Shown: piece by piece, positions 1 through 64,000 of the stretch
How the letters are laid out: each line of letters starts with the position of its first letter
How positions within the stretch are numbered: position 1 is the first letter of the stretch
DNA from: Ectocarpus siliculosus
Lineage: Eukaryota; Sar; Phaeophyceae; Ectocarpales; Ectocarpaceae
Length of the DNA: 64,000 nt
Reading direction: 5' to 3'
NCBI GenBank assembly: GCA_000310025.1
Contig: FN649751.1
Location: forward strand, 5,830,817 to 5,894,816
Notes under the pieces: generated by a model
The model's input: the letters and a program-made list of their open reading frames with translations, nothing else
Told to the model about the DNA's origin: nothing
Database searches by the model: none
Position numbers and translations under genes: made by a program

Positions 1-44
1 AGAGGGTATGATATCTTACCCAAAACCTACCGAATGTATGTTGT

Positions 45-114
45 TGAGAAGCACGGTTACGACTAGATCACCAGCCAGTGCTAACTAGTAGTCTAGTGGT
101 TATCGTGCTTCTCA
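45..114. repeat. Short inverted repeat (hairpin)
   Basis: An 11-bp perfect inverted repeat: TGAGAAGCACG at 45-55 pairs with CGTGCTTCTCA at 104-114, around a 48-nt loop. The right half contains a sequence like a tRNA A box (TAGTCTAGTGG, 89-99). A B-box-like GTCCGAGTCC follows at 128-137, so this could be the head of a tRNA-derived retroposon. No acceptor stem can be closed, so I do not call a tRNA. Confidence 0.45.
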
Positions 115-129
115 GACAAAAGATAATGT

Positions 130-191
130 CCGAGTCCGTCAAGGGACGGACGTGTTTGTTTGTGGCTTGAAAGAAAGCTTGACCGACTCGG
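130..191. repeat. Second adjacent hairpin
   Basis: 14-nt arms at 130-143 (CCGAGTCCGTCAAG) and 178-191 (CTTGACCGACTCGG) pair at 13 of 14 positions over a 34-nt loop. It lies 15 bp after the first hairpin. The tandem foldbacks suggest a small mobile-element remnant or a structured transcript. No coding potential is evident. Confidence 0.4.
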
Positions 192-340
192 GCTTTATTT
201 ATTCTTTAGAAGCGCGAAACCACTACTACAGAGTATTAGTCTAGACCCCAGTCAGCGCTGACTTATGCAGTACAAATAATAGTGTAGTGAATGTCGTAGT
301 TCTCAGCATATGTGCAGGCCTAAATAGAGTTCAAAAAATA

Positions 341-2426
341 AAACCACGCGTCAACCCCACCCGCGATATATTCGCTGCACGCCCTTGTCCAACACAAACA
401 AACACAACAGGATTGATTGTCACCATCTCTGTCTTCTTGTTGTTCAGGCTGCTAAACGAGAGGACATCTAGTCTTCTGGAGAAAAGTCACGGGTGGGTAT
501 ATTTGGTCATCATACAGTTGTTAACGTCCGCGAAACGTCAATTTAGGGTCGAGCCTCAATTTCTTGTTTCGTCACCACCGTCGGGCAACAAGTAGGTGCC
601 ATTATCTCGAGTTTAGTGTAGAATCCCCGGCTGGCTGGCTTGAGGTTTGTTTCTTGTTCGCAGGTGCTAACCGTATGATCCAACACTGAACTTTTTCCTC
701 CTCCCCTGGATTGAGTGATTTATAGACCAACGGATACATGGGCTAACACCGTGCGTGTCTTCTGAACAAAGACGAGCTCAAGGAGGTGCGCTTCTCGCCG
801 GTTTTGGTGTTGATCCCAGAAGTTTTTTTGTGGGGGGAGGTACTTTTTCTTTCGTACCCGGCCGGCCTCCTTGCATAGAGCCCTTAGCGCAAGGCCTTCA
901 ATAAGAAGAACACAAGCCCGCTCGGATACCCACCGCGATCGGACATGCATACATAGCGTTCTCAGCTCCTCTCGTTATCAACAAAGAGATCGAGCGAACC
1001 AACTAGCTGCGAAGAGAACCAACTACTAAATAGGTTCGCAGCTCTGGCAACCAGGATCCACTCCTTCCTCCTCCTGCCTTTCGCAGGAGTTCCGATCTCG
1101 TGGGTTGGCCATGTTGCGTCCCCAAAACTAAACGGTCAAAAATACCCAAAACAAAACAAACCACATCCAACTTGTTGATATCATTGCGCCCCCAAAACCA
1201 AAAACTAAAAAACACCCAATGCCAAACAAATCACTCGTATCCAACTGAGTATCGTTTAGGCACCACCAAATTGAGGATCGAAGGGATAGCGCGTCTTCCC
1301 TTAGCTCGAGGAAAGAACCTCCCGCGCCGTTTTGACGCCCTCTATGATACGCTTCAACGAATATTTCCCTCAGTTGTAATATATACAGTTGCGTGTTGTT
1401 ACCCCTCGAAGTACAGAATAATAGCTTGTAGCATGCAAATTTGCTCTCCTCGACGTTATGTACAGACTCAAACTACTTCAGAAAGGTAACTCTACGCTCC
1501 TATCGCATCGCATGCACCTGCCTCCACCAACCCCCTGCTCCTCCTCTCCCCGAACTACACGGTACGGCGAACCGTAGTACTCTGTCAGAAAGCGTTTCCG
1601 AGGAAACAGAAGCACGACATCTAGTTCAAGGCACAAAGGCGCACACGATAGCACCATCGGTGGGCATTCCCAAAACAGCATGCCCTCTGTGTACGTGCAA
1701 CCAACAGCAGCAGCGCATGCATGCTGTGAACGACTCCGGTAGGTATCTTGCATCTTGTTCGCTCGAAAGGACTCTCTCTCTCTGCCGACAAAACAAATGC
1801 CTACCAGGCTGGCGTCAATTAATAAAAAAATGGTGTGTGAACTCGCATCAACGCTGTATCCTCCTCATCACTCACTGGATGTGCTATGAACGACTTGAAG
1901 AGTATCGACGGCAACGTGTGTCGCTGTTGGCTATTTCACCTGTACATACATGTCTGCCTGTGCTTTCCCTACGTACAGGGATACCAAATACAAACAGCAG
2001 ACGGGCTACATGTTTTTTCAAAACGCTGTCAAATCTTGATCATCACGCACGCGCTAAAAAAACATATCCCACCTAACACAACATCCCCTAATACAACAAG
2101 CCATGGATACAATATGCGTGGGACACTCGGTCACAGCTAAAGACACAGCAACAACAACAACAACAACACCATGTAATTTCGATATCCTTGGTAGGGGTTC
2201 ATGGTCGAATGAACTGGTTTAACAGCCTTTCGCTACCAGACATCAAGGTTGAGACGATGCGGGGTGGTATTTGTGTCCCCTTACATAACAGCACAAAGCA
2301 ATGCCTTCCCCTGATAGGACGAAAGCCGCACGGCCATCATCCAACCGCCCCCGTCATACAGTGTGCGGAGTTGCGCGATCAGCACCCGGCCATCTTATGC
2401 TGACAACCCCCCCGCTCCGAGACGGA
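341..2426. other. Intergenic, no supported gene
   Basis: Open frames here are short, overlap on both strands and show no recognisable domain or paired splice structure. The only simple feature is a (CAA)n microsatellite near 2145-2168. The segment ends at the stop codon of the first WW-like gene. Confidence 0.5.
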
Positions 2427-3340
2427 TCAAATGTATGGGTCAATATTAGTTGACTGGCGAGTGACGGTGTTCACCCAGTACTTGTTGCCCCGGGAGTCGT
2501 AGAGTTCTTCCCTCCTACGAGTGGGCACAGTCGCCTCTGCATGGCTGGGACCCAGTGCAAGAGGAGGGAGGATGGGCGTGGCGGCGACGCCTTGAGCACG
2601 GAACGGCGGGGTGTAGCCGAGCTGCGGAGGACTCATGCCGTACTGCTGGGCTCGCATCGGAGCTTGCATTGGGCTTACGTGAGGGCTCCCCCCCACCATC
2701 TGGTACGAACGCTGTCCGGTAGCGTAGTTCACCCTGGGCGCAAGAGTATGCAGAAAAATGACGACAACGAATGACGGTAGCGGTACTATTGGAAATAGAG
2801 CGTCGGGCAGAAGACATGGGGGCGATGCCGACTATTTCCAGGGCTGTCTGGTACACTATTTGCGATGTCTGTTCCATCCCTCGGTTGAGTATGTTCTCCA
2901 TTGAGAAGGCAAGATGCTACAGGCTCCGGCCAACAGAACGATCCCGAGCGGCTCGAAGCACCTTCTCAGGATCGTTGCGAACAACATGGTACGCACAGCA
3001 ATAAGATGCGACAACCTCCGACGAAGAACTGTGTTCTGCTTTGAATTTTGGATCCATGCGTACAGCACACGTACGTGTTGGTCTATCTTATCTCGCCAAC
3101 AGACCCAGAGAGCGCATGATAACCCGTTCGTGTGAAAGTGCTCCATAATTGCTGCAACGCGTCCATGTTTTAGTTTGATTTCTGCCAATATCATTTCAAA
3201 TCCGCTAGCGATCCTCACAACCCCGGCGGGAAGTGAAGGCAAACTGAACAAGTAAATAAAGCAATCCCTGTATTTTGCTCTCACCAGTAGCATCCGTTCT
3301 CGTCGTAGTAGGGCCCCAAGAAGCCGTTGTTCAGAGACAT
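2427..3340 (-). CDS. WW-like small protein, paralogue A (2 exons)
   Basis: Exon 1 is 3340-3285 (18 codons plus TG) and exon 2 is 2733-2427, with a canonical gtgaga donor and cag acceptor. The product is about 120 residues. The intron splits the Trp codon TG|G. Across the junction the reading is YYDENGCYW-VNYATGQRSYQ, which fits the second and third strands of a WW domain (G-x-x-C/Y-W-x-N-x-x-T-G). The first WW tryptophan is not evident here. A linker rich in Met, Pro and Gln follows (residues about 35-85). The C-terminus carries a second WW-like stretch, ELYDSRGNKYWVN followed by TRQS and a terminal Pro, lacking both signature Trp residues. WW domains usually bind proline-rich ligands; that function is only inferred here. 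Exon 1 was chosen because it matches the length, splice phase and residues of the other three copies in this window. Confidence 0.65.
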
Positions 3341-3840
3341 GTTTCTGCGCGAGGCGGCGGTTAGTTTGGGAAATGGACGCAGGAGTGGATGGATTATACT
3401 TGGGTTACTCTTTGCGTGACACCTATCTATCTATATGCGCAAACGTGACGTCGCCCAGAGAGGAAGATTCTCGCCAATCGGTCAGTAGTATAGACCCTGT
3501 TTTTCGACAAAACGGTTGTGTGTGCAGCGCTACATAATTTTAATTGACTACACAGCGATCGATCCGCAGCGCTGTGAGTCTTCTCTGAAGTTTTCGTGTG
3601 CGACAACCGCGTGGAGAGGGTCGGTCACATATATATAATGCGACGCCACCTGGGATGTCAACGACATCAAGTCTACCAGCAGCGTAATAGCAAGTCACTT
3701 ACTAGAGATCAACTTGGGGGGAATCAGCTGCGCGAACAGCACATAAAACCCAAACGGTGCATTGTGTACAACCTACGGCATAAATTTATTGCTGTTTGCA
3801 CATCATACCGTAAGCGGCGGAGAGTTGGCACCATCCCCTA

Positions 3841-4165
3841 TGAAAGGTAAACTACGCGGGGTGCAGCAAGCACGTTCTGGACGTTACTTGGGGCACTGGG
3901 TAGTCGGCCGTGTTAGGCCGAGAGAGAGAGATTGAGAGAGAGTTGGAGAGAGAGTGGGAGAAGGAAACTTGATTGGAGAGAGACGGTGGTGGTGGTGGAG
4001 AGAGAGAGGAAGAAGTGAGCGCAGCACGCACGCAAGCTTCATCGCACCAACCACGCCAAAAGGGTCCCCGTGACCGCACCGATGGTACCCTGCAACACAC
4101 GAAATTCCCAACACGTATCCCCCTGGGATCCTCACGACCAGATACTGCTGCGAGTATATCTAACA
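3841..4165 (-). repeat. 3' LTR of the copia element
   Basis: 325 bp, reading TGAAAGG...TAACA on the plus strand (TG...CA ends), with the same length as the repeat at 9047-9371 and no difference that I could find. It contains a GA-rich block near 3920-4010. It is the downstream LTR because the element is transcribed from the minus strand. Confidence 0.95.
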
Positions 4166-4435
4166 TCCCCCCTGCTCGCAACAGTTATTCACTGAAAACT
4201 TCGCGAACACTCGATATCTCAACCAAAATACATCTCTCCAAGAATATATGCCATCAATACTCGACCAGAATAACATAAGAGGGAAAAACAATTCAAAGGG
4301 AAAAACATTTCAAAGGAACATGAATACTGCATCGCGCGTAACAAATACTTGGCGCGAGAAATGAAAGAAAACGGGAAACAAAACGAGAAACAAAACAAAA
4401 CCAAAACACAACCAATCAGAAAAACAATAAAATGT

Positions 4436-5860
4436 TCATGCCAAATTCATTGCAAAATCACGGTGAGACTCGAAAGCGTCCTTCGGCAAGCTCTTCGTGA
4501 GAAAATCTGCACGCTGGTACGGAGACGGCACGTGGATCACCGAAATTTCCTTCCTCTCTACCAGTTCCCTGAGAAAATGGTGCCTTACATCTATGTGCTT
4601 CGAGTTCGAGTTTGAGATGGGGTTCTGCGCTAGTTGAATCGCCCCCTGGTTGTCCTCGAAGACGGGGATACACGGCATGCCGACCTGCGGCAACATGAAA
4701 CGCCAAATCTGCCTCAAAAACAAAATCTCCTTCACCATGTCACCAAGCGCGACGTACTCTGCTTCTGTCGTCGAAAGCGTGACGCACTTTTGCGTTCTGG
4801 AAAACCAAGACACAGCGCCTCCTCCACACGTCACGATTCCCCCTGATACCGACCTACGGTCTGCTGCCTTGCTTGCAAAGTCCGCATCAGCGTACCCCTG
4901 CAAGCTGAATCCTTCTACTGTACCCCTCTGAAACGAAATACCAAAGTGACTCGTCCTCCTCGCATAGCCTAAAATATCCATCGCTGCATTCCAGTGTACC
5001 AGCTTCGGAGATGCGCAATACCTAGCTACTGCCCTTACAGCATTCGCAATGTCTGGCCTAGTTTGAGTCGCCAGCCACATCAACGATCCTACCAGCTCAC
5101 GAAACGGAAAGTCTGTCGCCACCTCATCCGCATCAAAATCAGAAAGCTTCACCCCCGAAGACATCGGAACGCTCTTACCTCCCACTACTCCATATTCTGC
5201 TGCTAGCTCGTCCGCGAAAGTCTGCTGAGAAATCGTCAACCTTCCGGTCTCCTTGTTCCTCTCGTAAAAGCACCCAGAATACCATCTCAACTCTCCCAGG
5301 TTCTTCACTGGCACGGACTTGTTAAGATCGGCGCCAAACTTATCACATCTCTCCCTCTCTCCCACAGCAAAAATATCATCTACATGTACTACCAAAATCA
5401 AAACAACACATCCATCCTCAATCAAACGAAACACACAAGCATCGGCCATGCACTGCTCAAAACCTAACGCCACTAAACACCTCTTCAGCATTGCATGCCA
5501 CTGCCTAGATGCCTGTCTCAACCCATACAGACTCTTGCCTAGTTTTACAATCATTCCAGATAGAGCTCCACATCCCTGTGGCAAACGCATGTACACGTCC
5601 TCCTCCAACTCCGAGCGCACAAAAGCTTGCTCAATATCGAAATGACACAAGTCGAGATTTAACTCGCACGCCAACGCAGCCAACATCCTAACACACGAAA
5701 CAGAAACGGTAGGCGCGTACAGCTTTCCAAAGTCAATGTACTCTCTCTGCATATCACCTCTCGCTACAAGTCTCGACTTCACCTTAGTGGGCCATCCAAA
5801 TTCATCTGCCTTCCAATCGAATACCCACTTAGCGTTAATTGCGTTCTCCACTAGTTGCTA
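4436..5860 (-). pseudogene. pol: copia pol: reverse transcriptase and RNase H part
   Basis: A 471-codon open stretch (5851-4436) encodes the copia RT and RNase H. Visible landmarks are KWVFDWKADEFG and RLVARG near the start, FDIEQAF, SLYGLRQASRQW, the catalytic box LVVHVDD, GSLMWLATQTRPDI, then RNase H motifs STTEAEYVAL, FEDNQGAI and SKHIDVRHHFLRE, ending in a stop at 4436. In the same frame upstream, coding continues as EFYGLLEAGTFTPAK, but a TAG at 5860-5858 interrupts it. This frame also differs from that of the integrase part. The catalytic domain itself reads as intact. Without readthrough and a frame correction the polyprotein cannot be made, so I call it a pseudogene, while allowing for assembly errors. 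Confidence 0.9.
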
Positions 5861-8310
5861 CTTCGCCGGAGTAAAAGTCCCTGCTTCCAACAAGCCGTAA
5901 AACTCCCTTTGCATAGAGTCGCTCCAAAGGTGCCGGTGCTCCGACGCCATGGCCTCTTTGTAGCTCTTGGGGACACGAAGGTCGCTGGCCTGGCAGTGAG
6001 GAAGGTCAGGGCGTTGCTCCGGCGGGCGCTGGTCTCGCAGCGTGGCGTCGATGTCTTCCCGGTTGGCGAGGAGCGTGGCAAATGCGAGTGGAAAGCCCGC
6101 TCCTCCAGCCCCCGGGTCCACCGCTGCGAGTGCTCCCGCCTGTTCTCCGGCCCCCGCTCCCCCCGGCTCTCCGGCCTCCGCCCCCCCCAGCTCCCTGCGC
6201 TCCTCATCCACCGCGCTCCGAGCCTCCAGCATCGAACACCAGAGTGTTCTTGTCTAGCATCGAGATGAGTCCTGTGCTGTGCCTCGTGCCCGATCTCGTT
6301 CGGCTTGGCAGCCGCGGGTCTATCATACCCTCGGCCTTTGTACCCGGGCGAAGCTGCCGCATGGCGTGAGCCGTAAGCGGGGGCATCGCGGGGTCCGGCG
6401 GCGGCGGCTGGTCTGGATCGAGGGTCGCCAACGGTGACGGCGAAGAGGCAGAAGACGGCTGGCCAGGGGCGGGGGTCGCCGACGGTGGCGGCGAAGTGGC
6501 AGAGGGCGGCTGTGAAGGCGTGGGAGCGGACGGCGAGCGTGGTCGCTGGCGGCGGCGTTGCGGCAGGTGGCGTTGCGGCAGTCGAAGGCGTCGGTGCTGG
6601 GCCAAAGTTGATCGAGACGACCGGCGGCGTGAACGGGGGGGGTGTCGGTGCAGCGGTGATACCAGCGGAACCCCCCTCGCCGGCTGGCGCCGACGTCACC
6701 CACGACACGTTGTTGGTGTAGACGACGCGACCGGTGGACGCCTTGAGGACCTTGACGGTGCCGCTCGGGTGGTTGTCGCCGCCGTTCAGGTAGAAGCAGA
6801 GGGTGGCCTGGTCGTCGAGCTTGGTGCGGCGATCCTCGCGCATGAAGCCGGGCTGGAAGAACGGCAGCACGCGGAACGGCCCTTGCTCGCCGGTGAACAT
6901 CTCGTGCGGCGAGCGCCGCCCGGGGTTGGCCTTGGTCGCCGACTGGTTAAGAGCGTCGGCGGCCCACTTCGCCGATTCCATCCAAAGACGGTCACCGCGC
7001 TCGTCGAGGCCGGGGATGGAGGCGAAGTCGACGTTGAACACACGGCCAGCGCTGCGGCGGGCGGCCATGCCGGCCTTCATAATCCGCCAGATGGCGCTCT
7101 CGACGACGCCGTTGTACTTCGGAGTGCCAGGCGGGGTGAACTCGACGCCGATGCCGTTGTCGTCGCGGAAACACTCGATGCGCCCGAGGTCGTACCGCCC
7201 CACGTCCGCCAGCAGCCTTTTCGTTGCCGCCAGCGCGTCGGACTTCCGCCGGAGACCGTAGACCTTGTTCCACCGCGAGGCGCTGTCGACGGCGACGAAC
7301 AGGTAGAGGTTGCCGCCCAGGGAAGGCACCAGCGGTCCACACAAGTCCAGGTGAACACGCCCGAGTGGCTTGGACGCCCGCGCTCCCGGCCCCCGCGGCA
7401 CCGACCCTCGCCTGCCCTTCGCCTTCATGCAGTCCGTGCACGGTTCCAGCTTGCCGGTGAGCACGATGCCTCTCTGCTGGGCGGTTTCTCTCAAAAGGGG
7501 CTCGCAAGCGTGGGCAAGGGAGCGGTGGAAGCGGTTGATGTCAACGGACTTTTCAGTCGAACCAAGAGCAAACGGGGACGCACCAGGGCCAAGCACGGCC
7601 GCACCGAAGTCAAAATCAGCACCCCCATCAATGCTATCCAAAACAGCAGCTACATTCGCAGCATCAGTCTCAGGGATAAACGCGGGGAAAAACTCTTGAT
7701 ACGGGGTGTCATCATAGCCATCCATGAGCTGCTCGTCGGTGAGCACACTCGTGTCTCCAAGATCCATACCCGGAAAAGTACCCACACAAACAAACTCGGA
7801 CGCCGAAGAAGGTACTACGCCGGCAGAGCCGGCGGGCGGGACGCTCTCACTCGCAGGTACTACACTGGTGGGACCAGTGGGCGTGACGCTATCAGTCGAA
7901 GGTACTACGCTGGTGGGACCAGCGGGCGTGACACTCTCACTCGAAGGTACTACGCTAGCAGAGCCAGCGGGAGGGAAACGCAACACGGACACCAACGATT
8001 CCGCGGAGCCCCCTTTTTGGGAAGGGGAACGCGTGGAGCCAACGGCGGGGGCGGAATCGGGGGCAGTCACGAATGCAGGCAAAGCAGAAGAGTCTACTAT
8101 AGTTGCAGATGGGTCGTATGGTAAGCGCATGGCATATGCTGCAGACGCTTTTTCCTCCCTAGCAAATAGCAGTCCATTTTGGAGGGTTGCACCACGCTCG
8201 TCGTGCAGGATTTGTTGCTTTCGAGAAACTGCATGCGTTGAAAACAAATTGAAGCTCAGGTTCTCTACTACAGACACGTCAGTCAGCTTAACACACATCG
8301 TCGTTTTTTT
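5861..8310 (-). pseudogene. pol: copia pol: pre-integrase and integrase part
   Basis: The minus-strand frame reads a post-protease segment (near 8295-8150, with VENLSFNLFS), a Pro/Ser/Gly repeat region with several PTSVVPS-type units (about 7800-8000), the GAG-pre-integrase zinc site HH-CC (RFHRSLAH and CTDCMKAKGRR, about 7420-7545), and the integrase core. Visible core residues are LDLCGPL with its Asp, FRDDNG with the second Asp, and NGVVES with the Glu. The second Asp and the Glu are only about 20 residues apart where copia integrases have about 35, so part of the core is missing. After NNVSWVTSAPAG the frame changes at least twice (about 6560-6610 and 6210-6235) through a Pro/Ala-rich linker before the RT part. 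Several adjacent shadow frames on the plus strand are long only because of high GC. Confidence 0.85.
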
Positions 8311-8335
8311 ACCGTTCTCATCCTGGGCAGTGGGG

Positions 8336-8793
8336 GGGCATCCTGGGGTCAAGACGGCGGTCAGGCAGCAGCTGGCGGCCAAAATCGTGACGGACAGAAG
8401 AAAAATAATGACGTGTTCAACGACGACCCCGGCGGATTTTGCCGCTACCACCAGTCCGAGCTTCACACCAACGAGCAGTGTCGTCTCCAGCAGCAACTGC
8501 GGCGTGCGCGTTCGAGAGAGGGCGCCGAGGAACGTCGCTCGGGCGGCGGCAGCCGCGGTGGCGGCGGTAGCCAGCGAGGGGGTAGACCGCCGCCGGGACC
8601 CGGCCGCGGTGGCGGGCGATGGGTGAGGATAGAGCAGCAGCACCACACCGGTCATGGTGGCGGTGGCTGGAGCCAAGCCTCACCCCCCCGCGACCTCTTC
8701 GTGGACGTGGGCCTTGTGGTGGTCTGGGGCGTCACCCGGGGGGTCGTGGGCCCGCGGGACGCCACAGCAGCGACGGGCGTGCCGAGAGAGATC
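8336..8793 (+). pseudogene. gag: Gag zinc-knuckle segment in reversed orientation
   Basis: Read on the plus strand, opposite to pol, this encodes an Asn/Gln/Gly-rich stretch, then FCRYHQSELHTNEQC (8449-8491), which has the Cys/His spacing of a retroelement Gag knuckle, then an Arg/Gly-rich tail (RRSGGGSRGGGG...). The minus strand over the same bases has no domain-like sequence. The segment occupies the place where the end of gag and the protease should lie on the minus strand, and it abuts the 100-N gap. Either part of gag was inverted in the element or the contig was misjoined. Confidence 0.6.
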
Positions 8794-8893
8794 NNNNNNN
8801 NNNNNNNNNNNNNNNNNNNNNNNNNNNNNNNNNNNNNNNNNNNNNNNNNNNNNNNNNNNNNNNNNNNNNNNNNNNNNNNNNNNNNNNNNNNNN
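8794..8893. other. Assembly gap (100 N)
   Basis: A run of exactly 100 N inside the gag region of the retrotransposon. The true distance is unknown, so the orientation and spacing of the two sides are not secure. Confidence 0.99.
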
Positions 8894-8951
8894 CCTCCAC
8901 TTTTTGTTGTAGCTCTTCCCCGCTGAGGGCGGAGAGGTCGATGTCTTCCAT
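8894..8951 (-). CDS. gag: Putative gag N-terminus (truncated by gap)
   Basis: An ATG at 8951 opens MEDIDLSALSGEELQQKVE and runs into the scaffold gap at 8893. Its position just inside the 5' LTR and its acidic, helical start fit a copia Gag N-terminus. Nothing more can be read because of the gap. Confidence 0.4.
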
Positions 8952-9046
8952 GGTGTTTGGTGTTGTGGGAGTCTACCGATTGCGCGTGACTGCACAACCC
9001 CCGGATGGCTACGCCCGCGCGCAGATACCGTGATATCGCACTAGTG

Positions 9047-9371
9047 TGAAAGGTAAACTACGCGGGGTGCAGCAAGCACGTTCTGGACGTTACTTGGGGC
9101 ACTGGGTAGTCGGCCGTGTTAGGCCGAGAGAGAGAGATTGAGAGAGAGTTGGAGAGAGAGTGGGAGAAGGAAACTTGATTGGAGAGAGACGGTGGTGGTG
9201 GTGGAGAGAGAGAGGAAGAAGTGAGCGCAGCACGCACGCAAGCTTCATCGCACCAACCACGCCAAAAGGGTCCCCGTGACCGCACCGATGGTACCCTGCA
9301 ACACACGAAATTCCCAACACGTATCCCCCTGGGATCCTCACGACCAGATACTGCTGCGAGTATATCTAACA
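9047..9371 (-). repeat. 5' LTR of the copia element
   Basis: 325-bp copy of the repeat at 3841-4165. It would hold the element promoter. About 95 bp of leader separate it from the putative gag start at 8951. I could not identify a convincing tRNA primer-binding site next to it. Confidence 0.95.
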
Positions 9372-9376
9372 CCCTA

Positions 9377-12300
9377 TGATCAAGAGGGTGAGGAAAGAGC
9401 CCGATATGTCTACGGAAAGTCCTTGACGAGATGTTTTCAAAACCATCATCAATGGTGTGTCGACATGAGCAAGCTTGGTCGTGGAGCAATCGAGCTTTGA
9501 ACATATCGGTCTACATGGGCGGGGTGCCATCTCTCCGCCTCTTACGCTACACTATACACCCACCCATTACCTGCGAGGTTGTCTGTTGATCGTGGATTTT
9601 GTCTGGGCGCTGCCGACTGAGATCGCTGGCCCGTGGATTGAAGGGTGCGTGAGATGTTTGCGGGGGGTAAAGTGGTGTGTGCATGCGGAGTGCGAGCATC
9701 CAGCCTGCCGGTTTCGACAGTTGTCACCGAGACGACGAGTGTTCCCCGGAATGGCTCTTCCCCGGAATGGCTCTTCCCCGGAATGGCTCTCGTCGTCGTT
9801 CGCCGCAACGCCGCAACTGAAGCAGTGCCACACGAGAAAAAGCGAAGCGGCCGAGAAGTATCCGTGGACTCCACAAGAACTTTGACACTTTGACCCGTTC
9901 TTCAGCCCGGAGCAGCGACGGGAGCGGAGACCTGCCGGAGATCCCATCCACACCTGCTCTCTACATGCGGCGGTCTGCCGACGACGCCTTCTCCAGAAAA
10001 TTCTCACGCGCTCTTATGTACGCGGGGAAGCGCTTGCTTGTCGGCGGCGGGACTGACTGTCAGGTTGGTTACCCCGCATTTCCCCGTTCCGAACAGGATC
10101 ATTGCTGCACTTACTGCCTGCTGCGGTCTCAACTGCATAATGTGCCGTATGATCCCTCTCAATCTTCCAGCATTACAGCATTAGAGATGGAACCCCCATC
10201 CAGTTTGAAGAGCAGCAGGATACCAGATAATTTTCGCGCCGTTCTTGTGTCCCCCTCACCAGCTCTATTCTTCAACCTGCAATAACGCACAGATCGTTCC
10301 CTCCGTTCCTCGTCATACTACCTCACCTCACGGTCTACACATAAACTTCCACCCGTCTCGTCACTTCCAAACCCTGTGCAAGGACTTGTCGCCCTTCACC
10401 CCCCACATCTCGAATCTCTCTTATCGCCCAACGGTACAACCGCAAACCTCTCCCACACGACAACACCCTCACAGCCAGTCAAACGGGCAGGGGTCAGCGA
10501 ACATGGGAACCGTCTCGTCTAGGTGAGCGGAATATATATATCCTGTTGTATCCACGCGTTGCTGGAGACGAAGATCCAGTGTGATTGTCATACGAACAAA
10601 GCAACTTCCTGGCGACAATAAGCAAACCCTTACCCTCATCGAGGCTACTTCTATTGTACGCACAACAACAGCCGTTCGATCCATGGGAATCATCAGCTGA
10701 CTGAGTGGAATTCGACAACAAGCATGCATGCGGAGAGTGCTGCGCATGCATGCGTGCTTCGCACCGTTTCAGCTGAGCAATCCGCAACAAGACTCAACGA
10801 GATACCTTTCTCCGACAGCAATATCCTCCGGCGCGATAAGTCATTGATCATTCCCCGACACCAGCCAGTTGTGTGGAACCTCACATACGTGTCGATGCGA
10901 AACGTTATCGTCGATCGTCGGATAAAACGTCCCGTCAAGTTGCTAGAGCGTCGTCACCGAACGCCCTCCCCTGTTCATTTGTCTCTCTTCCAGGTGGTGG
11001 GCACACACACCATACGATACCGAAACAAGAGAGCAGGCGTAGGAAGAGTTCAGATAGATATAGTTCGGCGCCTTCCGCTGTTCTCATTCGTACAGAAGAT
11101 ACTCGCCCTATCATGCCGTAGACTTCTGTTGTTGCCGACAGATATATCGACCGCACCATCGACGAGGTGCGAGGTGTACACGCCGATGAACTGGAGATCC
11201 TTCCTCTGGAAAAACTGACTCCATTTTGCTCGCGAAAGTTTCGAAGCGCTATGCTTCCTTTCTAGGCGCCAACTTCAACATGGCGCTACGAAGCACGTCA
11301 ATTGTCTACGACGGTCAGATCCTTTAGTCTGCGTATGGAGTGCATGCCCACTCACAGGAGATGTTGTATAGATATACATCATCCGTGCGCCCATACGAGC
11401 GCGCCCTCCCGCCTGATCCCGCGCAATATCGCGCGCAATGACAGACAAACCCGCTCCACGACCCACGGAAAATTATTTTCTCTTCGCGGTTCAACCAAAA
11501 TGTGGCGCACGCTACACGCGGTGAAAGCCTCACTGCTGCACCGCGCACCACCACACGGTTGGGCACATCGACATGACCCCAAGGGGGTGTTGAAGAGGAC
11601 GCCAGCCGGGTTCTACATGTAGTCTGTATATCCAAGACAGTTGGAGACACAGAAATAGGAGTGTGGCAGTCGGTTCAAAAAGTTGTTATGGTCCATGCTA
11701 CGTCGGTGTAGCGGACATGATGGAGCAACGACCTGCTGCGCGTTGCCCGCCCAGATCTAGTACAACTGCTGTGGTCGCGCGGTCGAAGACTGCAGCTATG
11801 GACCGAAAAATCGGGTCGTCCAAGGCAGTGAGTGGTGGGAACTACAATCCTGCTGTTGTACACCCACAGTTCAGCAGGATTGATTGTGAATGTCATGGAC
11901 GACCCAGATCTGCGGACTTTTCCGACCGCAGCTAGCGGCAGCCCTCGACAGCAAGGCTCCACCATGCCCTCGGATTCAACATCGATGCAATATCAACACT
12001 GTTGAACGTTAAACAAGCTGTTCAACCACCCACCTGTCTGTGTCCCCTGTTTCGTCTCGATTTGAGGGAAGGTGTGTAGAGGTAGACTAGGCAGTATGCT
12101 GAAGGAGGCTATTCTCAGCCGCTGCTCTGTGCGACACCAGTGTTTTTTCTTCCGCAATAATAGGTACTTCCCAACTCTTACGCACCTCGTGTGTGTGAGA
12201 TCTCTGGATGCGGTTCCAGTCGTTTTCCGAATCAGTCAAAATCATCACCCCTTCAGAGACCTCGCTTTCTTTGAAAAAATACACATTAGATGACGGAAAT

Positions 12301-12579
12301 ATTATCTGTTGGAAGAGATACGCTCCGATCGAAGCGAGTTGTTTGAATGCGTTACAGTGAGTGTTGAGAAAGACCTACTGAGTCTTTTCAACGTGCGTAT
12401 TTAGAAGGGTTCGTTTCGTGTTTAGCTTGGGCAACTCCTTTGGGCGGCTGGTCCCTGCCGAGCAGCCAGGTGGTGATTTTTTCTACGTATTTGCGCGAGT
12501 ACTCGCTATTTTTGTTTTTTCATGGCGCTTTCCTCCCTCACGGTCCGCGTCGTGCCGTCCATTCCTCAGATCTCCGGCA
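9377..12579. other. Intergenic, no supported gene
   Basis: Between the retrotransposon and the second WW-like gene I see only short overlapping frames on both strands without domain signatures or consistent splice sites. The one structured item is the minisatellite at 9742-9789. Confidence 0.5.
9742..9789. repeat. 16-bp minisatellite, three units
   Basis: Three head-to-tail copies of TTCCCCGGAATGGCTC, flanked by short inverted sequences (ACGACGAG on the left, CTCGTCGT on the right), so the block could also form a stem. Confidence 0.85.
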
Positions 12580-13802
12580 ATGGTTTACAAGGACGGCAAT
12601 ATCTGGAACAGCACTTTTGACGAAGCTGGGAACAGCTGCTGGTGAGTCTCTTCTACATACCGATATCTATCCTTCACATTTGCCGGACCAAACGCTTCGG
12701 GCGCGACACAGCGTCACATGAGCCTAGGTGCGCGTGTGTGTGTTTTTTTGCTTATTTTGTTCAATGCCCCCACGTCCCACCCTTTTCCCCGCTGATGCTT
12801 GCCTTTGGTTTCGTATCCCGACATTTTTTATTGTCGTTTGGTGTATACTCACGATATATTCGCTTTCCACTGCAGAATTGCCAAGTGTTAACTCCCGAGA
12901 GAGATTCGAACCCACAACCTGCTACTAAAAGTGATTTGAGGTCATCCACTATGTAGAACACAGCGCTCCGACTACTTAGTCCTACCGGAGTCGCGGCTGA
13001 TGAACGTACAGACCAGGTGCCTTCTACCTAGATTTCCAGCTAACTTTGACGTATCGAGCTTCCATGTTTGTCGATCAAGTCAACAGCTACTTAATCCCGG
13101 GCAGGTCATTACTCCTGCATCACGTATATCTGCCGCCGTCGTCCCCGCCATAGGATCCCTGATAGCTACCACAGGCTACCAACACACGAGCGTTCTCGGA
13201 ACTGACGCGTCGACGCCCTTATCAAGAACGTCATCAAGAAGAACGCCGCTGACTTTCCTCCCGCCCTTAACGTTCAATGCCTTGTGCTCGACCCTCGACC
13301 CAGGGTGAACAGCACCACCGGCGAGAGAGCCTACTACTTCATCGGCGGCAAGGCCGTGAGGGGCCCGTCAAGCGCCGCCAGTTCGCCCCACACCATGCAG
13401 AGTCCCGGGCGCGTCTCGCGGCGCCCCTCAGATACCAGATCGCCCTACGCCATGCACAGCCCTGGGCACGCCGCGCCCTGGACCGCAGGAGCCCCCGCGA
13501 TGCACAGCCCGGGAGGCTATGTTGCTCCCCCCATGCATCACAGTCCTTCCCCGACGGGCTTCGCTGCGCACGCAGTGCACAGCCCTGCGGCTGCGGGTTT
13601 TGCTGGCCCCGCGATGAACCACCCTGCGCCTGGCCAAGCCTCTGCGACCATGGTCCCCTACTACCACCAGCCGGGCTACGGGGGAGTTGTTCCCGCCGGC
13701 GACCCGACTCCTACTGCCGCTGGCGAAGCAGTCGGGTATCGCTCGAGCAAGCACTACGTCAGGCCTCGCTCAAAGGCGTCGTGGATGTGGACCCAGCCGT
13801 AG
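12580..13802 (+). CDS. WW-like small protein, paralogue B (2 exons)
   Basis: Exon 1 is 12580-12641 (20 codons plus TG, donor gtgagt) and exon 2 is 13304-13802 (acceptor cag); the product is about 186 residues. The joined N-terminus reads DGNIWNSTFDEAGNSCW then VNSTTGERAYYF. This follows the WW pattern W-x4-F/D-E-x-G-x-x-C-W-x-N-x-x-T-G-x-x-x-Y, with the last WW tryptophan replaced by an aromatic. The middle has several short units ending in HSPG/HSP, rich in Pro, Met, Ala and Gly. The C-terminus, YRSSKHYVRP...SWMWTQP, resembles the last two strands of a WW domain with the terminal Trp kept but the first strand lost. There is no signal peptide or membrane segment. Its only relatives in the window are the three other paralogues. 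Cellular role unknown; a proline-ligand adaptor is a guess from the domain type. Confidence 0.7.
12883..12975 (-). other. tRNA-like relic inside the intron of paralogue B
   Basis: On the minus strand a T-arm-like GTGGGTTCGAATCTCTC (12896-12912) is preceded by an A-box-like TAGTCGGAGCG and a possible anticodon stem. The acceptor stem does not close and the anticodon loop is too short, so this is not a functional tRNA by eye. It could be a tRNA-derived SINE fragment. Confidence 0.25.
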
Positions 13803-16800
13803 TGGCGAGCCCGTTTCTTCCTGACGAGCTCCTGGAATGAATGTCGTCGTTCGGCGTATGTTATCTATGCAAGAGTTACTGCTGTAGGCATCAAGTAGAC
13901 CCACGCTTCAAGATTGTTTCTGTCTGGTGTTTGTGGTACTGTGGTCGAGTGTACGGCCGTTGTGACGGTTTCAACCCGTTGTTGTTGTGGATCAAGGGGA
14001 TACCAGTCTCCTATCTCTGATATTTCCTTGTTTCAAAAGTAGAACTTCGGCGACACGTCTGCAAGCAGGCGTGATATTTTCATTTAGTTTATTTACCAAA
14101 GCTACAGGTTGTGCTGCACCTCCTGCAGATCGCCTATGCTACGGCCGGGGTACACAACAAGGAGAGATGTCCCCGTCTGTGTATTTGGTGAGCGAGGGGT
14201 GTGCACGGCGTATGAGAGACGCTGACAAGAGCACTCCAAAATCGGTTGCACTAAACTCCGCGCATACAATGTAAGCGGGTTTCGGCTGCTTCGATGTGAC
14301 CAAACAATGCGTCTTTGGTCTACGTTATCCCAGTATTGGGTTTCTGTATATAATGGTGTTGGGGGTTACATTGTGTAGAAGCGAACACGGAGAATGCTGT
14401 TTCGCCTTCTGCCGTACAAGCTGTCGGACGATCCTTGTTTCAATTATCCTTGAGATGCCTATTTCTAGGTCGAGTGTGGTGAGCACCGTAAACGCTTCGT
14501 GCGTACACATACACGTACATGTATGAGCGCTTTTTTTTTTAAGGACGGTAGAGGGCTTCATGGCAATAATGCCGTGCTTGTTGTGGGTGACAGGCACCAG
14601 TAGTCCAAGGCTGTTATATTCCAAGGCTCCTGGGGTTGGTTGTAGCTTCCGTGAAAGGACATGTAAATAATGTAAAGTTTAGTGTCGACAGTCCACGATA
14701 CGAGGTAGTCCAGCTGCCCAGCGGCAGACGTGTGCACTTTTTTTTGCAGGTGGTAGAGACGCTGATTTCATGTCACGGGAGGGAGCACAACTCCCACCGA
14801 GGCATGCTTAGCTATATATAGCGAGATACGCGATGACCCGTAGCTGGGTTGACGAGGCTGAATGCATCGGTTTGTTGTTGGTGCAGGGTGTTCTTTCTGG
14901 TACAGGTGGAGTGGGTCGTTGCCCCGCCCCCCCAAACCAGCAGCCGATCTTCGGACAAGGCAGAATGGGCGTATTGAGGGTGGACAGACAGCTTCTCTAT
15001 TTGTTCGTTTTGGTGCACCTGATGCTCAGCAACGTGAGACGTCGCGTGCATTCAAGTTCATCAGGTGCGGAGTTTGGAGATTGAATGATGGCGGAAGTGA
15101 TTTACTGTTGATGGAAGCGAGTATTTTGCATGTTGTGCATTGGAGAATGATTGCTTTGGGATGCAGGACATGGGGACGTAGTGGAGAAATGCAAATAAAG
15201 AAGAAAGTGGGGGGGGGAACCTCGTGCCGTGCTAAATAGGGTACGTATGTGGCCAAACGAGTTCATGGCGTCCACCGACCACTACACGATGAGTAAATTG
15301 TGGTGTGTGACCAAGCGCCAGGGCCAGGCAATATATCTTCATCCACGAGGAGGGCGCTCAGAATAATGACACTTGAAGAAGGTGTTCGGCTCAAGGCAGT
15401 TTCGTTCGTCCCTGCTGCAGCGTTGCCATTCTTTGCACGTCATGGGCAGAGGCCTACTTCCAGAAGTTGTTTCGGTTATCTGATTATATAGTTGCTCAGT
15501 CCAAGCGCCACGCAGCACGCTGTTCTACAAGATAGATGGACAAAAAATACTCTTACAGAGAGGATGGTCAGAAAATACATGACACGTAGTGGATGGTCAA
15601 GCTTGTCCATAGAATACCTCGTCGTTACGGCCTGTCGTTCGGTGGCCCGTTACAAGTCAGTTTAACACGCAAAAACTCATCCGGTGCTCTTCGCAGTCAG
15701 TCTCGATCAACTCCGTATTACTATCGACGGCAGGGCTCGAACTTCACGTAAGGCTCTCTCTTAGCCCGAATCAATGAGCGATTCCTTCAACCAGCTTCAA
15801 CTACTCGAACAAATTTCTCGTCTTTGCTCTTCTCGTCCGCCGTTTGGAGAACACCGTGTTCCATCCCCACTTCTCGACCGCCCTCGCATACCTGCAACCT
15901 TCGACATCCGTTCAGCATGGTCACCCCGCATCCTGCGACCAACTCTGCAAAGCCATCCCCTACATTGCTTCACCAACATCGGACTCAGGCCCCACTGCCC
16001 AACGTAAGTAGTAGTCTATTCTCCTTTCGCAACGCATTTTCCACACGCCTGACCATCACACAAACCCTAGGGTCTCTCCTCGCTGTGCTTTTCAGTGAGA
16101 CAACATGCTTAGCCTGTACAGGATTGGTGAAGTTGTTTTTATATGTTCGGCGGGTAACCAGACGTAAGCACCCTAGCAACCGATCCGCGTTAAGTTCAAA
16201 GAACATGCTTCCGTGACTAGGGCGGCACCAGTCGTGTTGACATGCACGGAACCTATGAGCGAGAACCCAACGCGGGAGAGTCTCCGTAACTCCCTACCTA
16301 GTCATCATATAACACACATACCAACTTCCAGAGACTCCGTGAGTTTCATACCGACCGCCGGGTACCCCAAACAGCCCCACTACAATATTCGGTGCGTGGT
16401 ACGATCCTGGAGACTCTCGAAAAATTGCCAGGGGAAAGCAGCAACTCCAAATCCAACAGATCCATCTCCCAAACTTATTGATCCTCCTTACCTCCCAAAT
16501 TCCCAAATTTCCCGTCCGTGTCTACACACTCAGATTTTCGAGATCTATCTCCGGTGCTTCCAAGTTTCAATGAGAATCTACGTTTCCTCCGCTTGAACGT
16601 ATCCAGCACTCACATCCTCTTCAAATTTTACAAATCCAACACCAGAATTACATGCCATTCCCAGAAAACAACAACAACAGTAAGACCACGATGGACAACA
16701 GTCAGAGGGTACAACGTTGGGAAAACTCCATCATATAAATAGATATAAACACGATCATTTCTGTTTTCTCCCTAATGCTCTCCCAGTTCCAACAATCAAT

Positions 16801-19192
16801 TCTCTCAATCTTACCATAGATCGCGGATTTTTCACATCAACTTTTAAACCAAAACGAAAACAACCTCAAGTCGGTCATATAAAAAAAAAAACGCGAAGAT
16901 GAAATATGCCATGAAAAACCTGATACTGGCCAGAATCCGAACCCGGTACAGCAGTTGGCGCTGCTTACTTGCTTGTTAAATCATGTCATACTCAACCCTC
17001 AACCCCCCCCACCCCCCCCAGGATTTTTTGCGTGTACAACGTACCACCCGAACGTCACAAACAAGTGCCCAAATCCAATCCAACGGAGGTCAACCATAGA
17101 GAGAGAGAGAAAACCAACGAACTCTAGTCACAAAACTCTGGTGGATGCATTTCTAACACTCCTTCGTGCAGCGTTTTTTTTGTGAGGAAAGGATGTTCTG
17201 CGGACGGTACATTAGGATGAGATGCTGCTCTACGTCGCAGCAACAATTTGAGTAGCTTTTGCACTGCGTTCGTTCACTCATTGTAGGAACTTTGTCTGCG
17301 TTTGTGTGTACAACAGCAGCAGCAACAGCCGTACACACACACCCGCTGTCGAATTACTCTCACTTCTTCTTGTCGACTGTGGGTATATCTCGAATGGGGA
17401 CAATAGTCGCTCTGTGTCATGTGTGTAATTATTATTCCTTAATTCTTGTCGAAGCAAGTCATATCCGGAGAGAGAGAGAGGCTCTGATGTGCAGGAAAAA
17501 TTGGGTGGGAAATGCATCATCCAGTGTGCGTCTACCAACGCTGTGCGAATGGCTTTGGCGTGAGTGTATTCGCTTTGAACGCTTTCAGGTATCTGCGTTT
17601 GACACGGATGTGCACGTTACGAAAAGTAGCACAGGTGTGTGTGTACTCCCAACAAAAAAAATTACTTCGATTGAGAGAGGGAGATATGCGGCGTAACCTC
17701 TGTTTGTTTTTTACCAGAGAAACCAGCATACCAGCATGCAGGTGTGTTTCAGATTACCTCTCGCTAAAAGGATGGGTAGATGATTGTGTTGTATGGTGTT
17801 CTGCCGCGCTCGAGGAGAAGCAGGTGGAGAACTGTCACGGTACACGCTTTTCCCCGCGCGGGCAGGCTCCGAAGGATCTTGTAAAACGAGGAAAAAAACT
17901 GTCGGCCTGAAACCGTCGTTGCTCAACGGCTCTCTCGCTCCCTGCCCGGGGTATCTCCTCGCCCACCATCCCCCCCTCGCACCCCTCACACCTCACATCC
18001 CACCGACGACCTCCAACCTTCACCTCTGGTCTTTCTCTCTCTCTATCCGACGCTGGCAAGAACCCCCCACGCGTCTTGCATCTAACTTCGCCAAACCATC
18101 AACAAGAAGAGTCCAAGGCGCTCCAGACAGAGTCTATATCTTTGCTGCGAGTCGGAGACACGAACCACACCGCCCATCCGACATCCGACACACACGGCGC
18201 CGCTCGAACCTCAGAGCAGCAACCAACCAAGCAGAGTACCGCAAGCATGGGCCTCACCATCAGCAGCAGGTAAGAGGTAGATCTAGAACTTGGAACGATG
18301 AACCCGCCTCTGGTTGTTTGACTCTGATGCAGGGGGGCTCGGACAACAGCGCAGAGCAGTTTTCTCTCTGGCAGCGTTTTTTTTTTTGGCAACTGGCAAC
18401 TTCAACAAGATTATCGTGTGTTCGTTGTTGTCCAATTCTGTCCGGAGAGGAGGGGGACAACCCCCCGATCTGTCCTCGGACAATTGCAGCCCATTCGAGC
18501 TTGTGCGCGCACTCCACACATCGTATCAGAATGACGGATCGTGACTTGCGCGACTCGTGCCTTCCCTTTTTATTTCTCGCCCGATGTGGAAACTGGCTCT
18601 CTCCTTGTTGTATGGATGCATGATGCGTCACTTGCTCGAAATCCAAACTAGGCACGCCCCCAACAACCGTTAGGCGCTCGGGCCGATGCGCCCCCCCCCC
18701 CCCATGAGAAAAACACCTCTGTGCCCGCAACACACAGCGTGTTGTATGGTAGAGGCGCTAGCCCGTACAGCCGCTTTGGTGACTGCCTTTCGAACGGATA
18801 GACGCACACATAGATCCGTACATCGATCGACCGACACGCACACACCCACCCGCGGTACGGAGAGACGTAAAGTTCTTTGCGGAACCCTGGGATGACCGGT
18901 ACCCGAACTTGTCGTTGATGCACTCACACCGATCCTCCGCAGATGTACGCTGCACAAACGCTGAGATGTACCGGTAGCACCCGCGCCTCCGTCGCACCCA
19001 TATCGCCACCCGACCGTAGTAGAAAGGATCGGCCCCCGGTCTCTCTCGCGCGGTGGCACCTGCCACACGGTACCTATACAACGTATGCATAGATTCACAC
19101 GCGATCCAAATTTTAATTTTTACTTCTGTCATTTTGCCCCCGAACGTTTCCTCGTCTTCTGCTCTTTTCCGCGTCTAAACAGGAGTCCGGCC
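13803..19192. other. Intergenic, no supported gene
   Basis: Apart from short, mutually overlapping frames nothing here looks coding. A mini-exon-like ATGGGCCTCACCATCAGCAG followed by gtaaga near 18247 was considered and left out. A (G)8 run near 15211 and a (C)n run near 18690 are simple-sequence tracts. Confidence 0.45.
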
Positions 19193-20314
19193 ATGGCATA
19201 CTCAGAAGGAGGGATCTGGTGCAGCACATTCGACGAGATGGGACGACGCTGCTGGTAAGAGGGCGACGTATCCTTTCGCCTGTTTTTTTCTGTTTTCTTT
19301 CGCTGTGCGCGGTCTCTGTCCGTAATGACTTTGGCCACTCTTTGGTAGGATCATGGCCAACTTTCCGCAAAGGTCCGACCAGCAGCACCGTTTGCCCCTT
19401 CTGGCTTTATGGGCGTTACTGCTTGTAGAAAACCTGCAGAAAGATGGACACACGCGTACGTTGAGCGCTCTTTCGAGATAAAAATAAGATTGACATTGCT
19501 GGCGTTGCCCCGCTCTGTGTAGGAGTGCGTGAGAAACTTGAAGAAAAATAATTTCATGTATATTTGCTCGCCACGTCACATCCTCGGTACTTGGGAGGAT
19601 CTGTGTTTGTTTATGGACTACATGTAGTGCACCCCCGCTGATCGTGCGAAAATCGAGCCGGGATTCCATGAAGACAACGCCTATCGCAACCGAGGGGGGT
19701 CTGTGCACCTACTATCCCCTCAGAACCTGCGAGGACTTGAGATATGCAGACGTTGAATGAAGTTCTGACGGCCGCGTTGAAGTTGGTCGTGTGTACTGTA
19801 TAGCTGGATGTACAGGGCGGATAGTTGATACTTGTACTCGCGGTTGCGTTATTTCCCCCCGACCCCGCGAACTCCCCCCCCCCCCCCCCTCCTCCTCCTC
19901 CTCACCAACAAGTTAAACCACCATACCCTTCCCCGACTCCCGCGTCGTGGGCTTGCTATTATTCTTGTCCGACACGATGCAACCAGGGTTAACAACGTGA
20001 CGGGACAGAGGACCTACCAGTTTATCCGAGGGAGGCCCGTGACTCCCACTCAGCCGGCGGTGGCGTCACCGTACGTCGTCCAGCAGAGTCCAATGCCGGG
20101 GCCGCACACCGCGCCCTGGGGTCTGCCGTCGCCGGGCTACCCTGCGCCTCCGCCGCCCGCTGTCGCCATGGTCCCTTGCCAGGCGGGTTATGGCGACGGT
20201 GCCCCCCCCGTCGCTCCCGCGGGGAATGGGGGACTGGGCCAGCGCCTGCAGAAGTATTACCTGAGGCCTTCTTCGGAACGTTCGTGGATGTGGAACCGCA
20301 ATCAGGGCCAATGA
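19193..20314 (+). CDS. WW-like small protein, paralogue C (2 exons)
   Basis: Exon 1 is 19193-19254 (20 codons plus TG, donor gtaaga) and exon 2 is 19987-20314 (acceptor cag); the product is about 129 residues. The junction again rebuilds a Trp codon: GGIWCSTFDEMGRRCW then VNNVTGQRTYQF. The pattern W...FDE.G..CW.N..TG.R.Y is shared with paralogue B nearly residue for residue. The linker is Pro/Gly/Ala-rich (about residues 35-100). The C-terminus, QKYYLRP...RSWMWNRNQGQ, matches that of paralogue B (KHYVRP...SWMW), so B and C form the closest pair and share orientation, about 6.6 kb apart. The intron is 732 nt. Function unknown beyond the WW-like fold inference. Confidence 0.7.
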
Positions 20315-20720
20315 TCGATGGACATCACCGCCCGTACGCGCAGATGTGGGACCAGTCACAGAGCCCGCGATCAACGTTGTACGGGGGGCATCGTACACGG
20401 GATGTTGCCCGTTCCTTCTACCCTCATCTAGGAGGTTTACTCCGGCTTGGGGGCGGGGATGGAATGTATGTACAGCAGTAGATGACACAGGGGCGCGAAC
20501 AGACGGACTCTCCGGAAAAGCTCGGGACGGTAGCATTTAATTGTAAATAGTTTTTTGTCACGTGGAATATCTACCGTAAGGCTGGGTGAACCACGTGCGA
20601 TGTTTTATCTCATGAGAGGATTCGGTGAAGCACTAATTTTGAAGTTGGCTCGTGTTGTTGTGGTGTAGCTCGACGTACTGGTTTGCGTTGGCCCTGTGGG
20701 GGGGGGGGGGAGGGGGGGGG

Positions 20721-20820
20721 NNNNNNNNNNNNNNNNNNNNNNNNNNNNNNNNNNNNNNNNNNNNNNNNNNNNNNNNNNNNNNNNNNNNNNNNNNNNNNNN
20801 NNNNNNNNNNNNNNNNNNNN
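20721..20820. other. Assembly gap (100 N) in a poly-G tract
   Basis: 100 N flanked by G-rich runs on both sides (20698-20720 and 20821-20832). The gap probably arose because the homopolymer could not be sequenced through. Confidence 0.98.
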
Positions 20821-22574
20821 TGGAGGGGGGGGGGTCTTGGGTTTTTGCGCGTACGAGGGATCGGCGGCAGTGCTTTGGCCACAACAAATCTGTACATATT
20901 GTGTAGTTTGCGTAACTGGTGCTCGTGCGCAAATGCGATGGTGCCTTTAGGTCCAAGGCCGGTGGCATGACTTCTACGGCCTGTCAAGCCGCTCTCCGCT
21001 CTGGTCGCCAGGTTGGCATGCTGTTGCTAGTAACCAGATTGATCTGTACATACTTAGACGAGGGCGGTTTGTTTTGAGGGTGGGCGTTTTGTCTGCTAGC
21101 TCTCGCAACTCTCTTGTACTCTCTCCAGCGATGAGGATTTTGCATGCTCGGGGTATCCCGCCTCTCAGGAAGTGCTAACTTTCGCCATATAGGGATCCCT
21201 GTTTTAGGGATGTTCACAAGAGCCGGGGCGGGGAAAAAGGGGGGACAGGGGTAGTGGCGGGGAGGCTCATTTTGTGTGTGCGTGCTTGTAGGAAATGCTG
21301 TACATGACAAATGAGTCGGGTGTGTACTTAATGGATCACCGCCGCGAGGGGGACAACAGTTGGAGGAGCATGTTTAGGCCTTGCTCGTCTTGTGAGTGGG
21401 TTCTGCGACGTGGATCGAGTAAATATGGGTTGGTTGACGTTCAGTCACAAGCTCTGCTGTGCTTTGAACCCCCCAGAGAAACGAGACAGAGAGGAACATA
21501 TTATTCCGCTCCGGGACAAGTTGTTCCTTGGGGAGTGTAGGCTTCATGTCGGTATGGCCGGGCTCGGCTGTTTGTTACTTTCGTCCACCGCGTCTTGTAG
21601 CGCGATCGAGACGAAGACGTATGATGTAAATGCTGCTGTCGGAGCCAGGCTTATGTAGGTAAACCGCAAATGCCTGGGCGCGCATGAAAGGGTGTGTGTA
21701 TGGGGGGAGGCAGTACAAGTCACCCTTTGTTTTCGGTTCCAGCTGTTGTTGTGGAATCGCTCTGACAGAATTGAACCGCCCTCTTGGTGGGAGTAATTAC
21801 GGTGAGAATTAGGGGCTGGTTTTCAGCGTAGAGCAGCTCGGCTGTTGTCACTAAGACAGAGCTTAGCTGATGGGTCGGCGTGATGTACAAATTATAGACT
21901 CGCGGGTTGTGGTTCATAGATTTAAGTACTACTGGAGTTGAATCGTGCAAGTCCAAGTGGCGGCGTTGCGAAACCTAGCGTTGCCTACGGTTCTCGCGTG
22001 CTGCAGCTGCGTTGCTTGGCTCGGCGCCGATCCACTAGCGGTAGATTAGATGTAAATATTCATAGCGGTATAAGGTAAGGGCAATGGACACTTCTCCCTC
22101 CCCCCTGGTGAACAAAGAAATGTCGCGTTCGTTTGGTAGGCGGCCTGGTTTATGTACGCACGACTCGTGCGGTGGAAGTAACCGTAAAGTGTTGGCACCA
22201 CCCGTTTTTTTTGTACGCTCTCGGCGATGCGATGGAACAAACGCTTAAGGTCACCGGTTTTCCGTCGTACCGGCGAAGACGCGGTGCCAGCGTTGTTGAA
22301 GGAAAGCCCGCGAGAACATTTTGCCTCGTGGTGAAGACCATTCGTCATGCCCAAGTGGCTCGTAGTTTCGTACGAAGAGGTTGGCAACGTGCGGAGGAAT
22401 ATTTGGACATCAAAAGGGATCCCCGAGAGCGCCGGTGGTACGTAGATATAAATACCTTGTTGGTGGTGGGTTCGGAGTGTGTGTGTGTGATGAGGTGGTC
22501 GTTAACCTTCGACCACCCCACCAAACGCCATATGTTTTTGGATGGATTTTGGACTGATTGGGGCGTGACGCGTT

Positions 22575-22576
<2 letters not shown>

Positions 22577-22617
<41 letters not shown>
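22577..22617. repeat. (GA)n microsatellite
   Basis: About 20 perfect GA units. It produces an Arg-Glu alternation in one frame that should not be taken as protein. Confidence 0.97.
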
Positions 22618-22619
<2 letters not shown>

Positions 22620-22932
22620 TGATATTCAGCGAATACAGTAATTCAACGAGAACCACCCTAAGCATGAGTGCAGCAGCAGAGCTGCTGTAGCTGCTGCTGC
22701 TGTTGACGTATGGCGGTACCCAGCACAGTGCCCACCACCCGATACAGAATCGTTGGGGCGACACCGCCCCGCATCGGTTCCTTCTCCGTGGGAGCACCGC
22801 CTACCTAGCTAGCTAGGAGAAGCAGCCTGCTTCTTGCCACCGTGGCACGTGCGCAGCAACTCGTTTTTTGCTTTTGCTTGCCTCGATCAGCTGTTTGTTA
22901 TTTCGTGTGCGACGGCCGATCTCGTAGGAAGA

Positions 22933-23017
22933 ATAAATACGAACACAGAAAGACTACCCGTTCGAGATACAGTATACCCATAATCGAACGGGATGTGTTG
23001 GAGTCTTTCAGTGAGTG
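22933..23017. mobile_element. Short MITE-like element, copy 1
   Basis: An 85-bp unit whose ends match the ends of the 305-bp unit at 27608-27912: a left part with CAGAAAGACTACCC and a right part with TCGAACGGGATG and GGAGTCTTTCAGTGAGTG. AAAGACT and AGTCTTT form inverted ends, with an inner CGTTCGA/TCGAACG pair. It looks like an internally deleted copy. There is no coding capacity. Confidence 0.55.
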
Positions 23018-25489
23018 ATCTATGTTGTTGTTGTTGTTGAGGGTGAAGGAACTATTCGTACTGAAGCCGTGGTAAAACATCTTGAATTTGTGCGTCCATA
23101 TTTAATTCCACATTATTGGCCCGAAGGCGCTTCCTTTCCGTTACACCCACGACAGGGAGGGCAGGGGTAAAAGCCTCAAAAACTCAACAAGTCTTCCTGC
23201 TTGCGAAAAAAGTGCTATTCAATCGAATGCACTCAAACCATGCTGTCGTCGAGATACACTACATGGCCAAATCCCAACGACGACTCAAACTCATCACGAA
23301 CATTGACACAGTTTTCTTTACTGACCCGTCAAAGTGTGCAATGGCCGTTGGTTTTCGGGCCGTTGGTTTTCGGGCGGCCAGGCCCACTCCCTACTCCCCA
23401 CCGCCCCGCTCAGCCTCATCCCGGTTCTCACCTCTAGAAACTCTTGAAACAAATATCAAAGAAAAAATGAGAAAAATCTTCGTTGGAAGAGTAGAGCAAA
23501 CCCGCCCGTCTTACCTAAACAACACGTGCAAAGAGGCGATCTAGTCACACCCACTCCTGCTGTCTGTCCTTTCGCAGAATATTCCTGTATCCCACCTTGT
23601 TCTCCCCGGTGTTTTTGTTGCGGGCACCATTTCTCTACGAATCCGCACCCAGGTCAGTGCACATATGTACCGTCTTACCGTCGTCAGGCAAGGAGGCTAA
23701 TAACTCAACCGCGGACTATTCCTGGCATGGTGTAAAGACCCCACAGGAGAGGAGCGCCACCTACCCTCAATTGCCAAATATATGTACCGTCCACTCTTCC
23801 TCCCTCACAAAAATTCCACCCTATTCAGGGGACGAGAATCATCTTAAGCCCGCCCGTCAGTATCGTGTTCGTTCTACGATGATGATAGTAGTACACTGCC
23901 TACCACGAGGACGCTGGGTGGGGGGGGAGACTCGCCGGCACTACTTTACTTATAGTTTTCATTCGTACACCCATTGACGGACCCACTTGTTGGTAGCGGA
24001 CCAGAAGACATCGCCGTACACCACAGAATATAGGGCCGAAGGCCCGACTGACTACTACATTTTAACGTTTTTACTACAGTAGTACAGCAGTGGTGTTACC
24101 AAGACACGATACTGCAAGCCCTTGAAAAAAAGGTTGCATTTAAAAACTGCTCAAAAGCACGTACAGTAGTACAAACACGCCCACTCCAGCCCCCGCTACC
24201 CTAACACGTACACCACATAATCGTTGCGTCGAAGCCATAAACAACCCCGACGTGGTATCTACTACGTGGAAAAGTGCGACATCTCAAGGATGCGTGCGCC
24301 CGATCGCAGCACACGAGTGACAACAATTATTTATCACGACTCCACAGTGCACCGTACATTTAGTGGGTTGATTTGTGGTCCTAAATTCTTCCCCGCAAGT
24401 ACCTGCAGCAGGAGCAAAACAGATAAACTGCACGCCGAGAACGCGGGGCTTTAACGCACTCAGAAGTCAGACAACCTCTTCTTGATTGCTTCTGGTACGC
24501 GACGTTATTTTAGAGCATCGAGCCTCTCTCACCCGGAAAATATCTACTTGGTACAATTCTGTACACAGAAAACATGTCAAAACAGCAACAACTTTGGAAC
24601 CCCCGTGCAAGCAACTCCCCTTCAAACAAGAGCGGTGCGTTCTCTCTCTAGCGAGTGACCTCTTGGGGCATATTCTTCATGCCCCCGACCGAAACCACAA
24701 AACTGGTACTCGGTTTAGCCGCAAGCTTCTCCAAAATGCCATGGCTGAAAATTTAAACAAATGCAACATGTGCGATAATCAAAGCTCGTGCGCGACGGTA
24801 AAACTGTTTGCCCTCATTTCAATCGCAATGAAGATATGTTTTTATCTACCAAAATTTTACATCCAGGGGTGAACACAAGTCAATTTTTCTGAGGGTGTGT
24901 GGCATGCCTCAGGCAACATCTATCCACAGGCAGTGTGATCACTACCGTTACCTCACTCGCAAGCCGACAGCCAGAAACCGACTAAAATCGCGAGCTAAAA
25001 CTTAACGCGAGGCACGAATAGTCATGCTACAAACGACACGGAACACAAAAGAATTAGGAACGGTCAAACGCGAGCTCGATGGTACCACGACACAGAAAAC
25101 GTTTGCAAAATACTTCATCAGCTCAATACGCCAGTACTGCAATGTCTCCACCCGCCTGATTGAACCGTTCTCACACGATGCGATCGGGTCCCGACCCAGA
25201 GTAGCAGGGCGGCGAGTTGGCGACGGCAAGCTGACTACCTGGGTTTCATTAACCGCTGATTAGGAACATCAAAAACTACTAAATAGCTGAAGGAGGCAAC
25301 GCCTAGTGTCCAGCGATATTTCACAGACAATGTCGAACAAACACTTGGGTCGTACGCCCATTGGTCGAGGAGACCCGTCTGCGAGTACAATCATGCCTCT
25401 AAACGTGCCCAATATGGAGCTTTGTCACGGTTTAACTTACTCCGAATGGTGATAATCACTTCACTGTGGACATACATGTGTACTTCGAT

Positions 25490-26360
25490 TCATGGCAGCC
25501 AACCTCTCGTCACGATGTACTTAGGCTTCTTCTTCTCCTTCTTCTCGGTGTCGGCGGGCGGGGCGGGCTTTTTCTCCTTTTTCTTCTTGTCGAAGTCTTT
25601 GGGCTTCTCCCGCGTGGTCTCGTTCTTGAAGGGGTTGTCGTAGTACTTCTTCCCGTTGTCGTCGGTGTACTCAGACCACTTGTCCTCCTTGCACTTGTCG
25701 CCGACAATCGCGACCGTCCCCGTGGACTGGCCGAACACCGGCATCCACGCCACTCCTCCTGCAGGCACGATGCTGCCCACTCCTCCCACAGGAGGCACGC
25801 CCTGCCCCGCAGGTGCGTTGCCCATCCCCGCAGGTACCGTTCCCATGGTGCATGGTACCGGGCAGTTCATCCCGCCGTGCGGCCACAATGGAAGGCCGTT
25901 CCCATCTTGAAGTTGGTACGTAACCCGCCCGGTGATCTTGTCCGCCCTACACAACAATACGCGGACGGGCAGGGATAAGGGGGAGTGGATGCGACAAGGT
26001 TTGGAGCACTCCAGGTGTGGTGACCCACATGCTTTTCGACCAGTACAGCCGACGCTGTACTTGATGAAACCACACCCAGACAGCTGAATTTTTGAAGTTG
26101 ACAAGCAAATACAGTGTCTAAAGGGGATTTCATGCAGTTGCGCATGTCCAGGTCTATTCTCAAAATTTGTGGCATCCAGCTCTTCCGCTCGCCCTTCAAC
26201 CTTCAAGGACATCGTCAGTAACGCCACACTCAACGCCGTTGCGGCGGATGGGTGCATGAGCTGGGGGGAGATAGAGGGAAGAGCGCGCGTGTCCTTACCA
26301 GCAAGGCCGGCCATACTGGTCCCTGGTCAACTCCCAAAACGTCGCGTCGAAGTAGGTCAT
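25490..26360 (-). CDS. WW-like protein, paralogue D with a good C-terminal WW domain
   Basis: Exon 1 is 26360-26299 (20 codons plus TG, donor gtaagg) and exon 2 is 25946-25490 (acceptor tag); the product is about 172 residues. The joined N-terminus reads DATFWELTRDQYGRPCW then ADKITGRVTYQL, again with the Trp codon split by the intron. The linker has repeated PxGxxxxPAG-like units. The C-terminal part, WSEYTDDNGKKYYDNPFKN, is the best WW domain of the family: Trp, acidic pair, Gly, double Tyr, Asn and a closing Pro; only the second Trp is missing. A basic tail follows (runs of Lys with PAPP). A second in-frame ATG sits directly upstream (26363), and an out-of-frame ATG lies a little further up; I prefer 26360 because it gives the same exon length as B and C. 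Confidence 0.7.
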
Positions 26361-27520
26361 CATATCTCTGGTCTGCCATCCAGGCGGTAGAAAGGACAGT
26401 GAACAGCGCCAAAACAGAGAACACTCAGCGAGAGGTGATCGGTGTTTGGTCGGGGGAAAGAGCTCCGAATTATGGCTCTCGTCCGCGCACCATGTAGCCT
26501 TGCAAATGGCCACAGGGGTTTTTCTCTATGATGAGCGGTTAGATCGCGCCGACAAGAACGAATTGTATCCGGCACGGCTTTTGATCAGTTTCACCCTTTA
26601 TTGAAATGGATTATATTAGCGGAGCGAAGAGGAAGGGGAAAGAAGAGACAATAACCCACCTGAACACGATGCAACGTAAGGGAGTCGGCATGACAAGCGT
26701 CGAAATTTCGGGACATATAAAACACAATCAAGTCAAACACACCCTTAATCGTGTTGACGGCAAATGTAACGAACCTGGTCACCAAACAAAGCATCACACA
26801 GGACTCACTTCTCACCTCCTCTTTGTAGCTTCGTCGTTCTCAAGGGCAGTCTACGGCCCCTGGTACCTTGATCTGTTCTCTTTTTCTGATCAAGGCGGCA
26901 GCGAGACCGGATGCGAGCTTCGGCGTGCGTCCGGCGTGCGTCCGGTGATTGATGCGTTCGGGCTTCGGAAGTAATATACAGCTGTGTTCGTTCGTGGAGA
27001 CGACACGAGATTTTCCAATTGTAAACTTACTATCAGGGGTGCTGATGTTCGTGTTCCTTGGAGCGGCTCGCAGCAGTGTGACACGTCGACGGGGCGAAAG
27101 TGGAATGAGATGCAGCGTGCGCTGCAAGCTAGAGCAGGTAGTTCTTCGGACCGATGCCGATGATCGTCGCTTTTTCCCGGTCGTCGGACACGAGTGGTGG
27201 TCTGCAAATCGAACCGTTTTTTTCTGCTGGACTTTCACGAGAACTGCAAGCTGTGCGCAATTGCAGCAACAACCGATGATTGTGGGCGGAGTGAACTCGA
27301 GCAAGTACATGTTGTACTGGTTGGCTATAGGCTGAAGATATCTCTCCAGTAGCTATTACGGGCCAAGTGCCACCGGAAAAGAGCAATCAGGGCGCTCCCC
27401 CCATGACGCACACTTCCTCTCTGTGCTTCTCCTCTCTTTCAAGTTTCAAGATCGGCGGTGGCGACCCTTCCGCATCAGCACATAGATCGACGTTTTTCTC
27501 GCACTCCTTTCTGCACAATG

Positions 27521-27598
27521 TATCTACCCTTTGTAGCAAAGGACGGCCGCACGGTGTGGAACAGCGACAATCTCTTTCGCCTTTCACTATACAACACT
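27521..27598 (+). pseudogene. Possible relic of a WW-like exon 1
   Basis: The plus strand reads VAKDGRTVWNSDN after an ATG at 27521, compared with YKDGNIWNSTFDE of paralogue B. AAGGACGGC and TGGAACAGC are shared at the nucleotide level. The FDE..G..CW part and the donor are missing, and the MITE-like copy 2 starts about 10 bp after the frame ends. No exon 2 was found downstream. The similarity is short, so this is tentative. Confidence 0.3.
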
Positions 27599-27607
27599 TA
27601 GGGAAAA

Positions 27608-27912
27608 GTAAATACACGCACAGAAAGACTACCCATCGAGAAGCTGTAGTTCGGTGTAACGCTGGGTGCGTGGCACATTGAAAATTGAACCGGCACCAGT
27701 TGCCCCGCATTTTTCCCTGTCTTTGTAAAAGCTCTCTGTGTCCCTGTGTTCCCTTGATTACCTCTCCTAATGCGATACGGTAAGGACCATACACCGCAGC
27801 AGCTGCTGGGGGTGGTATCAATAATGAGTGGTTTCCTAGTGCACACTTCAATATTCACCCATTAAACATACCCACAGTCGAACGGGATGTGGTGGAGTCT
27901 TTTCAGTGAGTG
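27608..27912. mobile_element. MITE-like element, copy 2
   Basis: A 305-bp unit sharing both ends with the 85-bp copy at 22933-23017 (left CAGAAAGACTACCC; right GTCGAACGGGATGTGG and GGAGTCTTTTCAGTGAGTGG). The interior of roughly 220 bp is absent from copy 1. It is non-coding. Confidence 0.55.
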
Positions 27913-28351
27913 GAGGAAAACCGGCTGGGTACTGGACTTATTTCGAGTCTTTTAATTAAGTCTATACACTGATGATTTATATCAGTGATGCCAGCTGGTG
28001 CTAAGTACAAATGACGCTAGATATTTGCCGTGAAAAATGCGGCGTAATCTCTTGACGTCAATAGTCAATAGACTAAATGCCCAAATGTAAAAGAAATTGT
28101 TGAAAGCAAGCCGACGAATATCGTCGGCGTTGCTAGTCCCAAGCTTTATATTTTTATTTTAGTCGCGTGTTGCGCGTGTGCTGACACCACGAACGGGAAG
28201 GACCTTAATTAGCCGACACACTACGCAATAATGGTCGTGATGGACGCGGGTACGCAATAAAAAAACAACACATACATCCGATCCTCGGGAAACACGAAAT
28301 GCAACGTCTGTCCCTTGTACACACGGTAGGCACTCTGTCTGTCCCTTTAAC

Positions 28352-28500
28352 ACGGTACGTACTGCTTTTGCCTACCACTCTCGTCCTCTCGTCCGCATCA
28401 ACAACAAACAATGCAACTTGCCGCACAACAAGAGCCATCCCTGCAGGAAAAGCTGTACAAACAAGCAAAAAGCAGCTCCTGCTGCCGTAAGCTGCTGCTG
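28352..28500. repeat. Dispersed repeat X, copy 1
   Basis: Begins TACGTACTGCTTTTGCCTAC and recurs at 31691-31835 with scattered differences and small indels. Both end in a stretch with AGCAGCTCCTGCTG. Confidence 0.75.
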
Positions 28501-28835
28501 TAGTACCATTTTTCAGCACGCACGAACAACAGATGCAGCACAGGCGAAGGAGCTGAGTCTGCCTGTCTGTGTCTGCGTCGGCGTGAGTAGGGGTGGGTGT
28601 GAGGTATCGATAGAGTAACGACAGGATGTTTTTTTATGTTTATTCTTCTTAATATGACACAACGAATCCATCTCCATCATAGAAAAGAGTCTGAGACAGA
28701 TTAGCAATGAATTCATTGTGTATGGCATCTCGACGAGTATCGTCGCGTTGCCTGTCTGAAGCTTTCGATTTTTGCAGCGGGTAACAATCAAGTTCAAGGT
28801 AGACACCAAGAAGACGCCCGATGAGCACACAGGAA

Positions 28836-29935
28836 CCGGGGGACCCCAAAAAACAAAGCATGAAAAACAAAAGAAAGAAAGAAGCGAGAACAAACGAGCC
28901 AGACGCGACAGGCTTCAGGGAGGAGGCAAAAGAGCGCATAGAAGAAATGCACCGTCGCCGCTCGCTCCGGACCGCTGGAAACTCTCACATAGCACTACAT
29001 ATGGAGCAAATATTAGGTAGGGCCCAAGTCCATTGCTTGGCATAACGCCCATCGCTTCACATGCAGCAGCCGGATGCACGGGTAGCCTCTTACTCAGCAA
29101 AAAGCGAAACGACTGCGGTTGGTTGACGTTCGATGTTGTTGGGACCCTACCGGCGAAAGGCGAGAGAGAGAGAAAGAGGGGTAGACAAAAATAAGAGAGC
29201 GGAGAGAAGACAAGGCATTGACTCTCTCGAGAAGAGAAGGCATTCACCCTCTCGAGAAGACACTCACTCTCGTCCCTCTGGCCCGCCGCAGGCTGTCAGA
29301 CATGATGTCACGTTGTGTATCGAACGGCGATATCCGATGTCGGCTCAGCAACAGCAAACAAGCATAAGAACAAACAAATATAGTCAGTCGCCGTGTGCGA
29401 GCTGTGGACTATCTTGTTGTAGGAAGTGAGAACTAAAAAGAGCACGACTACATAGCACCACGGACGAACTATTATCGCAATACGCTTGCCGTCCGCCATA
29501 GATGCGCAACGCTGCACGAACGAGCTGTTGGTTATCATACCTCACTACGTAGTATCTAAGATTGTGCTGCCATCTACCTTACTTATCGCTCAAATTACGA
29601 CTACGCAGCAGACTCAAGGCAAGGAAGCAACACGCGTGCCAATGCATACCACCCATGCATGCAGCAAAACAAAACAAGGCGGACCGTCTGTTGTTGTTTG
29701 TCTCTTCAACTGACTGTGCTGCCGACAACGACACTGGAAAAAAGTAGGAGACGCGCATCGCCTACGCGAGCAACGCGTGCAGCCCAAAACAACAGAGACG
29801 ATAACCTTACGACCTTTCTTTTCAGCACATTCATTCCGAGCATATACTGCAGCAACCGCAAGTAAGTATGTGTACAGCAGCAGCCGCATGTTGTGTACAA
29901 CAACGGTCACTCAGGAAGAAAATCACAACAACAAA
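28836..29935. repeat. Long repeat unit, copy A (about 1.1 kb)
   Basis: Homologous along its length to 30458-31588. Shared blocks include GCCAGACGCGACAGGCTTCA, GACGTTCGATGTTGTTGGGA, ACACTCACTCTCGTCCCT and GGCGGACCGTCTGTTG. The copies diverge by substitutions and indels, so the duplication is not recent. No convincing open frame is shared by both copies, so I treat it as a non-coding repeat or a decayed element. Confidence 0.8.
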
Positions 29936-30306
29936 CAAACGCAAAAAAAAAAAGGTGGTGGCGCGCAGCACGCAGGACCCTCTTTCGCTTTGAACCGGCC
30001 ATTCCCATGGCGATACAGACAAGGTACAGCAGTGAAGGCCGACTCGTGCCGGCCCCAGGAGGCGGAAGCTGCTCAAACTCGGGGACGGGTCATGATTTGC
30101 GATTGATTCCTCACCGAACGGATATCGAACGATGACACTACTGTTTCAACTAGCTTCAGAAAAGCTTCAAAATTAATTGTGAAACTTGCAGAGTCATAGA
30201 CATGGCAAGTCAACACCCCGTTCCAAAGAATATCTGTCGTTGATTTTTATTGACTTGCGGACCTTTCGGGGCCAGTTTGTTTTAGCGTACCTCTTTAGGG
30301 TAAGAT

Positions 30307-30424
30307 AGCCTGTGACCACAGGAATCGACCGCATCAAGTGTTGGATCAGTACGGACATATGAAGGTACTGGGTAGAGAGAGATCGGAACGGTTTTTAATG
30401 CGAAGACAACAACAACAACAACAT
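30307..30424 (+). repeat. SINE-like repeat with (CAA)n tail, copy 1
   Basis: Matches 46320-46449 over about 110 bp: GTGAC, TTGGATC, CGGACAT, GAAGGTACTG, CGGAACGGTTTTT, GAAGACAACAACAAC in the same order and spacing. Both copies end in a CAA microsatellite, as some SINEs do. A shorter third copy without the tail is at about 63148-63206. Confidence 0.55.
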
Positions 30425-30457
30425 TTAAAACTGAACTAATGGGTGGTGGGCGGATGA

Positions 30458-31588
30458 CCGGCGGACCCCAAAAAGAAAGCTGAAAAATTTAATATAGACT
30501 ATGTTAAAGAAAAAAAAGAAAAAAAAGAAGGGACGACAAAGACAAGTTAGCCAGACGCGACAGGCTTCAGGGAGGTGGCAAAAGAGAGCATACGAAAACC
30601 ACCGTCGCCGCTCTGAACCGCTGGAAGCTGTCACATAGCATAGCATGCAGCAAACAGTATAGGGGCCATGCCCCCGTTGCTTCAAGTAAAGAGGCAGCGC
30701 CCATAGCCTCACATACAGCAGCCGGGTACGTACTACACAAATAGCCTCTTATTACTCAGCAAGAAGAAAAACGATTGCGGTTGACGTTCGATGTTGTTGG
30801 GACCCCAACGGCGATAATAGGCGAGAGAGAGACAGGTGCTACTACTACGTAGACCAACAGAAGAAAGCGTAGAGAAGGCATTAATTAACTCTCGAGACCC
30901 CAACCCTAACCCTAACCCTAACCCTAACCCTAACCGAAGACACTCACTCTCGTCCCTGTGGCCCACCGCAGGCTGTAACGAACGGCGACATCCGATGTGT
31001 GCTCAGCAACAACAAACGCAACTAACCAAATATAGTCGCCGTTTCCGAACTAACTGTGGAGACTCTCTTTCATCACTTGTGGTATGAAGTATGAAGTCAC
31101 AACGAAATAGAAAATGATGACGAGAAGCACCACGGACGAACTATTTTCTCAATACGCTTGCCGTCGCGATAGACGCGCACCGTTCCACGAACGACCAGTT
31201 GTCAAACCTCACTACGCAAATAAGATTGTCCTGCCGTCTACCCCTTATCGCTCAAATTACGACTACGCAGCACACTAAAGGTAAGTAAGGCAGCAACACG
31301 CTTGCGATGCTTTACCACCCATCCATGCATGTAAGGAAACAAAAAAAAAACTATGGCGGACCGTCTGTTGTCTGTATCTTCAACCGTGCTGCCGTTGCTT
31401 TTCTTCATGGATATCGGCACAGAGAAAAAATGAGGAATGCGCATCTCCTACGCGAGCACGGCGTGCAGCCCAAGCGACAGAGACGATAACCTTATGACCT
31501 TTGCAGCATCTTCCGAGCATAACAGCAGCCACCGCATGTGTACAACGGTCACTCACTATAGACTAAGGAAGAAAATCACAAAATCACT
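30458..31588. repeat. Long repeat unit, copy B (about 1.1 kb)
   Basis: Second copy of the 28836-29935 unit in the same orientation. It differs from copy A most clearly by a telomere-type insertion at 30898-30935. Confidence 0.8.
30898..30935. repeat. Interstitial telomere-type repeat (CCCTAA)n
   Basis: About 5.7 perfect AACCCT units (34 bp from 30902), preceded by ACCCC. TTAGGG-type telomere repeats are known from brown algae. Copy A of the surrounding repeat lacks this block, and its flanks CTCTCGAGA and AGACACTCACTC are directly joined near 29250-29260. Confidence 0.9.
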
Positions 31589-31690
31589 GGTTATCGCCCC
31601 ACAGCGAGCGATAGCTGCTCAAACGACTGTGAGAGGTCTTGAAATCGTCTCAGCTACCCAGAACTGCTGGTAGTTGCCGGAGATTTGCAG
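31588..31690. repeat. Direct repeat Y, copy 1
   Basis: About 100 bp, nearly identical to 32140-32242 (sharing TCTTGAAATCGTCTCAGCTA and flanks). The two copies are 552 bp apart and enclose repeat X copy 2 and Arg/Lys-rich low-complexity sequence. They could be short LTRs of a small non-autonomous element or a simple segmental duplication. Confidence 0.75.
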
Positions 31691-31835
31691 GTACGTACTG
31701 CTTTTGCCTACCACTCTCTTCCTCTCGTCCGCACATCAACAACAACAATAAATAAATGCTAATTTTCGCACCACAAAAGAGCCATGCAGAAAGCTGCAAC
31801 AACAACAGAACAAAAGCAGCTCCTGCTGTATGTAC
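31691..31835. repeat. Dispersed repeat X, copy 2
   Basis: Copy of 28352-28500, lying between the two Y repeats. Confidence 0.7.
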
Positions 31836-32139
31836 ACAGAATGTCCAGCTGTGTGCTGAGGTCGGTCAGCATCTCGAGAGAAGCGTGGCCAGCAAGCAAG
31901 GCTTGGCGCGGGACACGAGAGAAGCAAGCAAGGCTTGGGGCGGGCGGCGAAAAAAAGAAGACGACTCTATATAAAAAGATCTGTAAAAAAGAAGGCTTCG
32001 CGCGGGCGGCGAAAAAAATGAAGACGACTCTTATACAAAAAAAACTATAAAAAGAGGACCCTCAACGACAAGTAAGTCAACCAATCTGGTCGTTCCCAGG
32101 TGACGATGTAACGCAGATCTTCTTGTCGACGGAGAAACT

Positions 32140-32242
32140 GGTTATCGCCCCACAGCAAGCGATAGCTGCTCAAACGACTGTGAGAGGTCTTGAAATCGTC
32201 TCAGCTACCCAGAACTGCTGGTAGTTCTCGGAGGTTCGCAGT
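32140..32242. repeat. Direct repeat Y, copy 2
   Basis: Second copy of the 100-bp repeat at 31588-31690, differing at only a few positions before diverging at its 3' end. Confidence 0.75.
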
Positions 32243-33702
32243 GTGGGCTGAGATCGGCCTTTTCGACCCGGTCGGGCAAGGGGTCCGCTATGCTACTGAA
32301 AACTCCACAGACGGAAAAAAAAGACTTTTGATCGACTGAGACCCAAGCTAGAGCTTGGGAATGCGGTCATACGTCCATCGTCAACAAGTCAACACCCAAA
32401 ACTCTACCCGCATGTTTGTGGCTTCCCTCTCTAGTTTGTGCGGGTGCAATAGTTTCGTCAGCATCTACAGGTATTTGCTACAGCGACGACGAGGCTTTCG
32501 TTTGTTTTCTCAAGTTGGAAATTCGCGTTTGCACAACGCATACTTGAGTTGTTTTCACGCCCAGCAGCCCTACTGCAGCCTTCCTAGGCTGTTGGCGCCG
32601 TGCAATGCTGCTGTTGTTGCCGATAAACAAGTTGAGACAAATTTTCACATGTTGAGCAGCTGTTGAGAGTGCAACCACTGCTGCTGTAGCATCATAACTT
32701 TTCCTTTCGCCCTTCTCATTGTGCTAGACATTCCTCCGCCGCTAACAATCATCTTCGAACAGTAGGCGAGGTGCTTCGGTGATTGTAGGGAATTACCCCA
32801 GCCCCGGGGAGTTGTCTTTGCTGTCCCAGCACGGCCAAAGACCTTTTACATCGCTAGGCATTGAAACGAAAAGACAACAAAAAAATGATCAGCAGCAGGC
32901 AATCTCGGAGCCGTGCTCCAGAAATTCATGACACACCAAACAACTGCGTCGCTGCCTCCTGTCTCCTCTCGATTACAGCCAACTCTCGTTTATTCCTTAT
33001 TCTCCTCTCGTCGTGTCAGGCCTGCCTCTCTCCAGCATGCCCGAGGCTCTCATTTTGAGCCTCTCCAATATCTCCTCTAAATACTCCCAGGGTACCCGGG
33101 CCCGTCTCCCTATGCACAGACACGACGGGACTCGGAGAAAACGCCGATTACACCCAGACACAAGATGACCAGCCAAACAAACGAAGAGGATTCCACCAAT
33201 CGCGAATCGAACGAGAACCTACTTTCTGAAGCTCGCTCACCACCACAGAATCTCCCACCGAACAGAGTAGAAATTAGAATCCACGACATCTACATCTGGG
33301 TCTCACTCTCACAAAAGACACAGAACGGTGTACATACAAAAATAATCCGACCACCACAAACGTCATGTCGCGCTGTCAAGCTGGATTGCCCCCACGTGTG
33401 GCCCTCCCCAACCTCTCACGTGACGGGTCTTATACGTCGGTCGCTGACAAGGAGGCTTACCACAATACAAAAAACTGTAGTGAGCTTTGTTTCCTCTTTC
33501 CTCCCATTTAGTCCTTGCTACTGCTTGTCACCCGGGAGATCACTCGACAACAACGAGTACCCCCCCCCTAGCCCGCCACCCCCCCCGGAAAACACTGGAC
33601 CACCTTTTCCCGCCCAGCGCGACACGCCCACAACCCCCCCCCCGGCGAAGACATTATGAGGTACTCCTCGAGGTTCGTTTGCTACCCCTCCAACGCCCCG
33701 CT
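32243..33702. other. Intergenic, no supported gene
   Basis: No domain-bearing frame. A C-rich tract lies at 33560-33650. Near 33650-33680 a short sequence resembles the last coding bases of the following minus-strand gene (CTCGAGGAGTACCTC on the minus strand, against CTCGAGGCGTACCTC), apparently a small tandem duplication of its 3' end. Confidence 0.45.
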
Positions 33703-36700
33703 TTATGACATCGTGTTGAGGTACGCCTCGAGAGTTTCGTCCGACTCCCACTCGGGCTGGCCGTAGCCTTCGTCCCCGTTCCCCTTGGCAACGAACGCCT
33801 CCGCGCCGCCCTTGGCGATTGCGTTGGCTTCCCTCTTCTCGCGCTCGTCCGCCGCGGCGGCGCCCGCAAGCACCAGTGGCGGAGGCGCGAATCGCTTTGC
33901 AGCCTCCTGCTCGCGCTCCCTTCTTCGCATCTGATTGGGGGTGGGAGCGGGGGGAAGGGGGATGGCCGCAAACGGTTTACTTGCGGTTGTTGGTCGAAAA
34001 CCCGCCTCCGACAGTATCGGGTGTGACCATTAAGCGGCCAGTGATCAAACAAGCTATGCTACAACCCGTACTAAATGGAGTGCTCGTACCGCGATACCAA
34101 CGCCAATACCTCGTGCGGCAACGGGTTGAACGGAGGGCATGGGCTAGACAAGTGCAGGAGCTTCGGTGGGGGTGGGGGGGGCGCACACAACATTAAGGCC
34201 GGGAAGCACCCACTATAGTAACATACCCGACCACCAAGGCCTGAATTGAGGGATCTCCAATGCTAGAAGGCCCTGCAGTCTAGACAGCGGTTGACGAAAA
34301 CGTTGTGAGTCATACCACACCGCTCAACAAACCAAGACGCCAGCCCTCGGAATCTGAAACCTGCAGAGGCTCAATCCACTCCGACCGGCCCCAGTTACCA
34401 AGGACCCCGCCTCCCGTCGACCAGCGGCCACCCTCTGAATGAAACAGCACACAACACACCAACTTCTTCAGTCCTCTTCACACAGTGCTGGTCTCCCTGC
34501 TCACCTCAACGTACTCCGGCGTCACCGCCTCTGCGGCCAGCTTGAGAGCGGCCAGATTGTTGGGCACCTCATTCGAAATCTGCCACTCCAACGCGAGCAC
34601 TGGCACAGGGCCCTTGGGCCTGATGTGCACCATGTAGAACAGCTTGGTCGTGTACTGGTACTCTGGCCCCTGAGCTGTGTTGAATTGCTGCTCGTTTCGC
34701 AAAACGCGCGAGGCACCAAGAGAGAGAGAGAGAGGTGTCGGGATAGTGATGGTGTCGCCCCGCGACAGAGGGGAGCAGAGTGCATGCGCACGAGACACAT
34801 CTCGCGGGTGTTGAACCACTCACACACATACTTCTATACCGTAGTCGTGCAGCCGCGCTGCCTTGGCTCGTCTTGGATAGCATCAACCCTTATTCACCGT
34901 TTCGAGTGGTTCGAGGCTAACGTTCCCCCGTGGGGCAAACTGTTCCGAAAAATTTGGTTCGGGAACATGTCTCCGATGCATATCAACACAAAACACAAAC
35001 ACACACGACGCGCCGCTGACAATCGGCACAAACGCTCCGCCCCTCCCCAATAGACGCGCACACACGCCTTACACCTCACCACAAACACACACACCTTGCG
35101 GCTGTTGAACTGCATTCGCCACTCCCCGTCGAATTCATTGAACATTCGCGAGTCGAGCAACCCGAACGTCAATTTCCGCTGCGCCATCCTATTCTCCGGG
35201 TCACCTGTTCCGGAAAAAAAAAGAGCATGAAAACTAAATGCAGGCAAGACAAGGGTGTGGCTTGGGAACCGCCACCAGGACCTTCCTTTTTCCGACACCA
35301 CGACACCAAGGATCCCTCCTTTCGAACGATGAAGACACGGCCCATCGCACGCCTATTTCTATAATAAAATCACCTTGTAGAAACACCGCGCTAAACGAGG
35401 TATCAACGCGCAAAAGGAGATGACGGTCGCGAAGCAGGCACCGACGGTCACTTTGTGGGCCGACTGATCCGGGGCGACAAACGAAAGGCGCGTGAGCCCA
35501 ACCCGCACAAACGGTGTGTGAGTCGACAAAAACGCATGTCTGAAGCGGGGAGAACGAAACGCAACGTAATACGCGGCGGACTCTCTCTTTAATTCCTCCC
35601 AAAAAAGGCAGAAACCACACATCAGCCGACGCCGATATATTGACATCCAACGACAACCGGAACAGCAAAGCATGGCATCCACAAAAACGCTATTCAGTGA
35701 GGAGAGTAAGGAAATCTCGCCCTCTATGAACCATAGCCCTGGCCCTTACCGAAGTGTTCCTCCATGAACATCTCCACGGACGCCCTGAAGTCGAACCCCA
35801 CGATCTTTTGGGCCCCTTCTTGCCACAGCCGGATCCCGCCGTCGTTGCTGGGCCTCACCTTGCTCTGGGTCAGGTTTGGCACGTACTTCGCCAGCCGGTC
35901 GTAGTCTGTCAAGGTCAACCAGACGTCCTGGAGATTCCAGTCGCCAAGGGGGCTTGGGCGTTACAAAGGTGGCAATAAACGCCGTGGGCTATTAGGAGGC
36001 CTCAAGACCTTGGTAGCTTATGTTGCAGCATCGTGTGGCCCGACAGAAACAAACGCGGGCCAGTCGACGACGCTGGGCAGCCAGTCGCGAAGAGAAAGGG
36101 CGGTTGCTGAAAGCGCCGACCCATCACGCCAAGATCGGCAGCACTCTTCCGACGGTGAACTTGAACAGACGGTGAACTTGAACAAGACCACGCCCGACCC
36201 ACTTACTGCCATTCGCGAAGTAGTCTTCGGAGGACAACAAGCGCCCATTCCAACGGGAATAATCGTACGCAAAAAAAAACAGTGCTACAGTACAGGAGGG
36301 CCGTGTGCTTGCTAGCTGCGCGCGCAAAGTCCAACGCCTCGCACGGCAAGGTGGCGGCATAGGGAAGCACTGCATCATGCTCATCGCCGTAGCAAGAAGC
36401 GTCCAAAGTTTTAACGGCGGTCGGCGGTTGTGCTGGCAATCGAACTATTGCGGGAGAATACCCATGGTCCGGTGTCATAAAAAAAAAGCTCTTTCGCCCT
36501 GGGTAACACTTTACGACACTTTTGATCTATTGGCTACCGCCGAAGCTACAAAAAACAGTCGGCGGCCGAGCACGAGGCCCGATCCAGACCCGCCAAAACG
36601 TCCACCCAAGGACAGACACTCATTTGCACTATTTTAGTACGCAAGGCTTACCTCAATCGGGCGATTGACAACGATACTGCCTGAGATTCGCCTCGAGTTC

Positions 36701-38073
36701 CTACTCGTGCGCTCGATGTTCACTGTCACCTGCCAAATGGCACAGGCGGTATCGCGCGTGAGTGCGGGGGGCACAAGAGGAGAAAAAAGTACACACCCAT
36801 CACGTGTGGCACGCACAATGAGTGTGGTCTGGGATTATCACCACCATGACGTGGTCCCTGTCTATATGGTACCTCGTACATGTGTTATACCTACACACTA
36901 TCCTTGGGCGGTGTTGTTTCATCGCGGGGGATCACATACTGCGCGCGGCACGGCGCGTTGCCATGGACCGCTATGCCTGTGTTTCGTATTTCCACGCAAG
37001 ACTATCGGCCCTTCGCACGCCTCTCGATTCCATCGTCGTGTGGACAAGCACGAAAACAACCTTCCGTTGCCAAGTCACGTATCAGCCTACAGCAGCTTAC
37101 ATCAGAGTACCGTAACTTGAACTCACACCGCTACGGGCTAAAACTTCAATTCCAACACAAATGGACGGAAGACGTGGGTCGGGCTGTCCGCCCAGGACAG
37201 AAAAAGTTGATGGTAACGCTAAGTACACCGGCAATCCTGCCACGTCTACGGGCACACACCTCGTTGCCTTGTGTTCGTCTTCCACCCGACCAAAGCATCT
37301 GCAACCGGCTTGCTCCGCCGTCGCGGGCGTTGCTGGTGCTGCCAAGCGCTGGGTGAGGTAATGGTCTTCTAAGGTCTGACCGCGCCAACGCTTTGACCTT
37401 GATGCCATGGGTGTAAGAGGGGTGAAGGTCGGGAGACGCACGAAAAAGGTGGGGGGCGTGGGTGGCGATGAGAGAAGAGGCAACAAAAGTGCGGCTGAAC
37501 CGGGCGGCGGGCATGATGAGGTGTCGGGTGCTGGACACAGGACAACAACCACATAATAACCACGTTTTCCACACTACTGAGAACTTCACTACCGCTGTAG
37601 TTGCACCACTTCGTGCGAAACCCAGGAGAACCCTCGTGCACCAGCAACGTAGCTGCCAACGTGGATCAAAGGGCCAATCACCGTGCTCGGCGGACGTCCC
37701 ACGCAGCGGTTAGAGGTTGAACATGCTGTGGACGATGTTCAACCAGACTGACTGCTGCTGATTCACAACTTCACAACTTCACGAGAGGGGCTACTGTACC
37801 GTAACGAGAAAGAGCCTCGCGGAAAACCTTTTTCTCCGCTCTCGACTTCGGCCCTCAGGAAACCCACACAGCCAGCACCTCTCGCTACCCCCCTCGCACC
37901 TGCTCGTTGCCGCACTCGCCGCAGAAGCTCCCGGTAGCTGCGGGGGTACGTACCACGAACGCGGTAGTACAGAATGCCGGCAGGCAACTCAGCAAGAGGG
38001 ACGTCACAAACACTTTGGTTCCTGCCGGATGTTCTCTCCTCCTCCGCGCGCGTTGACCGAGTGGGACAGACAT
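33703..38073 (-). CDS. START/polyketide-cyclase-like lipid-binding protein, probably plastid
   Basis: Six exons on the minus strand: 38073-37900, 36729-36652, 35927-35750, 35204-35095, 34687-34505, 33930-33703; about 316 residues if exon 1 belongs. Exons 2-5 form a polyketide cyclase/dehydrase (COQ10/START-like) fold: VTVNIERTSRNSRRISGSI, then DVWLTLTDYDRLAKYVPNL, VGFDFRASVEMFMEEHFG, FNEFDGEWRMQF, and LFYMVHIRPKGPVPVLALEW. This matches plant and algal proteins of the lipid-transport superfamily, which bind a hydrophobic ligand; the ligand is unknown. Exon 6 encodes an Ala/Arg/Lys-rich tail ending ETLEAYLNTMS. Exon 1 starts MSVPLGQ and has a hydrophobic stretch ending LPAFCTTAFVV, like a heterokont plastid presequence; its link to exon 2 (phase 0) is plausible but another exon may lie between. 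The exon 5 acceptor could be 34690 or 34687. Confidence 0.8.
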
Positions 38074-38633
38074 TTCTGCCTGGTTTCCTTTCCTTGCAGC
38101 AGTAGTTGCACCGAGCGCTTCGTCGTCGTTGAGACCGCCCGTCCTCGAAGGTGTCCTTCCAACTTACACCCAACAGGCTTTTCGATCGGGGCGATGACAG
38201 GGGGACGATCGTAAGGCTTCTCTGTATGTAGCGAAGAACGTGTACGTGTCCACGGGTAGCAAGTTGATGTCGCTCGTCCTTGGCAATCTAGTCAAGGGAG
38301 GCCAAGTGCACAGGTTTGATCTCAAGGCCGACGGGATGATGGATTGAAGCCTCGGTTCTCCTCACTTCCTCTCCTTGTGTGCGACCAGTAGCAGAGAAGC
38401 CGAGCGCGCGTCGGTTGCTACCTGATAGACAGGGACTGGGACCTTGGGGACTGACGATCGGGGGGCCTGCAAATGGGGTGCGGCAACAGAAGGCCTCCTC
38501 GACGGACCCTGGAAAACCCTAGGGGGACGGCAGACCGCAAGAGGACCAGCGCAGCACACGGTAGCACTGGGAGACGACAAGGACAGCGATCCAGAGGACA
38601 GCCGGGTTGTGTCAGGAACACCAGCACACAAGC

Positions 38634-41600
38634 ATGACTTCCAGATTAGCTGCGTGGCAGTGCGGACTAGTATTCCTGGTGGCGTGCTTCCCGCGACAGG
38701 CCAGCTCGTTCCTCTTCTGCCCCACCGTACCAAGTGCCGCCTCTCGACCAGGTAGACGTACCACCCGTGACATGATAGCTTCACCTTCTCGCTGACAACG
38801 TGCTGCGCTCGTTCGCACGCCGCTTGCATGTACCAGCAACGTGAAAAACCTTGCTGTGGTACATCTGCTGCTGCAGCACGGCTGTGTTGGTGTGAACAAT
38901 AATGGACGGCAAGTTGAACTTTGTACGTTGCTGTGCAGCAGCATGTACCGCACAAACGCATTGCCCGGTGCATGTTTCACAGCTCCACACGAGAGGGCGA
39001 GTGAACAGCACCGACACCAAAGCAGCCCATATATACATATATGTTTGACGTTGCACATGCGAACTGCGCTACTTTGGGGACACACAGACCCGGTTTCTGA
39101 TCGCACGAACGGTGGTGACCGTTCAGTCTGTCTCATGGACGTGCAGTGACAACCGTTGTCGATGTGTTTTGCTCTTGCTCCTCTCTCACACAAGTTCATC
39201 ACTTGCTGTAGTTCCTCGGCGAATTAGCACATGAAAATGATTGTGCAGTGCTTTTAGTCTTGTAGTCGAGAGCAAGACAAAGTCGCCGCGGTGTGGCATA
39301 CGCATATAACATCGGTACAAAGGCAAGAGCTGTTCAAACTCCGTTACCTCACATTTTCCGGCGGTCGTGCACTTCGCGTGCATTCCTTGACGGCACCGCT
39401 GTACGGGCAGGCCGATGCCTTGCGCCCACCATATCGAATGGTTCTCGGGTGAGAGGCTGACCCTCATTCATCACACTCACAAACACACTGTACTTCCAAC
39501 GCCAAACGTCGACGGTAACACCTCACACCGATTTCGTTCGGTTGACAAATGGCTGGACACCTGAGTTTCGGTCATTTACACCACTGCTGCCGCCTTTGCC
39601 TGCATGTATGCGTACGTGCACGCGCCCTTTCCGCCCAGCCCGAACATCGACCACCACTGCCGCCGCACCTGAGGGTGATGCCTCGGCCCAGGAGGGCACC
39701 ACGGCCACCCCGCCGCCGTCTCTCGACCGTTCCGCGCCCCTCTCCTTCATCGCCAAGAACAACGTCAACCTTGACGGGGAATTCCTCTCGAACAGGGAGG
39801 GAGAGCCCACGGCGGAGGAGCTCTCGAACGAGAACCTCATCAAGATCGTGGCCGAAAAGAGCACGGACGAGGAGGTCAATGTCGTCGTGTGGAAATGCTT
39901 GGGTGAGAGCTGGGATCTGATGCCGAAAGGAGGAGGTGCAACATGAACTAACTTTTCAGACTAGCCAAGCACATGGCCCCGTGTATGCGTCCGTAGTTCG
40001 CATCCACTACGGCAAACCCGGAAAGCAGAGCGCCTGGCTGTCAGAAGCCAGGCAGGCGTTCCCCGGTGGGTCAATCCGAAGAGATACTGCACCCCGAGAA
40101 CCGTTTGCATGAAAAACATTGAGGACATTCTCATACCTCCGGCGGGTTATATGGCTTTGACTTACTGCTTGCCGTTATCGATTGCCGTGTTGCAATGGCC
40201 AGGCATCCTTCGAGACACGATGCCTTCCCTGCGTTCCCGTTCTGCCTGTTGCGCCTTTCGGCAGTGCCAGCCACCACGGCGATGCCAGCCACCATGTTGT
40301 GAACTTCACCCAACGTTTCTCTGGGAGTACATGGACATGCGCGTTTCGCACTATCATGCTCGGATGGGTTATTTTTCATCACAACTAAACCATCGCTTCT
40401 CGCTCGTGGGGTGTTGTGCGGGCGGCCTTTCCTCTGCCCAGGCTACCGGTACGACGCTGGCGAGAACGCGTGGAAGGCCGTAAAGGTGTTTCCTCGATGG
40501 GAGGCCATGTACCCGGAACCCCCCGATCTCTTGGGGGTAACACGCGTGTACGAGAAGAGCGTCGACAAGCCCGTCCTGAAGGCCGTGCAGGTGTGGTGTG
40601 TCCTCCTTGAAGACGGCTATATCGCTAGTTAGTGTTAAAACAGCCCACTGGCTACGCCCATATGGACTATGATTCGACAACGCTGTTTCCCTCGTTGATG
40701 CCACTTCCTACATCTGAGAACGTTATTGTCGCAGTGAACACGTTTTTCATCTGCTGTGCCCCACGCGTGTTGAACACGTTTGCAGCTGTGCCCCACGCAG
40801 GAGGGTGGGTCGCCTTGAGTGTTTCATGTTTTGATATTGGGCATGTAGTTCACGTACCACCGCACCTTGTGCTTGCGTGAAATGATAGACATGTGCCCGA
40901 GGTTTTATTCACACGACATCGTAACAAAGTACGAATATTTTGCCCTCCAGACATGGTGGGCAGACTAAGTATGCCTCATACCTTAATATAGCACGCACGG
41001 AAAACAAGAGGCAAGAGATACTTCCCGAGGAAAAAGTCGATATGCCTGGACACGAGCGTGATTGAACACGTCAACCTTTCTCATAAAAGTCTGAAGGAAT
41101 CTATCGGCGTGTGTGTCCATGCATTGCTGGTCCTAGCTGCCCGCTTTGAAAACCCACACCACGCCTCGCGGGAGGTGATGCGGTGCCACTCTACCTTGTG
41201 GAGGCAAGACGCACAAGTTTTATTGCCGCACCGGTGTGATTTTGAATCAAACACAATCTCGGCACCACCGGGTGATGGTGCGTGAAGTCGCGAGAAACGA
41301 GGTGTCACGACGGTTTATTTGTTATTCCTGCCTCCCTGGCAGCCTTTCAAGGGCTCTCGTCTTCTCTCATACAATCGAGGCTCGTTGAACACGCGCATGA
41401 GCGTGTTCTCAACGAGATGTATGCGTCTGCTGGCCTCTCGTGCGCTCGCCTCGATATCCCCCGTTGCCGCTGCGTGCTTCTGCTTATTGAAGGCCCTGAT
41501 CAGGGCCATCCCTTCGGAGCACAAGCGTTGCATTGTGGAACAGCTTAGGCCGATAGGATTTACAGGCCTGACGCTGGACGAGCTAACTCCGAACAGAACG

Positions 41601-42415
41601 CGCAGGGCCCAGGTGAGACCTTTTTTGTTTTTTCGAAACGGGTGCCTGAAGTTGCAGCTCAATGTAGGGTACCTGTAGAGTTTTCGCGAGTGCTTGGCTC
41701 ATGGGTTCTACAGATTGTGCGCGATTCGACTTCAACGAAGGCGTTGCGAGCCAATCAGCATGTGTCAAATGGAAATTGGGCTACGCTGCAGTGATGCGTC
41801 GTGTACGTGGATGGCTTTTACCCACCAGAACATGCCGTAGACCTTCAAGGCATTTTGCAGTATGGACTCTTCCTTGTCGCATGTTCCGGTACTGCTTGTT
41901 TTTTGAAGGACCACTTGCAGTCTGCACTTCGGTAGCCGTGCCAACCCTTCCCGCAAGTTCTGGCGCTATTCAGTCCAAACCTCTTGCGATTTCTATTCCT
42001 CATCTTTTTCGACCCTGTTGACATCACCGGGGGAGATTCAACGTTTAGAATCAAGCATTCTCTTCTCGCGTAGATATTTCGAAAGTATCGTTTCCCCCCG
42101 TTGGTTTCAAGTCGATATTCCCCATACCAGGCCCCTGAGTGCTAGCCCCCCCTGTCTCTGTCGCTGTCGTCGAGACCAACCTTCGCTGACAGATACCTCG
42201 CACGCCGCGTTGGTTGCCGTTCTCTTCTTGCCCGCCATCTGCTCTCCGGTACATCTCCCTTCCTCTCCCCGCCGTCCCAAAAGGTGACCAACTTTCTGCT
42301 GTATTTCCGAGATCAACTTTGGGGTGTTCCCTTGGAAGAGGTCGAGCGACGTAGAGTGGAGAGGATCGAAGCGGCCAAACGGGAGGCGGAGGCTGAAAAA
42401 GAAGCTGGAGCGTGA
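38634..42415 (+). CDS. DUF1823-like conserved protein, probably plastid-targeted
   Basis: Five exons: 38634-38751, 39639-39902, 40442-40590, 41493-41612, 42284-42415; phases agree at every junction and the product is about 260 residues. Exon 1 encodes MTSRLAAWQCGLVFLVACFP then RQASSFLF: a signal peptide followed by an ASSF motif, like the bipartite plastid presequences of heterokonts. The mature part reads PLSFIAKNNVNLDGEFL, VNVVVWKCLGYRYDAGENAW, FPRWEAMYPEPPDLLGVTR, ALIRAIPSEHKRCIVEQL, GFTGLTLDELTPNRTRRAQ and FLLYFRDQLWGVPLEEVERR, with a charged helical end. The order LGYRYD, YPEPP, RSIP-like, TRRA, WLL-like is what I recall of the cyanobacterial DUF1823 family; the family name is from memory. 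Function unknown. A nuclear gene with a cyanobacterial-type core and a separate targeting exon suggests transfer from the plastid ancestor. Confidence 0.78.
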
Positions 42416-44162
42416 CCCTCGACAAACGAGGGGCTATGACCGAGCTTCTGCTGTATTTGACCATGGACAGATACACCACCGCTGCGTAGGCGATGCTGCG
42501 GGCAATGAGATGGCCGTTGCTTCGAGTACCGTCGCACTCGGTACTGTAGGGCTTGGGTTGCCGTCGTTCCAAGGGCGAGCTGCATGCTGAATTCACGCCT
42601 CGTGCTTCGATACCGAGAACCATGACTGGGTGTACGAGGCCTTTTCGAAAGATTGGTGTGTACGCAACACGCGTGTGGTGGATACGTTCCTACAAGGTCC
42701 AGATGAGCGATATTGACTTCCACCTAGGGGGTAGAGCGAGTTCAGGATACTCCCGAGGTTCGAGTTCAGGATATTCCAGCGGTGCGGCCGACCTAACAGG
42801 CAGGTAGAGGAACCGAATTGCTTCGTGGCAGCCAGCCACCGTCCGTTGTGGGCCCAGCCACCGTTCTTGGGTGTGGCCTTGATTTCTTGATTTGACAGTT
42901 TGTTCGCCTTGGAGGAGAAAGAAACTGGCTTGCTTGCTCTCGAAGTTCCATGGGTTAAGACGGTGGAAGAGAATCGGATCGAAAGCGCATGTTGCAAACA
43001 GTCGCTCGCCCAAACCACAAAAATGATTTCGAGATCACTTTCACCAATGGCGACGACGAGGCCAACACGAAAGACAATTTAGGAGGTTCCATGACGCCTG
43101 GAAAAAAAGAAGGAAAAAAAAAAACATCCTCGAGCAGAGAATCGAACGGGGACTCATTCGGCTATGGATCAACCCGTCCAGCCCTTGGGGAACTGTCACG
43201 TTGGCTGCTACGGACATGTATCTTCGATATCATGTTGCCTACAATATAACACTCCGGGTTTGAATGTGCGGCGCAACACGCTACGTTTTGCGCGTACCAA
43301 CAGATATATATCTTGGCACGCCAAGGTCGCGGTGATTCGGTGCGGTGCTACTGTTGTCTTTCAGGAAAGGGTGGGCAACGAGTGTGTCGAGATCTTAGCC
43401 TCGATATAGCGGCGCCGGGAAAGCGTTGCTGGAGAAAGCAGATGAACATGCCCACTTCGCCTCGCAAGACATTATCGCGGATCTCAAGCATACGTTCCCC
43501 GTTCCCCGTGTTTTGTGATGTCATAATGGTTAGGGGTGTGCTGTGATCTGTGGTGGGAAATCCTGCGTATAGTGTTGGGTTGCACTCGGCGAACATCCTG
43601 GCATGACCGCGTATCTATTACCTTTTAGTTACAAAGTACTACAAACATCAGAGAAGGACTACTACCCCCGTAACGGGACTTGGTTTAGGGATAGATCGGT
43701 GGGTGCGGTTCTTCGTATTTTCGTATTTTCCGGTTTCGTGTGCGCATCTTCGCGTGTGAAGGATGCCTTGAAAATGGTAGAAGACAAATGGGGTTCTTGC
43801 GCACTACAATCCACACCCAATTGCTGTGTACTGCTGTTATTCTAGGGAACTTTGTTGCTCGTCGCACTGCCGTCGACTGTCGTGACGCCTGAATACCTCT
43901 CCACAGAAGAGTAGTATCAAACTCTATGAAAAACTCCAATAGTATTGTTCGCGAGGTCGCTGTATGCATACGGACGACTTCCATCAGCAGTACGATAGAG
44001 AGAACGGGTAGTGTCTGCCCTCTTTTGACACATAATTGTAAACATCCTTCTTCCCTCCGACGAGAGAAGAAGCAGACCAACCAGACGCAGCATATACGCA
44101 GCCGCCCCACGCCCTCATCCAACCCGTGCACGCGCCAGTCCCCATCTTTCTGTGGTTGTCGG
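42416..44162. other. Intergenic, no supported gene
   Basis: Short conflicting frames only. A T-arm-like sequence GTTCGATTC (minus strand, near 43138-43150) stands alone without other tRNA parts. Confidence 0.45.
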
Positions 44163-46413
44163 TTACTTTTCCAGATGTCGGTTGAGTGCCTTCATCACTT
44201 CGAGCTGCTCGGGTTCGGTGGGAAACCGGTGCGTTGCACCCTCCACGACAACGAGCTCGTTGTTGAGCAGCACCTTGTCGAACTCGTAAGCATCGGCTAC
44301 CGGGATGGTCTCATCTTCGGTGCCGTGAATGGTCAGGACGTTCGACCGCCTGCAATGAATGTTGATGACGAGAGTCCACGACGACGAAGGCCATAAAAAG
44401 AGTGCGCACAGAGATTGCCGGGGAAGTTTACGATGAGGGCAGGGCAGTATGTTGTCTTGGGATGACCGAGAGTAGGGAGAAAAAGAGGCTGCCCGTATGC
44501 AACATATCTAGGCTGCCCAAGCTCGGTATGTCTGTCAGGTCAAATGTGGATACTGTGAACACCGTCAGTCGCACATAGACACTCACGAGATCGCTGCGGC
44601 CGTCTTCTTCATGTCGAGCGCGGCGAGCTCCTCAAAATCGCTTTTGTTGACGGTGAAATGTTTCCCCTGCAAGGGGGACGGGGGGAGGGAGATGACAACG
44701 TTGAAACCATAGAAAGAGCCCCATCGACCTCGTACAACAGTTTCCTTCACCCTTGCTAAGAATTTTACGCAAGCGCATGCAGCTCGGAACTCCAACTCTC
44801 CGGAATGCCCAGCCTTGTTTTTTGTTTTTATATTGTCTCGGGCAGCTTGCCTTCCATGCACCAGCTTCATCGCGATGAACTCGTTATTCTTGTTGTTCGC
44901 AACAAAAACAATGTTGGGAAACCTAGCCTGCGTTTTGAGCGTTGGCCGTCGTTTCCTTCGTGTCCTACTTACAAAATCTGCAAAGAAACACATCCCCGAA
45001 ACCAGACCAGCCTCGTCCCCAAACGTTAGTATCATGCATGCGTAGACAAGACAAGACAACACACCGCGACGTTCCACTCGAAAGACCCCGTCGCTCTAGC
45101 TGGTCCCACTGCTCCTCCGTGAAGCGGGATCGATCGAGGGTCTCGCTCCTGTCGAACCGACCCGCGACGTTCACCAGGAGTGGGACGTCGTCAAAAGCCT
45201 CCCCGTACCGTAACACGGCCGCAACGCCTGCGATTCCATTCAAACCGAGAAAAACAATGCAAAAACTTCAAGTACAACACCCCCACAAAAACTCGAAGCT
45301 GATAACGAGCAGTTTGCTGTAAAGCGAAATCGAAACATGGTGAGCTAACAGGAATTCCATCCGTGCCTTGTTATTAGCCGGGACGAACCCCTTCCAACAC
45401 GCGGCCGAGACTATCTGCCTCACCCTTCGCATGGTCCAACACGCTGTCTACGTTCCACCCAAGCTCCCTTAGCCGAAGCACAACCGCTCGCAAGTCGCCC
45501 CGTTCTCTCTGGGAAACCATTGTCACACACGTACACACACATGGGCGTTGGGAGATGACAGTAGAACAGCGTCGCTCAACTTGCCGGCACGGCTCCATTT
45601 CTCAAACGCTAACGCTGAGTCTTTTGTTGATGCGGGTAAAGGGTGGGGGCGGGGATCGTGCGTTGAAGCGCATGGTAAGACACCTCGAAACAGAGCAGCA
45701 GCCGCATCGTGTTGTACTACTTTCAAAAACAGGGCTCGAGCAAGCGGTAGCGGGCTGGAGTGGCGGGCAGACCGTCATGAGGTTGCTCCCGAAAAGACGG
45801 CCACGTGCTTGCTTGAGACCCACACAATCACGCCAAACGACTTTTCGATATCTTCACACGACCAACGCGTTCATGGCGCAGTGCCATTGCTTCGTTGACC
45901 ACTTACATCGTAGCCGGCGTACCTCCAGTCTCCCCCGGACTGCCCGCACCCGGCAAAGTCGAATCTACGAAGGAGAAAGACAAGAGGCGGGTAGAGTATG
46001 TCAGTACAATATTTCTTCAATACAAGGACTCGCACGCTGGGGGCCTCTATCTAGATGATGTCATCCGAAATACCCAGGATATCCATATTAATCAGAGTTG
46101 CTGCGAACATGCGGCTCTTCGTCGAATCTGAGGAGTTATCCCCTTCCCTCCCCTCGCTCCAACCACGCCCTTTGGCAAGGAGTTAGTCGGTATGCCATAC
46201 CGCGCGCTTCTTCGTGGTCATCATGACGGGGGGTAGCAGAGTTAGAATAGAAGCGGTGACATGCAGCAAATCGTTGTGTCCGCTACATATTTGTTGTTTG
46301 TACCTTATTTTGGGGGTAGTTGGCTTGTGACTACGGAAGGCGTCCGCGTCAGTTGGATCCGTTCGGACATTCGAAGGTACTGAGCGGAGGCCGGAACGGT
46401 TTTTTATGTGAAG

Positions 46414-46449
<36 letters not shown>

Positions 46450-46894
46450 GCTTATCTGTTGTGTCTGCCTGGGTCAGTTGGTGGTTTGGTGCACCACGTA
46501 TGCATAGTTAAAGACCAGGATACATGCATTGAATAGATAGTCTAGGGGTACATAACCTACCTGTGCTGCTATATGCATGCCACAAATATCTGTCTCTCTA
46601 CGACGCTTCTTGCCTGAAGGTATTCTCGGAGAGCTCTCGGCTAACGAATACGGGAACCGTGCCTTCGCAGCTCAAGCAGTTCCCGTGGCAGAGAATCCAT
46701 ACCCACTTGGAGCCCTCTCGTTTAACCGTTAGGATGCCGTTCAGATCGTAACGTTCTTCCTCGTTCCTGATGACCAACTGCGAGCTCCCTAGTACCGTGG
46801 CGGCTTCTGCTCCTCCCGCCGGTTGCAGGGCTTCGTTGCTCGTAGCCGACAGTTGTTGAAATGCCCGATGAACGACTGGGATTGTCAAACCCAC
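44163..46894 (-). CDS. Alpha/beta hydrolase-fold protein with Ser-to-Ala nucleophile (5' end not found)
   Basis: Minus-strand exons 46894-46614, 45964-45907, 45508-45424, 45227-45087, 44666-44587 and 44349-44163. The reading follows the plant/bacterial serine-hydrolase family that starts N-x-x-x-x-L-x-G-x-L: YDLNGILTVKREGSKWVWIL, CHG (oxyanion strand), RFDFAGCGQSGGDWRYAGYD, RERGDLRAVVLRLRELGW, then VLDHAKGGVAAVLRYGEAF, VNVAGRFDRSETLDRSRFT, DFEELAALDMKKTAAAIS, and NVLTIHGTEDETIPVADAY with VVVEGATHRF. Acid (TEDET) and His (GATH) positions are present, but the nucleophile elbow, normally G-H-S-x-G-G, reads DHAKGG with GCG for the Ser. The first intron uses a GC donor (AG|GCAAGA). Exon 1 begins at a splice acceptor, so at least one upstream exon is missing. 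The join between the fourth and fifth exons is not resolved: the phases I read disagree and a small exon may lie between. Confidence 0.75.
46320..46449 (+). repeat. SINE-like repeat with (CAA)n tail, copy 2
   Basis: Copy of 30307-30424, ending in 12 or so CAA units (46412-46449). It sits in the first readable intron of the hydrolase gene. Confidence 0.55.
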
Positions 46895-48678
46895 CTGGGA
46901 TGGTATCGGCTGTGGGCATAGGCGTTATCAGTCCATGAGTAGCGGTATTGCTGCTGTATGATGTAGGCAGGTACCATCCATAGAGCGATAATCGGGCAGG
47001 AGCCCCGAGGATTGTGTTGGCGTCGTCAACCGGACGGTCTTTGCTGTTGCGCCGCATTTACGTAGATCGTTCTTGCCGGTTGATGGATAGAGTCAGCCAA
47101 GGGCCGCGTGAGCCCCCTGCCTCTCTTCCAGCGATCAACGAGAGAAGCCCGGAATCTACATAGTGGGTCCCAACAACTGCTGCTTCTCGAAGAAAGTCGG
47201 CTCCGCCCTGTAGTGTCGCGATCACATTGTGCACGCCTACCAATGTACAGCAGTTTGCACCAGATTCGAGTCCGTTCGTCGTTTGTACACGACAAGTATG
47301 AATACATACTCGTTCCGCCTGTGATGAATCAGTACCACCAATAATATATGGGGCAGTGTACCTCCAATGGAGTCATCGCCGTGTTATTTTACTCACCGTA
47401 CAAGAAATTCAGCTGGGTCCAATAAAGGAAACAAAACTTAAACGATACCTCAACAGCGCAGACAAAAGTGGTCCTAAGAACAGATACCATATGTTGCAGA
47501 TATATCTTTTGGCATTCGCTTATCATTTGATTAGCACAGCTTTTAAACCGAAAGCGTTGCGACGTGGACTGAAACTTTTGCGTACCGATGCACCAGACGG
47601 AGCAATGCAGATGAGTGTTCCGCTAATAATCTCACCTCCGGTATCAGGAGCAGCCTCGAACAGCGCGCAAAATAGTAGGCGGTTTAGTGTCACGTGATGC
47701 ATCGCGACAGTTCTCTCTTTTCCGTCAAACACCTTTTTTTGTGGTTTGAAGGTGAAATCCTTGTTGCCTCGCCTATTTAGTGGCCTCGCGTCCGACATGT
47801 GTGATGTTGATAACTTACTAACTTCAACGACAACCACGGACGTTGTACATGAGGATGCATCACTCTGCACCTAAATACCTCACGGACGATCTAGAGAATC
47901 AGAGCCACAGTCGGCGCACGTCCATCAAACGACGCGCGCCACGGTCAAACGTGTTTGGGCGTTTGAACTCTCAAGTTAGCTGTCCAGGCTACCGACATGG
48001 CGTTTCACTGCTGCGACTTATCGAAAATGCATCGATGACCAACTTGGGCTGCACCCGTGTGGTGTGCTGATGTATGCGCTCAAATGGGTCAGTTTCGAGA
48101 GGTGCAGAAGCCATCCAAAAGAGCGGTGTGCTTGTGTGGTGGTATGGTTGGTATCCTGATTATCACACCGATTCCGTGGACAGGATACAAAGAACGTCGA
48201 CGTGGCATAAAACACACTCGTGGTTGTGAAAAAAGAACAAAATAGGCACATAATCCACAGGCCCGGCCCATGCTCGCCGCCGCCTCGACTCCCCCCTACC
48301 GCACCGGCATGAAAACCAAGGTCAACAGCACCAAATACGCAACAGCAAAAGGACGACAGTATGTAGAGAACGACGGCAAGAAATACCTAGGCGATCTGTA
48401 ATAAACACATGTGCATTGGCCCCCATTCTCTCCCTTTTCGAGACGGCCTACTTCCACGGCTCGGGCAACCGCAAGCATGCCAAGGCCAACGCAAACAAAC
48501 GTTTTCACGGTTTTTTTCGCAACAAAATTACGTCTCCTACGACGACCTTCTCTACTGTCATTAAAACGCCTTACACGGCCCGCCCTACTTAACCCAACCC
48601 TCCCTCCGACCACCATGACAAAAACACAAGGTCGACATAATAATTTCTAAAGCACATCAAATAAAATACGGGAGGGGG
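46895..48678. other. No supported coding; may hold the hydrolase 5' exon(s)
   Basis: The hydrolase gene must begin in this stretch, but no open segment ending in a phase-0 donor stands out. A minus-strand frame at 47523-47870 (with NRRGNKDFTFKPQKKVFDGK) is unrecognised and unsupported by splice sites. Confidence 0.4.
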
Positions 48679-51600
48679 TTAGCCGACGACCTCTGCGTCT
48701 GCGACGCCTCCCTCCTCCTCCCCTTCTGCGCCGCTCGCGTCCGGCGCCCCGATGCGGTCCTCGAGCATTCCCGTCACGCGCTGCGCGAAGGCGTTGGGGT
48801 CGTCGATGCTGTAGCCCCCGGTGAGGGCGGCGATGTCGTAAAGCAGGACGGCCGTCTGCTTGGTCGAAGCCGCGTCAGGGTCGGTGGTGAAGCTGGCCTG
48901 CAGGGACTTCACGACCGGGTGCTCCGGGTTGATCTCCATGATCGCCTGGGGTGAAGGTGCCGAGGGACGCACAAACACACGGCGGCAGGCGACAGCAATG
49001 GATCAAACAAGGAATTTGGACTAAACAGACGACCGACTCATGGCAAAGGCGAGCAAGTTAGTGCCAGGGTGATTGTTGGACCCTGTGGATTTAAGTCCGC
49101 GCCCTTGTGCGTATTCTGACCTCATCCAACGACGGCACGCAAAATGGCTACCCAAATTTGTTGCACGGCCACCAACACGTCGTACAAGAAAAGTGCGCAG
49201 GCAGGAAAAATGCATTGCTAATTTGACTTAGACCCTCAATCGCAGAAGGATAGAGATGGATTTGTTGTGTAAATGCTTTTACGAAAAACACATAAACACA
49301 ACAAAAAAATAGTACCTGCTGCTGGCCCGTCATGGAAGAGTCCTGCTCCCCGAAGGCAACCGCCTGGGCCTTCATGTACCGGGCCATCGTCGGCGACATG
49401 CCGTATGACGACTGCACGAGGGTTGCCGCCGATCCCACGAGGCGGTTGGACACCTCCACCTTCTGGACGCGCTTCTCGCCGAGCAGCTCCTGAAGCCACT
49501 GACGGAAGTCTGATTGGTATGGGCACACGGGTTTTGGATAGGAGGGCACAGGACCCCACACCAACGACGGAATTTGTTAAAAGACTGGGGGGTTGTAAAA
49601 GCGTATTTGAGGATGTTTCTGTTGCCATCGTCACCGCCAATATTCTTCGTAGCTCCATCAAGGCCCCTACTCTTTCACGCAACAAAAAACAAAAACTACA
49701 GTCACAAGCAAACCGACAACAGAGTCTGCGAGGAAGCTCGACCACACGCCAAGACCAACAAATATAAAAACACCACGAAGCCTAGATAAGCAAAGAGGAC
49801 GCTACCATCCTTTACGTTGTGGGCGTCAGATGCACCTCTCCGCAAGTATTGACCCAACAGCCAGGGTCACTCAGGAGGAACCCCACACACGAGATTCGCC
49901 CCTATCATCGGATCACCCCGCCCCTTTTCCATCGCCGCCAATGACGTTAAAATCTGTGTCGCCACGAAAAATAGCTTCTTCACTTGCTGGGCATGACGAT
50001 GGAAAAACCCAGTTTGCATGGCTGCACCAAGAGTCGAAAACTCGCGTTCCCAACAGCACAAGGTTCTGAGGCTATCGTATCAACTGGAGCGACCGACTGG
50101 GGGAATGAAAATCTCCAACCCCAACATAAACACAAGGACAACCACGGACACCAAAAACTTCATTCTACAAAAAAACAAACGGGAGCCGGGTCCTTCGACT
50201 TTGGAAAAAGTTCGGTGCCTGACGGGCAGGGTTTGGGGGGGGGAGGGGGTTGCCTCCTCGCACGAAGTACGCGACCCACAACAAGACCAGCTGACTGCAC
50301 CGACACGTACGCGGTCGAACCTGCGGAGACAGGGTTCTCACCTTGAGTGTCCGTGGACTGCTCCTCCTTCTTGGCCTTCTCCTCCTCATCCCCGGAGAAC
50401 TCCACGTTCTCCTTGCCCAGGTCAGTGAGCGGCTTTCCCCCGTACTCCCCGATGGACTGCACGGTCAGCTCGTCGAGGGGCTCCGTCATGAACAGGACGT
50501 CGTACCTGCGGTGAGATATGCATTTGAGGAGATGCAAACGAGTTGCGGTGTCAGGCCCTCGTTCTTATGCGCCTCTGCTAGGTCAGCCTGCGCAGGCTTG
50601 CGTGCGTGCTACCTAACGTTGAGCCGATATCAACCCTCCTGCCTTCGACTCCCGCACACGTGGACAGAGAACACACGCACACAGGGAGGGCCTTGTTCTT
50701 CTCCCCTCCTCCGAGATTCCCCCCCCAATCGCCTTTTCAGTGGCTCAATTCTTGTGAATCAATTATAGGGTAAGGGCTGGTACTGTGCTCCGGGGGATGC
50801 TAGGACACCTCCCAATTGAAGAGACAACACCGAATACAGCAGTGACAGTGGCGAAAGAGAAGGCGGCTTGCTTTCGCCATGGGGGGATCAAACCTTGCAA
50901 GACCGCAAGCGTTCGGGTGGAACCCCCCGTTGAAAAACAACAGCAAACCCTACGTATAAATATCTACGAATAATTCGTGCAGTTCCAGTACTCCATCTCA
51001 CCCGAGCGAAGTTGCCTTCTCGAGGGCGGGCGACATCTGTGCCGAGGCGCGCGAGTCGGCGGTGACGTAGTAGATCGCCTTTTGGTCCTCCTGCAAGCCA
51101 CGGCCAAGGACACGCACAGCAGGCGGCACAACCACAGAGGGAAACAGCGCGCGAGGGGACACTGCGTGAGCGGTGAGAGCCAGCACAAGACTGGACACAG
51201 CAGCTTCTCGGGAGGCGTCGTGACACAGCGTCTCCCGACCCAAACTGACAGCTCGTGTGACAGGTTTGCAACTTCTACGCATGCTGATCGACGCTGTTAT
51301 CCTGCTGCACATCAGGATCTGTGTGCTTCCTTAGCATCGAAAGTAACACACGAACGCTAACTCTCGTAAAATTCCGAACACTGATTGAATCTACTCCCGT
51401 CCAATACTCGTTGACTGACGGACGGACCTTCATGTCTGCGATGTACTCGTCGAAGGATACGAAGTCTTCCCCGTGATTCTTGGAGAAGAAGCGGCACAAC
51501 GGCGCCAGCTCGCTCTTGATGTCCTCGTCCTCCACGACTCCCACCTTCAGGTACTTTCCAAAGTTCTCCCCTGGAGACACAAGCGCAGGACCACACGAAG

Positions 51601-54600
51601 GCAGCATGGACAGGGGCGGGGGACGATGGTTACAGCGGTGAGCGCGGGGTCAGAGGTCTGTTCGCGTGTTAAGGGAGGACGAGCTGGTGTGTGCAAATCG
51701 CGCAAGAGAAAAAAACAGCGTGGGCGGCATCCTGGGGGTGTCGATTGATCGTGCGATAAGCACAGCACGGCTGACAGGGACAACACACAAGGCATCGGCT
51801 AGCGAAAGGACAAGCAGTGGGATCTGGCGTCATGGGATCCTTCTCATCCAATGCGACACAAAACCTTCGACGGATGCACTACATGGATTGGCGGAAGACT
51901 ACACACCGGGCACAACTGGCGAAGTAAGAACAAACTCAGAAGAGATTGGCGGGGTACATATGGATGAGAAAAGAGAGCTCGATCGGAGTCAACCGAACAC
52001 CCTCTGGCTTGGCGGGGCCGGCTCTTTCGAGGTGTAGACATGGTCGGTCCTGTTTGGGGAAAGAAGACTTTCTCGTCACATCGAGCTCTCTGATTGGTTC
52101 GGTAATGCACCTAAGGTTCTCTGCAAAGGGCACAGGTACAGGTTGAGGACAAACAACAGACCTTTACACAACACACATGACCGCATACTCACAGAAAACC
52201 TTGTACTTCTCCTTGTCGTCCGCGAGCTTCTTGAACATGTCCAGAGACTTGCGAACCAGGCGCTTGCTGATCACGCTCAGCATCTTGGAGCGCTGGAGGA
52301 TCTCACGGCCGACGTTGAGCGGCAGGTCTTCGGAGTCCACCTACCATCGGAGTAGGAACAGCGCAAAATACGGTAGAACCCCCCCCCCCCACGCACACCG
52401 CAAACAAAAGGGGATTGGGTGCAGATATCAAGGTGAAGTACGCGTGAGATGCGACCAAAGACATCGAATTTGGGACCCATGGGTACCCACCGTGTAGTGA
52501 GGCAAAGACGACAATGTCAGCAGTCGCCGGACGAAACAAGCTGACCGGACCCCTAATTTCACCCAGCAATAAAATGCTCACCGCCGCTCTTACTGCGGTA
52601 GGCTACTCAATTCCAAACTAAGCTTGGCCCCCGATTCTTCGGCGCAACCTCATCCACAGCGATCGCTGCACATGTACGTGCCACTCGTGGACGCGTATCC
52701 CTGAGGATACCCTGTTTGCACCCCTTCACGGTTGCACATGTAGCACAGGACTGGCTACGCGAAGATATTACGTTTATCTAGGAAAGAGAGAGGCAACGGT
52801 TACGTAGACATTAACCATGGCCCCCCAATTTCCATACTTCATCTAATACGCTTGCTTACAAAATCTGTTAGGCTACTGCAGCAAATCTCCAAGACAGTAC
52901 ACACAACACCAATTCGTTCCCGTCTTTCACACAATAAAAAAACACGTGGACTAGTGCTTGCTGCAGTGTATATGCGAGATGCACGGGTCGCGCTATGAAA
53001 GCCAGACCGATCCAGCATTGTTGACATGCATATGCATGTGCCAATGTGTGGCGCTGTGCTGGCGGCGAGCTCGCGCCCGCAGAGAGGGCGGAGGGGAGAG
53101 ACAGGACCAGCACACACGGACACGCCCTTGACATCGATCGTGGAAGGAGCGGCCGGTCCATGAACAATGCAAGTGGTGCTGGCACTCGGCCGATTCACCT
53201 TGTGCGGAAAAGTNNNNNNNNNNNNNNNNNNNNNNNNNNNNNNNNNNNNNNNNNNNNNNNNNNNNNNNNNNNNNNNNNNNNNNNNNNNNNNNNNNNNNNN
53301 NNNNNNNNNNNNNAAGTTGAAAACTTTAAACTTTGGCGCACAAGGTGGATTTGCCGACTGCCGGCACCACTTCCATTCTTCATGGACCGGCCGGTGGCGG
53401 CAAGCTCAGCTGCTACGGCGATCTCCGCGGCCTGGCGGCTGGAGAATATTTGCCCTGCGGTAACGGGCGCTACCGTGGTGGCGCCGCCGTCGCTGCTGCG
53501 CTGCCGCTCGCTCCTTCTACGATCGATGTCAAGGGCGTGTCTGTGTGTGCTGGTCCTGTCTCTCCCCTCCGCCCTCTCTGCGGGCGCGAGCTCGCCGCCA
53601 GCACAGCGCCACACATTGCCACATGCATATGCATGTCAACCATGCTGGATCGGTCTCGCTTTCATAGCGTGACCCGTGCATCTCGCATATACGCTGCAGC
53701 AAGCACTAGTCCACGGGGTATTGTACGCGTGTGTGAATGTTTCCAAACGGAACAGTTGTGCTGGGGTATTGCCCGGCCATTGTTGACTTAGAGCGGCAGA
53801 GTTGATGGTTGGTGTTGTTTCGCAGGGGCAGATTCCTGGGGGGGAAATGATAGATGAAAGGGTCTCATTTCCCGTCAGGTCAGGGTACATCTCCGTTGTT
53901 GAGACAAGTAGCCACGGCAGGGTATACCCTGGGCCTTTTTGGACGCACCCGGGTGAAACTGGGCGCTGACCAACGATTTGAGTGCATTTACTCCTGTTGA
54001 TGACTGTGTACCCAGGTGAGTCGCCTTTCGACCAGGGTATACCCTGATGTGTCGTCCCCCCCCCCAAAAAAAAAACGAAGCGCATCACTCACCACACCGC
54101 GGAGGAACATGAGCCACCTGGGCAGCAGCTCCTCGAACTTGTCGTTGATGAAAACACGCTTCACGTAGAGGCGCATGTTGCGGCTGGTCTCGTCGAACAT
54201 GTTGCGGCTCAGCTCGTACGGCAGCACGCTAGGCACGAAGAGGAGCGCGCGGAACTCGACCTGGCCCTCGAGCGAGAAGTGGGTGTGGGCTGCCACCTCA
54301 TCCCACGCCTTGAAGGTCGACTTGTAGAACTCCGAGTACTCCTCTTCCTTCACCTCGCGGGGGCTCCGCATCCAGATAGGCTTCATCTTGTTCATGCGCT
54401 GCAAAAGAACAAACGCAAAAAATAATGAAGGACGGAAACAAGATATGAACGACGACCATGACGACAGAGTATGTTCTTGTCGACAATCCTTATGCTACTT
54501 AGACATCAGCCTTCCGAATGGCATATGATTGCAGGCGAGTGTGCTGGCGCTCGGCGAGGCTATCATAGGTTTCCGCCGCCGGTGCTTGGAAGAAGAAGCG

Positions 54601-57600
54601 AAGACCACCAAGTAGCGAACTCGACGGGAGTCAAGGGACCAACTAAACAGTCCCTTGCAAACTCAACCACACCAGCTTTGAGGGGAGTCCAGGAAAACCA
54701 GAAAATCAACGCTCACCCACCGCACAATATAGCAGTTATAGAGCTGGAAAAAAAGAGCGTACGTCAAAACTGCCACCTACGCCCACACCTGGCATCTCTC
54801 GATAAAACAATGACCAATATAAGTAACAGCAGAAAATTAAATACGTATCACGTACATGTATAAAAAAAAAAAAAATGTTACGTACGCCCAAAAACACAAC
54901 CATCACCCAGAGAACGAACCTCCCACTGCATGGCGGTACGCGTCACGGTCTTCATCTTGGGCTCCTCGCCCTCAGCCACCTCGACCGAAGTGTCGGGCAC
55001 CTGGTCGTAGGAGGTCTTCTCCGCCCACACCTCGATGGGGAAGGAGATGAACTCCGAGTAGCGGGTGCTGAGCTCCTTGATCTGCCGCAACAATTTGACC
55101 GACGGTATGGAGGGCGGGCGGTTGTTCGTGAACTCCAAAGCTCACTGCTGCTGTTGTTGATCTGCGTGGAAACGTTGCTAAAAGTACATAGTATCGACAT
55201 ACCAGACATCATGAAGTACAGCCAAACAAACTCGCACTTGCATCTCAGGCGTTGAGAACCAGAGATTTCTAGCCCTCGTCACGAATTCCTGACGTGCAGG
55301 CACGCCAAGTATAGGCGTTGCTCTTAGAAACGAAACTTTCACGGCGTCACCGGTTGCTTACGGTACCGGTTGAGCACCAACCATGGCTCACCTTGAAGTC
55401 GTCGAGGTACTCCTCGCTGTCTTCCTTCAGGTGGAGCACGATGCGAGTTCCGCTGCCCTCGAGCTGGTCGGACTGGTCTTCCTTGATGGAGTACGAGTTG
55501 CTCTGCTGCGACTCCCACTTGTACTGCAACCGGTAGGGGAAGGGGTTGGCATTCGTTTCGGCAAAGGCGAGAAGGTCTTTAGTCTTCAAGCGACGCAGCA
55601 ATTGACGCGTTGTTGGTGACAGCGAACCTAATTAGGAATCCGCACGCAAAGAGGAGGACATGGACCACCGGGAAAAAAGCAAGAATATGCCCGTCGGGTA
55701 GAAATCACGCAATACAAAATGCACAATCAGCGACAAAAACAACGGCAGTGAAAACATGGGGGGGAAGGCAGCCTTTACCACACTTGTATCAACGAGAAAA
55801 ATCAGCAGCCGATGCTACATACGATGCTGCTGCGTGGCACACATCGGGACACACCGTGCTTGTGCCGTAAAGCGCTTACCTGCGGGGCGTCGGGAGTCTG
55901 GCAGCTCCTGGTATACACGGTGACCTTGTCCGCCACAAGGAACGCGGAGTAGAAACCCACACCGAACTGGCCGATCAACGACACGTCCGTTTCGCCCTGA
56001 AGGTTCACCAGACACGTGTACGGAAATAGAGCAGCAGCAAGGTCAGATGCGGAGGGGGGTTGGGAGACGGGCTCGAGAAGAGTGGCAACGGAGAAAAGAG
56101 GAATAGCTACTCTGTCTACCGCCACAGCCAAGCGTCTTGGCCTCACACAGAGCGGGGGAGTGTCAACGCTTTGTGTTGTAACAAAATCGCTACTCCTATG
56201 TTTAAGACTAGCCCAGAGACGGACAGCACACAGCAATACACAAAAGTATTGGTACACAGCAGTAGTAGGTCATCATGAATGCAACACCGGGCAATAGCAG
56301 TGGCACAGACACGACTGCTGTTGTGGCAATCGTAGAGGGGCAGCCCAACAGCCTCGAAATTGCTACTGTTCTTCGCACGTGCACCCACCCCACCGAACTG
56401 TAGAAGGGCCTTCCTGTCCTGCTTACATTCTTGATGGCTTCCATGAAGTTGGCCGTTCCCGACTCGGCGATTCTTCCGAGGTTGTTCTTGAGCTCGTCCT
56501 TGGTCATACCCACACCAGAGTCCTCGATGATCAGAGTCTTGGCGTCCTGCAAGAACAGCATCATGACAGCAGTCGGCACCCGGCACACGAACAAAGCAGA
56601 GATCTGTCACGCTACTGCTTGTCATGGTGCCACACACGGCGGTGTGACGACACAAAACAACACTTTGGGTGTTGGGCTCATTGATTCAAGAAGATGTGCT
56701 ACCCTAGGGAGGATACCGGCGTAGCACATATTGCAGGCGGAGAGCGCGTAGGCAACTACAAGTCACATCGAGTTAGTTAACTAGAGAAGTTGTTGTGCGT
56801 GTGTCAGCGTGAACATGTTACGCCTCGTGTTTTTCGTCAAGAAATTACGCATGATTCAGCCACAGCTTCTTCCACGTCACATGTCCACCAGATATGTAGA
56901 TATCCATCGTTTTTGGACGTGTCATGTAGAGGGAAAAAGTAAAATGTCACCAGGGAAACAACAGTTCAAACAAGGCACACCACGAGCACCAGCACGCCAC
57001 GCACGTCATGGCGGAGAGCTGCATGCGAGCTGGCCTCTGTGGTGACCTGTACGAGAGGCAGCCGTTTTGCTTCCAACACCGCACACGCGTCAACCGCACA
57101 GACCCAGCAGCGGAAACGCGCTCCCAACCGTCCATCCTTTTTTTTGTGTTGGCAACCAAGTTTTTCAGGCACGCAACACAGCGACCCGCCCCAAAGACGA
57201 GGCCAACAACCTCCCGTGTGTTCGGGTCCATTCGTGTTGTGGACGCAAACCCCTTGCTTCGTGTCGGCCAGCCACCCATGCGAGACCTGCAACTACAACC
57301 GCAACCAAAGCCGGCTCGCTCTCGGTGGGCCTCTCGACGGCCGCCACGTAAGATCAACTTGCGAGTTCAACAACATGTTTTCAGCAAAACCACTGCCTCA
57401 ACACAACTCTCGCGAGACAGCAGCACCGAGCAACCACCAACAACCCAGAAGGGGCGCGGAGAGAGCCTTCGAGGGTGAACTGCAGCTGTGGTGGGGATGA
57501 CTGACTGACTGACCTTGTCCGCGCGGACGCGGATGCGGTACTCCGGGTCGTCATCGGATCCTCCCTCGTCCGCGCCCGAGTCGGTGACCGCGAGGAACCT

Positions 57601-58020
57601 CTTCTTGTCGCACGCGTCCGCCGAGTTCGAGATGAGCTCCCTGAGGAACACGTCCCTGTTGGAGTACAGGGAGTTGATGATGATGTCCATCACGCGCCCC
57701 ACCTCCGCCTGGAACTCGAAGCGCTCCTCGCCGTCCTCCACCGCGGCCTCCTCGGTCGCCTCCGCCGTCTCCGCCATCCGCAGGGCAGCCACGCGACGGC
57801 CGGCTACGCCTTGCCTTCGGCCGGTTACCCATACGCTGGCCTGCTGCAAGCTCGGCACGGGGTCGGAGTTCTGCGACAACGCGCGGCGGCTGGAGAGGCT
57901 GGCGGTGGTGGTGGTGGTGGTGGTGCGGGGGCGCACTACGCCTCCAGTGAAGCCTTGGGTCTGAGACGCCAGGCTGAGGCCCAAGAGAGCGGCACACGCT
58001 CGAGTGGCGGCGGTAGCCAT
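48679..58020 (-). CDS. HSP90C: Organellar (probably plastid) HSP90 chaperone, 12 exons, complete
   Basis: Exons (minus): 58020-57514, 56546-56427, 55996-55880, 55523-55392, 55081-54920, 54398-54093, 52340-52193, 51570-51428, 51090-51002, 50505-50342, 49509-49316, 48945-48679; all phases agree, about 782 residues. The ATP-binding GHKL domain shows [36 protein letters not shown] and [17 protein letters not shown]. The middle domain has [62 protein letters not shown]. The C-terminal domain has [12 protein letters not shown] and ends GVADAEVVG: no MEEVD (cytosolic type) and no KDEL-like signal (ER type). The N-terminus [20 protein letters not shown] then TQGFTGG resembles a heterokont plastid presequence with Phe after the cleavage site. 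An in-frame ATG at 58182 with a good context would add 54 residues that also look like a signal peptide. Such chaperones fold stromal proteins and help import. Confidence 0.93.
52945..53715. repeat. Long inverted repeat in HSP90 intron 6, interrupted by a gap
   Basis: The left arm (52945-53213) is the reverse complement of the right arm (53314-53715) at roughly 95 percent of positions as read by eye. The outer ends are CGTGGACTAGTGCTTG and CAAGCACTAGTCCACG. The right arm carries an extra block of about 110 bp (53395-53505). The centre is the 100-N gap. It resembles a foldback element or a large hairpin; no coding was found. Confidence 0.85.
53214..53313. other. Assembly gap (100 N) at the centre of the inverted repeat
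   Basis: 100 N between the two arms of the inverted repeat. Hairpin centres commonly fail in sequencing. Confidence 0.98.
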
Positions 58021-58523
58021 GTTAGTAGCTTGCAATATGAACAGGGTTTGCCAGAGAGGATGGTAAAACACCGCCTGGTAATGTGGTCGGTGTTGGGGGG
58101 CAAGGCCAGAAGCAGAGGGCGCGTTGCTCTCGAGTAGAGTTGCAGTCAGTGCCACCACAGCAGCGGCGACACGCCACGCCATTTTCTAGATTTTTCGGGA
58201 GTCCGCGAGATCAAAATGTATGTGTTGTTGAACCCCCCCTGTTTCTCTTCTTGTTCGTGTTGCCCCCCAACCAAAACCAAAACCTGCCAGACGGCAGAGG
58301 GCACGGCCGTGTTGCTGTGCGGCGTTGCCTTGGGCTCCTGGGATTGTGTGGACCGGAAAAGGACATTTGTACCAACAATCACGCGCTATTTTGCTTTACT
58401 TGCAGGTACAAGCCACCACCGTGCTCCGGTAAGGTGGATATACCTCTCGCAAAGAGGCACACGATCTTCCTCGATAATAGAGAGCGAAGGAGCGGAGGAT
58501 CGCGGGTTGTTTACCCAACACCA
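58021..58523. promoter_or_regulatory. Divergent intergenic region between HSP90 and the oxidase gene
   Basis: 503 bp separate the two start codons (341 bp if HSP90 starts at 58182). It must contain both 5' untranslated regions and promoters. No TATA box or heat-shock element array stood out by eye. Confidence 0.5.
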
Positions 58524-61374
58524 ATGTCGAGGCTGGGGGCTCTGCTGCTAGTCTGGCTATGCCATCTGCTGCTGACCGAGGGCCAGGAAAAGGTGTCCAT
58601 AGCTGTGATTGGCTCTGGGATAGGGGGCTCGGCAGCCTCTTATTTTCTCAGGGAGGCGCTGGACGACGATCTTCATACCAAAATCGTCGTGTTCGACAGT
58701 GCAACCAAGATAGGGGGCAGGACAGCGGTGAGTCGTTGAGTTATATGCGTAGATAGAAGCCGAATCAAACCATAGACTATTATAGTCAGCGCTGACTATA
58801 GACTGCGCCATTGGCCTGATATCAGTTTGTGTTATTGCTGTTGAGAAACAACAATTTCCGCTGCCGCTCTGGCGCTCGCATGCTCCAGATCTCTATGTTT
58901 TGTGACAGCAGAATATGCATACATCCGTGGTCTTGTTCATTGTACATACATGCAGACTATTCGTTCGTCCCTAAAGATCGTGTGTGCCTCACAGCTCCTG
59001 TTTGCAAGGGAAATCATTCGAATACAACTACCGTACTACAGAGTCAGGGTCTCCAAACAAGGCGGCCTCGAACAGTGCTGGGGCCCAGTGTACTGTAGTT
59101 CGACGTCAAAGCCGGTCGTCACGGACCTTAGCGGCCTACTCTAACCTCGTCGTAACGACACATTTCGAGACATTTCGAGACATTTCGAGGGCCACCGAAC
59201 GGAACATCCCCAGTTCTAATTCGGTGCTGTCGACACCCGATGACGCCTGCACGAAGCGGTGTGTAGCTGGTGGAGTTAGGTGCTTGCGGCCCGAAGGGAT
59301 CGGCCCGGGGTGGCATCTACGAGTTTTGTGGAGGCGCCGAGTCCCCGCGGGAGATCGGCAACAGTCGGCGTTTTCAGGGTACATCAAGGTTGAACGTTTC
59401 GACATTTCGCAACTCTAGAAACGCTCATGGAATTGTTGCACGTTCGTTTTCACCCTTTTGCTGTCTGCCGTTGTTTTTTTGGCTTCGTGTTGCACAACCG
59501 GTTGACTGCTGTGGTGGTCCAAACTGTCTTGGCTACTCTTTACGCGGATGGCAGCACTATGTGCACGACGGGAAGGTGCTCGAGAGTGGCGCCTCCGTCA
59601 TCTACACAGGCAACGCCTACCTGTTCAACCTCACCGAGCGCGTCCACCTGAACAAGCTTGACCCCAGCAAGCAGGAAGGGCCGAACACGGGACTGTGGGA
59701 CGGAGAACGGTTTGTCCTCAAGACGACCAGTTCGGGCATAGCCAACCTCGCTCGCATGGTGTGGCGATACGGAATGTGAGGTGCTTTCGTGGTGGCAGGG
59801 CTGGTTGTTCCTCACACCCAGTATTGATAAGACACAAGATATTCTTGCGGCAGGTTTCGGATGAGGTTATACATCCATGCGGCACAGCAGGTACACTAGT
59901 AGCCGCGGTAATGGTGATAGCTTCAGTAGGTTCGTGACAGTGATTGGCCGAAACACCCCCGCGCTGCGACAGACATAATACGCCGTCCGCGCGCATGTTC
60001 CATAGACAACACACGACAGCGCTGAATTGCGTACAACTGGCACCGTTGCACTATGCAATCTTGCGGCGTGTTCCGTCTCAACGCGTAATCCCACAGGTCA
60101 TTGCTCAAGATGAGGTCCATGGTGTACGAGGCCCTAGCAAAGTTCGACCGTATTTATGACCTACAGGCGGACGGCAGGGTGTTCGAGACGCCGGAAGACC
60201 TGTGGAGTGAGTGCCTTACGTGCTGCTGTGTTCCTCTTTAGCTCCTCTTCAGACACCGAGACCTCCTGCACAAGGGGGCTGGGGGGTGATTTCAGGTATC
60301 GCTGAGTGCTGCAGCTCTAGCACGCATAACCCTGCTGGAGAAGCGTTTCGGATGTTGTTTGGAAACAGTAGTCTTATCTCGCTTCTGGGGCCGCTACACG
60401 ACCCGTTTTCGCGTGATCAACTTGTTTGCAGGCTGTTGATTTGTTGTCGCTCCGTTGTCCTCGTGTCAGTACAGTAAGCCATTTGCGTTACAGCGCCAGC
60501 CAGATCCAACCAAGGACCAAGGCGCTCGATCGCGTCGAATTTGCCGACGGGCGACATTATCAACCTCCACAGGTGCAACTACACGACCGATGGAGGGTAC
60601 ACCTTTCATTGCGAACGGCCAATCTCGAAAACAAGTCCAAACAGGCGGGCCTGTCGAGGCTATTGCCCGACGTTTCTACTTTAAACAGCAACGTTTTCAA
60701 CCCTCGCTGTTGCAGAAACTGGAGGGACCGTTGTTTTGTGACTGCGTTGTTTTTGCAGGCGAGGTAGGCCTTCTCGGTCTAGCACGGATGACCATAGCGG
60801 AATACTTCGAACAGCGGGTCGGGCGGGCAGGGTCGTTGGTGGAGGTTGAGCTAGCGCACGCCGCCAACAGGGTAAACTACAACCAGGTCGGTGCGTCTTT
60901 TTGAAGGGTGTTCGAACCGGCGGTGCTAGAAAAAGGGCGGTTAGAGGTATTTAGTCTACGGCTACGCTAACCGGAGATAGTTTCAAGCCGAGATTGGAGC
61001 GACCCTCGCCGTTTGTTGTTGTAGTTGAAATGAAGGTATTCGGGACCACCCTTTGGAGAAAAGCCAGTCCGAACACTTGGAAACCCCGTCTCAGTTGAAA
61101 ATACATACTTCCTTAACAACAATGGCGGCAGAGCTGTGCCTTCCCACAGCTACGTCATGGGCACAATCCAAACGCAAGGAGGCGAGCAAGTCCGTGCTTA
61201 AACTGTTGCCTTTTCCCCTCATCAGGGCAACGGTCTCAACGCGCTCGCGGGTGTCGTCAGTCTCTGCCCGGCCGTCACCGGAGACCTGTTCAGCGTGGAA
61301 GGGGGAAACGCCCGCCTTTCAGAGGTACGATCGATCAAACCGCTTGTCAAACACACGGATGTCGTCCAACTAAC

Positions 61375-61429
<55 letters not shown>

Positions 61430-63828
61430 GCTAGAAGAAACTAGAAGGGTTTCGAGGACTCTTCACGTTGTCCCAGAAACTGGAACATGCTTCTTTGAGT
61501 CGAAAGTACATCGCGATGCCGTGCTATGGAATTCTTAAATCCACGACAAAGACACGAGGCCATCTGTGCCAAGAAACAGTACGTACAAGATCACGACAGA
61601 AAACATCGACACTTGTCTACCCTACTTGCCGACTCGCCATCCCTTCTTGGCGGGCGTTTTTTCAGACGCTCCATCTCCTTACCTGTGTGTGCATGCCTCT
61701 CGCAGGAACTCCTTGGCGTTTCGGCAAGCGAGGTACGACTCAACACTAGCGTGGCGAGAGTTGTCGGCAGCGCCAAGGGAGGATACTCGCTCTACGGTCA
61801 GGGTGAAGATACGCTAGGGACGTTTGACGCTGTGGTTATTGCTACCCCGATCGGACTGGCGGGCATCTCCCTGGACATGCGTGGAGAGGTAAACATAACT
61901 ATCACGACGAAAAAATTTCCTGTTCCCTTCATACTTTTTGGCAAGGGTCTTGGGCAGTCATGGTGTAGGCGTGACGGGGTACTAGGGAATCCCACCTGTT
62001 CGCCAAGTTGTGATCACGGGCAATCCTATTTTGAAGTTTGAACCAAAACGTCCGGGCTGTTTTGCGGCACGTTCGAGTAAGAGGTTACAGTGACTTTCTT
62101 TCAGGACCTGCTATCCAAACCGAAGACCCGTGCGCTCGGCGCACCAAGACAAGCAACGAGGCGTTTGAGAAAAATCTGACCGGGTTTCGGCTCTGCACTT
62201 GCGTGGGTCCAACAACTTGTACACGTAATCAATGCTCTGCTTTTTTCCACCTGATACGAAAAGAGTTTCCAGGAACCCGTGTCTGCGTCATAGATGGACC
62301 ACTGGTACCCTCAACCTCTCCGGCCCCTTTCGCCTCTCCCCGCTCCGCTCGAATTCCGCCACATGTCGCACACCCAACCGGCGGCTGCGTAGGACGGGAG
62401 TCCAGAAACCCCGATACAACCCTTGCCGGTCGTCAAATACCAAGAGGTGCACACGACCTTCGTGCGCGGGGTTGTGGATGGCGCGTACTTCGGCCTAGGG
62501 AAAGGCGAGGAGGTGCCGAACAGCGTGCTCCTCACCGAGCGGGCGGCTGGCCTGGCGTTCTCGTCCCTTGCGCTCAAGACCTGGGTCGGTGATCCCGCTG
62601 ACGGCGTCGGTGTTTACAAGCTCTTCTCGAGGTACAGCCTGTTGTAGGCTGCGTGCGGACAGGCGGGAGCGGATTCTAAGTTAGGTTAGGCACATCATAT
62701 ATATATGACTTTCGGTTTTGTGATGCGCAGCAGAAGGGTCATGTGGTGGGTGGTGAGTTAAATACTACGCGCCCGCAGTTTTCCCACTCGAAAAGTTTAT
62801 GTTCGTCGATTTCTGATTGGCTGTCGAAAACCCTTGGGGGGTGGGAGGCATATCCCAGGGTCGAAGCGCAACTTTTTCCGGAGATCTGCTTGGCCGTGTA
62901 CGGGATGTTGTCTTATCAGATCCCTATTAAGTCCGAAATGTTCACAACTTCTCAGAAGGGAGGATTTGTCAGACTTGTTTCTGAGCGCAATTACCCCGTT
63001 TTTCGGTGCTGGAGGAGGTGGTCCAAAAAAAACGCCTCGTGTCAATCGATTCAACCGGAACCTGAGTCCATTGAGTCTGTCAGAAGCACGAGCTTTGCGT
63101 TCGAAAATTATCATGACACCAAATCGACATCTTTCTAGCCAAGAGTTGTATGCATAGAACGTACTGAGCAGAGACCGGATCGTTTTTATTGTGACGATAA
63201 CGACAGATTTTTCCCTTCGCTCTCGGCGGCCGCCTCTCTCGCTGGTTGGTTCGCAGGCAAGAGCTGTGGACGGGAATGCTGGACTCGTTGTTCGTTCAAG
63301 GCTCTTGGGAAATCTTGCACCACCGGGAATGGCGCGCGTACCCCGTTCTCGACCCCAAGAAGGTGAGAATAGGAGGAGGCCGAAGTCTAGGCTATTAGTT
63401 GGTGTGGACAATTTAGAGGATAGCGGGAGCAGTCTCACTTGCTGCTTGTCGATTTGGCCAGGCCATTAATCACCTATCTCAGCTGTCACAAATGACGCCA
63501 ACCTCTTGGTTGTATATTGGCTACGGATTTCTCGTTTCCCTCTCATCCCAAATCAAGTGTTGGTGCCCGCTTCCCTCTCATCCCAAATCACGCCTTGGCA
63601 GCGTACTCAGCCGTCACCGCCGACAAAACTGGCAATTGATTTTTGGCATGATGGCAAATCACTCGCGAATTAAAGCCTAGCCCGCCACCCATGCCACTGC
63701 TTTTTTTTTCTCATGTTTCGGCCCCGAACACACCTCTGTGCACCGGGCAGGCCTTCACTCGCGCCAAGCTGTTCGCAGGGCATCCGGTTTGGTACGTCTC
63801 GTCGCTGGAGGAGGGCGTCAGCGCAATG
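58524..63828 (+). CDS. PCYOX: Prenylcysteine-oxidase-like FAD enzyme (3' end beyond window)
   Basis: Nine exons read in phase: 58524-58727, 59555-59775, 60097-60206, 60759-60886, 61226-61324, 61706-61888, 62393-62631, 63257-63362, 63751-63828; 456 codons so far, with the last exon(s) off the edge. The N-terminus is a signal peptide (LLLVWLCHLLLTEGQ). It is followed by a Rossmann FAD site IAVIGSGIGGSAASYFLREA, an acidic strand end (IVVFDS) and GGRT. Then GASVIYTGNAYL, VWRYGMSLLKMRS, ALAKFDRIYDLQ, AANRVNYNQ, GNGLNALAGVVSLCPA, DLFSVEGGNARL, FDAVVIATPIGLA, VVKYQEVHTTFVRG and WRAYPVL, the order of prenylcysteine oxidases. Animal and plant members cleave the thioether of prenylcysteine from degraded prenylated proteins, giving cysteine, an aldehyde and H2O2, in lysosome or vacuole; a secretory location fits the signal peptide. 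The mini-exon borders were set by protein continuity; every intron read begins GT and ends AG. Confidence 0.9.
58781..58800. repeat. Perfect 20-bp palindrome
   Basis: TATAGTCAGCGCTGACTATA in intron 1 of the oxidase gene. Its 14-bp core AGTCAGCGCTGACT also occurs at 250-263. Confidence 0.8.
59160..59189. repeat. 10-bp tandem repeat, three units
   Basis: Three copies of ACATTTCGAG inside intron 1 of the oxidase gene. Confidence 0.85.
61376..61427. repeat. (GA)n microsatellite
   Basis: About 25 perfect GA units in the intron after exon 5 of the oxidase gene. Confidence 0.97.
63148..63206 (+). repeat. SINE-like repeat, copy 3 (partial)
   Basis: CGTACTGAGCAGAGACCGGA then TCGTTTTTATTGTGACGATAACGAC parallels the end of the copies at 30307-30424 and 46320-46449, without the CAA tail. 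It lies in an intron of the oxidase gene. Confidence 0.4.
63560..63600. repeat. Small tandem duplication
   Basis: TTCCCTCTCATCCCAAATCA occurs twice in tandem about 36 bp apart (near 63536 and 63571), in the intron before the last visible exon of the oxidase gene. Confidence 0.7.
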
Positions 63829-64000
63829 GTGAGCCCAATGTTAGACCTGGTGCTACACCGCAGGATTTGTTTAGTTTAGAGATCAATTTTAGTTTTGTTG
63901 TTTGCGAGGAACACGGGGTGATGGCGTTTATTATAGTCGCCAGCGGCCGTCTAGAGTCGCCGCTCATCTCCTTCCACGGTAATTTCCTTCTCCGAATAGT

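Follow-up and report, generated by a model that had tools for sequence, protein, structure and literature searches.

Few protein-binding folds are as small as the WW domain, which has a role in growth control of animals and fungi, and the brown algae are an independent complex multicellular lineage. Little on WW domains in brown algae was found in the open-access literature searched; work on tandem-WW genes in Ectocarpus reportedly exists, for which this literature gave no support. The tandem-WW adaptors WBP4/FBP21 and PRPF40A/Prp40 rank with the closest profile and fold matches of the C-terminal WW module described here. Genes A and D (listed below) resemble these adaptors in that each chain appears to contain two WW-type modules. 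However, whereas the two WW domains of FBP21 and Prp40 sit close together, the modules of A and D are set apart by a linker of dozens of residues.

The window, that is, the whole stretch of 64,000 nucleotides analyzed, contains four two-exon gene models, two per strand, which we designated A–D.

Gene A, exons 3340-3285 and 2733-2427, minus strand: whole gene, 120 aa
3285..3340, minus strand: gene A exon 1, first half of the putative N-terminal WW-type module (MSLNNGFLGPYYDENGCYW^), from the alignment
2734..3284, minus strand: gene A intron, 551 nt, GTGAGA..CCCAG, phase 2 in a Trp codon
2427..2733, minus strand: gene A exon 2, second half of the putative N-terminal WW, Pro-rich linker, C-terminal WW, stop
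2430..2525, minus strand: gene A C-terminal WW-type module, ending DPYI
Gene B, exons 12580-12641 and 13304-13802, plus strand: whole gene, 186 aa
12580..12641, plus strand: gene B exon 1, first half of the putative N-terminal WW, groove Tyr position occupied by Cys
12642..13303, plus strand: gene B intron, 662 nt, phase 2
13304..13802, plus strand: gene B exon 2, second half of the putative N-terminal WW, HSPG-type repeat linker, tail without supported WW
Gene C, exons 19193-19254 and 19987-20314, plus strand: whole gene, 129 aa
19193..19254, plus strand: gene C exon 1, first half of the putative N-terminal WW, groove Tyr position occupied by Cys
19255..19986, plus strand: gene C intron, 732 nt, phase 2
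19987..20314, plus strand: gene C exon 2, second half of the putative N-terminal WW, Pro-rich linker, tail KYYLRPSSERSWMW
Gene D, exons 26363-26299 and 25946-25490, minus strand: whole gene, 173 aa
26299..26363, minus strand: gene D exon 1, first half of the putative N-terminal WW, ATG at 26363 or 26360
25947..26298, minus strand: gene D intron, 352 nt, phase 2
25490..25946, minus strand: gene D exon 2, second half of the putative N-terminal WW, Gly/Pro linker, C-terminal WW, Lys-rich tail
25589..25693, minus strand: gene D C-terminal WW domain (Pfam WW, AlphaFold2 three-stranded sheet, Foldseek)

These models, with their shared layout and two genes on each strand, stand as originally predicted. 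The frames are open and the splice sites intact in all four genes, and the introns are uniformly GT-AG and phase 2, lie at the same position, and divide a Trp codon as TG|G. We consider it reasonably likely that A–D belong to a dispersed family of small adaptors with an N-terminal WW-type domain split across this intron, a flexible linker and, in A and D, a second WW domain. The two N-terminal halves would be joined within the Trp codon of strand 2, and a Pro-rich or Pro/Gly-rich linker would follow. Because the intron cuts the N-terminal domain, annotation would miss it.

The N-terminal pattern had been taken for a motif separate from the WW-like C-terminal module. The WW connection extends to the N-terminus as well: judging from sequence profiles, the joined pattern most likely represents a WW-type domain that the phase-2 intron interrupts. 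When the N-termini of A–D were compared using hhalign with nine C-terminal or unsplit WW modules, they matched in the exact WW register (96.9%, score 41.9), whereas none of 150 column shuffles scored above 18.3. In a fifth member, E, residues 12–37 of the spliced N-terminus match Pfam WW (E 4.2e-4), with the junction at residue 24. A ten-row N-terminal profile yielded 11 matches to PDB sequences at E<=10, eight of them <0.1, and all 11 are named Itch, Prp40, GAS7, WWP2 or NEDD4-like, proteins that carry WW domains. The best of these matches, E 2e-6, is a sum over three domains, each of about E 2, and the best single-domain match has E 0.005. The family shares with the WW domain (PF00397) the register W-x7-G-x2-[YC]-W-x-N/D/H-x2-T, and the core D, G, W and T are invariant across ten aligned members. 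N-terminal identity to A is 36% for B, 44% for C and 28% for D, and that between C and B is 58%.

Alternatively, the pattern could belong to a different small fold in which a W-D-G-W-T-G-Y motif arose by convergence. This would fit the lack of a Pfam WW match in the N-termini of A–D and the detection of WW by hmmscan in only one of ten N-terminal modules at E<=10, as well as the four-row profile of A–D, for which no PDB match was significant, a WW chain and an unrelated protein both standing at E 1.4. It would also fit the lack of the second Trp in all ten aligned modules, eight of which have Tyr there, one Phe and one His. According to PMC10762896, a WW domain is defined by two Trp 20–23 residues apart, and the N-terminal modules of A–D depart from this definition, the second position being Tyr in 4/4. 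However, the exact-register match far above shuffles, the Pfam WW match of E across the junction, and the WW-bearing identity of all 11 ten-row profile matches make convergence extremely improbable. The family is probably not a new fold.

The split-WW modules nevertheless depart from canonical WW domains at further positions. The leading Trp of the predicted pattern is kept in B, C and D and absent from A, which has Leu. The groove Tyr is Cys in 5/10 aligned N-terminal modules, including those of B, C and D, and likewise in the gene at C20:1747902.

A C-terminal WW-like module was predicted for all four genes and has support in two of them, A and D. Residues 94–114 of A match Pfam WW (E 2.8e-4, 21.3 bits), as does the C-terminus of D (E 1e-4, 22.7 bits); both scores are significant, yet below the curated PF00397 cut-off of 26.9 bits. 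The fold prediction that had been called for returned a three-stranded WW sheet for the C-terminal module of D (AlphaFold2, two-row alignment; pLDDT 84.5; strands 7–10, 16–20 and 25–27). The top seven Foldseek rows for this model are WW domains of FBP28, PRPF40A, Prp40 and FBP11 (prob 0.98–1.00). The best 50 of 238 rows are WW-bearing, either by entry title or, as for Pin1, as known WW proteins, and none has E <0.001. Two WW modules in one protein, the N-terminal one recognized by profile and the C-terminal one by Pfam, are found in two of the four window genes (A and D). The position of the second Trp in their C-terminal modules is occupied by Asn and Arg, respectively, which makes classical proline binding doubtful. 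In the C-terminal tails of B and C, Pfam found no WW match, and their hhalign score against WW, 9.2, was equalled by 28/150 shuffles; the proposal that these two genes end in a WW-like module was dropped on this ground. The tail of C, KYYLRPSSERSWMW, resembles that of B.

The presence of WBP4, PRPF40A, Prp40 and FBP28 among the closest C-terminal sequence and fold matches raises the possibility of nuclear RNA-processing adaptors, with modules that hold the polymerase tail or splicing factors as do the WW domains of FBP28/TCERG1 or PRPF40/Prp40, and the Lys-rich tail of D could be nuclear, judging from its composition. However, a pathway is not predictable from WW matches, the WW domains of Itch and Nedd4 are also close, and no Pfam family other than WW was found in A and D at E<=0.001. 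We regard this more specific role as unlikely.

A somewhat less unlikely alternative is that the window genes are old, degenerating duplicates of the tandem-WW genes on C20 described below, pseudogene-bound or barely expressed, and that ligand binding has been lost. The absence of a supported C-terminal WW from B and C, of the leading Trp from A, of the second N-terminal Trp from 4/4 genes and of the groove Tyr from 3/4 are all compatible with decay. So is the coding signal in part: among A–E, the synonymous excess reached p<0.05 (uncorrected) in 6/10 pairs and was not significant in the other four (A/C, A/D, B/D and D/E). Decay is, however, countered by the open frames and intact splice sites of all four genes, by the core residues D, G, W and T, which do not vary over ten aligned members, and by the synonymous excess in B/E and in B/C, where pS of 0.73 exceeds pN of 0.27 over 38 codons (one-sided Fisher p 8e-5, rounded counts). 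Synonymous excess at p<0.05 was also seen in 3/3 pairs among the loci L013, L014 and L016, and was absent from the near-identical C20 copies (synonymous/non-synonymous changes 0/1, 2/5 and 1/6).

The family is not confined to the four genes originally described: at least 15 genes at three places (five on C26, eight on C20 and two on C18) share the split. The resemblance goes beyond chance. Across 189 Mb, an exon-2 start pattern written from the window genes, which match it by construction, gave three matches beyond the window vs three in the reversed control. An exon-1 donor pattern gave 21 matches, three of which are window genes matched by construction, vs three in the control; several of the non-window matches are near-identical C20 copies. 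Thirteen of the 21 were counted as family members. The other eight (C3, C13, two on C23, C33, C138, C455 and C483) were not counted, and seven of these, all but C483, were read with a strict exon-2 filter that also missed the C20 genes. The exon at the C3 match appears WW-like. WW clusters on C3 (three loci), C15, C16, C489, C124 and C22 were not counted because the codon is read through unsplit in the WW halves listed, to which L035 of the C3 loci contributed none; two on C3 seem to be broken elsewhere. Relatives of exon 2 of member E were sought and none was convincing (best E 0.08). No description of this family was found among the matches listed in the open-access literature, most subscription journals lying outside it.

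The eight C20 genes (G000:C20:1.736-1.805 Mb) are close to the window genes in architecture: the intron lies in the identical codon and is followed by a Pro-rich linker and a C-terminal WW-register module. Gene A and the C20 genes are mutual best non-self matches, weakly so (E 0.019 and 0.030). Downstream WW-register modules are present in 8/8 C20 and 1/2 C18 relatives; on C20, Pfam detected the module of L014 weakly (E 0.016) and that of L016 not at all. In contrast to the DPYI end of gene A, the C20 modules end in DPYY; Tyr occupies the groove position in 7/8 C20 genes, and the five array copies have Lys/Glu-rich stretches and a likely extra 5' coding exon. As for the predicted expansion of the family, the window copies look old (28–44% identity to A), and the near-identical recent copies sit on C20, not in the window.

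Taken as a whole, our analysis indicates that the family most likely consists of tandem-WW-type small adaptors, some with altered binding. In this preferred adaptor reading, the proteins would be soluble, and their ends would form miniature three-stranded sheets gripping proline-containing, possibly Ser/Thr-phosphorylated, segments of partner proteins; thanks to the flexible linker, one molecule could tether two partners. The adaptor role is the one expected from knowledge of the WW family. Given the Cys at the groove in B, C and D and no recognizable second WW in B and C, these genes probably have a changed ligand set or a single arm. The fixed half-domain intron and the Cys-substituted groove offer clean small targets for binding tests and a marker to trace the spread of the family.

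The linkers had been proposed to serve as ligands for the WW ends of sibling proteins. No PPxY, LPxY, PPLP or PPR/RPP motif is present in the four window linkers, so in the window this idea is unsupported; PxP and PPP occur without enrichment, and Ser/Thr-Pro is enriched in the linkers of A and B (eight motifs tested in four linkers, uncorrected). For Ser/Thr-Pro to act as a ligand, a phospho-dependent (group IV) WW would be needed. Each of the five C20 array linkers contains one PPVY and one PPLP, which would favor sibling ligands elsewhere in the family; in L016 and L019, shuffles do as well in 8–9% and 4% of cases. A broader proposal, which we consider very unlikely, is that the N-terminal modules are a cysteine-retooled WW subclass built from exchangeable brown-algal half-WW exons, with ligand choice set by the combination of spliced halves and the redox state of the groove and with some siblings as ligands. 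It builds on the Cys residues, mostly with Tyr for Trp opposite in the groove, on the common phase and codon of the at least 15 genes, on neighboring same-strand copies such as B and C and, for sibling ligands, on the C20 array linkers. By eye, the linkers also appear to contain micro-repeats, of the HSPG type in B and of the PAGxG type in D.

Each of the four window genes, A to D, was rebuilt from the DNA sequence as a two-exon gene:

3340-3285 and 2733-2427, minus strand: gene A
12580-12641 and 13304-13802, plus strand: gene B
19193-19254 and 19987-20314, plus strand: gene C
26363-26299 and 25946-25490, minus strand: gene D

In all four, exon 1 terminates in TG, exon 2 opens with G, and the intron begins with GTGAG or GTAAG and ends with AG, so that a Trp codon is split TG/G. 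The shared two-exon layout of the original prediction is borne out, with a common phase-2 intron. After splicing, the N-termini read MSLNNGFLGPYYDENGCYW^VNYATGQRSYQ (A), MVYKDGNIWNSTFDEAGNSCW^VNSTTGERAYY (B), MAYSEGGIWCSTFDEMGRRCW^VNNVTGQRTYQ (C) and MMTYFDATFWELTRDQYGRPCW^ADKITGRVTYQ (D), where ^ marks the junction inside the split codon. The leading Trp of the predicted joined pattern is present in B, C and D but absent from A.

These genes do form a family, as predicted, but one larger than four: it comprises at least 15 genes at three places, on contigs C26 (which holds the window), C20 and C18 of the same genome. A fifth C26 member, E (C26:5789030-5789829, minus strand, ~41 kb before the window), is split as in A-D (W^INTHTGQATYQ) and has a different C-terminus. 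Eight C20 genes share the split. The second halves of seven read QH-x-x-TGEW, and their C-terminal WW-register modules end in DPYY; the remaining gene reads W^QHRQTGQVTY, SPVP repeats occur in its linker, and a later exon, assigned by position only, holds a DPYY-ending module. Among the C20 C-termini, Pfam matched locus L014 weakly (E 0.016) and L016 not at all. Two C18 genes carry the split, one with two more WW modules in a downstream exon, assigned by position; for the other, no downstream WW module was seen within 1.5 kb. Matches between places are weak: A matches C20 genes best after itself (E 0.030), and a C20 query finds A as its best match outside C20 (E 0.019). Genome-wide, Pfam WW is matched 75 times, and a split at this codon was absent from the WW halves read in other WW clusters. 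Five of the C20 genes (L016-L020) form a young array, in which exons are conserved and indels fall in introns:

C20:1777314-1805011: five near-identical tandem-WW genes, spacing mostly ~3.9 kb

The array copies likely have an additional 5' coding exon. In all four window genes a CAG lies 4 to 10 bases 5' of the ATG, at a common frame offset (1 modulo 3):

3341-3347: CAG before the ATG of A
12567-12579: CAG before the ATG of B
19180-19192: CAG before the ATG of C
26364-26370: CAG before the ATG of D

Each may be a candidate 5' intron acceptor, with a further exon possible upstream; given this AG and the extra exon likely in the array, 'two exons' may be an incomplete description of the window genes.

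In the 189-Mb genome the exon-2 start pattern is matched seven times: by A-D, from which it was derived, and at three other places, a number equal to the three of its reversed control. For the pattern at the end of exon 1 the count is 21 (B, C and D supply three), versus three for the control. Synonymous exceeded non-synonymous differences at p<0.05 in six of ten pairs among A-E (38-codon N-terminal module; one-sided, uncorrected p, rounded counts), most clearly in B/C (p 8e-5), and did not reach that level in A/C, A/D, B/D and D/E. Three pairs of C20 genes show the excess (p 0.004-0.008); the near-identical array copies (synonymous/non-synonymous 0/1, 2/5 and 1/6) have too few differences to judge.

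WW domains, as defined in PMC10762896, have two Trp 20 to 23 apart, a triple-stranded sheet, and Pro or phospho-Ser/Thr ligands. Counted from the loop Gly, the N-terminal module keeps a WW register: an aromatic pair, then Asn/Asp/His, Thr and, at +14, either an aromatic residue or His. When the four window sequences were made into a profile, it aligned at 96.9% (score 41.9) with one built from nine other WW modules of the genome, the C-termini of A and D among them; the top score in 150 column-shuffled controls was 18.3. Against PDB sequences, a ten-row profile (10 of the 15 members, leaving out four near-copies and one found later) gave 11 matches at E<=10, eight of them below E 0.1, all to WW-bearing proteins. 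The top match, E 2e-6, sums three weak Itch domains; the best match to a single domain has E 0.005. The four window rows alone gave no significant WW match (best E 1.4). Pfam WW was detected in one of ten N-terminal modules, and in the full spliced E protein it matches residues 12-37, spanning the junction. Together, these comparisons make a WW-type domain the likeliest identity of the module, best read as a diverged one masked by its intron.

The C-terminal WW-like module predicted for all four genes is supported in A and D but not in B and C. Pfam WW matches A at residues 94-114 (E 2.8e-4) and D at 110-137 (E 1e-4), both below the curated cut-off, and has no match in B or C. For D, a three-stranded sheet is predicted (pLDDT 84.5, from a two-sequence alignment only), whose best Foldseek matches are the WW domains of FBP28, PRPF40A and Prp40 (probability 0.98-1.00, none listed with E<0.001). 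A WW domain in the tail shared by B and C (KYYLRPSSERSWMW in C) was rejected, as 28 of 150 shuffles do as well.

In N-terminal modules, the second-Trp position is Tyr in eight of ten, Phe in one and His in one; in the C-terminal modules it is Asn in A and Arg in D. The groove Tyr (groove numbering as in YAP) is Cys in five of ten N-terminal modules (B, C, D and both C18 genes), and likewise in the gene at C20:1747902. Such substitutions would count against classical WW binding. The linkers, proposed as ligands of siblings' WW-like ends, contain no PPxY, LPxY, PPLP, PPR or RPP in A-D. Ser/Thr-Pro is enriched in A (5 versus a shuffled mean of 1.4, p 0.004) and B (9 versus 3.7, p 0.001); the enrichment is marginal for C (4, p 0.052), and D lacks the motif. 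Within the window the idea thus survives only in a phospho-dependent form. Elsewhere in the family there is something in its favour: of five relatives' linkers tested, those of L016 and L019 each have one PPVY and one PPLP, counts that shuffles attain in 8-9% and 4%, respectively. L017, L018 and L020 share this stretch; neither motif is in the linkers of L013, L014 or the part of L049 searched. The proteins of this family are probably small adaptors that tether partners, a flexible linker in each bearing a miniature WW sheet or two.

Other elements in the window and elsewhere in the genome are as follows:

3841-9371, between A and B: Ty1/copia-type LTR retrotransposon, RVT_2 reverse transcriptase on the minus strand
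58041-62041, plus strand: FAD/NAD-binding oxidoreductase frames (probable), NAD_binding_8 E 1e-6
8794-8893, 20721-20820 and 53214-53313: runs of N, each exactly 100 long (gaps or withheld sequence)
C15:1687000-1696900: WW domains in separate open frames over ~9 kb, several followed by Ala/Pro-rich stretches

The two 325-bp TG..CA repeats of the retrotransposon (3841-4165 and 9047-9371) are identical, and its target site is duplicated over 5 bp (CCCTA); its insertion is therefore very recent. The C15 series is a large multi-WW protein or a gene cluster. The oxidoreductase frames also match amine oxidase and prenylcysteine lyase weakly; the middle one of the frames tested has no match. A minus-strand frame at 57370-58185, with no Pfam match, holds a 14-residue Hsp90-type signature. 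The EsV-1-7 family marks brown algae, and the plentiful EsV-1-7 domains of this genome (880 candidates, of which 150 were scored and all 150 match; 14 control genomes have none) fit a brown alga.
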